The notes beneath the pieces were generated by a model that was not told where the DNA came from, did no database searches, and saw only the letters and a list, made by a program, of their open reading frames with translations. The position numbers and the translations under genes are program-made. 64,000 nucleotides of DNA from Agelaius tricolor (lineage: Eukaryota > Chordata > Aves > Passeriformes > Icteridae): contig JALJCS010000028.1 of assembly GCA_023055355.1 (NCBI GenBank), forward strand, positions 9,126,418 through 9,190,417, given 5' to 3'. How positions within the stretch are numbered: the first letter of the stretch is position 1; the number at the start of each line of letters is the position of its first letter. Shown one piece after another: positions 1-64,000 of this stretch.

Positions 1-292
1 TTTAGGATTTGGCACAATTCATCCCAAAGGCTGCAATTGCCCCCATCCATTTTTAGGATTTGGCACAACCAAGTTTTAGAAATTTCAGTTGTCCCAATCC
101 ACTTTTAGGTTTTCCATTGTACCAACCCATTTTTAAGACTCCAACTATCACAATCCGTTTTTAGGATTTAAATTGTCACAATTTTTAGGATTTCAGTTGT
201 CCCAATCCATTTTTAGGATTTAATCTGTCACAATTTTTAGGATTTCAGTTGTCCCAATCCATTTTTAGGATTTAATCTGTCACAACCCCTTC
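1..292. repeat. Degenerate tandem repeat, about 52-bp unit
   Basis: Variants of 'tttttaggattt' alternate with 'cccaatcca' and 'ctgtcacaa'. Two near-identical 52-bp copies lie at about 176-286 and more decayed ones precede them. The tract is probably inside an SDF4 intron, since the gene continues past the left edge. Confidence 0.7.
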
Positions 293-879
293 CTTTCAAG
301 CTCTCAGTTGTTTCATCAATGACTTTTTTAAGCTTAAACCCTGCAGATTTTTATCACAATATTCCATATTTTTGCTGCAAGAAAAGTTGAATTAGGAGTG
401 TATGAACAGAAAAATCAGCACCAAAATCCCATGGAATTCCTTCATTTCACCCCACAATCCAATTATCTGCCAATATCCATCAATTCATTAAAACACAATT
501 TCAGCCTGAAATCCAAATTTCTGCAGAAAGTGCCTTAAACTCCGCACCCTCAGGTGCTTTTGATTTAAAATAAAAACCCCAAAAATCACATTTAGTGTGC
601 TTGGAGGAGGAGAAAACCCCCGAGGAAGTGGAGGATTTGAATAATTTGATTTTCCTGCAGAAGGTTCTGGGGCTCAGGTGCAGCCTCAGGGCTGACTCAG
701 CAGCTCTGGGCTTCCTGCAAGCAGCCCCAGGTGATTTCCCTGCACATTCTCAGCTCCTTTGCTGCCCTTCAGGCGTTTCTGCAGCCTGGAAAATGTCACC
801 AAAGCAAACTGGAAATGACTCAGCCCTGCAGGGAAAGGGAAAGGTGCAGGGGGATTTTACAGGAAACTGAGATGTTGCT
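293..879. other. Non-coding stretch, nothing recognised
   Basis: I see no SDF4 exon, known repeat or promoter here. A short open frame at 595-870 has no recognisable domain and no convincing splice context. Confidence 0.5.
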
Positions 880-1310
880 TGGAGGGGAAAAACAGGAAAA
901 TTCCTCCCAAAAACTGCAACTTTCATGGCAGATGCTGGTCAGGAACAATGTGGGATTTGTGTCTGCTGACTTCAGTTTTTGGGGGGATTTTCAAGTAAAT
1001 CCAAATTTATTTCAGGGGGAAAATGGGGAGATTGCCATTAAAAGTTGCAATTTTCATGGCAGATTCTGGTTAGGATTAATGAAGGATTTGTGTCTTTTGA
1101 CTTCACTTTTTGTGGGGATTTTAGAATAAATTTAAATATTTCTTTAAGGGAAAACCAAGAAGATTCCTCTAAAAAATGTCATTTTCACACCAAATTTCAG
1201 GTGGAAAAAAAGCAGATTTTTTTTGTTATTATTATTTAAGGGGAAAACAGAAGATTCCTCAAAAAAAAAAAAGTCTCATTTTCACAGCACATTTTACATT
1301 AAAAACTGCA
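880..1310. repeat. Three decayed copies of a ~135-bp tandem unit
   Basis: Each copy runs from a 'ggggaaaa..ga.gattcct' motif through 'tttcatggcagat' to 'gacttca.tttttgtgggga'. The copies have diverged, so this is an old duplication in an SDF4 intron. The small open frames across it follow the repeat and are not genes. Confidence 0.6.
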
Positions 1311-1423
1311 GAAGTTTTGGTTTATTGTTTAACTCCTCCTCAGGCAGAACCACCCAAACATTTCCCTCCCATTTCCATTCTCACCCCCAGGTTTTAACAC
1401 CAAAACCCCAGTTCTGCACTTAC

Positions 1424-4400
1424 TTTCTTCATCTATTTTCAACTCCTCGTTGTTTTTGATTTTCTCTGCAATTTCCTTTTCATTGAAGCCTTTGCTTGCC
1501 AAGAATTTAATTTTATATTCATCCCAAGAAACGTGACCTGGAATTGAGAACATTTCAACTGAAATGAGGAATTTTGGATTGCATTCTTTCAAAATCAGCA
1601 AATTTTCAGGTGTTTTAGTCCAACACCACAACCCCACACTGAATTTTAGGAATGACAACGTAAAAGCTGCCACCTGATTCATTTTTGGGGTTTTTTAGCC
1701 ATAAAATTTGGTGAAAAATTCAATTTATTCTTTTTTTTAAATTCATTTCTGAAATAAAGAGCTGCCTGCAGCACATCCTTTCCCACAAAAATCCAAATCT
1801 GGGATTCCAGACCCAAATTTGATCTCACAAGTAAATTCTAGGTGCCAGAACTGCCTTTAGAAGTGATTTTTGAGGACAAACTGTGGATGTTACCGTCGCC
1901 ATCAGGATCCACAGCCCTGAAGTGCATTTTGTTCTCCTGCACAGCCTCCTGGAAGTGCTCGTCCGTTTTCTCCATGATCCAGCGCTGCATTTCCTTGGCA
2001 CTGATCTTTTGGTCGTTATTTATATCCACCCTAGGGAGGGAAAATAAACAGGATTTCAGTTCAGAGCTCAGCAGGGAAAGCTCTGCCTGGGCTTTGGTTT
2101 ATAAATTGGTTTATTCAGCAAAAATGCCCAGAAAAAGGAATATTTTTGACTCTGTGAGAAACAAGTGAAAGCTCAGCCTTTAGTTCAGAATTGAAGTAAA
2201 TAATTTCATTAATTTACGTTAATTTAGCAAGATTTAGGTAATTACTCAGTGAATTTTCTTTAATTAAATCATGTTTTTGAGGGAATTTTTCCCACAAATC
2301 ATTCCTGATGGAATTTTGGGTCACTCCAAATTCAGAATTGGAAAAATTTGCTTCCAGACCTTGAATTCTCTCTCAATTTCTCTTTCCAAGCCCTTTTTTC
2401 ACATTTCACTGAATTTTTATTTTTGACCATTGCACATCTCTTTGTTCCCCACAAGTTTTCTGGAATTTCCTGGATTTAGAGCTGCAGAATTCAAATTTTC
2501 CTGATTGAAATTATCAGGAAAACCCAATCTGATCAATCCTTAATTCATGAAGAAATTAATTTAAAAATTTCAGTTCAAAACCAAAAATAAATCAAAATTT
2601 CTGAAGGGTTTTATTTTTTGAGCATGAAATAAATATTCCAAGTATCACTAAAAATCAGATTTTATTTTGTTACCATTTCAAATTCTATTTAAAGCATCTC
2701 CAACCCACTCTCTGTAATTCAAAATGTCACTAAAAATCAGATTTTATTTTGTTACCACTTCAAATTCTATTTAAAGCTCCTCAAAAACATTTTTTTCAAA
2801 ACTCAGAGAAAAACCAGAGTTTCAAAGCCCCAGTTTGCCTCTGGCCTTTATCTGCTGCCATCACTGAGTTGTTTTGATTGAAACTTGAATTATTCAAGAT
2901 ATGATTTGCCTTGAAATGTCAACTAAATATGAAAAAAGAGATAAACAACCCCCAAAAATGCAGATTTAGGGAGTTTCAATATCACAATTTCTACCAGGGA
3001 GATGCTTTTATCATTTCTTTATTATTTATTCAATAATTACTTTAATGAAATTTCTTTGTTCCTGGCGAGTTGGCACCAAACAAAGCTTTGAGAGTTTCTG
3101 CCCCTTGTGGTGTTGATTGGAGGCGTTGTCATTAAAAATGCAAATAAAGCCAACTCTGCCACCTGGTGTTCGACAGGGCTGAGACAAAGCCAAAACCGCG
3201 GAATTGTGAAAATATTAATGAAAAATTCCAAGTTTGAAATGTCCACATTCCCGATTTTGAAATGTGAGTTAAAATATCCAATTTTTAAAATGTGACTTAA
3301 GTTTCCCCATTTTAAATATTAAAATTATCAAATTTAAAATGCGAATTGAAATCTCCAATTTTGAAATATTAATTCCAATTTCCATGTTTGACATATCAAT
3401 TAAAATCCCTAATTTTGAAAATATTAATTTAAACCCCCAATTTTGAAACATTAAAATTCCAAATTCTGAACAGATTAATCAAAATTTCCAATTTTGAAAA
3501 CATTAAAATTCCCAATTTCAATAAATATTCATTCAAATTTCCAATTTAGAACTATTACAATCCCTCATTTCGAAGCCACTAATTTAAATTCCCAAGTTTA
3601 CAGCACTAATCCAACTTTTCAATTTGGAACTATTCAAACCCTTAATTTTGAAGCTACTCATTTAAATTCCCGATTTTTAAACATGAATTCAAATTTCCAG
3701 TTTTGAACTATTAAACCTCCCATCTTCAAACCCACCAAAATTCCCAATTTTGTGGGGTTTTTTTGGCCCATTCTTCTCATTCACATTCTCTAGATAAAAA
3801 CCCCTTGCCCGGGATTTTTCTCCCTGGCAGCTGAGGAAAGACAAACAATTCCTATTCCATGGTGCTGAGTTGTGCTGCTCTGGGGTGTGTGTGGGGATCG
3901 TTTCACTGCTGATTAAATCTGTGGCCATTGCAGGAGCAGGAGCCTCCTGCTCCCCCTCCTCCTCCTCCTGCTCCAGGTCTCCCAAGCTCCTGGAGGTTTC
4001 CTTCACACCAGGGCAGCTCAGCCACCTTTGGAGCGTTAGAAACAAAAAGGTTCTAACCAAGGCAAAATAACAAAAATTTTAGAGAGAAAAACCAAACCAG
4101 GGGCAGGAGGCCCCAGGGGCTGCCCCTGGTAAACACCTCCCAACAGTGACTGGTTTGTGTCCCCTTCTTTTCTCCCAACAGTGACTGGTTTGTGTCCTCT
4201 CTTCCTTCCCTCCCAACAGTGATTGGTTTGTATCCTCTCTTCCTTTCCTCCCAGCAGTGACTGGTTTGTGTCCTCTCTTCCTTTCCTCCCAACAGTGATT
4301 GGTTTGTGTCCCCTTCCTTTCCTCCCAACAGTGATTGGTTTGTGTCCCCTTCCTTTCCTCCCAACAGTGATTGCTTTCTTCTTTTCCTCCCAACAGTGAT

Positions 4401-6026
4401 TGCTTCCTTTGTTCTCTTCCTTTCCTCCCAGCAGTGATTGGTTTGTGTCCTCTCTTCCTCTCCTCCCAACAGTGATTGGTTTGTGTCCCCTTCTTTTCTC
4501 CCAACAGTGACTGGTTTGTGTCCTCTCTTCCTTTCCTCCCAGCAGTGACTGTTTTGTGTCTTCTCTTCCTCTCCTCCCAACAGTGATTGTTTCTTTGTTC
4601 TCTTCCTCTCCTCCCAACAGTGATTGGTTTCTTCTCTTCCTTTCCTCCCAACAGTGATTGGTTTCTCTGTTCTCGTCTTTCCTCCCAACAGTGATTGGTT
4701 TTTCTTTGTTCTCTTCCTTTCCTCCCAACAATGATTGCTTTCTTTGTTCTCTTCCTTCCAAACAGTGATTGGTTTCTTTCCTCTCTTCTTTTTCTAGAAA
4801 ATTGCCCAGGCAGGTTTTTTTTGCTTCTGTCCATCCTTAATTTGAGGTGGCGAGGGTGTCAGGCTGTGTTCTGACCCTGTCAGTGTTGTTTTAGTTTCCT
4901 GCATTGTTTATTTTAGCCTTTGATTTTCTTCCCTGTTATTTCCTGCTCCCATAAATTTTTGTTGCCTGAGAGCCCCTTAATTTAAAATTTATAGCAATTC
5001 AGGGGGGGTGTGGGTGTTCTCAGGGCTCCCAGAATGAGGGAAGAGATCAGAATCTTGACTCCATGCTTCAGAAGGCTGATTTATTATTTTATGATATATA
5101 TTATAGTAAAAGAAAATATATATTATATAAAAATAAAATAATTTTTATATTTTACTATATATACTAGAGTAATATATGTATCATTTTATATATCTATTAT
5201 TATATATAATTTTATATATAATATAATTATTTTATATATATAATATATAAGAATATACTATATAAAACTATATATAATTTTATATAGTATATTAAAACTA
5301 TACTAAAAGAATAGAAGAAAATTTTCATCAGAAGGCTTGCAAGGAATAGAAAGGAATGATAATAAAATCTTGTGACTGACCAGAGTCCGAGCCAGCTGGA
5401 CTGTGATTGGCCATGAATTAAAAACAACCACATGAGACCAATCACAGATGCACCTGTTGCATTCCACAGCAGCATATTTATAATTATTGTTTATATTTCA
5501 TTTCTGAGGCCTCTCAGCTTCTCAGGAGAAAACATCCTAACAAAAGGATTTTTCATAAAGCATGTCCATGACATGAGGGGGTTCATTTTCTCCGTTTCAG
5601 GGGAGGCTCCTGCCTTCCCTAACCAAGGGTTTATTTTTATTATACATTACTAAATGAGCCTCGTGAGGGCCTGGGGCTGGGTGCACCTGACTGCAGCCCA
5701 AACACAGCCGTGACTCACTTGGAGAAGATGCCCACGAGCTTCCTCCTGTTCCTGCGGGGCTGCGAGTCCTCCTCGAACTCCTCGCGCTCCTTGCCCAGGA
5801 ACACCTCCTGGTGGAACTCCTTGTTCAGGTGCCCGTCCAGCTCCATCTTGACGCCGTTCAGGTGGTCGGGGGGCAGGATCTCGTTCTCCTCCCGGGCCTC
5901 CCCTGCCCGCTCCTTCAGCACGGAGTGGTTGGCAGGCCTGGCATAAACGTCCATCAGGAGGAAGATGAACAGGAGGGACAAGTACAGAGAGCCCAAGCTG
6001 CACAGGAAAGCTTGTCTTGACATCAT
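1424..6026 (-). CDS. SDF4: SDF4 (Cab45), 5' three coding exons; gene leaves the window on the left
   Basis: Calcium-binding protein of the secretory pathway (CREC family; Golgi-lumen Cab45, which sorts secretory cargo). Coding exons read right to left: 5719-6026, 1894-2030, 1424-1537, with GT/AG sites and matching phases (2, then 1, then 1). Residues 1-~28 form a hydrophobic signal segment, followed by 'ARPANHS', '[13 protein letters not shown]' and 'HQEVFLGK', blocks I recognise from SDF4. Two EF-hand loops are complete: D105-E116 ([12 protein letters not shown]) and D144-E155 (DPDGDGHVSWDE, spanning the exon 2/3 junction). The start is ATGATG at 6026-6021. A good acceptor at 6088-6087 places it in an exon beginning at 6086, downstream of a non-coding exon ending at 6868. 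The remaining EF-hands and C-terminus should lie left of position 1. I found no further exon in 1-1423. Confidence 0.93.
2638..2784. repeat. Two tandem ~81-bp copies in SDF4 intron
   Basis: The motifs 'tcactaaaaatcagatttta' and 'caaattctatttaaagc' each occur twice, 81 bp apart. The rest of 2200-3180 is AT-rich intron with no other feature seen. Confidence 0.7.
3185..3740. repeat. AT-rich minisatellite, ~35-37 bp unit
   Basis: A degenerate unit containing 'aattttgaaa.attaa' and 'aaatttcca' is repeated about 15 times, inside SDF4 intron sequence between the two EF-hand exons and the start exon. Confidence 0.75.
4134..4795. repeat. Minisatellite, 35-39 bp unit, ~17 copies
   Basis: The unit contains 'cccaacagtgattggtttg' followed by a pyrimidine stretch 'tcctctcttcctttcct'. 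Copies vary by small indels, so all three minus-strand frames stay open for 200-250 codons without being genes. It lies in the SDF4 intron. On the plus strand each unit mimics a 3' splice site, but the gene runs the other way. Confidence 0.85.
4995..5600. mobile_element. Solo-LTR-like endogenous retrovirus remnant (passerine type)
   Basis: The segments 'gtgttctcagggctcccaga', 'cttcagaaggctgatttatt', 'gtccgagccagctggactgt', 'ccacatgagaccaatcacag' and 'ttctgaggcctctcagcttc' match, from memory, a songbird ERV LTR family (I cannot fix the family name). No gag, pol or env reading frames are present, so this would be a solo LTR. The middle (5085-5310) is expanded into a TA-rich microsatellite. Edges are approximate because I did not find clear target-site duplications. 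Confidence 0.55.
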
Positions 6027-6229
6027 TTTTATGGGTTTTTTTTTTCCTTTTTTATTATTTATTGGCTGCTGAAATCACTGTGGGGTCTAAAAGAAAAAAA
6101 GGAGAAAAAACAAATTAAACTGAAGCAAAAGGTCACTGTGGGTTAAATGAACTAAAAGGAAAAGAGGAGAAAAACCAAGTTAAACTCTGAAGAAAGAGGT
6201 CATAATTGAACATATAAAAATTAAAATAA

Positions 6230-6500
6230 CCTATGCAAAGTATTAATAACTTACATACATATAATTATATGTGCATAACTTATTTATATACACATAAGTA
6301 CATAAGTTATTTATATACATACAAACATATGCACATAACTTATTCATATACATACATATATATGTATACCTATACATATGTTTATAAGTATACTTTAATA
6401 TATACGTATATATATTTAAGTATATATATACAAATGTATATATAGATACTTGTATATATACACAAGTGTCTATAGAGATACTTGTAAATATACACACAAG
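6230..6500. repeat. AT-rich microsatellite (tatacata/acttat type)
   Basis: Repeats of 'cataacttattta' and 'tatatacata' lie in SDF4 intron 1, between the non-coding exon and the start exon. Short open frames on both strands are low-complexity artefacts. Confidence 0.8.
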
Positions 6501-6639
6501 AATAAATTCAGAAGAACCTACACAAAAATAGAGGAGTTTTTGATGTCAGACATTAAAAGGGCCTGTTAATTAATAAATTTATGCAATTAATAGGAGCAGA
6601 TCCAAGAGAAAGCGGAGCTGGAAACACCCAGGAAACAGC

Positions 6640-7130
6640 GGCGGGGAGGAGCTGTCACAGAGCCATAAAATCCGAGTGTCCCCCCTGTGGAAGTGACCCC
6701 CAGGGGCCATCCCGCTCAATTCCAAGGAAAAATAATCCTAAATCTAACAGAGAACGCACCAAGGAACCCAAAACCCCCCAAAGCCCTCAGAGCCCCCAGA
6801 GCCCCTCGGAGCCCTCAGAGCCCTCCACGATCCCCGCGGGGCTGCGGGAGGAGCCGCCCGCACTCACCGGGAGGCGCTGGGCAGGGAGCGGCCGCTGCCC
6901 CGAGCGCCGTGCCGGCCGCGGGGAGGCTCAGCCCGAGCCCGGCCGCCGCTGAGGCCCTCACGGCCCCTGACGGAGCCCGGCGCTGCCAGGCCCGAGGGAG
7001 GCGGGATGGAGGCGGAAGTTTCCTCACTGCGCCGCGCGGCGGGAAGGCGCGGCCGCCATCTTAGGTGAGGGCAGCCGCCATTTCCGGCAGAGTGAGGGGC
7101 AAAGGGGCGTTTTCCGGGGGGTCCTGTCAT
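6640..7130 (-). promoter_or_regulatory. SDF4: SDF4 CpG-island promoter and first non-coding exon
   Basis: CpG-rich sequence with a strong minus-strand 5' splice site (CCG|gtgagtg), the exon ending at 6868. This supplies the non-coding first exon that joins the acceptor at 6088-6087. YY1-type motifs GCCGCCATCTT (7052-7062) and GCCGCCATTT (7074-7083) lie where the start of transcription is expected. The exact start site is not visible from sequence. Confidence 0.65.
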
Positions 7131-7264
7131 TATCTCGGTTGTTAACATGTTGATCTCCTCCTGCTTCCTGGCTCTGTGTGTGTGGCCGTTTTCTTTGAAT
7201 TATGAAATGGTTTGGGTTAGGGACCTTAAATAGAATCTAATGCAAACCCCTGCCCCAGCTGTGA

Positions 7265-7402
7265 CTGCCTATCCCTGGAAATGCTCAATGCTGAGGCTTG
7301 GAGCAACCTGGGATAGTGGAAGGTGTCCCTGCCCATGGCGGGGGGTGGCACTGGATGGGCTTTGAGCCCATCCCAACCTTTTCCCATTCCATGATTCCAT
7401 GA
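7265..7402 (+). mobile_element. CR1 LINE 3'-end fragment
   Basis: The tract has 'gcttggagcaacctggga', 'aggtgtccctgcccatgg' and a terminal 'attccatgattccatga' repeat, the typical 3' tail of avian CR1 retrotransposons in plus orientation. It sits between the SDF4 and B3GALT6 promoters and splits the CpG island. 5'-truncated, non-coding. Confidence 0.85.
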
Positions 7403-7429
7403 AGAAGGCACGGCCAAGGCGCAGTGCCC

Positions 7430-7753
7430 AAACCCAAGATGGCGCCTCCTCGGCCTCACATGCCCTACTCAAAGATGGCGGCCACAGCGTCAGGCGCTGC
7501 GGCCTCCGCCCTTCTTCCCGCCCCTTGCCCCGGTGCGAGAACCGCCGGAGCCGCGGCAGGAGTAGGGACGGAACGGCCGCTTCCCCGAGGAGAAGGCGGA
7601 AAGCGCGGGAGAGCCATGAAACCACCGCAGCGCGGAGGCGGCACTCCGTGAGCGCTCCCGCAGAAAGCCTGTCCCCTCCCGGCGGCCGTACCGCCGTTCC
7701 CGCCTAAACGGGGCGGGCGTAGCGGCGGTGCCGCCGTGAGGGGCCCCGCGGCC
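7430..7753 (+). promoter_or_regulatory. B3GALT6: B3GALT6 CpG-island promoter and 5'UTR
   Basis: GC-rich, CpG-rich sequence upstream of the B3GALT6 start. It carries two YY1-type motifs, AAGATGGCGCC (7436-7446) and AAGATGGCGGC (7472-7482), and a GC box 'ggggcgggcg' near 7710. There is no TATA box. It faces the SDF4 promoter head to head about 400 bp away, across the CR1 insertion. Confidence 0.6.
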
Positions 7754-8770
7754 ATGAAGGCGCTGCGGCGGCTGAGCCGGCACCGCACCGCGCTGGGGCT
7801 CGGCGGGCTCTCGCTCTGCGCCGCCGTCCTGCTCTATCTCGCCAAGTGCACCTCCGAGGGGCTGCGCCCGCTGCCCGCGCCCCCCGCGCTCCCACACAGC
7901 CAGCCCGGCTGGGGGGCCCGCGCCGCGCCCCCGGCCGGCCCCGAGGGCAGCGCCTTCGTGGCCGTGGTGGTGATGAGCGGCCCCAAGTACAGCGAGCGGC
8001 GCAGCATCATCCGCAGCACCTGGATGGCCGCGGCGCGGCAGGCGCCTCACGGCCACGTCTGGAGCCGCTTCGTGGTGGGCACGGCGGGGCTGAGCGCCGA
8101 GGAGCTGCGGAGCCTGGAGCTGGAGCAGAGCCGCCACCGCGACCTGCTGCTGCTGCCCGAGCTGCGCGACTCCTACGAGAACCTCACGGCCAAGGTGCTG
8201 GCCACCTACGTGTGGTTGGACGCGCACCTGGACTTCCAGTTCGCCCTCAAGGCGGACGACGACACCTTCGTGCGCTTGGACGTGCTGGTGGAGGAGCTGA
8301 GGGCCAAGGAGCCGCGGCGCCTCTACTGGGGCTTCTTCTCGGGCCGCGGGCGGGTGAAATCCGGGGGGAAGTGGAAGGAGAGCGCCTGGCTGCTGTGCGA
8401 TTATTACCTGCCCTACGCGCTGGGCGGCGGCTACGTGATCTCCGCCGACCTGGTGCGCTACCTGCGCCTCAGCAGGGACTACCTGAACCTGTGGCAGAGC
8501 GAGGACGTGTCCCTGGGCGTGTGGCTGGCGCCCATCGACGTGAAGAGAGTGCACGACCCCCGCTTCGACACCGAGTACAAATCGCGCGGCTGCAGCAACA
8601 AATACATCGTGACTCACAAGCAGAGCATCGAGGACATGCTGGAGAAGCACCAGACGCTGGCCAAGGAAGGGAAGCTCTGTAAGGAGGAGGTGAAGCTCAG
8701 GCTTTCCTACATGTACGACTGGGGAGTGCCTCCCTCGCAGTGCTGCCAGAGGAAAGACGGCATCCCCTGA
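7754..8770 (+). CDS. B3GALT6: B3GALT6, beta-1,3-galactosyltransferase 6 (single exon)
   Basis: Golgi type II membrane enzyme (GT31 family) that adds the second galactose of the GlcA-Gal-Gal-Xyl linker joining heparan and chondroitin sulfate chains to proteoglycan cores. 338 aa, against 329 in human as I recall. A basic N-terminus ([11 protein letters not shown]) precedes the membrane anchor (~residues 14-31). The GT31 blocks are all present: [24 protein letters not shown] (with an N-glycosylation site), the DDD metal-binding triad at 168-170 in [36 protein letters not shown], and a C-terminus ending in CCQRKDGIP. The start is the ATG at 7754 in 'gcggccATGa'. The frame stays open 18 bases further upstream but begins there with GTG, and homology begins at MKALRR. 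Intronless, as in mammals. A 447-codon antisense frame is a composition artefact. Confidence 0.97.
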
Positions 8771-8835
8771 AGGCCTCGGGAAGAGGCCTCGGGGTGGTGG
8801 ACTCTGGTTGCTGTTACACGGGGAGAATCCCATGC

Positions 8836-9150
8836 AAATGGAATTCTTGCCTCAGTTTCTCCCTCAGAACATTGGGCCCAAGGCTTTGGGATGCAGGCAT
8901 GGCTGGATGTAGGGAAGAGCAGAATCCTGGGATCTCCCACTCCACATCCAAGGACAGACCTCCCAGATCCCAACCCGGTGCTGTGGAGCCATAATTCCAG
9001 CAGAACTGAGTGGGAAGAGCTGCTAAAATGGAATTATTGCCTCAGTTTCTCCCTCAGAACATTGGGAACAAATGATTCCCCTCAGGCACCGATCCCAAAG
9101 GCTTTGGGATGCAGGCCTGGCTGGATTTAGGGAAGAGCAGCTAATTGGAC
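8836..9150. repeat. Two copies of a 190-bp repeat also found at 13.0-13.6 kb
   Basis: The core 'gcctcagtttctccctcaga' occurs at 8849 and 9039, exactly 190 bp apart, with shared flanks 'ggctttgggatgcaggc' and 'ggatttagggaagagcag'. It begins within about 70 bp of the B3GALT6 stop, so it probably lies in its 3'UTR. The same family recurs 4 kb away. Confidence 0.8.
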
Positions 9151-9249
9151 TCAGGGTTAATTACTCTTAGAAAGATTTTGCACGACTCATTCTGTCACCC
9201 TGACACTCCCTGAGAGCTGCTGACGTGGCATGGTTAAAGATGCTTAAAA

Positions 9250-9259
9250 AATAAAATAA
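9250..9259 (+). terminator. B3GALT6: Candidate B3GALT6 polyadenylation signals (two overlapping AATAAA)
   Basis: AATAAA occurs at 9250-9255 and 9254-9259, about 480 bases after the stop codon. It is the first canonical signal downstream in the right orientation. No transcript evidence. Confidence 0.4.
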
Positions 9260-9670
9260 AACAAGTGCCAGAAAGCACAGCAAAAGGTCAAATGCCAGGA
9301 TTAAAGGCAAATAAAAGGTGTCAAAACACAAAAAGTAGAGAAAAGGGGGGGAGAGAACTGGAATGAAAAGTGGGATCAGATTCTGAGGTTGGTTTGCTAA
9401 AGGTCACGCTAAGTTTTGGTGCTGATAAGGCTAAAATGAGGCTGCTGTTTATTCCTTGGCAAGGAGGGAAGAGCCCAAAGTGGGAGCAGAGGATTCCAGA
9501 GGGTGGGAACGGGGATCGGCTTTTCCTGGGACAGCTGCAGGGAGAGGTGCTCAGGGCCGGGGCAATTCCCCCCCTCTCCACACACATTCACTGAATTCGT
9601 TATCAGTGGCAGGTCCAGAACGGGGCTGTTCCCCCGTCCTGCCTCCCGCAGCCTCGGGCACGATTGCTTT

Positions 9671-9708
9671 GGGTTAGGGTTAGGGTTAGGGTTAGGGTTG
9701 GGGTTAGG
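9671..9708. repeat. Interstitial telomeric repeat (GGGTTA)n
   Basis: About six units of GGGTTA, one altered to GGGTTG, stand in an otherwise unrelated intergenic stretch. Genes continue on both sides in conserved order, so this is internal telomere-like DNA and not a chromosome end. Confidence 0.95.
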
Positions 9709-9709
9709 A

Positions 9710-10435
9710 ATTCTGGAATTCCCACATTCTCCAGGGGCAGCTGCTCCAGAGCTCCCCCAGTGCCCCGTGCCAGCTGCAGCCCCTGCAGTGTGGGCAGCTT
9801 TTACTTTGGAAATGTAAAATTGCATTTTTAAACGTCTTTTTGGTGAGGTTTTTTGGGTTTTTTGTGTTTGTTGCACTCTGCACTTTCATTCCCATTCCTT
9901 TCCCTCCTTCCCAGCTCTGGCTGCAAGAGACAAATGGCACAGAAAAATTGAAAATTAAAAAAGTGCCAATTTCTCTTTCTTGTTGCTTAGCAAAATTAGG
10001 AATTTTAGGAATTAGGAAAACCAAAGGGATCAGTTCCATTGGAATTTTATTTTTTGGTTATTCTTGTTTTAATTAATTATTTACTGAAGATCAAAAATCT
10101 TCAGAAGATTTTTTTATTTTGAAATTTTCAAGGCTTTTTTTCCTAAAACAAAACTAAAATCCTGCAAAAACTCAATTATTTTAGCATGTTGAACTCAATT
10201 ATTATAATTATTATTCTAATAATTATAGTTATTATTATAATGCATGCATAGGGATTACCAAGGAGTACTTTTCCCCACATATCCTATTCCAAAGCAGGAA
10301 TTTTCCAGGATGTCAGCAACTCCCAGTTTTTTAAACATCCATTTGCCATCTGAGGTTCATCAGTGTTGTCTGTGTCGTGATAAATTACCTGTAATGTGAA
10401 TATTTATTTATAATTCTATTTATTTATAATTCTTG
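9710..10435. other. Intergenic, nothing recognised
   Basis: AT-leaning sequence with homopolymer runs and an 'aattattataattattatt' stretch near 10,190-10,240. No exon, repeat family or promoter recognised. Confidence 0.5.
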
Positions 10436-10439
10436 CCAG

Positions 10440-10800
10440 TGTATTCTCTTTATTTTCCCAGAAAAAAAAAATACAAATAAATCAATTTATTCCCAGAATA
10501 ACATCCATTTTCCCATTATTTTATCCACCTTTACCCTTTTGTCCCAGGAAAATTACAAATAAATCCATTTATCCCCGTCATAACTTCTATTTTCTCATTA
10601 TTTTATCCCACTCAGCCTTTTTTCCCTGGAAAATTACAAATAAATCAATTTATTCCCATCAAAACATAGATTTTCCTATTATTTTATCCATCTGACCCTT
10701 TTTCTCAGGAAGATACCAGATAAATCCATTTATTCCCAGAATAACATCCATTTTCCCATTATTTTATCCACCTTTCCCCTTTATTTTCCCTGAAAATTCC
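10440..10800. repeat. Four tandem copies of an ~81-bp unit
   Basis: Each copy holds 'acaaataaatc.atttat.cc' and 'cccattattttatccac', at 10,472, 10,554, 10,635 and 10,716. Confidence 0.85.
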
Positions 10801-11790
10801 ACCTGGGAAGCAAAATCAGGTGAGGATGAGGCCAAATTATTTTAAAAGAAATTTTCCCTCCTTGATTTCCCTGGAATCTTTAATCCTCAGCATTCCAAGA
10901 TTTTTAAAATCAATTTTCCTCCAAATTTCAAACATTCCACCCTCAAACAGCTCAGGCTTCCCTCAGCAATGAAAAGAAACTGATTTTCCCATAAATAACT
11001 TGGGATAACTTTGGGGTTTTGCTGTTGAAGCCAAGGGACCCTTTGGGAATTTATTCCCGGGTTTTTTGCCTGTCCCCGGCAGTCGCTAGAGGTCCCTCCA
11101 GGCCTTTGGAAGTGTGAATTCCTTAAAACAAACATAAAAAGGAATTCATTTAAAACCAGAGGTTTGTGACTGAAATCGGGTGGTGGGCTCTGACTTTAAC
11201 AGAAAACAATCGGGGAAAAAGGGAAAGGAGTTTTCCACTAAAAAAATGGAATTATGGGGGAATTACTGAGGATGGAGGCGCCGTGTTTTTCCATGGAATC
11301 CATGGAAAATTGGTGTGGAAAGCTAAAGAGAAACATTTGAAGAGGTCCCTAAAATACAGGAAAATTAATAAAATTATTGACATTTAATTAAAATAATGAA
11401 AACCATTCCTGGATTTTTTTAAAGGAACAACCCAAAATCCCAGTCCCTGTGTCCCCTTTTAATCAGGAATTTTTGGTGTTTCCTCAGCTGAAAATTCCAT
11501 GGATTTGAGCTGGGAAATTTCATTTTCCAAAGGAATTTCCAAAGGATTTTAATTCCCAAACCCGTTCATGTGGGACCCCTGCTCCAATTTCTGGGGTGAT
11601 TAAAAACCCTGATTTAAATTAGAAATTCTTATTAAAAATTATTAAAAATTTACTCACACTCCAGGAGTTTCCCAGGGGACTTTTTGTGGGACTGGGAGCT
11701 GATTCCTCTTTTCAACAGGAAAATTCACCTGGATTAGATGCTGGAATTAAGGGGAAAATTAGAATTTTCTTTTATTTGAGGAACATCTCC
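10801..11790. other. Intergenic, nothing recognised
   Basis: No gene, RNA or repeat family recognised. Small open frames lack homology and splice context. Confidence 0.5.
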
Positions 11791-11799
11791 TCATGCAAA

Positions 11800-12100
11800 A
11801 ACATGGAAAAAGGTGGGAAAAAGTGGAAAAATATGGAAAAATCTGGACACTGCTCCAAGTTTTTAGGAAAACTCAGAAATCCATGATCCCACAGATCCAA
11901 AGGGCTCTGGAGATGCCAAGGCCACCACCAAGATGTCCCCAAAAGGTTGGGAATGAGGCTGAAGAACCTCTGATCATGGAAAACATGGAGAAAATGAGGA
12001 ATAACCTGGACACCACCCAAGATTTTAGGAAAACTCAGAAATCCACGGATCCAAGGAGCTCTGGGGGTGCCGAGGAGTGCCCGGGAAGCTGGCAAGGAAC
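11800..12100. repeat. Two ~164-bp tandem copies
   Basis: 'ttaggaaaactcagaaatcc' and its flanks ('ctggacac..c.ccaag' before, 'gatccaa.g.gctctgg' after) occur twice, 164 bp apart. From 12,100 to 13,000 I see nothing further except a possible short CR1-like stretch near 12,900. Confidence 0.7.
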
Positions 12101-13009
12101 CTCAAAGGGGAACCACAATTCCCTTCTGGTGGTGCCCATCGCCCCCTGCTCCCCTGCCCCCAAAACCCCAGCAAGGTGAGCCCTGCCTGTTTCCCACTCT
12201 GCAGCTCTGGCCAAGTGGAGCAGCTCCCACAAAGCACAGACCCACGAGGAGCAGAAAGGCTGGAAAAGGAACAATTCTGATTTTTGAAAAAGGAAAACGT
12301 CGCCGTTGCCGCCGGTGATCGATGGCGTTGGGGTGGTGCCAGAGGGCTTGGAATCATCACTGGAGAGAGCGTTTATCCAGAGCTGCTGCTGGCCAGGACA
12401 ACTCCAAATATTTACTTTAGTGTTGATTTTAGGGAAGGACTCGAGCCAGGACTCTGGATCTGGATCTGCCAAAATCCTGATGCTGGAGGTGCTGGGAGCT
12501 GGAATTTGGGGCCAATCCTTCTGATCTTATCTTGGGTAATTATTTCTCCTTCTTTCCATGCCCTGATCCCACAAAAATGAGTGTCCTGCTCACCCTTGGG
12601 AATGTGCTGGGCTGGATCCAGGGTGAATCCATGGCTTTGCTAAACTGAAATCCCAGACTGGGATTAATTTTGGAGTTTTTTTGCAGTTTCCTGGGTGATT
12701 TTTTCCCTGCTGGGATTTGCAGCTCCTCAGAGTCCAGAGCTCTGCAGATCCTGCTGTCCCTTCCCAAATCCCGCTGTGAAAAACATCGGGAGAATCTTCA
12801 GGATTTTCCCAATTTGAGGTGCTGTGCACAACAACTTGGAAAAATTTGAATTATCCTGCTTTTCTTTATCATTCCCTTTAATTCCATAGGGATTCCTGGC
12901 TAGGAGGAAATTTTGTGGGATGAGGGTGACTCAGCTGCTCCTTGGAATCTTGGAATTAAAAATTCAGGAAAAACTTTCCAAGATACAAATCCAAGCATCC
13001 ACCACTAAA

Positions 13010-13640
13010 CCGTGTCCCCAAGTGCCACATCCAGGGGTTTTTGGGATGGTGATCCATCCCAAATCCCAGCCTGATGCCATAAATCCATCATTCCAAAGAA
13101 ATTGGGCAGTAGGACCTGCTAACATGGGATTTTTGCCTCAGTTTCTCCCTCAGAACTTTGGGCCCAAGGCTTTGGGATGCAGGCCTGCCTGGACTTAGGG
13201 AAGAGCAGAATCCTGGAGTCTCTGGCTCCATATCCAAGGACAAACTTCCCAAATCCCAGCCTGGTGCCATAAATCCATTATTCCAAGGGAATTTAGTGGG
13301 AAGAGCTGCTAAAATGGAATTTTTGCCTCAGTTTCTCCCTCAGAACATTGGGAACAAATCGTTCCTCTCAGGCACTGCTCCCAAAGGCTTCGGGGTGCAG
13401 GCCTGGCTGGATTTAGGGAATTGCAGTTAATTGGAGTCAGGATTGCTGGCATCTCCCACTCCATATCCAAGGACAGACTTCCCAAATCCTGACCTGGTGC
13501 TGTGGATCCATAATTCCCAGGGGATTTATCAGGAAGAGCTGATAAAATGGAATTCTTGCCTCAGTTTCTCCCTCGGAACATTGAGCCCAAGGCTTTGGGG
13601 TGCAGGCCTGGCTGGATTTTGGGAATTCTGCTTATCTCCC
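13010..13640. repeat. Repeat array of the 190-bp family (three-plus copies)
   Basis: The core 'gcctcagtttctccctc' is found at 13,135, 13,325 and 13,558 (spacing 190 and 233), with 'gctttgggatgcaggcctg' and 'tccatatccaaggacaga'. This is the family next to B3GALT6 at 8.84-9.15 kb. The 233-bp spacing contains the 'aacaaatcgttcctctca' insert variant also seen at 9,067. Confidence 0.85.
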
Positions 13641-15870
13641 ACTTTATAAAATTGCAGCCTGGCTCCTGGAAAGCTCCCGGGCTGTGGCTGGGAGGTTTTT
13701 GAGGACAGGGAGTGGGATAAGAAAACAATAACCAGGATCCGATTTCTGCGGAGGAGCCGAGGGAGGAGATAATTGGAGTCTCCAAGAGCTGCTGATAAGA
13801 TCAGCCTCGGTTGCTATTTTCAGGCTCAGACAGCAGGGCTGGAGACACCGAAATAAATCCTAAAACCTGAGCTGCAGGCTCCCAGAGAGCTCTGTCTCCA
13901 AGGAAATCCATAAATATTGCAAGGTGCGGGATAGCGGGCCTGGCCTGGCCTGGTTTTCCCTGGGGGCACCTCAGGGGAAGGACTGAGGGGGAAAAGGAGG
14001 AATTAAGGAGGAAAATGACTTTTTGAATTCCAAGAGGGAATTTGAAAACCTGCAATTCCTGCCAGGAAGGAGGCAGGGAATAACCAGAGCCTGGGCCAGG
14101 AGGCTGGAAAAGGAATTCCTGAGTGGAGTCAGCATCTCCTGATCCTGGCAGTGGCTCCAGGTGGGACCTCAGGCATCACCTGGAGGAAGAGAAAATAAAC
14201 CTGGATTAGAAAATTTGGAGAGGGATTGATTCCCAAGCTCAGGCTATTCCCTAATTCCGTGATTCTGGGTGTCCCAGTGTCCCCATTCCTTGAATTATCC
14301 CTGATTTCCCTCATGGGGAGCAGGCAGGGCCAACGCTCCCAGGTGGGACTTTGGGGTGTCCTGGGCAGGGATAAGGGTTGGACTCTGGTCCCCTGGATCC
14401 TCCCAGCTCAGGATATTCCCCATAGGGATGAAAATTCCAGGAAAATGCCCCCATTCCTTGAATGATTCCTGGTTCCCCGCAGCCCTTGCCTGCAATCAGG
14501 GAGTGTTTATCCCAGCGCTTCCCTTTCCATGGGAGCTTTTCCATGGCTCTTCCAAGCCTCTGCAGACATCAAACAGCTCATTTCCCTTGGCTTTGGGCCG
14601 TGAAATGGGCTGGAACAGCGGCTCCTAAACAACGGCATCAGCAACGCTGAGGGTGATTTAAAAGCCAGAAATTTTGGGGGTTTTTTTCCCCCTCTCCTTT
14701 TTTAACGCTTTAAGTCCAACATTTTTCCACAGCTTTGCCCGTTCCCCTCCCTGGCTTTGCAGAGCAGGAAAGGGCAGGCGAGGAAAATACAAAATTCAGG
14801 ATAGAAACTGGGATGAAATTCTCCTTAAGGCATTCTTGGGATCACCCTGCAGTGCTGGGAACTCACATCCTGCCCTGGTGGTGAATGGGGGATCCTGGTT
14901 AAATGGAAATAGGAGGAATTTTTTTCCTATTTTTTCATTTTTCTGGGCAAATCCAGAACAATCCAGGGAAAGGAGAATTTTATTGTAGTTGCCCTGGGGA
15001 ACAACAGCACCCAGGTGGTTTTGAGGATCCTAAAGGGCTTTTCCAACCTTTGATTCCCAAATTTAGCAGGGATTGGGACCCTCAAGAGCACAGCCATGAA
15101 CCCACCTGGGTTTCCAGCCAGAACTGGGGAGAATTTTAACATTCCTGTGCTTCCCCTTGGACATTTTGGGACTCAACACTGCCTGTCAGAGCTTTTTTCC
15201 TCTCATTCCCACAAAGAAGTGGGAATTCAGAGGGAAAATCCTGTGTTTGGGGGCTTGGGCAGGATGTAGAACACAAATTAATGAATTCTTTGTAATTAGT
15301 AATATCATATCATATATATGATAAGATAATATAATATATGATAATATAAGATATGATAATATATGATAATTCTTTATGTTAATATAGAGAATTTTGCTGG
15401 GCAAATTTATGCAGATCCAGCCTCTTCTCCTTTGCTGTTTGCAAGCCAGAATCCCAAAATTCCAATTTTCCATCGCTCTGAGATGCGGGATTCTGGCTGG
15501 GAAGTGGATTTTACCTCGCATTCATCCTCATCATCCCCAGAACAATCTCTGCAGCATCCTCCTCCTCCTCCTGCTGCTGCCTCCCTCCTCCTCCTCCTGC
15601 AGGGATGGGGACGTGGGGAATGTTGGAGAGGGACCAGCTAATTGTCACTAATTGAGAACTGCACTAATTGGGATATTTGGGATATTTAATCCCCGCTGCT
15701 GAAACCGTCCCGGGCTGCTCCATCAAAGGCCCCAGTGTCACAGGCACAGAGGAGTTTTTGATGCCCGGGGCTGCTGCGGGCGCCGGCTCCAGCCTGGCTG
15801 GAGGGCAGAGCTGTTACTGGGGAATTCAAGCGGCAGACGCCGCTCCCGCCGGGCCCCGTCCGACCGCGCC
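13641..15870. other. Intergenic; AT microsatellite at 15,295-15,380, otherwise nothing recognised
   Basis: Mostly unique sequence. A 'gataatatatgataat' microsatellite lies at 15,295-15,380 and a CTC-rich triplet stretch at 15,525-15,605. 'taaagggcttttccaacc' near 15,030-15,060 may be a decayed CR1 tail. No exon recognised. Confidence 0.45.
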
Positions 15871-15875
15871 GCGCT

Positions 15876-16662
15876 GGGAACGGCTCAGCATTCCCGGGAA
15901 TGGGGCTCAGCATTCCCAGGAACGGCTCAGCATTCCCAGGGAACGGGGCTCAGCATTCCCGGGAACGGGGCTCAGCATTCCCGGGAATGGGGCTCAGCAT
16001 TCCCGGGAACGGGGAGCAGCATTCCCAGGGAACGGGGCTCAGCATTCCCGGGAATGGGGCTCAGCATTCCCGGGAATGGGGCTCAGCATTCCCAGGGAAC
16101 GGGGCTCAGCATTCCCGGGAACGGGGCTCAGCATTCCCAGGGAACGGGGCTCAGCATTCCCGGGAACGGGGCTCAGCATTCCCGGGAACGGGGAGCAGCA
16201 TTCCCAGGGAACGGGGCTCAGCATTCCCGGGAACGGCTCAGCATTCCCAGGGAACGGGGCTCAGCATTCCCGGGAACGGGGCTCAGCATTCCCGGGAATG
16301 GGGCTCAGCATTCCCGGGAACGGGGAGCAGCATTCCCAGGGAACGGGGCTCAGCATTCCCGGGAACGGGGCTCAGCATTCCCAGGGAACGGGGCTCAGCA
16401 TTCCCGGGAACGGGGCTCAGCATTCCCGGGAACGGCTCAGCATTCCCAGGGAACGGGGCTCAGCATTCCCGGGAACGGCTCAGCATTCCCAGGGAACGGG
16501 GCTCAGCATTCCCAGGGAACGGGGCTCAGCATTCCCAGGAACGGGGAGCAGCATTCCCGGGAACAGCTCAGCATTCCCGGGAATGGGGCTCAGCATTCCC
16601 GGGAACGGGGCTCAGCATTCCCAGGAACAGGGAGCAGCATTCCCAGGGAACGGGGAGCAGAG
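15876..16662. repeat. GC-rich palindromic minisatellite, 22-23 bp unit, ~36 copies
   Basis: The unit is 'ggggctcagcattcccggga' plus 'ac' or 'at', with a second class in which 'cccggga' becomes 'cccaggga' (one base longer). Every first-class unit holds the 10-bp palindrome TTCCCGGGAA. Mixed 22- and 23-bp units let all plus-strand frames stay open for 300-450 codons. These are artefacts of the repeat. Confidence 0.95.
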
Positions 16663-16732
16663 CAGGGATCACCCCGGGCCCTCCTGGGGCTGGGATCGCC
16701 GGGGCTCCGCACCTGGAGCCTTCCCAGAACTG

Positions 16733-17180
16733 GGAAATGGGGCTGGGACCCATTGGGAAATGGGGCTGGGATCCATTGGGAAATGGGGCTGGGACCCATT
16801 GGGAAATGGGGCTGGGATCCATTGGGAAATGGGGCTGGGACCCATTGGGAAATGGGGCTGGGATCCCCGGGATTCCTGGGATTCCTGTGCCTGGAGCCTT
16901 CCCAGAATGGACGGGAGCTCGCAGGCACTGGGAAAAGGGGCTGGGATCCATCGTGTTAGGAAAATCAATCCACAAACATCGGAGGTTTGTGTCCAAAAAG
17001 GAGACAGAGTCTTTTGGTTTTTTGTGGATTAATTTTCCTAACATTTGGGGAAAGGGCTGGGATCTATTGGGAAATGGGGCTGGGATCCATTGGGAAAAGG
17101 CTCCGTGATCCATTCCATGATCCCATAGGAAAAAGCTCCATGATCCATTGGGAAAAGGCTCCAAGATCCCTTGGGAATAC
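16733..17180. repeat. Second minisatellite, ~23-bp unit
   Basis: 'tgggaaatggggctgggatc' alternates with '..gggaccca'. Six regular copies lie at 16,733-16,868, then scattered ones to 17,180. An inverted pair 'ttaggaaaatcaatccacaa' (about 16,956) and 'ttgtggattaattttcctaa' (about 17,022) sits between the two parts and could form a stem. Confidence 0.8.
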
Positions 17181-17739
17181 ACAGTCAGTCCCAGGGATGG
17201 TGTTTCCCTCTTGGATTTGGGATTTGGAGGGGAATTTGGGGGATTTTGCCTGTGTAAAACAAACATCCCAAGGCTGGGAACATCTGGAAGGCTCTGATTA
17301 GTGGGAACATCTGGAAGGCTCTGATTAGTGGGAACATCTGCTGTGGGTGTCTGGATTCCAGATGGGAGAGAACAGCTTGGAATTCCGTCCAGGAAATCCA
17401 GGAAAACCAGGAAATGTGTCCTGGGGGGAGCACTGAGCAACGAGCTGAAAATCAGAAAGAAAATCTTTAAAAACCCCCAAAATTCCACCAAAAAAAAAAA
17501 CCCCAAAACCCACAAAACATCCCAAAAAGAAAGAGGGATTCCTTTGGGAAAATCAAAGGTGTGGGAAGGAAAAGGAATAAACTTAGAGCCTTGTGGAATA
17601 AACCCAAATATTGGGATTTATTATTAATGCAATGATCAATTATTTGTGCTCCCAAAGTGGGATTTTTTGAGGGAATTTTGGGGGTTTTATCCAGGCAGAG
17701 AATCCTGGAAAACAAATGGGGCAGCTGGACTTGGATGTG

Positions 17740-18125
17740 ATCCCACAGCATCCCAGCACAATTCCAGCCTCATCCCACAGGGAATGGGGAAATGAAGGAA
17801 AGATTTGCAGCAGAAAATTCCCAAAATCCACTTTAGGACAATGCCAAGTCCTGGATTCCCTGGAGAACCTCAAGGCAGGGATTTCAATCCCACCTGGACA
17901 CTTTTCCAATCATTCTCAGCTGCTTCCCTGAGGAAGGGGAGGAGGAACCCTGGAATTCCATCCCAGCTGAACCTTTTGGGATTCCAGGAGCGATCCCACA
18001 GCAACCCAGCCCAATTCCAGCCTCATCCTGCAGGGAATGAGGGAATGAAGATTTGCAGCAGGCAAATCCCAAATCCACCTTCATTCCCTGGAGAACCCCA
18101 AGGCAGGGATTTGCAGCCCTGAACA
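17740..18125. repeat. Imperfect ~250-bp direct duplication
   Basis: 'gatcccacagca.cccagc', 'aattccagcctcatcc', 'agatttgcagcag' and 'ccctggagaacc' occur in the same order at about 17,740 and 17,992. Confidence 0.7.
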
Positions 18126-18289
18126 GGAACCTCCAGACAAAATAAACACCCAGCAGGGAATATTTATTTTAGGCACATTCCAGAGTCTCCATTTCTGGCG
18201 GTTTCCACTTCTCCTGGAATTCCACTTGACAGATCCCTTCATCTCCCTTCCCTGCGAGCTCCGGCTCCTTCCCCAGCGGGAATTTCCAC

Positions 18290-18500
18290 TTGGGATTTGC
18301 ACACACACACCCAGGTCAATATTTGGGAATTGTTCACACCTGGATTTTGCACACACACACAGAGGTCAATATTTGGGAATTGTTCACACCTGGATTCTGC
18401 ACACACACAGAGGTCAATATTTGGGAATTGTTCACACCTGGATTTTGCACACACACACAGAGGTCAATATTTGGGAATTGTTCACACCTGGATTTTGTGT
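18290..18500. repeat. Tandem repeat, ~57 bp, four copies with CA runs
   Basis: Units contain 'gtcaatatttgggaattgtt' and 'cacacctggattttgcacac', separated by (CA)4-5 runs of differing length. Not a CRISPR array: the whole unit is repeated. Confidence 0.85.
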
Positions 18501-18824
18501 GGATTCGCTCCTGCAGGACAGGGGGATTTGGGAGCAGATCTGGGAGCACATCCCGGCCTTACCCTGGAGTGAGAATTGCTAAAACCTGAGGGAAAAAGCA
18601 TCCCTAAAAGGTGATTTTTAATTAAAAATTAATTTTTAAGGTGCTGAGGTGCTGAATGTTTGGGCTTGATGAGGGAAAAGGGGAAGGAAAAGAGGAAAGG
18701 GAAAAGGGGAAAGGGGGAAAGGAAAAAGGAAGAGAAAAGAAAGGAAATCCCCACAATTTTACCCCCAGCTCCTCCTGCTGCCCCCAAATCTCCTCCACAG
18801 CACCAAAACCTCTCCCAAATCCCA

Positions 18825-18992
18825 GTTATTTGACCATTCCCAAATCCCAGTTATTTGAGCATTCCTAAATCCCAGTGTGAACACTCCCAGATCCCAGTTT
18901 GGCCATTCCCAAATCCCAGTTTGGCCATTCCCAAATCCCATTTATTTGAGCATTCCCAAGTCCCAAATATTTGAGCATTCCCAAGTCCCAGC
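18825..18992. repeat. Short minisatellite, ~18-26 bp
   Basis: 'cattcccaaatcccagt' followed by 'ttatttgag' or 'ttggc' is repeated about eight times. A purine-rich stretch at 18,665-18,745 precedes it. Confidence 0.7.
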
Positions 18993-19407
18993 CTGGGCGC
19001 TCCCAGCCCGGCCAGGGTGGGCAAACAAAGGCTGGGCCTGGGCTCCAGGCAGGAATCTCCAGCCAGGATGGAGCCAGGCACATTTCAGACACATTTACAT
19101 TCCTGGAGCCCAGTCCAGCCCTAATCCTCCCCAAGATCTGCAGCCTCTGCTCTCCCCCAGCTTCCCTTCCCAAAGGGAAAAGGAGCTGGAGGTTTGGAAA
19201 AGGGCATTTAGCCTGGTTTTTGGGGTTTTTTTGGAGGGATTTTTATTTTTTCCCACCCTATCCCTTTCCCCCGTCCACAGGTTTGATCCCAAAAAATTGG
19301 GAATTTTCACTGGGAGCCAGGAAAAAATTCTGGGAAAAGTGAAAAGCTCCCAGACAGGCACTGAAGGAATCCCAGGGAGATAAAACTCGTTGGGAATTCC
19401 TGGGATT

Positions 19408-19736
19408 GACAGGAGGGGAAAAGAGGGGAAAAGAGGGAAAAAGAGGGAAAAAGAGGGGAAAAGAGGGGAAAAGAGGGGAAAAGAGGGAAAAAGAGGGAAA
19501 AAGAGGGGAAAAGAGGGGAAAAGAGGGAAAAAGAGGGAAAAAGAGGGAAAAAGAGGGAAAAAGAGGGAAAAAGAGGGAAAAAGAGGGAAAAAGAGGGAAA
19601 AAGGAGGGGAAAAGGAGGGGAAAAGGGAGGGGGAAAGGGAGGAAAAAAAGAGGGGGGAAAAGAGGGAAAAAGAGGGAAAAAGGAGGAAAAAAAGAGGGGG
19701 AAAAGGAGGGAAATAAAAAGGGGGGAAAAGAGGGAA
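19408..19736. repeat. Polypurine tract (GGGAAAAAGA)n
   Basis: Nearly 330 bases with purines only on the plus strand, built from 10-bp units 'gaggggaaaa' and 'gagggaaaaa'. Pyrimidine-only on the minus strand. Such mirror-like tracts can form triplex (H-) DNA. Long open frames here are low complexity. Confidence 0.9.
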
Positions 19737-20004
19737 ATCCCGGCTCCAGCGCAGCCAGGCGAGCAGGATCCCACCCCCGGGCAGGGATGTGGCGCCTGCA
19801 GGGAATTCGAGCCTTTCCCAAAGAAAATTGGGATTATTTCATTCCTGGCTCCGTGCCCAGGCTGGCGGGTTTTGGTGGAAATGATGGAAAAAAGGAGGAG
19901 ATTCCCAAAAGTTGCTCAGATCTGTGGTTCCCGAGGTTTGGGGCTGTCCCGGGGAGCGGCTCCTGCAGGGGGGAGGGAAAGGGATTGAACCCAGAGTCCC
20001 AAAA

Positions 20005-20420
20005 TTCACCTGGATTGGGACACAGAGAACTCCAAACTGCCCCAAAATCCACACAGAGAACTCAGAACTGCCCCAAATCCACACAGAGAACTCAGAACTG
20101 CCTCAAAATCCACACTGAAAACTCAGAACTGCCCCAAAATCCACACAGAAAACTCCAAACTGCCCAAAATCCACACAGAAAATCCAAATTCCACCTGGAT
20201 TTGGACACGGAAAACTCCAAACTCCCCTAAACTCCAAATTCTCCCAAAATCCACCTGGGTTTGGAACCAGAAAACTCCAAACTCCCCCCAATCCACACAG
20301 GAAACTCCAAATTTGACAAAATCTGTGTGGATTTGGACCCAGAAAACTCCAAACCCCTGAAATCCACACAGAAAACTCCAAATTCCCCCAAATCCACCCG
20401 AATTCGGACCCAGAATCTCT
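20005..20420. repeat. Minisatellite, ~31-36 bp unit
   Basis: Units contain 'aaaatccacacagaaaactc' and 'caaactgcccc', about 12 copies, later ones interrupted by 'cacctggatttggaca'. From 20,420 to 21,540 no feature was recognised. Confidence 0.8.
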
Positions 20421-21539
20421 GGAAGTTCCAGGACCAGAATTTTCCATGGATCTCTCCCAGTCCCAGCCAAGCCCAGGGATAAAAGTGGAATTCCAGCTCT
20501 GGAATCGTGTCCCAGTTTTTGGGGACAAAGTGAAAAATTCCCAAAATATCCCAGGGATTGCCCACAGCCCCCCCCCACTCCGTCCCCTCTCAGATTTTCA
20601 TTTTTCACTTTTCCTTTCCCATTTTTTTTGCCCTTTCCATGGTTTTTTTTTTGGGAATCCAATATCCCGTGACCGCCTCCCATCCCCTCCCGCTCTTGGT
20701 CTGCAGATCAAAGCGACAAAAGAAATCAAAACCTGGGAGGAAAAGAAAACAGCTCCTGAAAAAAGTGGGAATTTTGGGAGAATTCCTGCACTTCCCGCAC
20801 AGCTCCAATCCCTGATTCCCTGGGAAATATCCCTGAGGGAGCATTCCATAGGAAAAAACCATAACAACGCCATGTTTTCCATGTTTTCCTGGCCCTTCCT
20901 TCTGCTTTCACGGGATCAGCACTCCCTGATTTTCCTGGATTCCCCTTTGGAATCTGCCCTTCCCAAATCCCCAAAATTCCCCAAAATTCCTCACCCCACA
21001 TCCCAGTCCCGCAGGTCAGCACTCAGGACAAGGAGCAGGGAAGAGAATTAAAGATTTCTCCCGGATTTTTCCAGGTTCAATGACTCCAGAGCCACTGGGC
21101 ATGGGCAGGGAGGAGGAACAGCTGGAAAATCCTGGGAATTCCCTTTTCCCTGTGCTGGGAGAGCAGGAGAGGCCCCCAGGGCTGCAGGCTGAGCAAACCC
21201 CAGCCCAGAATTCCCATTTTCCCCGGGAATCACCTGCCCTGGAGGTGCCAGACTGATGATATCGGGGTTTGGCACCCAAATCCGCATTCCTCCGCAAACG
21301 CCGATTTAAATTCCTGGCTCCCAGAGCTCCCGGAGCCAGAAAAAAACGGGAATGGAACAAAAACCTGCGATGCCAGGATGAGATAAACGGGGTGGGCCAG
21401 GGACCGGCTCGGCCCGGGGCTTTGGGGCTGGGGGGACCGGAGGGGACTCCAGAGATTCCCAAAAAATCCCAAAATCCCCGCTCCTCCCTTGGGTCCTGAG
21501 CGGGATAAACCCATGGGATGGACCCGGGAATGGGGCTGG

Positions 21540-21735
21540 GGGTGGGAATGGGGGGAGTTTGGGATTCTGGGATTGGGGAAAAGTCTGGGATTTTGGGACT
21601 GAGGGGGAGTTTGGGATTCTGGGACTGAGGGGGAGTTTGGGATTCTGGGACTGAGGGGGAATTTGGGATTCTGGGATTGGGGGAGAGTTTGGGATTCCTG
21701 GTTTGAGGAGGAGTTCAGGATTCCAGGATTTGAGG
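21540..21735. repeat. Minisatellite, ~26-bp unit
   Basis: 'gagtttgggattctggga' plus 'ctgaggg' is repeated about seven times. Confidence 0.85.
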
Positions 21736-21739
21736 GAGA

Positions 21740-21935
21740 GTAAATAAATAAACTGGGAAAACTGTCTATATAAACTAGGGAAAACCATATATAAAAATAT
21801 AATTATATATATTATATACTTTCTAAAAATATAAAATATATATAATTATATTTAGAAAAAAATATAATTAGAGACATAATTATATATATTATAAATATAT
21901 ATATAATTATAATATATAATTTTATTTTGATATAA
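21740..21935. repeat. TA-rich microsatellite
   Basis: 'atatataattata' type repeats directly follow the 26-bp minisatellite. Confidence 0.8.
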
Positions 21936-22120
21936 AGGATATAAAAGAGTTCAAGCCTGGGATTCCTTGGATTGTAGGAAAATTCAACATTTTCCTTGTC
22001 AAATACACCCAAATCTGAACCTGGGAGAGGATCCAAACCATTCCCAGGCCCCTGGAAAATGCAACTTTGCTGGAAAATCCTTGTCCCCTTCCTCCCCACC
22101 ACACAGAAGAGAGTCACTGA

Positions 22121-22126
22121 TTTATT
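22121..22126 (-). terminator. C1QTNF12: Candidate C1QTNF12 polyadenylation signal
   Basis: Minus-strand AATAAA about 415 bases after the C1QTNF12 stop, the first canonical signal I find downstream. Confidence 0.35.
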
Positions 22127-22538
22127 TCTGATATTTCCCATCTCAATCCTTCATTTCCAACCCCAAAACAAAACCCAAATCAATCCCAAAGAAAACCCCA
22201 ACCCCGTGCTGGTTACAAGTGCTACAGTGAAACAACCAAATTACAACACAAGAGCTCCCAATGCAGCGTGCGGCTCCGTGAGCGCCTGGTGAAGCACAAA
22301 TTAAATATTCCAAGGGGGTTTTGGGGTAAAAAGAGGCTAAAAAGCAGAATTCTGATGAAGAACGAGCTGGTGAGGACCTCAAAAATCAGCAGCAACTTCT
22401 GGAAGCAAAGCTGGACGAGCTGGGGATGAATGAGAACTCTGCAGGAACAGGGAGCGGTTTCAGGGTTAAAGTGGGGGGGTTTTTCAGTCCAAAGGCAGGA
22501 ATTTGGGAATTTTGGGAATTTTGGGAGCCATCCTCGCG

Positions 22539-25500
22539 CTAGGCCCCCAGCAGCATTCCCATGAAATCGGAGCCGGGCTGGACGGTGAGGGCAGCGCTGG
22601 CGCCGTTGTCCACGAAGATGGAGGCGTACTGGCCAGCCTGCAGGGAAATAGGGAAAACGGGAATTTCTGCAGGGAAAACACGGGAAATCCCTTCCTCCAG
22701 CAGGAATCCGTGGAGTTTCAGCTTCCTTTTTAGCCAGGGCTGGGATTAAATGTGTGAGGTGGAATTTCTTGTTTGGAATCAGACATTTGTTAGTTTTTAT
22801 TTGTATCATTGTCCTATAAACCGAATTATGCAGCACTTTAACTAAAAACGGAGCCCTGTCTCTCTCTGCAAGGGCTCTGAGGCCTAAAGTGTCTAAATAA
22901 GAAATGACACCTAAATTATTTCTACTTTTTACTCAATAACCAACTACCCATGGCCTGCAATGTGGAGCTTTTATCCAATGGCACAAAAGCACCCAAACCC
23001 AGGAGGAGGAGGAGGAGGAGGAGGAGAAGGAGCAGCCACCACCCCAAAACCCCCATCTTGCCCCATTTATTTCTTATTCTAAAGCCCCAAACTCTGAGTT
23101 TCCCAGCCTGGGACACCTCACCCTCCTACCCAAACTGCACTCCTACCCAAACTCCCCGATCCCAGCTCCACCATTCCCTTCTGGAAGCTTCTCCTCAGCC
23201 CAGCGCTGTCCCAGGGCTCAGAAATCTGAAATTCCCAGCAGGAATTCAACCCAAGTCTGGGGCTCAGCCGATGGAGTGGAAGAATTTTTGTGGCTTTGGA
23301 AGGAATTTGGTGTGGGTTTTTCTGGGTTTTTTTCCAAAAAATCTTCCCTGCCCTGGCGCCTTTTTGGGTGAAGTGGGTTCAGAGCCCCTCCTGGGAGGTG
23401 GGAAATCCCACTGGGAATAGAAATTCCCAAAGAAATCCCATCGGGAATGGAATCCCCATGAAATCCCATTGGGAATGGAATTTCAGTTCATTGGGAATGG
23501 AATTCCACTGGGAGTGCAATGCCAGGGGAGGGTTGGGAAATAAAAATGAATTAAAATTTATTATAAATATTGGATTTTTCTTTTTCCCATGCCTTCAATT
23601 CAGAATGTGAAACCCCAGTCAAGTTTTCCTCCTGGTGCTGCCCCAGGTGAGGAATTTCCCTCCTTTAAATGTAGGAACAAAGAGGGTTTATTATTTAATT
23701 ATTATTTATTTGCTACTTAGTTAATTATTTATTTTATTGTTCTTTATGAATAATAATTAATTTTAACATTATCATTAGTTATTGATTTATTTATTATTTA
23801 ATTATTTATTTGCTATTTATTTCCTGGAATTCCAGGGGAGGGTCCAGGAAGTAATTCCATGTCCTCCCCAGAGATTTGGGGCAGAAATTCCCAATTTTCA
23901 GGGCCTCACCTGCAGCTGCAGCAAGCCATGGACATAAACAGTGAAGATTTTGCTGTTGCTTTCCAGGCCAGCAATGACTTCCAAAGACCTAAAAGTAAGG
24001 AATAAACAGATTAAGAATATGAAAAGCTGGAGCCCCTTGGCACCTGCTCAGTCCAGTTAAACTCAGTTTTAAGCCTGGCTGGTTCCTGTCCATTGTTGTT
24101 TTTCCTTATTTTCCCAATTTAACCAACCCCTTTCCTCTTTTTTTTTTTCTTAATTATTTTTTCCCAGTGATGAATCCCTGCACATTCCATTGTGTTTTTT
24201 CCAGCAAAAATAACAAGAGGGAGCCCCTTGGCACCTGCCACTCAGCACAAACCCAGTTAAACTCAGTCTTAAGCCTGGCTTTTCCTTATTTTCCCAATTA
24301 AACCAACCCCTTTCCTCCTTTTCTTTTGTTTTTAATTATCTTTTCCCTGTGATGAATCTCTGCAAGTCCCAGCGAGTTTTTCCCAGGAGAAAGGAGAGGT
24401 TGGAGCCCTTGGCAGCGGCTCAGGCGCGGCTGTGTCGGGTCCTGCCCCAGCCCTCCCCTGCTCCCCCCGAGCTTCGGGGCTCATCCCAACCCCCCAGGGC
24501 TTTTCCAGCCCCATGGATGGATGGATGGATGGATGGGTGAGTCAGTGCTGGCATTCCCAGGAAATTCCACAGGGAATGTGTCCAGGCAGGCTCCCAGCGC
24601 TGCTGCCGGCTCCGTCCGTCCCAGCCACGCGTGCCTGGCCTGGGACCTGCCCCAAATCCCTGCCCCAAACCCATCCTGAGGGATCTGACCCAAATCCCTG
24701 CCCCATACCCATCCTGAGGGAACCATCCCAAATCCCTGCCCCAAACCCATCCTGAGGGATCTGGGACCTGCCCCAAACCCATCCTGAGGGAACCATCCCA
24801 GATCCATCCTGAGGGATCTGGGACCTGCCCCAAATCCCTGTCCCAAATCCATCCTGAGGGATCTGTCCCAAATCCATCCTGATCATTCTGGGATCCCTGT
24901 CCCAAATCCATCCTGATTGCTCTGGGATCTGTCCCAAATCCATCCCGATCACTCCCACTGCTCTGGAAAATGTCCCAAATCCATCCTGATTGCTCTGGGA
25001 TCTGTCCCAAAGTCATCCTGATTTCTGGACCTGTGGATTTCTGGAGGAGCTCAGGGCAGGGCATTAAAATCAGCCTGGGAAGGAATTTGGGGTCTGGGGC
25101 CAAGGACAGAGCCACAGCTTTGCCCTCTGCTGGAAAAGCTCCTTTTCCAGCCCCTTCTTCCCTGGAAAAGGTCCCCAAATCCCCCTGAGGGAAAGAATTG
25201 CCAAAGTTGGCCGAGATGTTCAGAAATGTGGAAAATTAGAGGGAAAGAATCCCCTCAGTGCCCCTGGGGCGCCTCACGTGTGTCTGTGGCACAGGGACTC
25301 AATGCAGATCAGCACCCGCACGCTGTCCCGCGCCCGCAGCTGCCCTTTGCTCTTCAGCTCGCTGTGGTCTGGGAAAAACAGCAGGGAAAATGTCAGAAAT
25401 CCCACAGATTCTGGGGTTTGAGGGACAGAGGGGCATCAGCAGCCCTGGGATGGCTGCAGGAGGTGCCAGAAGGTTCCTCCATATCTGATGGAGCCAAAGG

Positions 25501-28500
25501 CAAAGGATCCAAGGTGGATCCATCACTGGTCATCAGGGCAGAACCTCTGGAATAGCAGATTTAAAATGGGATCCACCAGGGATAGAACATCTGGGATAAT
25601 GGATTTAAAAAGGGGATCCAGGGTGGATCTATCAGGGACAGAACCCTGGAATCTCAGATTTAAAAAGAGGATCCGTCACCGACCATCAGTGGCAGAACCT
25701 CTGGAATATCTGGGAATTCTCCGGGGGTTCTCCGGGGGTTCTCGAGGGGTCGGGGCTCCCTGGGGCAGCACTCACCGATGTGGATGTTGGCTGAGAACTG
25801 GTAGATGCCGCCCACGGGGGCGGTGAAGCGCCCGGTGGCCAGGTTCAGCCCCGAGCCCCGCAGGAACGCGCCCTTGGCCACGGGCTGTGGAGAGAGAACA
25901 GAGCTGAGCCCCGGGCTGAGCCCAAACCCACCCCTGGGCTGAGCCCAAACCCACCCCTGGGCTGAGCCCAAATCCCGGGGCTGAGCCCAAACCCACCCTG
26001 GGCTGAGCCCAAACCCACCCCTGGGCTGAGCCCAAACCCACCCCTGGGCTGCTCCCAAATCCCTGGGCTGCTCTGGCTCTGCATTCCCCTTCCCCAGAGG
26101 GCACAAGCCCAAACCCGACTCCTCTTGTCCCTGGCTGCGGTGCCAGTTTGGCACCCAGAGCCTCCCACAGCAGCTCCGAGCCAGGAAAAATCAGGAATGA
26201 GTTGGGCACCTCATGCCTGAGGCACAGGAAGCAGCAGCCCACTGCTGGGATGGCTTAATTAGTCCCATTTTCCCTGCTAATTAATGAGGCAGCAGCTCTC
26301 CCTCCAGCCCTGCCCATGCCTCAGGGCTGATCCTGCCTGGCTGCCAAGCCAAGCTGCCAAAAGTTTGGGAAATAATGGAATGGTGGATTTTAAAAGAGGA
26401 TCCAAGGTGGATCCATCAGGGATAGAACCTCTGGGATATCAGATTTCAAAAGGGGATCCAAGGTGGATCCATCAGGGATAGAACCTCTGGGATATCAGAT
26501 TTTAAAAGGGGATCCAAGGTGGATCCATCAGGGATAGAACCTCTGGGATATCAGATTTAAAAAGGGATCCCAGGTGGATCCATCAGGGATAGAACCTCTG
26601 GAATAATGAATTTAAAAAGGGGATCCCAGGTGGATCCACCTCTGGCCTCCTTTGGACACCTTCTCATGGATTTGTCTCTTCCTTTCAGCCCCAGAGGAGT
26701 TTCTGGGCCCAGCAGAAGCCCCACAGAGCCCTGGAGCTGATCTCCAGCAGGATGAGGCTGGGGTTCCTCACCAACTGGAAATTGTGGAGTTCCACCAAGG
26801 TCTTCTTGTCCACCAGCACCTGGCCCTTGAGCTTGCAGTGGAAGGCCTCCTCCAGGCGCCGCTGTGAGGGAGCCTCCTCCAGGGACAGCAGCAGCGGGGG
26901 CAGCTGGCTGGGCTGGGCTGAGATGGCCAGGGAGGCCCTGTGCTCCATGGCTTCTGAGGGGAAAAGGGGAATAAAACAAAATTAAATTAAATTAAATTAA
27001 ATTAAATCTTTATTTAGTGGCCTGCCCATTCCTGTTCCTGTGATGGAACCTCCTCCAGGGACAGCAGCTGGCTGGGCTGGGCTGAGATGGCCAGGGAGGC
27101 CCTGTGCTCCATGGCTTCTGAGGGGAAAAGGGGAATAAAACAAAATAAAATTAAATAAAATCTTCATTTAAGGGCCTGGCCTATGAAACCATTAATGTGT
27201 GCCTGGAATTCTGCACTTGGATCTTCAATTAAAGCCCAGCAGCACTGGGGGAACATTTTTGGTTGCCATTTTGGTTCACGGCTCTTCACCAAAACAAAAC
27301 TCCTCCAGCCTTTAACACCCTTTACCTTGAATATCCTTTGGAAATCTTTGACTTTTTAAATCTTTTACCTTTTAAGATCTCCTTGAACTCCTGCAGAAGA
27401 ACTTCCCTGGTGACTTCAGCCCCGGGAGCTCCTGGAGGTCCCTGAGGCCCAGGAGGCCCCGGAGGCCCCACCAGGCCTCGCTGAGGGAACAAAGGAAAAT
27501 TTGGGATTAAAACCTGGGAATTGCAGAAAATCCTACAGGAACATCAGCAACGTGAGGGGGTTTGTTCCCAGAAAATTCCTGGTAATTTTTGGAGGACACT
27601 GAGGGATCAGGAAGGGCCAAGAGCTCTGAGAGTCCCTCAGAGATCTTTTTCCAGCTGCTGGGACTCCCATTCCCTGATAATCCTCTAAAATTCCATGGAA
27701 AAGCTGCCCAGACATTCAGAGGACGCAAAAAATGCCTCAAATAATTAAAATAATTAAAATAATCCAAGATTGTCCAAGCAGCAGATGAAAAGTGCCACAT
27801 GATTAATGAGCTGTCACTCAGCTCATTAATTTGAAATAAACCACTTGTCCACACCTTGATTAATTGATCCTTTGGGATACTTGGACTTTATCTCTTGGAA
27901 GGAAAAGAAAAACCCTGATTTTATTTTTAATGAGTGGGAAAATAACCTAGATAGAAAAGGCTCAATTTGAGAGATGAGAAAGGCTCAGTTTGAGAGAGGC
28001 AGGTTCAAAATTCCCACATCTCCACTGCCAAAGCAAGAAGGCTCAAATTTCTCAAAAAGGGAGAAATTAAACCCCCCAAAAAATGGAAATTCAGCACTCT
28101 TTGGGCTGGGAAAAGCTGGAACCATGAGGATGAGCAGCAGGAAGGAAACTGGGACACGTGGGGTGCAAATCCTACCAATTTTTTGTCTTTGCCTTTGCAT
28201 CTCCTCTTGGAGTTGCTGCCGTCGTCCGGGCGGTGCACGAAGGAGATCCAGGTCCTGCGGGGGTCTGTGATCCGTGCGTCTGCAGCCTCCAGGAGCTGGG
28301 GACAACCAGGACAAGGATCATGGAGGGATTGGCCTCAGGGGTCCCAAAAATCCAGCCCAGGAGCTGGGGACAACCAGGACAAGGATCATGGAGGGATTGG
28401 CCTCAGGGGTCCCGAAAATCCAGCCTGGGCTGCTGGTGCTGCTTTTGGAGGACACTGAGGGTGGCCTTGAGGGATCAGGAGGAGCCAAGAGCTCCAAAAG

Positions 28501-29420
28501 TCCCTCAGAGATCTTCAAATTCCATGGAAAACCTTCTCAGATGCTTGTAAGGTGCTAAAAGTCCAGCCCAGGCGGCTTTTTGGAGGACACTGAAGGATCA
28601 GGAGGAGCCAAGAGCTCTGAGAGTCCCTCAGAGATCTTTTTGTAACTGCTGGGACTCCCATTCCCTGACAATCCTCTGAAATTCCAGGGAAAACCCACCC
28701 AGATTCTCCTAAGATGCAAAAAAATCCAGTCTGGGCTGATCCTGCTTCTTTTGGAGGACACTGAGGGATCAGGAGGAGCCCGGAGCTCTGGAAGTCCCTC
28801 AGATCTCTTTTTCTGAGTCCCTCCGATCTCTTTTTCTGAGTCCCTCAGAGATCTTTTCCCACTGCTGGGACTCCCATTCCCTGACAATCCCCTGCAATTC
28901 CATGGAAAACCCACCCAGATGTTCAGGGGATGGAAAAATGGATCATTCTGGGAACAATCCCAGAACCCACCTCGGGCGTTCTCTGCTGTTCCCGACATGA
29001 GGAACCATCAAAATTAAACATAAAAATTGAAGGAAATTGGTGCAATGAGGTTGGGAAAAGAGGCAGGAAAATCCCAATAACTCCAGGAATAACTCTGGGA
29101 ATGATCCCAAACCCACCTTGAGAGTTCTCTGCTGTTCCCAACATGGAGAACAATGAAAATTAAATAAAAACCCAAAGAGAATTGATGAAATGAGCCCGAA
29201 ATCAGCTCAGAAAAGGCAGGAAAATCCCAATAACTCCAGAATAACTCCAGGAATGACCCAAACCCACCTTGGGCTGCTCCTCGCTGTTGGCCAGGGAGGT
29301 GTTCAGGGGCTCCGGGTGCTCCTTCCTGCCCCTCCTGTCCCTGTCCCTCCTGGCCGCTGTCACCACGCGGGGACACAGCTGGTGGCACAGCAGCGCCAGC
29401 AGCAGCCACCAGCCCGGCAT
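22539..29420 (-). CDS. C1QTNF12: C1QTNF12 (adipolin/CTRP12), complete, 8 exons, 314 aa
   Basis: Secreted adipokine of the C1q/TNF-related family that promotes insulin sensitivity in mammals. Exons in order: 29268-29420, 28176-28295, 27369-27480, 26772-26953, 25776-25884, 25278-25368, 23910-23988, 22539-22637. All have GT/AG sites and consistent phases, giving one frame of 315 codons. Domains: signal peptide (1-~22, [14 protein letters not shown]), NTS glycosylation site at N40, conserved [12 protein letters not shown] (66-77), basic KRRC (81-84) at the place where mammalian adipolin is cut by furin, a short collagen stretch [16 protein letters not shown] (96-111), then a C1q domain (~160-314) with [32 protein letters not shown] and YASIFVDNG. 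Exon 2 needs the acceptor at 28297-28296 to keep phase. Three exon edges are duplicated in adjacent introns. Human is 302 aa as I recall. Confidence 0.95.
22995..23030. repeat. GGA triplet run in C1QTNF12 last intron
   Basis: About nine GGA/GAA triplets. The rest of the last intron (22,638-23,909) holds a short 'cccattgggaatggaat' repeat at 23,395-23,515 and an AT-rich 'attatttatt' stretch at 23,685-23,820. Confidence 0.7.
24510..25020. repeat. (GGAT)n run plus minisatellite with ~36-58 bp units
   Basis: A run 'atggatggatggatgg' at 24,510-24,540, then from about 24,640 units containing 'ccaaatccctgccccaaa', 'ccatcctgagggatctg' and 'tcctgat..ctctgggat'. Inside the C1QTNF12 intron between the two exons at 23.9 and 25.3 kb. 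Confidence 0.75.
25480..25700. repeat. ~61-bp minisatellite, first locus
   Basis: Units contain 'ggatccaaggtggatcca', 'tagaacctctggaata' and 'gatttaaaa.gggatcc'. The same unit forms a second array at 26.37-26.65 kb, on the other side of a coding exon. Confidence 0.8.
25895..26075. repeat. 21-24 bp minisatellite next to C1QTNF12 exon 5
   Basis: 'ctgagcccaaacccacccc' plus 'tggg' is repeated about eight times, starting about 10 bases beyond the exon's 3' splice site (ag at 25886-25885). Confidence 0.85.
26370..26650. repeat. ~61-bp minisatellite, second locus
   Basis: About five copies of the unit described at 25.48 kb ('gatccaaggtggatccatca', 'gggatatcagat'). Two arrays of one unit flank the exon at 25.78-25.88 kb. 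Confidence 0.85.
26868..27182. repeat. Tandem duplication containing the 5' half of C1QTNF12 exon 4
   Basis: The real copy (26,868-27,026) includes the first part of exon 4 and its 3' splice site. The second copy (27,049-27,182) repeats 'ctgtgctccatggcttctga' and the acceptor, with the corresponding exon start at 27117. It lacks about 15 bases near the GGGGC stretch. Both end in (AAATT)n-rich sequence. The copy could act as a 68-base exon (27050-27117) but would break the frame. Confidence 0.85.
27585..28935. repeat. Dispersed ~160-bp repeat family in C1QTNF12 introns
   Basis: 'ttttggaggacactgaggga', 'agtccctcagagatcttttt' and 'tgggactcccattccctga' occur together at about 27,585, 28,445, 28,570 and 28,750. 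Copies therefore sit on both sides of exon 2. Confidence 0.8.
28290..28432. repeat. 70-bp tandem pair carrying the exon 2 acceptor of C1QTNF12
   Basis: 'aggagctggggacaaccagg' followed by 'acaaggatcatggaggga' is present twice. The first copy contains the working 3' splice site (ag at 28297-28296), the second a decoy about 70 bp upstream in the gene's direction. Confidence 0.85.
28960..29285. repeat. ~145-bp triplicate carrying the exon 1 donor of C1QTNF12
   Basis: 'cccaaacccaccttg' plus 'ctg.tgttccc' (the exon 1 end and its GT site on the minus strand) occurs at about 28,970, 29,110 and, as the real junction, at 29,257-29,290. Confidence 0.75.
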
Positions 29421-29439
29421 GGTGGCAGCGAGGAAAAGC

Positions 29440-30115
29440 CAATTTGTGTCCCAAAAAATTGGAATTGGCCAGGTCAGGGTCAAGGAGCCGGGGGGGAAAT
29501 GATCCAGGACCAAAAAAAATCAGATTTGTGTCCAAAAAAATCTGAATTTATTAGGTCAGGATCAAGGAGCCGGGGGTAAAATGCTCCAGTACCAATAAAA
29601 ATCCAAATTAACCAGGTCAGGGCCAAAAAGCCAGGTGTAAAATGCTTCAATACCAATAAAAACCCAAAAACCCCAAATTAATCAGGTCAGGATCAAGAAG
29701 CTGGAGGAAAGTCCTTCAGGAGCAATTAAAAAAAATCAGATTTGTCTCTAAAATAAATCCAGAATGAAGAAGGTGAAAAGGATCCAAGCAGTCAGCAATA
29801 AAAAACCAGATTTGTGTCCAAAATAAATCCAAATGAACCAGGTCAGAATCAAGGAGCTGGAGGAGAATCCTTCAGGAGCAAAAAAACCCAGATTTCTCTC
29901 TAAAATAAATCCAGAATTAAGCAGGTGAGAAGGATCCAAGCAGATTTGTATAAGAAAAATCAGAATTTCAGAAGGATCCAAGCAGATTTGTGTCCAAAAC
30001 CATCCAAATTCCAGGAGGTTCCAAGCAGCCAGGTGCAAAATCCTTCAGGACCAAAAAAACCCAGATTTGTGTCCAAAAACATCCAAATTCCAGAAGGTTC
30101 CAAGCAGCTCCTCGG
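29440..30115. repeat. ~65-bp degenerate repeat upstream of C1QTNF12
   Basis: 'caggtcagg.tcaaggagc', 'aatccttcaggagcaa' and 'cagatttgtgtccaaaa' recur about nine times from just upstream of the start codon. The C1QTNF12 5'UTR and promoter should lie in or beyond this array. I see no CpG island at the expected place. Confidence 0.75.
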
Positions 30116-30229
30116 GGTGGAAAAGCCGGAGATTAATTTGTTTGGAATTTGTTTGGAATTCTGGATCCTCAGGAGATGAAGCTGAGTCCGTGGGAGCTTC
30201 CCAGAAATCCCAGAGGCGAGGGGCTGCTC

Positions 30230-30440
30230 TGCCCTAAATCCGGCCTAAAACCGGTTTTAAAGGCACTCAGCACCCCCGAACGGGGCTTGAAACTGGTTTT
30301 ACTCAGCCCCTTCTGACCCCAAGCCGGATTTAAAGCTGGTTTTACTCTGCCCCCCCAAATAGGGCTTGAAACTGGTTTTAAAGGCTCTAAACCCTCCCAG
30401 GTTGGGTTTAAAGCTGGTTTTAAAGGTGCTGGAAGCCGCA
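30230..30440. repeat. ~50-bp minisatellite
   Basis: 'aaactggttttaaaggc' and 'taaagctggttttactc' repeated about five times. Confidence 0.75.
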
Positions 30441-30599
30441 GGGCAGGGCTGGGCCCGGCTCAGGCGGGGTTTAGCCAGGCTGGGCTCAGAGCCCGGGACC
30501 ACCCCGGCCATTCCCGGCACAAATCCTGGAACTGCGCTCGGCGCTGCGGGGAATCGGAACCCAGGGAAGCGCCGGCATCCCGGCCTTGGAGGGACAAAA

Positions 30600-31345
30600 C
30601 CCAGCCCCGCACCCCAAAACAGATCCCAAAATGCAGATCCCAAAATGCAGATCCCTCAGACCCCCAAAAATCCCTCACAGCCCAAAAACCAGATCCTTCA
30701 CATCCCAAAACAATTCTTCACACCCCAAGAAACAAATCCCAAAAAACAACTGTCACACCCCAATAAACAAACCCCTCACACCCCAAAAAACAAACCCCAA
30801 AAAACAAACCTCTCACACCCCAAAAAACAGATCCCATACAACAAATCAGTCACACCCCAAAAACCAAATCCCTCAAATCCCAAAAGAGAAGCCCCTCACA
30901 TCCCCCCCAAAAAATCCCTCACACCCTAAAAAACAAATCCCTCAAAACAAATCCTTCACATGCCCAAAACCAAATTCCTCACACCCCAAAAAACAAATCC
31001 TAAACCTCAAATTCCTTACATCCCAAAAAATAAACCTCAAAAAACATATCCCAAAAGACAACCCCAAACCCCAAACGCCTCACACCCCCCGAAGAAAACC
31101 CCAAAACCCAAAACCCCGAATTCCTCACGCTCCAGGAGCTCCGCGGGGGGAAGCGAAACCTCCCGAGCCCGGCAGGAGCAGGTGGAGCTTCCCAAAGTTT
31201 TTCCTTTTTTCAGTTTTCCCCTAAAAAATCCCCGCAACCCCCGGCGCTGTCACGGGGCAGGAGCGCGCGGGTTCCCCAGACCCCAAACCCCAAATCCCAG
31301 ATCCCAAACCCCAAATCCCAAACCCCAAACCCCAAATCCCAGCTC
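30600..31345. repeat. AC-rich simple repeat ('ccccaaaaaacaaatccc')
   Basis: Long low-complexity tract built from 'caccccaaaaaaca' and 'aatcccaaa' units, interrupted at 31,130-31,260 by GC-rich sequence with several CpGs that could be a small promoter. Open frames across it are low complexity. Confidence 0.7.
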
Positions 31346-31559
31346 CTGCCGCGGCTCCGGCTCCTCGCGGCTTCCCGGAGGAGTTTCCAGTTTCCATCAA
31401 CTCCCAGAAAAGGAGGAGGAAAAAAAACAGGGAAAAAAAAAAAAGGGAAAAAGGAGGAGCCGCAGGCGCCGCTCCACGATCCCATGAAATTCCCCGATAA
31501 TGGAACTGCCCCAGGTTGGGACCGGCGCCCGCTTCCTCCCTGCGCATCCCTGCAAAATC

Positions 31560-31955
31560 CGATCCTTTTGGGGATTTTATCCCAGAAAAATCAAAAATCA
31601 GCTTCTTTTTTTTTTTTTTAATTTATCCCAGGAAATTCAGCTTTTTTGTTTGGATTTTATGCCATAAAAATCAGGTTTTTAATGGAATTTATCCCAGCGA
31701 AATCAGCTTTTCTTTTGGGATTTATCCCGGGGAAATCAGTTTCTTGGGGGATTTTATCCCAGGAAAATCAGCTTTTTTTGGGGAATTTATCCCAGAAAAA
31801 TCAGTGGTTTTTTGGGATGTATCCGAGGAAAATCAACTTTTTTGGGGGGGATTTTATCCCAGGGAAATCAGGAGGGTTTTGGGAATTTCTCACAGGAAAA
31901 TCAGCTTTTTTGGGGAAATTTATCCCAGGGAAATCAGAGTTTTTTGGGAATTTGG
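31560..31955. repeat. ~32-36 bp minisatellite
   Basis: 'ttatcccaggaaaatcagc' plus 'tttttttggggat' is repeated about eleven times. Confidence 0.85.
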
Positions 31956-32179
31956 AGCACCTGGCAGGGCTGGAAATCCCTGCCTTGGGATAAACCCCAG
32001 CCTGGACAGAGCAGAATCCCTGTTTCATTTCCCAGTTTTGTGGACAAGGAGAAAAAAATTGATGGATTGGGAGGAAAACTCTGGATCTTGGGGAAACTGA
32101 GGCACGGGACACTCCCAACCCAAAATCCAGAAAAATCAAAAATTTTTTTCCTGTTTTCTTGGCAACACCTCCAGAAAAA

Positions 32180-32875
32180 TGTGGAATTTGGGGACATGAA
32201 AAAATGGAAAAAAAATGGAATTTGGGAAGGGAAAAAAAATGAATAAAATGGATTTTGGGAATGGGAAGAAATGGAACCCTGGAATTTGGGAAGGGGAAAA
32301 ATGGAAAAATCTGGAATTTGGGAAGGGAAAAAAAGGAAAAAAACCCCTGGAATTTGAGAACAGGAAAATAGGGGAAAAATGGGAATTTGGGAATAGGAAA
32401 AATGGAAAAAACCTGGAGTTTGAGAATGGGAAAACCAGAAACCCCTGGGATTTGGGGAGGGCAAAGTCCCGCTGGAACGTCCCCAGCACGGCAGGAGTTA
32501 AAGCAGCTCAGCCCAGCACATTCCAGGCGGGATTTGTTGCTCATTTTTGGGATTTGTTGATAATTTTGAACCTCCCCGGCGCCTGCCCCGCTCTGGGCGG
32601 GACCTGCCCGGGGCCGAGCGAATTCCCAGAGCCCCAGGCCGGGAAATCCCAAAAATCCTTTTCCCAATTTTGGGATCATCCCAAAAATCCTTTTCTTGAT
32701 TTTTTGGGAAAAATCCCAAAATCCCCCCAGAATATCCCCAAATTTTTGGGATTATCACAAAAATACTTTTCCTGATTTTTGGATCATCCCAGAAATCCCC
32801 TTCCCAATTTCAGGACCATCCCAAAAATCTTCTTCTCAATTTCGAAATCTTCTTCTCAATTTTGGGAATTCCCAC
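32180..32875. repeat. Two short-unit simple-repeat arrays
   Basis: 32,180-32,460: 'ggaatttgggaagggaaaa' units. 32,640-32,875: 'cccaaaaatccttttcc' and 'aattttgggatcatc' units. Between them (32,460-32,640) is unique GC-richer sequence with no recognised function. Confidence 0.75.
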
Positions 32876-32879
32876 ATTC

Positions 32880-34315
32880 CCAGAGGCGCCCCCAGGGAGG
32901 GATTTTAGGATTTCCGGGATTTGGGATCGTTCCCAGGTCGGGATTTTCCAGGATTCCCCGAATCCGCTCCAGCCCCGATTCCCGACACGGCGGCGCCACC
33001 TCGTGGCCGATCCCCAAAACCCCAAATTCCCGGAAAAATGGAAAGAATTCCCAAATTTCTGCCACTCCAAAAGGGAAATAACCCGGCAGGGCAAAGCTCC
33101 CGGCGCTAATTAAGAATTCCAATTAATCCGAATGAGCCGTCCTCATTCCCAAAAGAAATTCCAGGAATTTGGGAATTCCTGGAGTTTTTATGGAATTAAT
33201 TCCCTTTTTTGATTTTTCTGCTGGAAATGGGATTTTCTGGCTTTAAAAATCCAATTTTTTTCCCCATGAAAATGGCAGGATTAATTAATCCCTGATTAAT
33301 AAATAATTAAATTACCTGTAATTATTAATTAAATCATTAAGTATTCATAATTTATAAATAGTTTATAAATAAATAATATAGATAATAATTGCAATTATAT
33401 AAAACTATATAAAATTATGTATCTAGTTTATAATATTATAATTTATTATTTATAATTTAATATTAATTAAAATCAATAATTATCAGCAGGAATGCTCCAA
33501 AAATATCCCAAAATTTCAAGGAATTACAGAAATTATGAATGATGAAGGAGAGACACCAAGACATCCAAGGGAAGCTGGAAAATCCAACTGAAAAAAGGAA
33601 AACAATCAGGAAAAATGAATATTTTTCATTATTTTATTTATGAACTGAAATATCCCAAACCCCTTTTTTCCCCATAGAATTTTATTCCCCAAAAAAGCCC
33701 CACAAAGTCGATTTTTTATGGATTTTTATTATGAATAAATCACTTTACAACGCAGCCATTCCCACTCCTCTGAGCTTGGAAAATCCAGGAAAAAGGGGAA
33801 AATCCCCCCAAAATCCAGGAATTTTTATTAAAAATAAAGATTCTGTGGGAAAATTCCCAAACTTTCAAATCCATGGAACTGCAGCTGGAATTTCAAGGAT
33901 TTATCTCAAGATTTTATCCTGAGGGAGAGGTTGAAATTTAATTTTTTCTTTTTTTTGGGGGGGGAAAGCTGAATTCCCAGGAAAACACAAATCAACCCCA
34001 AAAAGTGGGAATAAAAATTCCATTCCCAATTCCAAAGAATTGGCATTTTTGGGTTTAAGTACAAGAAATTTTTAGGGGAAAAACCAAAAAATTGGGGCTG
34101 GGGTTTTAAAGAATTTAATAAAATTTAAGGTCTTACCTCAGCAGATGAATCCCAAAGGAATTTTGGGGTTTTTAAGAATGAAAACAAATCCCGAATCAAG
34201 TGGAGCCACATTTGGGGTTTTCCTCTGACCCAGCTGCTCTGCAGGAGCTCCTTTGTTATTCCCACCCCAAAATTGGAATTCTTCCCTCCCCAGGTGCTGC
34301 TCCCTCCATCCCCAG
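32880..34315. other. Mostly unique AT-rich sequence, probable UBE2J2 3' region
   Basis: No coding exon seen. 33,290-33,480 is very AT-rich. Three minus-strand AATAAA motifs (33682-33687, 33725-33730, 33824-33829) could end UBE2J2 transcripts, about 1.4-1.5 kb past its stop. A minus-strand GT site near 34,137 follows 'gctgag' but has no matching coding sequence. Confidence 0.35.
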
Positions 34316-34319
34316 AGCC

Positions 34320-34430
34320 CCAAATGCTGAATTTTGGGACACAAACCCCATCTTTGGGACACAAACCCCCATTTTTGGGACACAAACCCCATTTTTGGGA
34401 CACAAACCCCATTTTTGGGACACTAAAACA
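34320..34430. repeat. 22-bp minisatellite
   Basis: 'gggacacaaaccccattttt' repeated five times. Confidence 0.85.
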
Positions 34431-34489
34431 ATTCCTGGACAATAAAACCAATAAATTTGATTTCTCACCAGCAGCAAGACCCAAACCCC

Positions 34490-35110
34490 ACCACAACCCA
34501 GGAAGGGCAAAAACCCCAAAGTTCCCCCCAGTGGAGTTTGGTCCCTGCAGGGCCCTCACTCCTGGCCCTGCTCCTCAGCTCTTGACTGTGCAGCCCACGA
34601 TGAGCAGAACCCAAAACCCCACAGAACCAAGGAAGGCCAAAAAACCCCAAATTTTCCACCCAAGGAGTCCCATTCCAATGAGCCCCACTGATCCTGAATG
34701 AAAAACTCAATGGAGTCCAAAGTGGCTGAAGATCCTCAATGTTCAAACCAGAGATGGAGGAGAGCTCTACCAATCCAAGTGGCTCCCCAACAATGCTTTG
34801 GCTTCTGAACCCCAAACCCCACCACAACCCAGGAAGGGCAAAAACCCCACATTTTCCACCCCAAGAGTCCCATTCCAGAGAGTCCCACTCACCCTGAATT
34901 GAAAACTCAACAGAGTCAAATTTGTTGAAGATCTTCAATGTTCAAACCACAGATGGAGGAGAGCTCTACAAATCAATGTGTCTCACCCAGCCCCACCGCA
35001 ACCCAGAAGGGCAAAACCCCACATTTTCCACCCCAAGAGTCCCATTCCAAGAGTCCCATTCATCCTGAAGTGAAAACTCAACAGAATCAAAACTGGCTGA
35101 AGATCTTCAG
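34490..35110. repeat. ~175-205 bp tandem repeat downstream of UBE2J2
   Basis: 'aacccaggaagggcaaaaac', 'agtcccattcca', 'aaaactcaacagagtc' and 'gaagatcttcaatgttc' recur at about 34,608, 34,814 and 34,990, in the expected UBE2J2 3'UTR. Confidence 0.8.
34543..34606 (-). pseudogene. Fragment of the UBE2J2 terminal exon end
   Basis: 'gtccctgcaggg', 'ctcactcctgg', 'tgctcctcagc', 'ttgactgtg' and 'agcccacgatga' follow the order of the real exon end at 35,219-35,300 with small deletions. It is a decayed copy of the last ~30 codons, stop region included, about 680 bp downstream of the real one. Confidence 0.75.
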
Positions 35111-35229
35111 TGTTGAAAGCACAGCTGGAGCAGAGCCCCACACACCCAAAGGTTCCCGAGCCCGCCGGGGCCGGGGCAGGGCCCAACCCCACAGTCCCCC
35201 AGGCCCCGGGAGCCCGGTCCCTGCAGGCC

Positions 35230-38200
35230 TCACTCCTGGGCTATGCTCCTCAGCACGTACTTGACTGTGTAGGCGAAGGCGGCGAAGCCCACGATGACGA
35301 ACAGGTTGGCCAGGGCCCCCCCCAAGAGTCCGTGGTTCCTGGGCGGCTGCTGCAGGCCCCCGGCGGGCCCGGGCGCCAGCGCCGCGCGCGGCCCCAGCGG
35401 CGGGGCCTGCCCGTGGTGCCCCAGGTGCGCGTCCCCGTCCGGAACCACGTCGGGCAGCGGCAGCGGCGGCGGCCGGGAGCTCAGCTCCTCCTGGGCCCTC
35501 TGCTTCTGCTTCATCTCCTGCAGGGGGACAGCAAATCCAGTGGGAAAGGGGAAACTGAGGAGGGGCAGAGAGGGGCCGGGAGCTCAGCTCCTCCTGGGCC
35601 CTCTGCTTCTGCTTCATCTCCTGCAGGGGGACAGCAAATCCAGTGGGAAAGGGAATCTGAGGAGGGGCAGAGAGGGGCCCTGGAGCTCAGCTCCTCCTGG
35701 GCCCTCTGCTTCTGCCTCATCTCCTGCAGGGGGACAGCAAATCCAGTGGGAAAGGGAATTTGGGGGGATCTTGGTGGGTCTGAGTGCTTGGGAAAGGGGA
35801 AACTGAGGAGGGGCAGAGAGGGGCCCTGGAGCTCAGCTCCTCCTGGGCCCTCTGCTTCTGCCTCATCTCCTGCAGGGGGACAGCAAATCCAGTGGGAAAG
35901 GGGAATCTGGGGGGATCTTGGTGGGTCTGAGTGCTTGGGAAAGGGGAGGAGGAAACTGGGGCGATTTGGGCACTTTTGTTTGATTTTCTGCACAGGGAAA
36001 AAGAAAATCAAATGGGAGAGTGGGATTTGGGGAGGGGCAGGGAGGGAGCTCAGCTTGCCCTGTGCTCTCTGCTTTTGTTTCAGTTCCTGCAAAAGGGGAG
36101 AGCAAACTGCGGTGATTTGGGTGCTCTTGCTTGATTTCCTGGAAAAAGGGAGAGGAAATCCAGTGGGAAACTGGAATTTGTGGGGGTTTTGGTGGCTTTG
36201 GTTGATCTCCTGCATGGGAAAGGGGAAACTGAGGAGGGGCAGAGGGGGAGGTCTGGAGCTCAGCTCGTCTTGTGGTTTTTGCTTTTGCTTCATCTCCTGC
36301 AAAAGGGGAGAGGAAACTCAGTGGGAAAGTGGAATTTGTGGGGATTTGGGGGCTTTTGTTGGATTTCCTGCATGGGAAAGTGAATCTGGGGAGGGGCAGC
36401 AAGGGAGGTCTGGAGCTGAAAAATGAATAATGAATGAAGATTTCCTCACCTCCACCACTTCAGGGAAGAGCTCACAGAAGACTTTGTCTTTTAAATTAAA
36501 TGCTAAGCTCTGTGCAGCCAGCTGCCTTTTCTGGGGAGAAAAACCAAATTTATCAGCAACTCCTTGAAAACCCAATCCATTTATTTCAATTCCACCCCTC
36601 ATTTCCCACCAGAACAGTGCAAACCTCACACCAAGTGGGTTTTAACATTTAAAACATCACATTTGTGAAGATTATTGACTAAAATTGAGGTTTATAAGCA
36701 CAAATTATGTTAGTTTTTGATCAGGGTCAAGGAAAAAGGCTGGAAAAAGGAACCAAATCCCAGCCAGGCTCTACCCTTGAGCAATCCCAAATTCTGTGGC
36801 ACTGTGCCCAAGGGACTCACGGTGAACTCGGAGGTCTCGATGCTGCCCAGGGTGGGCCCCTTCTCCACCATGAAGCTGAGCAGCCCCGTCAGGATGGTGG
36901 ACACGGACCAGGCCGGGTTCCAGGTGTCCGGGTGGAAATCCGTGATGGACAGACAGAGCCTGGCCAGGGACAAACAGAGCCGGGAACCAGGAATGGGGCT
37001 GGGAACGGCTGGGCCGGGAACGGGGCCTGGGCTTGGGATGGGAATGGCTGGGATGGGAACAGGGCCTGGGTTTGGGATGGGAACGGGTCCTGGGTTTGGG
37101 ATGGGAATGGCTGGGATGGGAACAGGGCCTGGATTTGGGATGGGAACGGCTGGGATGGGAACGGGGTCCTGGGTTTGGGATGGGAACGGCTGGGATGGGA
37201 ACAGGGCCTGGGTTTGGGATGGGAACGGCTGGGATGGGAATGGGGTCCTGGGTTTGGGATGGGAACGGGGTCCTGGGTTTGGGATGGGAACGGCTGGGAT
37301 GCTGGGAAAGAGCCCTGGATTTGGGATGGGAACGGCTGCAATATTGGGAAGGAGCCCTTACCTTGTGTTGCACTTGAACCTGCCATTGGGGGTGATCATA
37401 TAAATACTGGGGGGTTTGAAAGGGAATTCTCGAGGGAATATTAATTTTCCGTGGTAATATCCACCTGGAAACCAGCAAAAAATGGGTTAAATGAGTCATA
37501 TTTAATAAAAATCTCCCATCCTCAATTCCCCTGCTTTATTCCTTCTTCTAAAGCACCCAAATGGGTGAAATAATTTGTATTTAATAAATACATATAAAAT
37601 TATATTAAATAAATCCTACTCTTGATAAGAATGACTGACAGCAGCATTCCCTATTTCTTCACCTCTTTCCCAGTTTTTGGAGCCGTTTTTAGTGGGGTTA
37701 TTTTGCCTTTCCCCACCCCCTGGAATTCCTGAATTTCCTGCAAACGCCCAGGCAGGGATTTACCTTCATATGGGGTCAGCTCAGGCCCTCGCACCACGTA
37801 GTGCCTGGAAAAGAGGGAATGGAACACTGGGAAAAACCACAAATACCCCAAAAATCAGGAGCAGCCTCAGGTACAGCCTCCCTCTGCACCTGCCCAGACC
37901 CCAGAGAGAGGGAGAAAGAGCTGAGAGCGTGGGAAACCTGCTGCTGCTGCTCGGGGGTGAGGGACAATGCACCCCAACTCCCACCCCAGCTCCCACCCCA
38001 GTTTTCCATCCCTAATTCCCCATTTCCAACTCTCCCCCTCCAATTCCCATTCCCCCATTCTCAATCCCCACTCCCATTCCCCAATTCCCATTCCCATTCC
38101 CCATCTCTCCTTTCCAACCCCATCCCCACCATTCCAGGATGTTGGAGGGCAGAGGCTCAGCACAGATGTAAGGCACTGGATCCTTTTTGATCCTCAGGTA

Positions 38201-38260
38201 ATCCTGCTTCAGCCTCTGCGTGGCTGTGGTGGGGGCCCTCTTATTGCTGCTGCTGCTCAT
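35230..38260 (-). CDS. UBE2J2: UBE2J2 (Ubc6-type E2), complete, six coding exons, 260 aa
   Basis: Tail-anchored ubiquitin-conjugating enzyme of the endoplasmic reticulum used in ER-associated degradation. Coding exons: 38130-38260, 37764-37804, 37362-37464, 36821-36959, 36450-36530, 35230-35517, with GT/AG sites and consistent phases, 261 codons. The UBC fold (~12-165) includes [40 protein letters not shown] and [18 protein letters not shown], with the catalytic cysteine at C94. A linker (~166-228) is followed by the membrane tail [18 protein letters not shown] and IAQE. The acceptor lies immediately before the ATG (tttatttag|ATGAGC), so all 5'UTR is in upstream exon(s). A non-coding exon ends at 39199 in a CpG island. 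The terminal exon's 5' edge is repeated in the preceding intron. Human is 259 aa as I recall. Confidence 0.96.
35480..36420. repeat. Repeat array built from the UBE2J2 terminal-exon acceptor
   Basis: Six copies of a unit holding an acceptor, the first ~14 codons of the last exon ([14 protein letters not shown]) and flanks 'gacagcaaatccagtggg'. Exon-like starts on the minus strand are 35517 (real), 35620, 35723, 35869, 36086 and 36296. Upstream copies diverge ([29 protein letters not shown]). A last fragment without the acceptor lies near 36,395-36,417. Offsets of 103, 206, 352, 569 and 779 bases are all out of frame with the real exon. Confidence 0.93.
36990..37345. repeat. Minisatellite in UBE2J2 intron, ~33-45 bp unit
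   Basis: 'gggatgggaacggctggga' alternates with 'gggtcctgggttt', about ten copies, between the exons at 36.96 and 37.36 kb. Confidence 0.85.
38000..38120. repeat. Short CCCATT-type simple repeat
   Basis: 'cccattccc' and 'ccaattccc' units just past the 5' splice site of the first UBE2J2 coding exon. Confidence 0.7.
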
Positions 38261-38444
38261 CTAAATAAAAAACAGTTAATTCGTTAATTACAATGAAATC
38301 CATTCATTAAAATTCATTAATGCAACCTCAGTAAGCACAGAGCTTCATAGAACCTTTCTCCAGGTCTTTATAAAATCCACTTTATGGTTGTATTTGAGAT
38401 GTAAATTCAATGATTTGGATTTATATTCTATTATTTGAATTTTT

Positions 38445-39140
38445 AAGGAGCGAGAACCATGGAAAAAGGGGGAAGAAAAAGGGAAGAAAAGAGGGGGAAA
38501 AGAGGGTAAAAAGGAGGGACAAAGGGGAGAAAAATGGGGAATAAAAGGGAGAGGAGGAAAAGAGAAAACAGGAGAGGGAGGGAGGGAAAAAGGAAAAGAG
38601 GAAGGGAGGGAGTGAAAGGGAGAAAAGGAGAAAAATAAGGAAAAAAGAGAAGGGGGGAAAAGGAAGAGGTAAAGAGAGAGGGACTGAAAGGAAAAGGAGA
38701 AGGAGGGAAAAGGAAGGAAGGGAATGAAAGGGAGAGAGGGGAAAGAGGAATCAGAGAGGGAGGGAAGAAGGGAAAGAGGAAAGGAAGGACTGAGAGGGGA
38801 AAGGTGGAAAAGGAGGGAGGGAAGGAGAGGGAGAAACAGAAGAGGGAAAAAGGAGAGAGGAAGGAGAAACAGAGGGAGATGGGGAAAGGAGGGAGAGGAG
38901 GAGAACGGCAGAGAGGGGTGAGACAAGAAGGCAGCAGAGGGACTGAAAAAGAAAGGGGAAAGGTAGAAAAGAGAGGGAGGGAATAAGAGGGGAGAAGAGA
39001 GATGGGGAAAGGTGGGAGAGAGGAGAACGGCAGAGAGGGGGTGAGAGGTGAGACAGGAAGGCAGCCGAGGAAAGGAGAGACTGAAATAGAAGAGAAAGGT
39101 GAAAAAGGGAGGGAAGGAGAGGGGAAAACGGAGGGAGAAG
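38445..39140. repeat. ~690-bp purine-rich tract in UBE2J2 intron 1
   Basis: The plus strand is almost entirely A and G ('gagaggaggaaaagag' style) with rare T or C. UBE2J2 is read from the other strand, so its first intron carries a ~690-base C/U-rich tract starting about 60 bases after the 5' splice site at 39198. Confidence 0.9.
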
Positions 39141-39164
39141 GAGAACGCAGAGAGTGAGACAGGA

Positions 39165-39485
39165 AGGCAGCCCGCCCGTCCCTCCCCGTCCCGCTCACCT
39201 CTCCGCGGCCGCCAGGCCCCGGGCGGCCCCTCCTGCCCGCGGCCGAGGGAGGGAGGCAGGCGGGGAGCGGCGGCCGGGCCGCGATGGCGGCGGAGCGGGC
39301 GGGGCGGGCAGCGGCGGCCGCGGCTCCCTCACGGCTGCAGCCAAGATGGCGGCGCTGCCGGGAAGGAGCCGGCGGCGCTTCCGGGGCTCGCGCGGCTTCC
39401 GCTTCCGGGGCCGCGCGCGCAGGGCGGGAACCTGAGGGGAACCTGAGGGGAACCGTGAGGGGGAGCGCGGGCCGGGCCCAGCCGC
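39165..39485 (-). promoter_or_regulatory. UBE2J2: UBE2J2 CpG-island promoter and non-coding exon 1
   Basis: CpG-dense sequence with GC boxes ('gcgggcggggcgggc', about 39,296-39,309), a YY1-type motif AAGATGGCGGC (39343-39353) and a minus-strand donor GAGAG|gtgagc with the exon ending at 39199. No TATA box. The transcription start lies somewhere between about 39,220 and 39,480. Confidence 0.7.
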
Positions 39486-39495
39486 GATCCCTGGC

Positions 39496-39640
39496 GTGAC
39501 CGAAAGCGGGAAAATATCGCGGTCAGGGCACGGCCCCGCTCCCTGTCGTGACAAAAAGAGAGAAAATATCGCGGTCAGGGCACGGCCCCGCTCCCTGTCG
39601 TGACAAAAAGAGAGAAAATATCGCAGTCGGCACACGCCAA
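39496..39640. repeat. 52-bp CpG-containing tandem repeat upstream of UBE2J2
   Basis: Units starting 'gtgac.aaaag.g.gaaaat' and containing 'atatcgcggtcagggcac' begin at 39,496, 39,548 and 39,600 (last one partial). The sequence keeps its CpGs, which suggests it is part of the unmethylated island. Confidence 0.85.
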
Positions 39641-39764
39641 CTGAGAGAAATAGGGCTCAGACTTTAAAAGATTTTATATAAAAATGTTGAATGAAGGATA
39701 AAAGGGGCGATATCCTGCGCAATTTGCCAAAAGCACGGCCTTAGCATAAAATAATTTTTAATTT

Positions 39765-40080
39765 ATTTTTGCATATATATATATGTGTGTGTGTGTAAAA
39801 GTATGTATTTTACATATATATATGAGATAAATATAAATATTATATATATGTAAAACTATATTAAAAAGTATATGTATATATATATATATATATTCTTTTA
39901 AAAAATCTCTTTTTAAAGGAGACTTAGCCCAAAAATCCTCCATTTTAACGTGGAATATCCCCTAAAAACTCCTTTTTAATGAGGAAAATCCCATAAAAAT
40001 CCTTTTAAATGAGGAATATTCCATAAAAACCTCTTTTTAACAAGAAATATCCCAAAAAAATCTCATTTTTAACAAGGGTG
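39765..40080. repeat. TA microsatellite followed by ~36-bp repeat
   Basis: 39,765-39,895 is (TA/TG)n-rich. 39,920-40,080 has four copies of 'aatatccc.taaaaa' plus 'ctctttttaa' units. Confidence 0.75.
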
Positions 40081-40885
40081 GAGCAATAAGGGGAGGTGAC
40101 AAAGCCATGCCAGGGCAGGTGACATCACCAGAACTCTGCACAAACAGCAATTAACAATTTAATGAACATTTTAATTAATGATTAACCCCGTGTCATCAGG
40201 CCTGCCTGGCAGGTAAAGCACCAGGGGTGTAGAAAAGTTATTTTTTTATTTATGTATTTTTTGTTTATAGGAATTAAAGGGATTTTTTATGTAGAAAGTG
40301 GGGGTTTTATGTAAAAAAGTTAATTTTTTATTTATGCTGTTTATGTTTATAGGAAATAAATGGGAATTTTAAGGGTTTAAGGGTTTGTTTTGGGCATTAA
40401 AAATAAATTAAAACCAAGTTTTAATAGCAAATTTTAAAGGATACAAGAAAACCTGGTGTTTGATGTATGAAAATAATGTTAATAAACATAAATAAAGTTT
40501 TTAAAAGCTTTTCAAATGTCTCTGGTGTTCTCCTTTTCCCATCTCCCTCTCCTTCCCTCCCTCCCTTTTTTAAAAGCTTTTTTTCCCTGTTTTTTTTAAT
40601 ATTTTTCAATTTTTTAAAACATTTTTTAAATACATTTTTTTAAAGCTCCCTTTGCCATTCCCCGCTCCAGCGCTGCGGGGAACCCTCCAAGGTGGGCAAG
40701 CGGGGAATGGCAGCTGGACGGACCCCAAAACAAACCCAGGGCAGGGCAGGGCAGGGAGCTGCCGGGGCCTTGGGCAATCGCGAGTTTTAATTGGGATTTG
40801 TTAATGAGCGCTCGCCTGCTCCATCCCCTCCTCCCTGCCCGGCTCCTCTTCCTCCTGCCGCCGCCTGCTCCTCTCCAATTCCCAC
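40081..40885. other. Intergenic, nothing recognised
   Basis: T/A-rich to 40,630, then GC-richer sequence at 40,650-40,880 with no recognised exon. Confidence 0.45.
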
Positions 40886-40889
40886 CTCT

Positions 40890-41460
40890 TGGCCGGGAAT
40901 ACTTCGGGATTCCTCACCTGCGCCGGGGCCAGCAGGGGTTTCCAGCTCCCGTTCCTGGAATTCTTTGGGATTTTTGGGAGCTGCCACCTGCTCCAGTTCC
41001 AGCTGAAATTCCTGCCCCGGGAATCCATTTTGGGGCTGCTCCAAGAGCTGGGAGGGATTTCCCTCTCTTTTTCAGGAACTTTTTGGATTCCTCATCTGTT
41101 CCAGCTGGAATTCCTGCCCTGGGCATTGCTGCCAAGCCTTGGGAATCGATTCTGGGGCTGCTCCAGGGGCCAGCAGGGATTTCCAGCTCTTTTTCCTGGA
41201 GTTTTTTGGGATTTTTGCTATCTGGGAGCTGCCACCTGCTCCAGTTCCAGCTGGAATTCCTGGATTGAGAATCGATTTTGGGGCTGTTCCAGGAGCTGAC
41301 AGGGATTTCCACCTCTTTTCCAGGAATTTTTTGGGATTCCTCATCTGCTGCAGCTCCAGCTGGAATTCCTGGATTGGGAATCGATTTTGGGGCTGCTGCA
41401 GGAGCTGGGAGTGATTTCCACCTTTTTCCCAGTTTTTTTTTGGATTTTTGGCCTTTGTCA
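40890..41460. repeat. ~120-bp tandem repeat, about five copies
   Basis: 'ggaattcctggattg.gaat', 'cgattttggggctgctcca', 'gagggatttcc.cctctttt' and 'tttgggattcctcatctg' recur in order. From 41,460 to 42,110 no feature was recognised. Confidence 0.8.
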
Positions 41461-42109
41461 GGAGGGAGCGATGCTGTTTGCAGCTCCAGGATGGCTGCGG
41501 CTCCCGTGCCCTCCCAGCAGGGAGGTTCTGGTGTTCCCCAACCCTCAGAATTCCCCCAGACCCTGCTGGGTCTGACTGGAAATCAGAGCAAAACCCATCC
41601 CCAGCCAGGATCGCAGATTTGGGGTTCCAGGGGGTGACAGATCCGTGAGGAGAGGACCCAGAAGAGGAAGAAAATCCCCAAAAACCCCGGGATTATTCCA
41701 GAGGGATGCCAGGAGCAGCTGCAGGTTCCCTCCTCACACAGCTGAGTGAGTACAAATGAATGCTTGCTCATCCCAGCAGGACTTTAATTTTCATTTTAAT
41801 TTGAATTTCCGGGCTGGATTTTAACCCTCTGCACCCAGGGCAGGGCTGACGTGGAGCTTGCTCATTAAGGAGGGGTAATTAAGGAATATTTCCATGGCTG
41901 CTGATTAACAGATTAGTCATGTGCTCATTGCTCATGTGCCAGGGAGTTTTACTTTGGAAAATTGGGATTAGAAACGAGCCCAGCAGGGGTTAAGGGGTAT
42001 TGAAGCAGCCTGGAGCAGGTTTGGCAGCATTGGGACATCCCCAGTGTGCAGGTTCAGATCCCCGGGAGGGATTGCAGAGAAATCCCCAGCCAGGGCTCAA
42101 AGCTGCACA

Positions 42110-42400
42110 CAATAAACAATTCAGAGGGAAAAATGTCAATTCAGGGGTTCCAGAGGGGAAAAAAAGGCAATTCAGGGATTGCCAGAGAAAAAAGAGGAAT
42201 TGAGGGAATCCCAGAGGAAAAAGGAATTGAGGGATTTCCAGAGGAAAAAAGGAATTGAGGGATTTCCAGAGGAAATTTAGGTGCGCAGAGCTCCAGGAGA
42301 GGAGGAGAACATCCAGAAAATGCAGGAATTCAGCACAAAAAGCAATTCAGGGATTTCCAGAGTAAAAATAGCAATTGAGGGACTGCCAGAGGAAATGCTG
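42110..42400. repeat. ~27-bp minisatellite
   Basis: 'aggaattgagggatttccag' plus 'aggaaaaa' repeated about ten times with variation. Confidence 0.8.
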
Positions 42401-42459
42401 GTGTGCAGAGCTGGCCACTGGATCAGCCAGTCCAGCGCAGCTCCTGCGGGCAGCTCCCA

Positions 42460-43300
42460 GTGCTCCAGCGCTCCCAAATGCTCCCAGTGCTCCCAGCGCT
42501 CCCCAGTGCTCCCAGTGCTCCCAGTGCTCCTCTGTCCCCTCCCTGCTGTCCCCCCCTCTGGCAGCAGAATTCCTGCTGGCTCCGGAGGCAGGGCCAGCCC
42601 TGCACAGCTCCAGGGCTGCTCCCCACCCACCTCCCTCTGCTCCTGCCCTGGTGGGGATGCCGAGCCCTGGGTGCTCTGGGTGTTCTGGGTGCTCTGCCCT
42701 AGCAGGGATGCCGAGCTCTGGGTGCTCTGGGTGCTCTGGGTGCTCTGCCCTGGCGGGGATGCTGAGCCCTGGGTGCTCTGGGTGCTCTGCCTGGACAGGG
42801 ATGCCGAGCCCGGGGTGCTCTGGGTGTTCTGGGTGCTCTGGGTGCTCTGCCCGGGCAGGGATGCCGAGCCCTGGGTGCTCTGGGTGTTCTCCGGGAGTTC
42901 TGCACCCCCAGATTTCCTCTGGCAGCCCCTGCGCTGCTGCTTGTGCTGAGCTCTGCGTGTTCTGGGTGTTCTGCTCCTCTCCTGGAGCTCTGCACTCCCA
43001 CATTTCCTTTGAGAATCTCTGAATTGCTGTTTGAGCTGGGCTCTGCATGTTCTGGATGTTCTCCTGCTCTCCTGGAGCTCTGCACACCAACATTTCCTTT
43101 GAGAATCTCTGAATTGTTGTTTGAGCTGAGCTCTGCGTGTTCTGGGTGTTCTCCTGCTCTCCTGGAACTCTGCACACCAACATTTCCTCTGGCAATCTCT
43201 GCATTGATTTTTTTTGCTGAATTCCTGCATTTTCTGGATGTTTTCCTTCTCTCCTGGAGCTCTGCACACCCACATTTCCCCTGGCAATCTAGAGTGGAAA
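42460..43300. repeat. Compound CTC/GTG-rich minisatellites (10-, ~60- and ~78-bp units)
   Basis: 42,470-42,540: 'ctcccagtg' units. 42,640-42,900: 'tgggtgctctgggtgttc' with 'gggatgccgagcc' about every 60 bp. 42,940-43,290: five ~78-bp copies with 'tctcctggagctctgcac' and 'acatttcctttgagaatc'. Open frames of 150-330 codons in several frames follow the repeat. Confidence 0.85.
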
Positions 43301-44485
43301 GAAAAGATGAGACATGTGGTTTATTCCTCTTAAATTTTACAATTATTTAAGAGATTCCAATCCTATTAAACCAGCTGTTATTAGTCTGTACTACCCCTCT
43401 TTTATATTAAAAGGAAATTTCACAAAACATACCTGGAACCTTGTTTAAATTAAAAAAACCCCCAAAAACATTATTTCAGAAATTTAAATTAAAAATTGTA
43501 ATTTAAAATTTTAAAAAATAATTTTAATTTTTAATTAAAAAAAAATCAAATTGAATGACGAGTTTTAGCAGAGCCAGGTGAAGAGTTAATTAGCTAAAAT
43601 CTCATTTAAAACCTCCCAGCTTTGGGAACCTTGTTCTGTCACGTTCGTGTCTCTCCTCACCCCGGGTTGTGCAATGGAAAATGCAACAATCAATCCCTGA
43701 CAATGCAATTATTGCACAAGGAGCAGCCACCAGAGCACAACATTGCTGTCCTGCTGCCTCACAATGGCAGCACCTTGGAAAAAATCCCTGCCAAATTCCC
43801 TCCAGGAATTTTATTCCTTGGAAAATAAGGAAAAAAATCTGGATCAGCATCACTGAGAAAATCTCCTGGTTTTGTTGGGGCATTTTTGGGGATCCTGAAC
43901 TGGGAGAAACGGGGTGGGGGAAATTCCTTCACTGCTTAAAAATGTGATTTTTTTTTTTGTTTCAAAATGCAGAGATTGTGGAGATAAGAGCCCTGAGAAA
44001 GTCCTGGGGCATTGCAGGGCTGTAATTAAAAATTCTGAGTAAGGAAATGTTGATTAGGGAGGGAAGGAGAAAATGTTCTCTGTGTCCTGAGGAGCAACAA
44101 TTGTGGACGTGGCCAGAAGGTTCCTTTTCATTTTAATTTTAATTTTTGTTTTTAATTTGCTGATTTTCATGGAATCACATCCAATTTCATTGATAAAGGC
44201 TGCAGAGGTAAAGAAAATGTAGGAATTTTACCGTTTTTCTTGGAAGTTTTTATGTATGAACTGTGCAAACTCTGTCCTTGGCCCTGCACTGGGTAATTAT
44301 TATCTGGAACAAAATCCAGCATAAATTATGTGTAAGTAGCATTGAAATCAATCAAAATCAGGAGAGTTTCTTTCCTTTCCCCTTTGTCCATTCTCCTTTC
44401 TTTCTGAATCAAATTTCACAAGAAATTTCTATTGTTTTTTTTTTTTTTTTGCAAACACTGATATTCCACACCTTCCAGTGGGAGA
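43301..44485. other. Intergenic, nothing recognised
   Basis: AT-rich unique sequence. No exon, RNA or repeat family recognised. Confidence 0.45.
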
Positions 44486-44489
44486 GAAA

Positions 44490-44705
44490 ATCCAGTTTGG
44501 AAAGGCAGGGTCTAAATTTATCTGGACCCCAAATATTCCCATTTGCACATTAAAAAACTTCCTGCAGAGCTGGTTTCCATGTGGGAAAGGATCAAAAATA
44601 AATGAGGTTCTAAACTTCATCTGGATCCCAAATATTCCCATTTTCACATTTAAAAACTTCCTGCAGAGCCGGTTTCCATGTGGGAAAGGATCAAAAATAA
44701 CCATG
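44490..44705. repeat. Two ~105-bp tandem copies
   Basis: 'ccaaatattcccatttgcac' and 'ttccatgtgggaaaggatca' occur twice, about 105 bp apart. Confidence 0.85.
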
Positions 44706-44814
44706 GAAGTTGTCCTTGGTGCCCCAAATCCATTTCTCCCTCATTTCTGCCACTCTTTAACCCAAAACCTGATTTGAACGGGGTTGGTTTGGTTCTGGTT
44801 CCATCTCAGCACCT

Positions 44815-45335
44815 GAATCCTGGATGGGGATGGGATTGGAATGGGAATTGGGATTGGGATGGAATTGGAATGGGAATTGGGATGGGATTGGATTGGAATT
44901 GGGATGGGGATTGGGATGGATTGGAATTAGAATGGGATTGGGGTTGGGATTGGGATGGGATTGGATTGGAATTGGGATGGATTGGGATTGGGATGGATTG
45001 GGATTGGGGTTGGGATGGGATTGGGATGGGATTGGAATTGGGATATTCTTTAAGAAGCAGGAGGAAACCCACATTGATTCCACCAAGGAATGCAATTCCT
45101 CAAGGCTCGAGGGCTCCAATTCCCTGGGATCCTGCCAGGCTCTGGAAAACAGGGAAAGAAGGCAGGAAGATCCCCCATAAATGGGAAATCCAGAGCAGGA
45201 AGAACAAAGATGGGAAATCCAGAGCAGGAAGAGCAAAGATGGGAAAATCCAGAGTGGGGAGGACAAAGATGGGAAATCCAGAGCAGGAAGAACAAAGATG
45301 GGAAATCCAGAGCAGGAAGAACATTCTGGAGCCCA
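44815..45335. repeat. (TGGGAT/TGGAAT)n array and 30-bp minisatellite
   Basis: 44,815-45,050: 'gggattggaattgggatg' hexamer-like array. 45,175-45,330: five copies of 'gggaaatccagagcaggaag' plus 'aacaaagat'. Confidence 0.9.
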
Positions 45336-45554
45336 TGGTTATTTCCCTAAAAATGATGACTCTGATCATGAGGGGGAAAAAAACAAATCCAGGTGAACAG
45401 AGCAGCAGCCCTTAAACCCAGCTTAACTCCGGTGTAAGCTCCACGTTAACCCGTCCGTCCAGTTTATTCACTTCCTATTATTCCCTGGATCATGCTTTGA
45501 ATAATTTCCATCATCTCTTCCTCCAGTCCTGCCCCTTTTGATGTCATCGCTGCC

Positions 45555-45692
45555 CTCCATAAAGGCTGGACAGCTCCAGGGCCTCCCAAATCCCACAGCT
45601 TTGGGCCAGGACTTGACTTCTGCTCAGGGTTAAGCCCAGGGCTGGGTTTAGTGGCTTCTCTAAACGCTCACAGATCAGAGTTTCTGCCAAGG
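45555..45692 (+). promoter_or_regulatory. Candidate SCNN1D upstream promoter and non-coding exon
   Basis: A TATA-like 'cataaagg' at about 45,558 precedes a GC-richer stretch ending in a plausible plus-strand donor (GCCAAG|gtaccg, at 45,692). SCNN1D's first coding exon has its own acceptor at 47855-47856, so at least one upstream exon must exist. This is the best candidate I see but has no other support. Confidence 0.25.
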
Positions 45693-45699
45693 TACCGTG

Positions 45700-47107
45700 G
45701 GGAAGGGGCTGGAATTTGGTTATAATTTGATTTTTTTAATGTGTATTTTTATGTTTGTAGCTATAAATCTTGGGTTGTGCTGTTTTTCCAGATTGGTTCT
45801 GAATTATTTTGCTTTATTAAATTTTTAGAATGAATCATTTTAGCAAAGCAGATTTAAACAGGATGAATTCAGCATAAACTTAAAATCCCACTCAGAACAC
45901 CTGAAAATTATCTGAATTAACTCTGAAAACCAGGCTTTGTCTGGGGGGTTTTATAGTCAAAATTCGATTAAAAAAATCTGTTTGATAAATTCTTTAAGCA
46001 TTCATTTTGGGTAATTATTGCCCTTTTCCCACATTTCCTCATGAGCAAGGACTAGATTCTTTGAGCATTCATTTTAGGTCATTACATTTTTTTTATTCCA
46101 CATTTCCTCATGGCTAAAGACTCAAAGCTTTAATTTCGTTAAATTGAATCAAATTAATTTCATTAATTCCATCACAGAACCTCTCCCAACAACCCTTTAG
46201 CTGCTTCTCCTCTCCTCAATTTCAACCTCTACCCCGTATTTTTATTTATTTATTTTAATTTTAATTTTATTTCTTTTATTTGGAGCAAAGGTTGTCCCAA
46301 AGTTTGGACTCAGTAAACTCCTTTTAATGACATAATGAGCAGGGTGATTCACGGGCTGCTGTCACCTTGGCAATTCTCACCTTGTCATCTTCAGGACACG
46401 GAAATGTCCCCGTGTCACTCTGCTGCCCCAAACTGCCACCAGAGCCACTTTTCCATGCTCAGAAATGCTGGAATTGCCCCTGGAATAGCACAGGAGATGT
46501 TTTAATTACTGGGAGAAATGATAATAAAAATATCTGGATTTTTAGTTGTATTTATGCCGCTCTTGTGAGTGGTTTTCAATTTCTTCTCCATTTCTTTTCA
46601 CTGCTGTAAAATACAAATACCTAAATTCCTATTTATGTGGCAAAATCACTGCTAATAATGTTAAGTAATATAAATAATATCATATTATTTAATTAATATT
46701 TTGGTGGTCTTGAAGAAACACCCTGAGGGCGTTTTAATTTTATTTCCAGTGGTTTCTACAATTTTTGAATTAAATTCTTTCTCCACACCCTAATTTAGCT
46801 CATCCCCTCTGTGCTTCCAGCTGAGTTTTTTCTCCATTTCCAGCCCAAAATACCTGCCTGCACCTCCTGCATTTCATCTTGGAGCAGAGGTCAGAGAGAA
46901 ATTCATCCTTTTTATTCTGCAGAATGAGATCCTACAGCAAAAATTAAAACCAGCTTCTAATTTTCTAATTCAACCAGCTGAAAGTTGAATTTTTCCCTAA
47001 TTCTTTGCCATAAAGATGAAGCCATAGTGGTTTTGAGCCAGTCTTGTTTTAGCCCATAAAACAAGAATAAAGAAGAAGTAATAATAAAATAAATATTAGA
47101 TATAATA

Positions 47108-47109
<2 letters not shown>
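45700..47109. other. AT-rich sequence, one ~85-bp duplication, otherwise nothing recognised
   Basis: 'gcattcattttgggtaatta' and 'cccacatttcctcatg' repeat once about 85 bp apart (45,990-46,120). The rest has no recognised feature. Confidence 0.45.

Positions 47110-47160
<51 letters not shown>
47110..47160. repeat. (TA)n microsatellite
   Basis: About 24 uninterrupted TA dinucleotides. Confidence 0.95.
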
Positions 47161-47161
<1 letters not shown>

Positions 47162-47514
47162 CATATCTGTAATAACATAATAAATAATAACGTTTAAACC
47201 AGAATATTCCACTAGAATTATTCCCCTCATCATGAATTACAAATCTGTGTGGACCCACAATGAATTGATAATTCAGGATCAAACTCTGCTCCTCAGAGTT
47301 CTTGGAAAGAAGGAAATTCAGGAAATTCCTCACCTTTTTTGGCCTCAAACTTCCCAAATCCACCTTGGCAAGGAAATCCTCTGGAAATGTGGGAAAGCTC
47401 CTCAGAATTCCGCGGCAGCAGCAGAATTTGGGTTCTTTGCTCCTTCCAGGATCCAGATCCTGGGGGATCTCCCTGGATTCAGATTCTCTGCAATTTCATT
47501 GTCAGGTTTTCCTA

Positions 47515-47815
47515 ATTACAAACTCGTTTGGGGCCTGCTTGGAAAAGGTTTCTTTGGAAGAGGAAACTTTGGGAAAAAACTTATTTGGAAAAGGACTCTT
47601 GGAGAAAGCTGTTTTGGAAAAGGCTTCTTTGGAAAAGCCACTTTGGAAAAGGCCTGTTTGGAAAAGCCACTTTGGAAAAGCCACTTTGGAAAAGCCCGTT
47701 TGGGAGAAACCTGTTTGGAAAAGGTTTCTTTGGAAAAATCCTCTTTGGAAAACGCCCCTTTGGGAAGGACCTCCTTGGACAAAGCCTGTTTGAAAAAGCC
47801 TTTTTGGAAGAGCCT
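47515..47815. repeat. 15-bp-based minisatellite just upstream of SCNN1D coding exon 1
   Basis: 'tttggaaaagcc.ctttgg' units, 15 or 24 bp, about 17 copies, ending about 40 bases before the acceptor at 47855-47856. Because 15 and 24 divide by three, two frames stay open on each strand. No gene is implied. Confidence 0.85.
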
Positions 47816-47871
47816 TTCCCTCGGATTAATGACTTTCCATTGTTTTCCATGCCTAGAAAGCCGTTTGGAGG

Positions 47872-50800
47872 ATGGAACCGGAGCTCCCAGGAGCAGCAGC
47901 AGCAGGAGAAGCAGCCGAGGAGGGGCTGATCGAGTTCTACGGCTCCTTCAAGGAGATGTTTGAGTTCTTCTGCAAGAACACCACGATCCACGGCACCATC
48001 CGCCTGGTGTGCTCGGGCAGGAACCGCATGAAGACGGCGTTCTGGACGCTGCTGCTGCTGGCCAGCCTGGCCATGCTCTACTGGCAGTTCGCCCTCATGC
48101 TCAGCCAGTTCTGGGCCTACCCTGTGGTGCTCACCATGTCCATGGACTCCGAGCCCAAAATGTTCCCGGCCGTCACCATCTGCAACCTGGATCCCTCCAG
48201 GTGAGCTGAGCTTTGGCAATGCTCTGGGATGTGTCCCTAAAGGCCTGGGAATGGTCTGGGATGCGTCCCTAAAGGTTTGGAATAGTCTGGGATGTGTCCC
48301 TGAAGGCTTGGGAATGGTCTGGGATGTGTCCTAAAGGTTTGGAAGGGTCTGGGATGTGTCCCTAAAGGTTTGGGAATGGTCTGGGATGTGTCCTAAAGGC
48401 TTGGGAAGGGTCTGGGATGTGTCCCTAAAGGTTTGGAATGGTCTGGGATGTGTCCCTAAAGGCTTGGGAATGGTCTGGGATGTGTCCCTAAAGGTTTGGA
48501 AGGGTCTGGGATGTGTCCCTAAAGGTTTGGAATGGTCTGGGATGTGTCTCTAAAGGCTTGGGAAGGGTCTGGGATGTGTCCCTAAAGGCTTGGGAAGGGT
48601 CTGGGATGTGTCCCTAAAGGCTTGGAAGGGTCTGGGATGTGTCCCTAAAGGTTTGGAAGGGTCAAGAACCCCTTGGATGCATCCCACAGCCATCCCCATC
48701 TGCCATCCCAGCACACCTGGATGCTCCCAAAGGTTTGGGAAGGGTCAGGGATTCCTCCCCCAGGAGGGACATATAACATTATTATTACTAATAAATATCA
48801 TTAATAATTTAAATATTAAATCAATATTATTAATAAAGATTATTAATAAATTAAATACTAAATAAAGCTATTAGATTTAGGTGTGCTGAGCAGCAGAATT
48901 TCTGGATACTCTCCCACAGATCCCAAGGAATAACCTTTCCATGGAGCTTGTGAGATCAGAAATGTGGCATTTTTCCCAAAATGTGGAATTTTCTCCCAAT
49001 CCCTGCAGGTTTGAGCTGGTCAATGAGAGATCAGAAATGCAGAATTTTTCTCAAAATGTGGATTTTTTCCCCAATCCCTGCAGGTTCGAGCTGGTCAGCG
49101 AGCAGCTGGAGCAGCTGGAGCGCATGGCCGAGGAGTCGCTGACCTTCCTGTACGGCCCCAAGGCCGCGGCCAGGCTGTCCCAGCTGAGGGACAGGAACAG
49201 GGACAGGGACAAGGACGGCACCATCCGCGTCCAGGCCTGGGCCAACCTCAGCAGCGCCGGCTTCAGGCTCAGCCACAACTTCTCCCTGGTCAGGATGTGG
49301 GACCCCAGGGCCGGCAAAGAACATTCCAGAGTGGGATTCCGGCTGGTGAGCGGCACAGAGGGGGATCGGGGCACGGGGGGATGTGGGGGCACCTCTGGCG
49401 TGGGTACGCCCCAGAGAAACTGGGGATTCACCCCAAAATACCTGCATGGGATTTACACCAAAATGCCTGGATGGGGATGGGGATTCACCCCAAAATACCT
49501 GCATGGGATTCACACAAAAATAATCTATTACTATTAGGGAATAATAATAATTCCCATATAATATAATAATATAGATATAAGTTATATATAATATATTAAA
49601 ATTATATATGATAATATATTTCATATGCATAATGCATAAATATATTAATATGTATTATAATATAATAAATATAATAGAGATAATATATATGATGTGATAT
49701 AATATAATATAATATGTTACTATAATATAATAATAATTCCCATAATAGTAATAGGTTATGGTAATAAGCTATTGCTATTATGGGTATAATAATGGTTCCC
49801 ATATAATGATATATATAATCTAACAGAACAATTATTATCATACACCACTAACAATAAATCCCCCAATAACAACAGATGGTCTCCCCCTTTCCCTGTGTCC
49901 CAGTGCAACTCCACAGGTGGGAATTGCTTCTACACCTCGCACCCGTCGGGCATGGACGCGCTGCTGGAGTGGTTCCGCTTCCACTACATGAACGTCATGG
50001 CGCAGCTGCCGCCGGGGCCGCCACAGCACCAGCAGCACTTCCAGGACCTGGTCTACTCCTGCCAGTACGATGGGGAGCCCTGCAGGCCCAGGTGGGACAC
50101 ACGGCCCCGGGTGGCACCAGGGGAGTGCAGGTTCTTATGGAAAGGGGGATGAAGCTCTGGAATGGCTGCCCGGGAGGTGCTGGAGTCCCCATCCCTGGGG
50201 GTGTTGAACAAAGCCTGGGTGTGGCTCTGGGTGCCAGGGCTGAGTTGAGCTGTTGGGGCTGGGTTGGGCTCAATGATCTTGAAGGTCTCTTCCAGCCTGG
50301 GGATTCTGAGAATTCTCTGAATTTGGGGTTTCCAGGGCATGCACAGCTCCTTGCCCCTGTCCCAAACACACCCAGCTTGGAATTAAGGTGGTATCACACT
50401 TAAAACCCCATTAAATCTCTCTTGATTTTCCAGTAAAACTCCATCAAATCTCTCTTGATTTTCCAGTGATTCCCATTTTCCCAACACACCCAGCTTTGAA
50501 TTAAGGTAAAAAATCAATTAATTAAACCCCATCAAATCTCTGATTTTCCAGTGATCACGTTCACTTCCACCACCCAGTTTTTGGGAGCTGCTACACTTTT
50601 AACAGCAAGGGGACAGATCCTTTCTGGGCAGCCACAAAACCAGGAATTCCTTATGGTGAGTGATCTGCAAAATGGGGGAAAAGAGCTAAAATTAAGAGAA
50701 TTCATTAAATTTGTCCTCAGTGCAGGATTTAGTGATAAATTTTGGCATCTCTTGTGCCACGACAATATTATTATTTTAAGCCCCAGCAGCATCTGGGCTT

Positions 50801-52729
50801 AAAAAAGCAGAATTTATGAGGGTTTGCAATAGGTGCCATTATCACCAGGGCTCTGAGGATTAAAAATGGCTCTTGAGGGATCCCAGAGCCCAAATCTGGG
50901 ACCCAAACCCAAACAGGAGGGATTTGCCCAGTGCTGGTGCCCCCGGCTGTCCCCAGCCCCCCTGTGTGTGTCCCCAGGGCTGTCCCTGATCCTGCGGGCC
51001 GAGCAGAAGGAGCACCTCCCGCTGCTGTCCACGGTGGCCGGCGTGAAGGTGATGATCCACAGCCACAACCAGACCCCGTTCCTGGAGCACGAGGGCTTCC
51101 ACATCCGCCCGGGCATCGCCACCACCATCGGCATCCGCCAGGTGGGCACGGGTGGGACCATCCCAAACCATCCCAAACCAACCCCAAACCATCCAAACCA
51201 TCCCAAACCAACCTTCCATCGGCATCCGCCAGGTGGGCACGGGGTGGGACCATCCAGAACCATCCCAAACCAACCCAAACCATCCCAAATCATCCAAACC
51301 ATCCTAAACCAACCCCAAACCATCCAAACCATCCAAACCATCCCAAACCAACCTTCCATCGGCATCCGCCAGGTGGGCACGGGGTGGAGCCATCCCAAAC
51401 CATCCCAAACCATCCCAAACCATCCCCAACCATCCCAAACCAACCGAAACCATCCAAACCATCCAAACCATCCCAAACCAACCTTCCATCGGCATCCGCC
51501 AGGTGGGCACGGGGTGGGACCATCCAGAACCATCCCAAACCATCCCCAACCAACCCAAACCATCCCCAACCATCCCAAATCATCCAAACCATCCCCAACC
51601 AACCCAAACCATCCCAAACCAACCCCAACCATCCCCAACCAACCCCAACCATCCCAAACGAACCTTCCATCGGCATCCGTCAGCTGGGCACGGGGTGGGA
51701 CCATCCCCAACCATCCCAAACCAACCCCAACCATCCCCAACCAACCCAAACCATCCTTCCATCGGCATCCGCCAGGTGGGCACGAGGTGGAACCAAACCC
51801 AGCCATCCCAAACATGGATGGTTTTGGTATCTGCCAGGTGGGCACTAATTAATGAACCCTGCTAATTAATCACCCTTTGTGTCCCCACAGGACCAGGTGA
51901 ATCGCCTGGGGGGCAACTACGGCAGGTGCACCACGGACGGGGCCGACGTGGCCGTGGAGCTGCTCTACAACAACTCCTACACCCTGCAGGTACCGAGCCT
52001 GGCTTAGTTAAACCCAGCTTAGCCAGGCTCTACAACAACTCCTACACCCTGCAGGTACTGAGCCTGGCTTAGTTAAACCCGGCTTAGCCAGGCTCTACAA
52101 TAACTCCTACACCCTGCAGGTACTGAGCCTACCTTAGCTAAACCCAGTTTTGCCAGGCTGCAGCTGCTCTACAACAACACCGATTTTTTTTTGCCCTTTT
52201 CTCTTAAAAGCTCCGTCCTACAGATTCCAATTTTTTTTGCCCTTTTCTCCCACCAGTTCCACGCTAGAAATGTGGGATTTTTTTGGTTTATCCCAATGCT
52301 TTCCCTGTTTCCAGGCCTGCCTGCACTCGTGTTTCCAGCGGGCCATGGTGCAGCGCTGTGGCTGTGGATATTTCTATTACCCGCTGCCCGCCGGGGCGCG
52401 CTACTGCGACTACAGCCGCCAGCCCGCCTGGGGTAAGGAGCAGAGACAAATTAAAATAAAAAATATAAAATATAAAATAATAATAATAAATCATCTCTGG
52501 GGTTACCTGGGAATAGCGACTGCAGCCGCCAGCCCGCCTGGGGTAAGAGAGCCTGGGAGGGAATAAATAAAACTAAAACTAAAAATATATGAATAATCGA
52601 AATGTATTAATATTGAAATAAAAACATGAATACATGAATAATAATAATAAAAAAAATAAATGCCTGGGATTCACTGGGAATAGCAACTACAGCCACCAGC
52701 CCACCTGGGGTAAGTGAGCCTGGAAATGA

Positions 52730-52775
<46 letters not shown>

Positions 52776-55162
52776 GAATTCACTGGATCCTAGGAAATAA
52801 TCACTGGGATTTCCTGAATACTTGGGAAAAAACCCCTGGAAATTCCTGAGTCCCTGGGGAATCCCTGGAATCCAAGAATTCCCTGGGTTTCAAGGATCCT
52901 GGATCCATGGGGTGGGAATTACCTTTAAGGTCCCTTCCAGCCCAAAATTCAGGGATTTCAGGATTCAATTCTGATTATTTTCCTTTGGGATCATTCCAAA
53001 GGGAGTGGGGATTCCTGGGAATTCCCAGCCCTGTTCCTCCCATCCCATTTTCCAGGGCACTGTTTTTACCAGCTCTACTCCCGGCTCCGGAATCACCGCC
53101 TGGATTGTTTCCAGCACTGCCCTAAACCCTGCAGGTGAGCCCCAGAAATCTCAATTTAAATTTCAAGTCAATGCTCCCATCGTTGTAAAATTTAATTTAA
53201 ATTAAAATTAAATTTACTCAAAATTTAATGTAATCTAAATGAAATTTAATCTAAATGTAATGGAAATTAAAATTAAATTTAAATTTAATGTTCCTATATT
53301 TTTCTCTTTTAAATTTAATGATTGAGATTTATTCTATTTAATCAACATTTAATTTAATACATTTATTTATATTATTTATATTTATTATATTTAATTATTC
53401 AGGGTTTATTTTGTGACCTGAATTGGGAAGCTTTTCCCAAAGTTCTGAAGAGCTGCCCTGGGAATTTTCTGGATTTCTGGGAATTCTCCCTGGGCAGCTC
53501 CTGGTGCTCAGAATTCCTGGGTTTTTTTTCCTCCCCAGGGAATCCCTGTACAAGGTCTCAGCTGGCACAGCCAAGTGGCCCTCGGCAAAATCCCAGGTAC
53601 TGCAAAAATTCCCATAATGAATATTCCAATAACAAATATTCCAATAATGAATCTCCCAGTGACAAACATTCCAATGCCAATATTCCAGTATCAAATATCC
53701 CATTGATAATAATTCATTGGAAACATTCCAATAACAAATATTCCAATGTCAACGTTCCCATGGCAGGACTGGGTGCGCCAGGCTCTGCGGCACCAGAATG
53801 GCTACAACTCCAGCAGCAGCAGGTAAATCCTGGGATCATCCCAATCCATGGGATATTCCCAATCCGTGGGGTCTGGGATGGGGCAGGGAGGGCAGCAGGT
53901 AAATCCTGGGATCATCCCAGTCCATGGGATATTCCCAATCCATGGGGTCTGGGATGGGGAGGGGAGGGCAATGGGAAAACCTGCACGATCATCCCAAAAA
54001 ACCACCAAGGAACCCTAAAAAAACTCCCAATAAATGTCAAAGAAGTTCCCAATAAAGCCCAAAAAACTCCCAATAAATTCCCAGTAAATCTCCAATAAGT
54101 CCCCAAAAAATGTGCCCCAGTCCCAGCCAGGAATGCCCTGGAGCCAACTGGGAATGTCCCCAGTGCCCACTGGGAATGTCCCCCCAGTCCCAACTGGGAA
54201 TGTCCCCAGTGCCCATTGGGAATGTCCCCAGTGCCCATTGGGAATGCCCTGGAGCCAACTGGGAATGTCCCCAGTCCCCCTGGCAATGCCCGCGGTGCCA
54301 GCCATGCCGTGCCGTGCCAGCCGTGCCGTGCCAGCCATGCCGTGCCAGCCGTGCTGTGCCAGCCGTGCCAGCTGTGCCGTGCCGTGCCAGCTGTGCTGTG
54401 CCAGCCGTGCCGTGCCATGCTGTGTTGTCCCTGCAGGAGGGACATTGCCAAGGTCACCATCTTCTACCGCCAGCTCAGCTCCCAGGCCGTGCACGAGGCC
54501 CCGCTGCTCTCAGTAGGTGACAGCTCCTTTTTATTCCCTTCCCATGGAATTCTTGAGAGTTCTAGCAGGGATTCATTCCTAGAATTTAATTATTTACCTT
54601 TATTTTTAGAGTATGTAAAAATATATATGTTCATTTATATGATAATATTAATTATTAACATATTAATTTAGGCTTTATTTTTACATTATACATAAATACA
54701 TTTATTTGTTTATATGACATTAATATAATTTTATTTTTATTTTATATTATATATATATTTATATACTTATTTATTATATATATTAATTAGCTCAATTCCC
54801 AGACTGAGGAATAGGGAGACCATAGAAAAATCAATAGAAAAATCCAAAGAGAGCCCCAGAGCTGTCCCATACCTGATGGTCTCTGGGTTTTCCAGGAGAA
54901 CCTGCTGCTGTCCAGCATGGGCAGCCAGTGGAGCCTCTGGTTCGGCTCCTCCGTGCTCTCGGTGGTGGAGATGCTGGAGCTGCTCCTGGACACCCTGGTC
55001 CTGTCCGGCCTCTTCTGCCTGCAGAGGCTCCGGGCCCGGAGGGGCCCCCGGGGCTCCAGCCCCACCCCAAATCTCAGCCTGGCCCCGGGGAATCGCAGGG
55101 AATTGCGGGAGGGAGCCCAGGACTCGGGACTGGGGCAGGGGCTGGAGCTGGGGCAGCTGTGA
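47872..55162 (+). CDS. SCNN1D: SCNN1D, epithelial sodium channel delta-type subunit, complete, 12 coding exons, 599 aa
   Basis: Pore subunit of an amiloride-sensitive Na channel (ENaC/degenerin) at the plasma membrane. Exons: 47872-48200, 49084-49345, 49904-50091, 50552-50655, 50978-51141, 51891-51989, 52315-52432, 53056-53134, 53539-53596, 53767-53822, 54437-54512, 54896-55162. All splice GT/AG in consistent phase, 600 codons. The start is in 'gaggATGgaacc', with an acceptor 15 bases upstream. Features: the HG gating motif at 40-41 ([12 protein letters not shown]), TM1 ~55-77, a cysteine-rich extracellular domain ([46 protein letters not shown]), TM2 ~520-552 with selectivity-filter region WFGSS (526-530) and [11 protein letters not shown]. 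Exon 11 uses donor TCA|gtaggt. I see no RxxR furin site in the finger region and no PPxY in the short tail, as expected for delta. Sequence is alpha-like in places; synteny decides for delta. Confidence 0.93.
48205..48760. repeat. ~38-bp minisatellite in SCNN1D intron 1
   Basis: 'ggtctgggatgtgtccctaa' plus 'aggtttgg' or 'aggcttggg' is repeated about 13 times, starting within 30 bases of the exon 1 donor. AT-rich sequence follows to 48,880. Confidence 0.9.
48940..49095. repeat. Tandem copy of the SCNN1D exon 2 acceptor
   Basis: 'tcccaatccctgcaggtt' plus 'gagctggtca' occurs at 48,993 and 49,068, 75 bp apart. The upstream site (AG at 49007-49008) would start the exon at 49009 and add exactly 25 codons with no stop. 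Confidence 0.92.
49510..49860. repeat. AT-rich microsatellite in SCNN1D intron 2
   Basis: 'ataataatataatat' and 'tagtaataggttatgg' sequences with homopurine-free TA runs between exons 2 and 3. Confidence 0.8.
50130..50325 (+). mobile_element. CR1 LINE 3' fragment in SCNN1D intron 3
   Basis: 'ggaatggctgcccgggagg', 'gtccccatccctggggg', 'gggctcaatgatcttgaag' and 'gtctcttccagcctggg' are the classic avian CR1 3' end, plus orientation, 5'-truncated. Confidence 0.85.
50405..50556. repeat. Three copies of the SCNN1D exon 4 acceptor region
   Basis: 'ccatcaaatctct..tgattttccagt' occurs at about 50,409, 50,448 and 50,529. Only the last (AG at 50550-50551) precedes the coding exon. The first two are followed by 'aaaact' and 'gattccc'. 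Confidence 0.8.
51117..51850. repeat. Minisatellite containing the SCNN1D exon 5 end and donor, six copies plus a fragment
   Basis: Each long period begins 'catcggcatccgccag|gtgg' (last codons of exon 5 and its GT site) followed by a variable 'aaccatcccaaacc' array. GT sites follow CAG ending at 51141 (real), 51232, 51372 and three more near 51,501, 51,682 and 51,776. The fifth reads 'cgtcagctggg' and has lost the canonical site. A shorter 'tctgccaggtgggcac' lies at 51,829. The exon frame stays open through the whole array. Confidence 0.93.
51962..52165. repeat. 65-bp triplicate of the SCNN1D exon 6 end and donor
   Basis: 'ctctacaacaactcctacac' plus 'cctgcag|gta' appears at the real junction (GT after 51989) and again with GT after 52054 and 52119, then a partial fourth near 52,165. 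Extra copies contain in-frame stops ('cttagttaa'). Confidence 0.92.
52410..52725. repeat. Three copies of the SCNN1D exon 7 end and donor
   Basis: 'cagccgccagcccgcctggg' plus 'gtaag' is found at the real donor (exon end 52432) and again ending at 52542 and 52709. Offsets of 110 and 277 bases are out of frame. Confidence 0.9.
52735..52775. repeat. (AAT)n microsatellite
   Basis: About 14 AAT/ATA triplets in SCNN1D intron 7. Confidence 0.95.
52910..52976 (+). mobile_element. Short CR1-like 3' tail
   Basis: 'tacctttaaggtcccttcca' plus 'gcccaaaattcagggattt' resembles the CR1 terminus. Fragment in SCNN1D intron 7. Confidence 0.5.
53810..53960. repeat. 76-bp tandem pair carrying the SCNN1D exon 10 donor
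   Basis: 'gcagcag|gtaaatcctggg' occurs at the real junction (exon end 53822) and again with the copy's exon end at 53898. Confidence 0.88.
54280..54435. repeat. 9-10 bp GCCGTGCCA minisatellite
   Basis: 'gccgtgccagccatgccgt' array directly before the SCNN1D exon 11 acceptor, preceded at 54,110-54,280 by a 'gggaatgtccccagtgccca' minisatellite. Confidence 0.9.
54580..54790. repeat. AT-rich stretch in SCNN1D intron 11
   Basis: TA/TTTA-rich low-complexity sequence between exons 11 and 12. Confidence 0.75.
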
Positions 55163-55164
55163 GG

Positions 55165-55600
55165 AGGAGCTGGGGGCTGGAATTCCCAAATTCTGGGGGA
55201 AACGTGACAGGGACACCCTGGATCCACAACTGAGCATGGCAATGCTTGGAATTCCCAAATTCTGGGGCATAATGTGCCAGGGATGTCCTGGATCCCCAGC
55301 TGGGAGCTCTGGCAGTGCCTGGAATTCCCAAATTCTGAGGGGAAGGTGACAGTGATATCCTGGATCCACGGCTGAGCCTGGCAATGCTTGGAATTCTCCT
55401 GGAATTCCCTGAATTCTGTGGGGAAAGATCACAGGGATGTCCTGGATCCTCCCCTGGGATCTCCCTGAGGGTGGAAATGTTTGGGATTCACCTGATCCTG
55501 CTGGGAAAGTGCCAGGGATGTCCTGGATCCACAGCTGGGAGCTCCCTGAGCACTCGCAGTGCTTGGAACTCACCTGGACTCTGATTCCAGCTGGAATTCC
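55165..55600. repeat. ~72-bp repeat in SCNN1D 3'UTR
   Basis: 'ttggaattcccaaattctgg', 'cagggatgtcctggatcc' and 'ctgggagctc' recur about six times directly after the stop codon. Confidence 0.85.
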
Positions 55601-55757
55601 CGAAAACTCCTGGAATTCCCAAACTCCACCAGGCCCTGATCCCACCTGGAATTCCCAAAAACCCCCTGGAATTCCCAAACCCCTCTTTCCTTCTGGAATT
55701 CCTGCTGCTTTTGGATTTCCTGGGTAATTCCCACCAACTCTGACTGTTCCAGAGGGA

Positions 55758-55763
55758 AATAAA
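55758..55763 (+). terminator. SCNN1D: SCNN1D polyadenylation signal
   Basis: AATAAA about 600 bases after the stop, followed within 80 bases by a GT-rich stretch ('gtggaatgctgtggtttt') as expected for cleavage. Confidence 0.55.
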
Positions 55764-55859
55764 GAGAAAAAAATCCAGGATTGGGAATTCTTCAGGTCCC
55801 AGAAAAACCCTCTGATTCCTGTGGAATGCTGTGGTTTTATCGCAGATAACAGTGATAAT

Positions 55860-56390
55860 GTTAATTTTTGTTAATATTTGTTAATATTTGTTAATATTTG
55901 TTAATTTATCTGTATATAAATCAGAATAGACAACTTTATTTTTGATGGGGATGTTTGCACAGGAGCATTTTACTCTCTTGAAACCCACAAACTTTGATTT
56001 TTTAAATTATTTTTTAAATAATAAAACGCTCTGAAAACAGATTTTGACTTTTTTTTAAAAAAAACCCGATTTTTGTGTGCCATTCAGTGCCCCACAGCTC
56101 AGCCTGGAGAAGGAAAAGGGGTTAAAAATGCAGATTTTGGTTAATCCAGCAAGAAACCAAGCTGAGAAGGAGGAGGGAAGGAGTTTTTATCCAGATTTTT
56201 ATTAAGAGTGCTTCAAGAGACCAGAGAAAGGAGAGGGGAAAAAAGGCAGAGAGCACAAGAAAGAGCTTTGGAATTGTACAAAGGTGATTACAGAGAGAAA
56301 AATCTGAATTTCCAGAGGTGCAGGGAGGGGAAGGGTTAAAAAATCCGGGTGCAAAGAGGGTGGGGAGGGAGGAGAGCAGGGGTGGGAGTT
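55860..56390. other. Intergenic between SCNN1D and ACAP3 3' ends, nothing recognised
   Basis: Begins with four 'gttaatatttgttaat' copies (55,860-55,905). Otherwise unique sequence. Confidence 0.5.
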
Positions 56391-56394
56391 TAAT

Positions 56395-56840
56395 TTTATT
56401 TACAGCGAGGGCAGAGCCTCAGGCTGGCCAAAAACCTCTGAGATGGTAAAAACCCCTGTGAGACAGCAAAAAAACGTCTGAGGTGGCAGAGAAATGTCTG
56501 AGGTGACCAAAATCCCCTCTGAGCTGTCCAGAAACGCTCTGAGATGGCCAAAAAATGTCTGAGGTGGCCAAAACCCTCTGAGCTGGCAAAAACCCCTCTG
56601 AGATGGCTAAAAAGTGCTTCTGGCCGGGCCAAAAAACTTCTCAGGTAGCCAAAAAATGTCTGAGCTGGCCAAACAACCCCTCTGACATAACCAAATAAGG
56701 CCTCCGGCCTGGTCTAAGGCCTCTGGCCTGGCCTAACCCCTCCGGCCTGGCCCAACCCCTCCGGCCTGGCCCAACCCCTCCGGCCTGGTCTAAGGCCTCA
56801 GGCCTGGCCCAACCCCTCCGGCCTGGCCCAAGGGTCTCTC
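56395..56840. repeat. Two adjacent minisatellites (~23 bp and ~19 bp)
   Basis: 56,395-56,690: 'ctctgagatggcaaaaa' and 'gtctgaggtggccaaa' units. 56,700-56,840: 'cctccggcctggcccaac' units. GC-rich unique sequence follows to 57,180. Confidence 0.85.
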
Positions 56841-57214
56841 CCTGTCCCCTGGTGCCCCCTCTGGGGACAGCAGCGTCCCCACCCAAACCCCTCCGTGCTG
56901 GCACCCAGGTCCCTCCCGGGTCCCCTCCCGGGTCCCCCCCTCTGCCCAGCCCCGTTCCCAGCGGGAATCCCGGGCGCAGCCCAGCCCGGTTTGAGGCGCC
57001 CGTTCCCAAGGGAGCCCCGTTCCCAAGGGAGCCCCGTTCCCGTGGAAATGGGGACACCCCAGCCCTCCTGGACCCTCCAAAAGGACATTTGGTCCCTCAG
57101 CCCCAGGGCCGTCCCCAGGGCTGTCACCGGTGTCACCTCCCGGCCCCCGCTGGCTCCGAGAGGGACACGGAGGCAGGGACAGCAGCGGGAATTGCTGAGG
57201 AACCCCAGAACTCC

Positions 57215-57560
57215 AAAACTCCAACCAGGAATTGTGAGAAATTCCAAAACCCAAACCAGGAACTGCTGAGGAACCCAAAAACTCAAACCAGGAATGGCTG
57301 AAAAACTCCAACCAGGAATTGGTGAGAAACACAAAAACTCCAACCAGGAATTGGTGAGAAACACAGAAATTCAAACCAGGAATTGCTGAGGAACCCAAAA
57401 GTCCAATAAGGAATTGGTGAAGAACTCCAAAACTCAAGCCAGGAATTGTGAGAAATTCCAAAACTCAAACCAGGAACTGCTGAGGAACCCAAAAATTCAA
57501 ACCAGGAATTGCTGAGGAACCCAAAAATTCAACCCAGGAATTGCTGGGAAACTCAGAAAT
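57215..57560. repeat. ~28-bp minisatellite, about 13 copies
   Basis: 'caggaattgctgaggaaccc' plus 'aaaaattcaaac' with variants 'ttggtgagaaac'. Confidence 0.9.
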
Positions 57561-59265
57561 TCCATTTTTCCACCCATGGCAGGAATTCTGTGCATTCCCT
57601 GAGCAGCTCCTGGGTTTTTCTTGCACAAATCACAAAATTTTTGCTGTTCCTGATCCTGATTTTGGTATTTCCTGATATTTTTGATGTTCCTGATCTCTCA
57701 ATCCCAAAATCCTCCCTCCAGTTCTCTCCTGGAAGCTGCAGGATGATTAATTAACGATGATTAATTAATTAATTTGATGATCTCAGAGGTATTTTCCAAC
57801 GAATAATTCCATTTGATGCCTGGCCCAGCTCAGCTTCTCACACCTGGATTTTTGGTTAAAGGCATCAAATCTTCCAATCCCTTTTTTAAAATTATTTTTT
57901 CCTTTAAAATACTCCAAGAAATTTCCCAGCTCAGAGGCAGCAAGGCTGGAATAACCTGAAAAAACCCTGGAATATTGAAAATCCCAGCTGGAATCAGAGA
58001 TCCAAGCCCAGACTGGATCCAAGTCCAGGCACTTGGGTCAAATAAAGAGAGAAAAATTCCCCCATATCCCAAAAAATCCCAAGGATGGAGGATCCTGGTG
58101 GCTGAGGGGTTTTCACTTTTTAATTCCTCCTGTTAAATGTGGTAAAATCCAAGAGAAAACACTCACACCCCCTTGGAAAAATAAAAGATAAAATGGAAAA
58201 AAAAAAATAGAAAAAAATCCAATTTAGGGCATCAATTCTTCCAAGCAGGATGGTACAACACAAATCCAGCTGCATTTCAGGCAGGAAAAACAACAAAATG
58301 TTCATTTTTTCATCCCACTCAGAGCCTGAAAATGCTCAAATTTCAATTTGAAAACTGAAATTGAATTTTCTGCGTGCCTTCCCCACTCTCCCCTCCGAAA
58401 TTTGGAGCCCACGCCCCCCCAGAAACGCCCCCAGGAGAAATAAAACATCCAAGAAACACAGGAAACTGGGAGAAGTGCATCCTTAACGTGTTTTTCCTGG
58501 AGAAAGTTCTGGTTTGGGGACTGCAGGGTGTTGGGTTTATCTCAAATTTTGAGGTTTTGAATCCGTGATGGAAACACAAAGGGAAAAAGAGGGGGGAAGA
58601 GAGGAAAATCAGGATGAGGGGGGAAAAAAAAGGCAATTTTGGAAAAATATTCCCTAAAAACGCTACGGAAAAAATCCTGACATTAAATACAGACCAACTG
58701 TATTGAATAAAAATTGCACTAGTCCTCTGGGCACATCAATAATAAGAATAAATTAAATACTTAAACAATTCCACTGATTAAAAAAGACAGCACAAAACCC
58801 ATAACAAAAGAACATAAAACCCCCCAAAATACTGTCAGGTAGGAAAAGTGCACCAAGTTGCTTTTATACATTGAATCTAAATATTTAAAGTACCAATACA
58901 ATGTTAAATAAATCCATTGTCTTGCAAGATGCTGCTTTTTGCATCGATATTTACATTTTTTTCCAACTTCATGTACTTCAGCAGTGAGTCTGAGCTTCCA
59001 GGGTGCAGCCTGGCCAGGATCTGTGGCCAGAATTCCCAGAAAAAGTGAAATAAAATGACCCAAAAAATGGAAGCTGTGGTTTCTCCTCAGTTCTCAAAAG
59101 GATCAGTCGGGTTTTGAACTCCTCCTAAAAAAGCTGGGAAAAGCAGGGGGGGTTGAAATCAGTTTGGAGTTGCTGTACAGGTTAAAAAATTCAAATAATT
59201 CAAATTATGGCCGTGCCGAAATCCACAAGCAGAGCAGAGCGTGAAATTCGAAAAGTGGTGAAAAA
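57561..59265. other. Mostly unique sequence; 58,690-59,060 may be the end of the ACAP3 3'UTR
   Basis: 58,690-59,060 is complex, non-repetitive AT-rich sequence that reads on the minus strand like a vertebrate 3'UTR terminus ('atcgatgcaaaaagcagc', 'ggatttatttaac'). It stands out from the repeats around it. ACAP3 converges from the right. Inference only. Confidence 0.3.
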
Positions 59266-59269
59266 TGGT

Positions 59270-59690
59270 GGAAATTCTCCTTTGCTCTCAAGAGTGAAGA
59301 AATTTCTCCTTTTTTCTCTAATGGTGAAAATTCTCAACTCTCAAATGGGGAAAATTCTCCTTTTTTCTCAAATGTGAAAATTCTTCACTCTCAAATATGA
59401 AAATTCTCTTCCACTCTCAAGAATGAAGAAATTCTCCTTTTTCTCAAATGGTGAAAATTCTCTTTGCTCTCAAGTGGTGAAAATTTTCAACTCTCAAATG
59501 TGAGAATTCTCCTCCACTCTCAAATGTGAAATTCTCCTTTTTTCTTAAGTGTGAAAATTCTCCTTTGCTCTCAAATGGTGAAAACTCTCTTCCACTCTCA
59601 AGAATGAAGAAATTATTTTTTCTCAAATGAAGAAAATTCTCCTCCACTCTCAAAAGTGAAAATTCTCCTTTCTCTCCAGAGCTTGGAGGG
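59270..59690. repeat. ~24-33 bp minisatellite
   Basis: 'tctcaaatg.tgaaaattct' plus 'ccttt' or 'cttccac' repeated about 15 times. Confidence 0.85.
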
Positions 59691-59934
59691 ACCCTGAGGG
59701 ATTTGCACGGCCCGAGGGGGAATCAGCACCAGGAGCTGCCCCAGGACGGGGCTGGGGAGGGAATTCCCTGCGGGCTGGGCCAGCCCCAGGCTGGGATGGG
59801 GCAGGGCTGGGCCCCGGGGGTTCCACCGGGATCCGGGGCGTCCTGCGGGAGCCAGGCTGGAGCTCAGGGCGGAGCCGGGAGCAGGAGCAGCTCCCAGCCC
59901 CTTCCTCACTGGGCCAGGAGCAGCCAGGACCGGG

Positions 59935-60125
59935 ATCCAAAATCCAGAGAGATCCTGACCCCAAATCCGGAGAGATCCTGCCCCCAAATCCGGAGAGATC
60001 CTGACCCCAGATCCGGACAGATCCTGACCCCAAATCCGGACAGATCCTGACCCCAAATCCGGACAGATCCTGACCCCAAATCCTGACCCCAAATCCGGAC
60101 AGATCCTGACGCCAAATCCTGGTGC
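59935..60125. repeat. 22-bp minisatellite
   Basis: 'ccccaaatccggacagatcc' plus 'tga' repeated about eight times. GC-rich unique sequence lies on both sides, with a short 'ggacaatgggatc' array at 60,535-60,615. 60,620-61,520 has no recognised exon. Confidence 0.9.
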
Positions 60126-61523
60126 CAACTGCAGCTGGGGACATCGGGAAAGTCTCCAAGCTCCATCCAGGATTCCAGAGCCCCCTGAGCTCCATAAACC
60201 CTCCCAGGGCAGAGTGAGACAGCAGCAAAGCGCTCCAAGGAGAGCCACGCTCCCTCACCGCAGCTGAGAGAGGGGAAAAAAAGGAGAAAACCACAAAAAT
60301 TCTGCAGCTCCTCAGAGCTGGGGAGCTCCAAAGCTGCTGGGATGCTCCAGCATGAGGGGGGAGCACGCAGGGGATTCCTGCAGGTGGAATTGTCCCCATG
60401 GAGACCTGCAGGGAACAGGGAAGGCAAAGTCTCCATCCCTGGGTGGGATTAGAAGAAGATTGGATGTGGTTTGGTTGGGGTGCTGGGGCTTGGGGTGGGC
60501 TTGAAATTGACCTCCAGCCTGGGGATCTGGGTATCTGGGTAATGGGATCTGGGACAATGGGATCTGGGACAGTGGGATCCAGGACAGTGGGATCCGGGAC
60601 AATGGGATCCGGGATTCTGTGAAATTGCACCGAGCAGCTGGAGCTGGTTCCCCTCCCTGCCCTGAGCCCATCGCCAGCGACAGGGATCAGTGCTGCTGCT
60701 TCTGGGAACTCCAGTGGGGCTGGAACCCTGCTGGGAATCCTGCATCAGGATGGGAATCCTTCCGGGAATGCTGCAGGATGGGAACCCTGCTGGGAACTGC
60801 AGTGGGACGGGAGCAGGGCAGCGATGGCTTGGGGCAGCCCACAGCCAGGGCGCAGGCGAGGGGAGTGTGGCTGGTTCAGTCCTGAGAGCAGCGACAGGTG
60901 AGGAGCTGAGATCCTGAATCCCGATCCAGATCCCAATCCCGATCCTGGATCCTGCTGGGCCTCCGGAGCATCCCTGCCCCAAATCCAGCCTGGAGGGCAC
61001 CTCGGGGCCCTCCCAGGGCAGGGCAGGCTCCGTGCCACCATCCCTGCCAGAATTCCAAGCCAGTTCTTCAGGCACAGCTGTGTCTGCTCCTGGTGTTGGT
61101 GGCTCTCTCCTGGTCACAGAAGGTTTTTCCTTTGCTTCTCTTTTTGAATTTTTTTCCTTTTTTTTTTTTGTTTTGTTTTTTTTTCTTTTTTGTTGCTGTT
61201 TTTTTAACCTCTAAGCTCATCTCCCACACTTCCCACACACTCCATCCCACGGGCCACAATCCCACAATCTGTGGTCATACCCTGGGGAGGTTCCTACTCC
61301 AAAGAAAAACCCTCAAAAAAAAAAAAATTAAAAAATCAACCATCCAGTAGTCAAGCATGAGAACTCAAAGCCCACAAGGTAAAACCCCCTGAGGGCAGCG
61401 CAGCCCTCGGGGTGTGCAGGCATCACAACCGGACCAACCAGCAGGGAAAACACCGAATATCCAAGGGTGGGGCTGGCGGGGACCCCGCCCGGCTCCGGGC
61501 CGGCCGCGGGCGCCGGGCTGTCC

Positions 61524-63576
61524 CTAACACTCATCGATGTTGAGGCTGATGAACTCCTGGATGCATTTCCTGTACTGCAGCTCCGTGGGGCTGTTGCTGG
61601 GGTACTGCCCGGGCTGCCCCAGGGGCCCCTCTGCCTCCCGCATCTCCTCGTTCATCCGCGCCAGCCGCAGCCTGCGGGGACGCCAGGGGAGGCTTGGTTA
61701 TTCCTGCCCCTGCTGGTTCTCGGCGTTTCCCAGCGCTTCCCAGCGTTTCCCAGCTCCCAGGCAGCAGCTCCTGGTGTTCCCACTATTCCCCAATGTTTCC
61801 CAGTCCCCCAAGGCAGCGTTCCCCACTGGTTCCCAGTCTCTCCCAGTCCCCAGGCAGTGGTTCCTGGTGTTCCCAGTACTTCCCAATGTTGCCCAGTCCC
61901 CATGAAGTGTTTCCCAGTAGTTCCCCATGTCTCCCAATGCCTCCCAGTGTTTTCCAGCGTTTCCTGATCTCTGGGCAGTGTCTCCCAATGTTTCCCAGTA
62001 TTTCCCAATGTTTCCCAGTATTTCCCAGCCCTCCCAGTGGCACTCACAGGGTGACGATGTCGGCGTTGGCCGCGCTCACCGCGATGCTCAGCGGGTCCTG
62101 CCCGTCCCCGTCCGGGGTGTCCTGGGTGGCCCCGCGCTTCAGGAACAGGCACACCTGCCTGGGGAGGGAATGAAACAATTCCTGAATTCCCTAATTCCAG
62201 AGGCAGGAACAGGCACACCTGCCTGGGGAGGGAATGAAACAATTCCTGAATTCCCTAATTCCCAAATCCCAGCCCCACGCTTCAGGAACAGGCACATCTG
62301 CCCGAGGGACAGGGAGCTTCAGGAAAGGAATTCCAGAGGCACAGAATTCCAGCTCATCATCCTTATCCCAGGGTGCTCCAACCTGCCCTTGGGCACTTCC
62401 AGGGATGGGGCAGCCTGAAATCCTCAGGGAATTCCATCCCAGCCCCTCCCCAGGGAAAAGCTCCCACTCCAATCTCCCACCTCACCCCGCCCCATGCCAG
62501 CCCCGAGCTGCTGCCAACGCCCCAAAATCCGCATTTTCCAGCTGGATTCCCCCAGATCCTGAGGTTTTGCGCTCTCCAGGTGGGAATTTCCTGCAGGAAG
62601 CAGGGATGGATGGATGGCACTCACCCGGTGAGCCCCAGGTAGGTGGCAGGGATGGATGGGTGGGTGGCAGGGATGGATGGATGGTGGATGGGTGGATGGA
62701 TGGGTGGATGGATGGGTGGATGGATGGGTGGATGGCACTCACCCGGTGTGCCCCAGGTAGGTGGCAGGGATGAGTGGATGGGTGGATGGGTGGATGGATG
62801 GATGGGTGGGTGGGTGGATGGGTGGCACTCACCCGGTGTGCCCCAGGTAGGTGGCAGGGATGGATGGGTGGATGGGTGGGTGGATGGATGGGTGGCACTC
62901 ACCCGGTGTGCCCCAGGTAGGTTGCGTGGTGCAGCGGCGCCCGGCCCCGCGCGTCCCGCTGGTTCACATCGGCCCCGTTCTGCAGCAAGAACTCACAGGC
63001 CAGCAGGGAGCCCTGGAAACGGGGGGAAAATGGGGGGAAGAATGGGAATTTCCACTCAGTTCAGCCAGATTGGACAATTCCCAAAGGGAATTTCTACATT
63101 CCACATCCATTCAAACAAACCCAATTCCCAAAGGGAATTCCCACACCAGACCGGACAATTCCCAAAGGGAATTCCCACACCAATTCACCCACGCCAGACG
63201 ATTCCCAGAGGGAATTCCCACTCCATTTCACCCAAACTGGACAGCTCCCATGCTCCAGTCCCCCTCCCCACGTCCCCTCACGCCGCTGACAGCCTGCATC
63301 GGGGGGTTCTGCCCGTGTCCCACCCCACATCCCCAGCCCCGGGGACCCTCACCCCACTGACAGCCTGCATCAGGGGGGTTTTGCCCTCGTCCTCCTCGTT
63401 GGCCCAGTTGACATCGGCGCCGTGGGCCAGGGCAGCGGCCAGCAGGGGCAGGTTCCGGCTCCGGGCGGCCCGGGACAGAACCAGCCCCGCCGGCACCTCC
63501 CGAACCTCCTCCAGGTCCGACACCTCCTGCTCCAGCTCCGCCTCCCCGCTGGAGTCATCCGACACCTCGCACTCTG
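61524..63576 (-). CDS. ACAP3: ACAP3, C-terminal four coding exons (ankyrin repeats); gene leaves the window on the right
   Basis: Arf GTPase-activating protein with coiled-coil, ankyrin repeat and PH domains, acting on Arf6 at endosomal and plasma membranes. Only the last ~196 residues are here: exons 63353-63573 (or 63576), 62903-63012, 62048-62158, 61524-61671, in consistent phase to a TAG stop at 61526-61524. Visible: acidic [20 protein letters not shown], then ankyrin repeats [40 protein letters not shown] with [12 protein letters not shown], and [12 protein letters not shown] to [18 protein letters not shown], then [15 protein letters not shown] and a C-terminus ending [11 protein letters not shown]. 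The third exon needs the acceptor at 62160-62159, since the AG four bases later breaks the frame. The first exon has a tandem CAGCAG acceptor, so one residue may vary. BAR, PH and ArfGAP domains lie beyond 64,000. ACAP2 is similar; synteny and the tail favour ACAP3. Confidence 0.88.
61700..62040. repeat. TTCCCAGT-type minisatellite in the ACAP3 last intron
   Basis: 'gtttcccagt' and 'tcctggtgttcccag' units, about 60-bp super-period, fill most of the intron between the last two exons. Confidence 0.85.
62138..62310. repeat. Three copies of an ACAP3 exon start and acceptor
   Basis: 'caggaacaggcacacctgcc' plus 'tggggaggg' occurs at the real exon start (62158) and 64 bases upstream in gene direction (62222), with a degenerate third near 62,285-62,310. 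Confidence 0.88.
62355..62475 (-). mobile_element. CR1 LINE fragment
   Basis: 'cagggtgctccaacctgcc', 'gggcacttccagggatgggg' and following text match an internal 3' segment of CR1 in reverse orientation. A near-identical segment recurs at 63.85 kb. Confidence 0.65.
62600..62935. repeat. (GGATGGGT)n array with four copies of an ACAP3 exon end and donor
   Basis: 'ggcactcacccggtgtgccc' plus 'caggtaggt' (reverse of HATYLGHTG and its GT site) occurs at exon ends 62903 (real), 62833, 62743 and 62625, separated by ggatgggtggat arrays. Offsets of 70, 160 and 278 bases are out of frame. Confidence 0.93.
63060..63245. repeat. ~50-bp repeat in ACAP3 intron
   Basis: 'ttcccaaagggaattccca' recurs four times with varying spacers. 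Each contains the inverted motif 'ttccc.aagggaa'. Confidence 0.8.
63280..63385. repeat. Tandem pair carrying an ACAP3 exon end and donor
   Basis: 'ctgacagcctgcatc' plus 'ggggggtt.tgccc' occurs at the real junction (exon end 63353) and, degenerate, at about 63,282-63,315, about 72 bases into the intron. Confidence 0.85.
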
Positions 63577-63699
63577 CTGGGACGAGAGGGGAAGGGGAAA
63601 AACGGGGGGAAAACGGGAAAAGAAGAGGGGTGGAAAGGGGAGAGCAAAGGGAGAGGAAAGGGAGAGCAAAGGGGGAAAAGTCAGCCCAAAGCATCTCAC

Positions 63700-63789
63700 T
63701 GCATTTTGGATGGTCCCCATGCCATCCTGGTCACCCACGCTGTCTAAGGGAAGCTGGGCCTGGCATTGCTTGTGGAGTTCTGCCTTTAT
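63700..63789 (-). other. Unconfirmed candidate ACAP3 exon
   Basis: A good acceptor (cccccag, exon from 63789) opens a frame reading IKAELHKQCQAQLPLDS, with possible donors after 63700 (GCA|gtgaga) or within (GACAGC|gtgggt). The phase that gives this peptide does not match the next exon. The phase that does match gives different residues. Purine-rich intron (63,580-63,680) lies between. Confidence 0.25.
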
Positions 63790-63849
63790 CTGGGGGAAAT
63801 TCCAGGAGAAAATAGAGAACCCTGCAGTGGGTTGGAAGGGTTCCCAAAA

Positions 63850-63990
63850 TTCATTGTATTATCCCAGGGTGCTCCAACCTGCCCTTGAGCACTTCCAGGG
63901 ATGGGGCAGCTTCTCTGGGAAACCCACCCCAGCCCCTCCCCATGCTCACAAGGAAGAACTCCCTCCCCAAAAGCCCCAAGCTCCCTCCCC
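63850..63990 (-). mobile_element. CR1 LINE fragment at the right edge
   Basis: 'tatcccagggtgctccaac', 'gagcacttccagggatgggg' and 'cagcttctctgggaaaccca' match reverse-oriented CR1. Same segment as at 62.36 kb. Confidence 0.75.
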
Positions 63991-64000
63991 AAAATCCCCA

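Follow-up and report, generated by a model that had tools for sequence, protein, structure and literature searches.

Splice junctions copied into the tandem-repeat-rich introns of a songbird locus: exon stuttering as a probable spill-over of intronic duplication

Gene content of the locus

The window analyzed here is a stretch of 64,000 nucleotides from Agelaius tricolor (assembly GCA_023055355.1, contig JALJCS010000028.1, positions 9,126,418 to 9,190,417), which lies close to one end of a 9.32 Mb contig in an assembly of 214 contigs totalling 1.158 Gb. Exon borders were placed with human orthologues as a guide and then checked for frame, and the coding frames of the modelled genes stay open across the exon joins. 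The minus strand carries an SDF4-like gene with EF hands (1424..6907, four exons visible), a C1QTNF12-like gene (22539..29420) of 8 coding exons and 315 codons including the stop, whose C1q domain scores 22.8 bits, slightly below the Pfam cut-off of 23.7, and UBE2J2 (35230..39238), which has a Pfam UQ_con domain, 6 coding exons and a 5' exon represented by its donor boundary alone. SCNN1D, on the plus strand (47857..55162), has a Pfam ASC domain and 12 exons, with a putative first acceptor; songbird ENaC delta proteins are its top matches in a protein search, the best orthologue being 93% identical across 97% of the length. The final four exons of ACAP3 (61524..63573, minus strand) complete the series, with 13 further exons outside the window. 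A single exon at about 7754-8770, which we take to be B3GALT6, was excluded from the junction counts. Gene names past the Pfam and protein matches, and the names of paralogues on contigs C9 and C19, are likewise our assumption. The resulting set comprises 63 splice sites in five genes: 56 from C1QTNF12, UBE2J2, SCNN1D and ACAP3, and 7 from SDF4, a gene absent from the sites claimed in the preliminary description.

Copies of exon edges and splice sites

The preliminary description had reported thirteen splice junctions at which the exon edge and its splice site are copied into the intron. Gapped alignment of each junction with 30 nt on either side against its own adjoining intron (at most 9 pieces per site) bears this out, with a copy across the exon edge and splice site at 13/13. 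Three of these lie in C1QTNF12 (minus strand). Its exon-1 donor (junction 29267/29268; 28950..29290, ends approximate) has two diverged downstream copies that retain the GT, corresponding to extensions of 151 and 297 nt, and a third, weak copy without GT; the exon-2 acceptor (28295/28296; 28283..28425) has a single copy 68 nt upstream, detected by TRF as a 68 bp unit in 2.0 copies with 98% matches; and the exon-4 acceptor (26953/26954; 26857..27182) has a single copy 164 nt upstream, which scores 107 bits in the published stuttering screen with an exon part of 54 nt. The last-exon acceptor of UBE2J2 (35517/35518; 35463..36420, minus strand) has at least nine upstream copies, several of them weak, with AG present in 9/9 and the best scoring 93.7 bits with 47 exon nt.

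Six of the junctions belong to SCNN1D (plus strand). The exon-2 acceptor (49083/49084; 48947..49104) is copied 75 nt upstream, and use of this copy would add 25 residues in frame and without a stop; the exon-4 acceptor (50551/50552; 50403..50581, ends approximate) has two short, diverged copies 85 and 118 nt upstream. Downstream of the exon-5 donor (51141/51142; 51118..51850) six copies were found, five of the six with GT, separated by CATCCCAAAC-like repeats. The exon-6 donor (51989/51990; 51950..52260) is copied at 65 and 130 nt and the exon-7 donor (52432/52433; 52399..52725) at 110 and 277 nt, GT being present in 2/2 copies of each and the exon-7 spacers being AT-rich, and the exon-10 donor (53822/53823; 53810..53975) has a good copy at 76 nt with 7-12 exon nt and a weak second one without GT. 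In ACAP3 (minus strand), the acceptor of the second-last exon (62158/62159; 62124..62309) is copied 64 and 143 nt upstream, AG missing in the latter; one donor (62902/62903; 62589..62931) has three junction-spanning copies at 70, 160 and 278 nt, all with GT, and another (63352/63353; 63258..63385) has one downstream copy at 71 nt, with GT.

Copy number per site thus starts at 2, as previously described, and its upper end is not 6: it reaches at least 10 at the UBE2J2 last acceptor. Copies identical over 30/30 nt occur at 4 of the 13 junctions, and the copies otherwise mostly differ from their source. A strict test (ungapped, at least 22/30 identical, within 600 bp) was passed by 10 of the 13, the misses being the more diverged C1QTNF12 exon-1 donor (18/30), SCNN1D exon-4 acceptor (17/30) and SCNN1D exon-7 donor (21/30). 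TRF arrays (period at least 10, score at least 40) cover 10/63 junctions, eight of them among the thirteen.

We also ran the published stuttering screen (blastn-short, at least 20 nt and 42.1 bits, against a shuffled control), here without the original multiple-source filter and manual review. It returned 9 proximal matches in 5/30 introns, no distal match, and none in 20 shuffles; the source begins at distance 0 from the border in 5/5 introns, and one extra C1QTNF12 exon piece begins 61 nt inside. Among proximal matches in a held-out set, made up of further ACAP3 exons in 10 kb outside the view of the preliminary description, the screen identified 1/13 introns.

Duplication rates at junctions, in introns and in exons

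The idea that exon edges act as repeat seeds had rested on the premise that ordinary minisatellites have no reason to start in a coding exon. This premise fails because the introns are 38% tandem repeat (TRF coverage of 37.7%, versus 28.6% in intergenic sequence and 5.3% in exons). Seeding itself finds no local support, since junctions are duplicated less than ordinary intron positions and show no peak at the border. By the strict test, duplication affects 10/63 junctions, 44.1% of deep-intron positions and 3.5% of exon-interior positions, so that junctions exceed the rate of exon interior and fall far short of that of the intron around them. Relaxed gapped searches gave 18/63 junctions (the 13 claimed and 5 more), 292/493 deep-intron and 36/225 exon-interior positions. 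SDF4 has 0/7 junctions by the strict test versus 33% of deep-intron positions, and 2/7 by the relaxed one. In the held-out ACAP3 stretch, the strict test found 1/26 junctions versus 50.6% of deep intron, TRF 1/26 versus 50.0% intron coverage, and gapped alignment 5/26 versus 204/300. Local enrichment at splice sites is rejected on each of three measures (TRF coverage, the ungapped 30-mer test and gapped alignment) and again in the held-out stretch.

Nor do repeat units overlap exon boundaries more often than shuffled positions would: 1000 circular shifts of the array map gave 17.7 covered junctions on average (10-25) versus the 10 observed, with 10 or fewer in 33/1000. Across the border, 24-mer coverage shows no peak, rising from 5% at -120..-60 through 19% at -10..0 and 27% at 0..10 to 54-56% at 60-200 nt, and the profile is alike by two further measures. 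When a purging of arrays that overlap exons was simulated and tuned to approximately the observed exon coverage, 6.2 junctions were expected and 10 were reached in 23/300 runs; milder purging gave 7.5 expected and 10 in 65/300. A border preference of up to two-fold is therefore compatible with the data.

The introns with the thirteen junction copies (n=11) have a median TRF cover of 0.40, similar to the 0.35 in those without (n=19), though they are longer (623 vs 404) and higher in GC (0.50 vs 0.42). G-quadruplex motifs, considered as a mark of stuttered introns, occur in 8/11 versus 12/19 of the others, with no clear difference.

The introns here (median TRF cover 36.5%, n=30) are repetitive far beyond the rest of the genome as sampled, although this sample is small and the source contig itself is patchy: cover is 0-6.5% at five SCNN1A loci on contig C9, 0-5.6% at four loci on contig C19 and 0.7-5.4% at eight pattern-picked loci on other contigs. 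In the paralogue SCNN1A only 1.6% of intron positions are duplicated, and 1/20 exon flanks is tandemly copied (50.1 bits), versus about 0.3 expected by simple multiplication (20 x 1.6%). This flank is the donor homologous to the SCNN1D exon-6 donor, with a unit of 38 nt versus 65 nt in SCNN1D. A stuttered donor amid repeat-poor introns counts against a pure spill-over of intronic repeats and leaves seeding a slight chance. Five exon matches within the four C19 loci have no junction copies.

Splice-site retention and decoys

The splice dinucleotide is unchanged in 30/33 copies (nine of the 33 coming from a single array), versus 396/490 (81%) neighboring dinucleotides of the same copies and 623/859 (73%) at random intronic pseudo-junctions. 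This leans towards retention, which may or may not be caused by alignment anchoring. Both this lean and the purging simulations, whose expected counts lie below the observed 10 junctions, count against a pure spill-over. Among 31 intact decoys, 26 would be frame-shifting and 15 would have a stop inside the extension, so that splicing to them would mostly be deleterious; three, all in SCNN1D, would be in frame and open. No decoy use was seen among three annotated Geothlypis isoforms (P0001, P0034, P0035). P0001 is the ordinary form, and the extra residues of the longer P0034 and P0035 seem, from sequence comparison with the window, to start from an acceptor in intron sequence preceding exon 8, one that does not belong to the junction copies.

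Origin of the junction copies

We consider it likely that the junction copies are ordinary spill-over of regional intronic tandem duplication (sequence stuttering), not aimed at exon edges. Under this model, introns of the region would repeatedly acquire local tandem duplications, through replication slippage, template switching or unequal meiotic conversion, and a unit that by chance straddles an exon border would duplicate the exon edge with its splice site. The exon-nearest copy would stay the border, and the remaining copies would turn intronic and could expand with the array. Border-straddling duplications could survive because the exon-proximal splice site, presumably the one used, can still serve; arrays reaching deep into exons would be purged by selection, leaving border-spanning arrays rarer than purely intronic ones. 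The earlier suggestion that redundant splice sites are tolerated fits, as the splice site next to the exon stays in place and its copies pass into the intron; these are presumably tolerated rather than useful.

A repair or replication process with a preference for exon borders as its start or end points (the GC step between exon and intron, say, or co-transcriptional structures) appears unlikely. Stuttering of the homologous exon-6 donor in both SCNN1D and SCNN1A, which lie on separate contigs and have units of different length, would suit it, as would the step in GC from 62.7% in exons to 45.5% in introns and the border-located source in all five introns flagged by the screen, matching the more than 90% described for chicken (Hron et al. 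2026, PMC12954441). However, any border-straddling unit would be expected to give such sources, and the low junction rate, the absence of a coverage peak at the border and the copy-free C19 exons speak against it. A weaker form, slightly less improbable, is that exon borders are weak but genuine duplication seeds in birds, with a donor such as exon 6 of SCNN1D and SCNN1A stuttering recurrently and independently, even in otherwise unique introns, on a junction cue (transcription, splicing or the GC step) beyond the repeats. If this coincidence is general, the mechanism becomes testable.

That selection retains redundant sites as a splicing buffer or for useful isoforms is very doubtful: the dinucleotide retention and the three open SCNN1D extensions are consistent with it, but the former comes from just 33 copies, most decoys shift the frame, and the additional Geothlypis residues seem to come from an acceptor of another kind. 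Equally improbable is an assembly artefact, with reads falsely duplicated at repeats. The four junctions with identical copies would fit such an error; the sequence differences between most copies and their source speak against plain false duplication, and the assembly is contiguous. Moreover, a piece of the predicted Urocynchramus protein P0006 matches the translated SCNN1D intron-5 array (tblastn E 4e-12, somewhat flattered as no composition correction was applied), and a similar array is therefore indicated in a second songbird, while nanopore reads confirmed the PHF8 introns of chicken in the published study (PMC12954441). Annotators should be wary of array pieces inside predicted proteins, as in P0006 and P0050.

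Comparison with known systems

A likely mammalian precedent is the minisatellite of the interferon-induced 6-16 gene. The locus probably does not lie on a dot chromosome; several songbird orthologues are on contigs of about 7-8.5 Mb, and we take the locus to be syntenic with chicken chromosome 21. The preliminary description knew of no named counterpart, a view superseded by the exon stuttering (sequence stuttering) named in chicken by Hron et al. 2026 (Genome Biol Evol, evag038, PMC12954441), to which this locus belongs: matches exceed the screen threshold, the source lies at the border with the splice site copied, and the introns are repetitive. As in the cases described there, a lateral exon part and the adjoining donor or acceptor recur in imperfect tandem through the adjacent tandem-rich intron, leaving the coding sequence intact. 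Marked length variation among individuals is a further trait of the published phenomenon, and dot chromosomes are strongly preferred there without being required. The 236 stuttered chicken introns are reported as 190 on dot chromosomes (16, 29-32, 34-38), 10 on other microchromosomes and 36 on macrochromosomes (PMC12954441), whereas the present host is a songbird, with a 9.32 Mb contig and moderate GC. A comparison of 5/30 introns with 190/5572 is biased because the window was picked for the feature, and the held-out 1/13 is no different from 3.4%. A genome instability known in birds mainly from chicken dot chromosomes is thereby also seen in a songbird, on a larger contig of microchromosome size and moderate GC; the rate of border-spanning copies versus the intronic rate is added here as a test, one that the consulted sections of PMC12954441 do not give.

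Intron gain by tandem duplication (the Rogers model), as described for the potato RdRp gene (PMC4974935), likewise has a border-crossing duplication take splice signals along. There a new intron forms, whereas here the copies sit in existing introns and, by the coding frames, no exon has been gained; such gain was rejected for this locus on the frames, which join without an extra exon, and on the close match of SCNN1D to its orthologue. GC-rich chicken genes (PMC6792250) similarly have introns built of tandem repeats, but that account stresses high GC and G-quadruplex motifs, unlike the 45.5% intron GC of the present locus.

Gene content and repeat landscape of the window

The window (C28:9126418-9190417) lies 131-195 kb short of the end of a 9,321,253-base contig, in an assembly of 1.158 Gb and 214 contigs. 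It is minisatellite-dense vertebrate DNA, with 345 TRF rows scoring 40 or more (overlapping rows counted); large minisatellites lie at 4136-4792 (38 bp x 18, in an intron of SDF4), 15882-16655 (22 bp x 35) and 19413-19713 (10 bp x 29). A short telomere-like run, GGGTTA x 6.3, is present at 9671-9708, ~185 kb inside the contig end. Repeat density is patchy along the contig, TRF cover ranging from 0.5% to 99% in twenty 10 kb samples and from 22% to 40% in the blocks of the window; the sampled locus at C28:1200000-1209999 (L011) is 99% tandem repeat, perhaps satellite or centromere.

The gene names are backed by Pfam domains: UQ_con, ASC, ankyrin repeats and EF hands exceeded their cut-offs, with C1q slightly below. 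Among the best 120 of 307 matches to the SCNN1D protein (12 exons joined), songbirds are nearest (Geothlypis trichas is 93% identical across 97% of the query, and a fragment from Rhodinocichla reaches 97%), the best-named being labelled delta and some SCNNA or alpha; in the PDB, the same query scored higher with ENaC alpha (596.8 bits) than with ENaC delta (544.5 bits). GC content is 45.5% in introns (43.6% in those of SCNN1D) versus 62.7% in exons.

Copies of splice junctions within introns

We set 63 splice sites by GT/AG, with reading frame and exon proximity settling one ACAP3 donor and two acceptors that have exact duplicates. The preliminary description held that 13 junctions of C1QTNF12, UBE2J2, SCNN1D and ACAP3 have their exon edge copied into the intron, and indeed each has at least one junction-spanning copy in its own intron, distributed over 11 of the 30 introns. 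Ten pass a strict ungapped test and the other three are diverged. Splice dinucleotides are retained in 31/35 copies, or in 30/33 under a slightly different copy rule, for which the controls gave 396/490 (81%) and 623/859 (73%). The copies are real and striking but, although the preliminary description knew of no name for such a cluster, the phenomenon was already named exon stuttering in chicken (Hron et al. 2026, PMC12954441).

Exon borders compared with the surrounding intron

Chance at junctions was judged by how often the intron around them is duplicated. Tandem arrays found by TRF (period >=10) make up 37.7% of intronic, 28.6% of intergenic and 5.3% of exonic bases. Only 10/63 junctions have an array reaching 5 nt past them in both directions, against 36.8% of 19,699 deep-intron positions; local 30-mer duplication likewise marks 10/63 junctions, 44.1% of deep intron and 3.5% of exon interior. 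With gapped copies allowed, the counts are 18/63 junctions (SDF4 2/7), 292/493 deep-intron points and 36/225 exon-interior points. In SDF4, which the original claim did not include, 30-mer duplication touches 0/7 junctions versus 33% of deep-intron positions. A held-out 10 kb stretch (L049), with 13 additional ACAP3 exons, 26 junctions and a frame open across exons, gave 1/26 junctions against 50.6% of 7,324 deep-intron positions in the strict test, 1/26 against 50.0% of intron by TRF, and 5/26 against 204/300 points with gapped copies. Its sole clear case, the donor of a 215-nt exon, has 54 exon nt copied at 100%, like the junctions originally described. This stretch also holds, in ACAP3, a GC-AG donor at ~7008, inferred from frame, and at ~9025 the acceptor of a BAR-region exon with a diverged copy ~0.9 kb upstream.

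The idea that repeats are seeded at exon edges would place junctions above the intronic rate. Window junctions instead fall below it, and duplication coverage has no border peak, rising from exon into intron. When the array map was displaced circularly along the window, 17.7 junctions (10-25) were covered on average, and 33/1000 displacements covered no more than the 10 observed. Simulations that purge exon overlap to approximately the observed exon coverage expect 6.2 junctions and reach 10 in 23/300 runs; milder purging expects 7.5 and reaches 10 in 65/300. Taken together, the rate tests and the shift and purging models therefore indicate that exon borders are protected from duplication rather than targeted, though duplications may have a mild preference for borders; the seeding reading is not supported for this region.

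The ENaC paralogues provide a control. A protein search placed exons that we take to be SCNN1A on a 47.7 Mb contig (C9) and SCNN1B/G on a 17.4 Mb contig (C19). TRF cover is 32-44% at nine SCNN1D loci versus 0-6.5% at five C9 and 0-5.6% at four C19 loci, and 1.6% of SCNN1A intron is duplicated, with exon bounds from alignment alone. No junction copies were found at five exon matches in four C19 loci. Of the 20 exon flanks examined in SCNN1A, one is stuttered, with a unit of 38 nt that includes 25 identical exon nt (~30 exon nt in all): the exon-6-equivalent donor, at ~5530-5640 of joined C9 loci L033/L042/L038/L039/L047 on the gene strand, in an otherwise nearly unique intron. Its homologue in SCNN1D, the exon-6 donor, is stuttered too; nothing else speaks as strongly for an effect at junctions, but as a single case this coincidence is too thin to carry the claim.

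Consequences for splicing and predicted proteins

Use of the 31 intact decoys (copied splice sites inside introns) would shift the frame in 26 and meet a stop inside the extension in 15; three, all in SCNN1D, give in-frame, open extensions. The conserved protein sequence suggests that the exon-proximal site is the one in use.

Without composition correction, a stretch of a predicted Urocynchramus protein (P0006) matches the translated SCNN1D intron-5 array (E 4e-12), and one of the predicted canary SCNN1D protein (P0050) matches translated repeats ahead of exon 1 (E 5e-19). Since array pieces occur in predicted proteins of other songbirds, arrays of this kind either predate Agelaius tricolor or recur. 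The predicted SCNN1D proteins of canary and Onychostruthus (P0002) start with a duplicated exon-1 piece, that of canary also including translated upstream array. The tit orthologues P0019, P0020 and P0056 have long in-frame KIHENDR-like coding repeats where exon 2 of the window has DRNRDRDKD, which would represent repeat growth inside a coding exon.

Relationship to exon stuttering

Hron et al. 2026 (PMC12954441) report 236 introns of 115 genes, 190 of these introns (out of 5,572 dot introns) on dot chromosomes, mention that some other birds likewise show local repeat expansions, and put forward replication stress or meiotic conversion as mechanisms, each as speculation. Their screen, rerun at its main settings, returned 9 proximal matches spread over 5/30 introns; there were no distal matches, and 20 shuffles yielded none. 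What is new here is a songbird case of exon stuttering, probably off dot chromosomes; in one assembly it shows two of the three main features of the chicken cases, the third being between-individual length variation.
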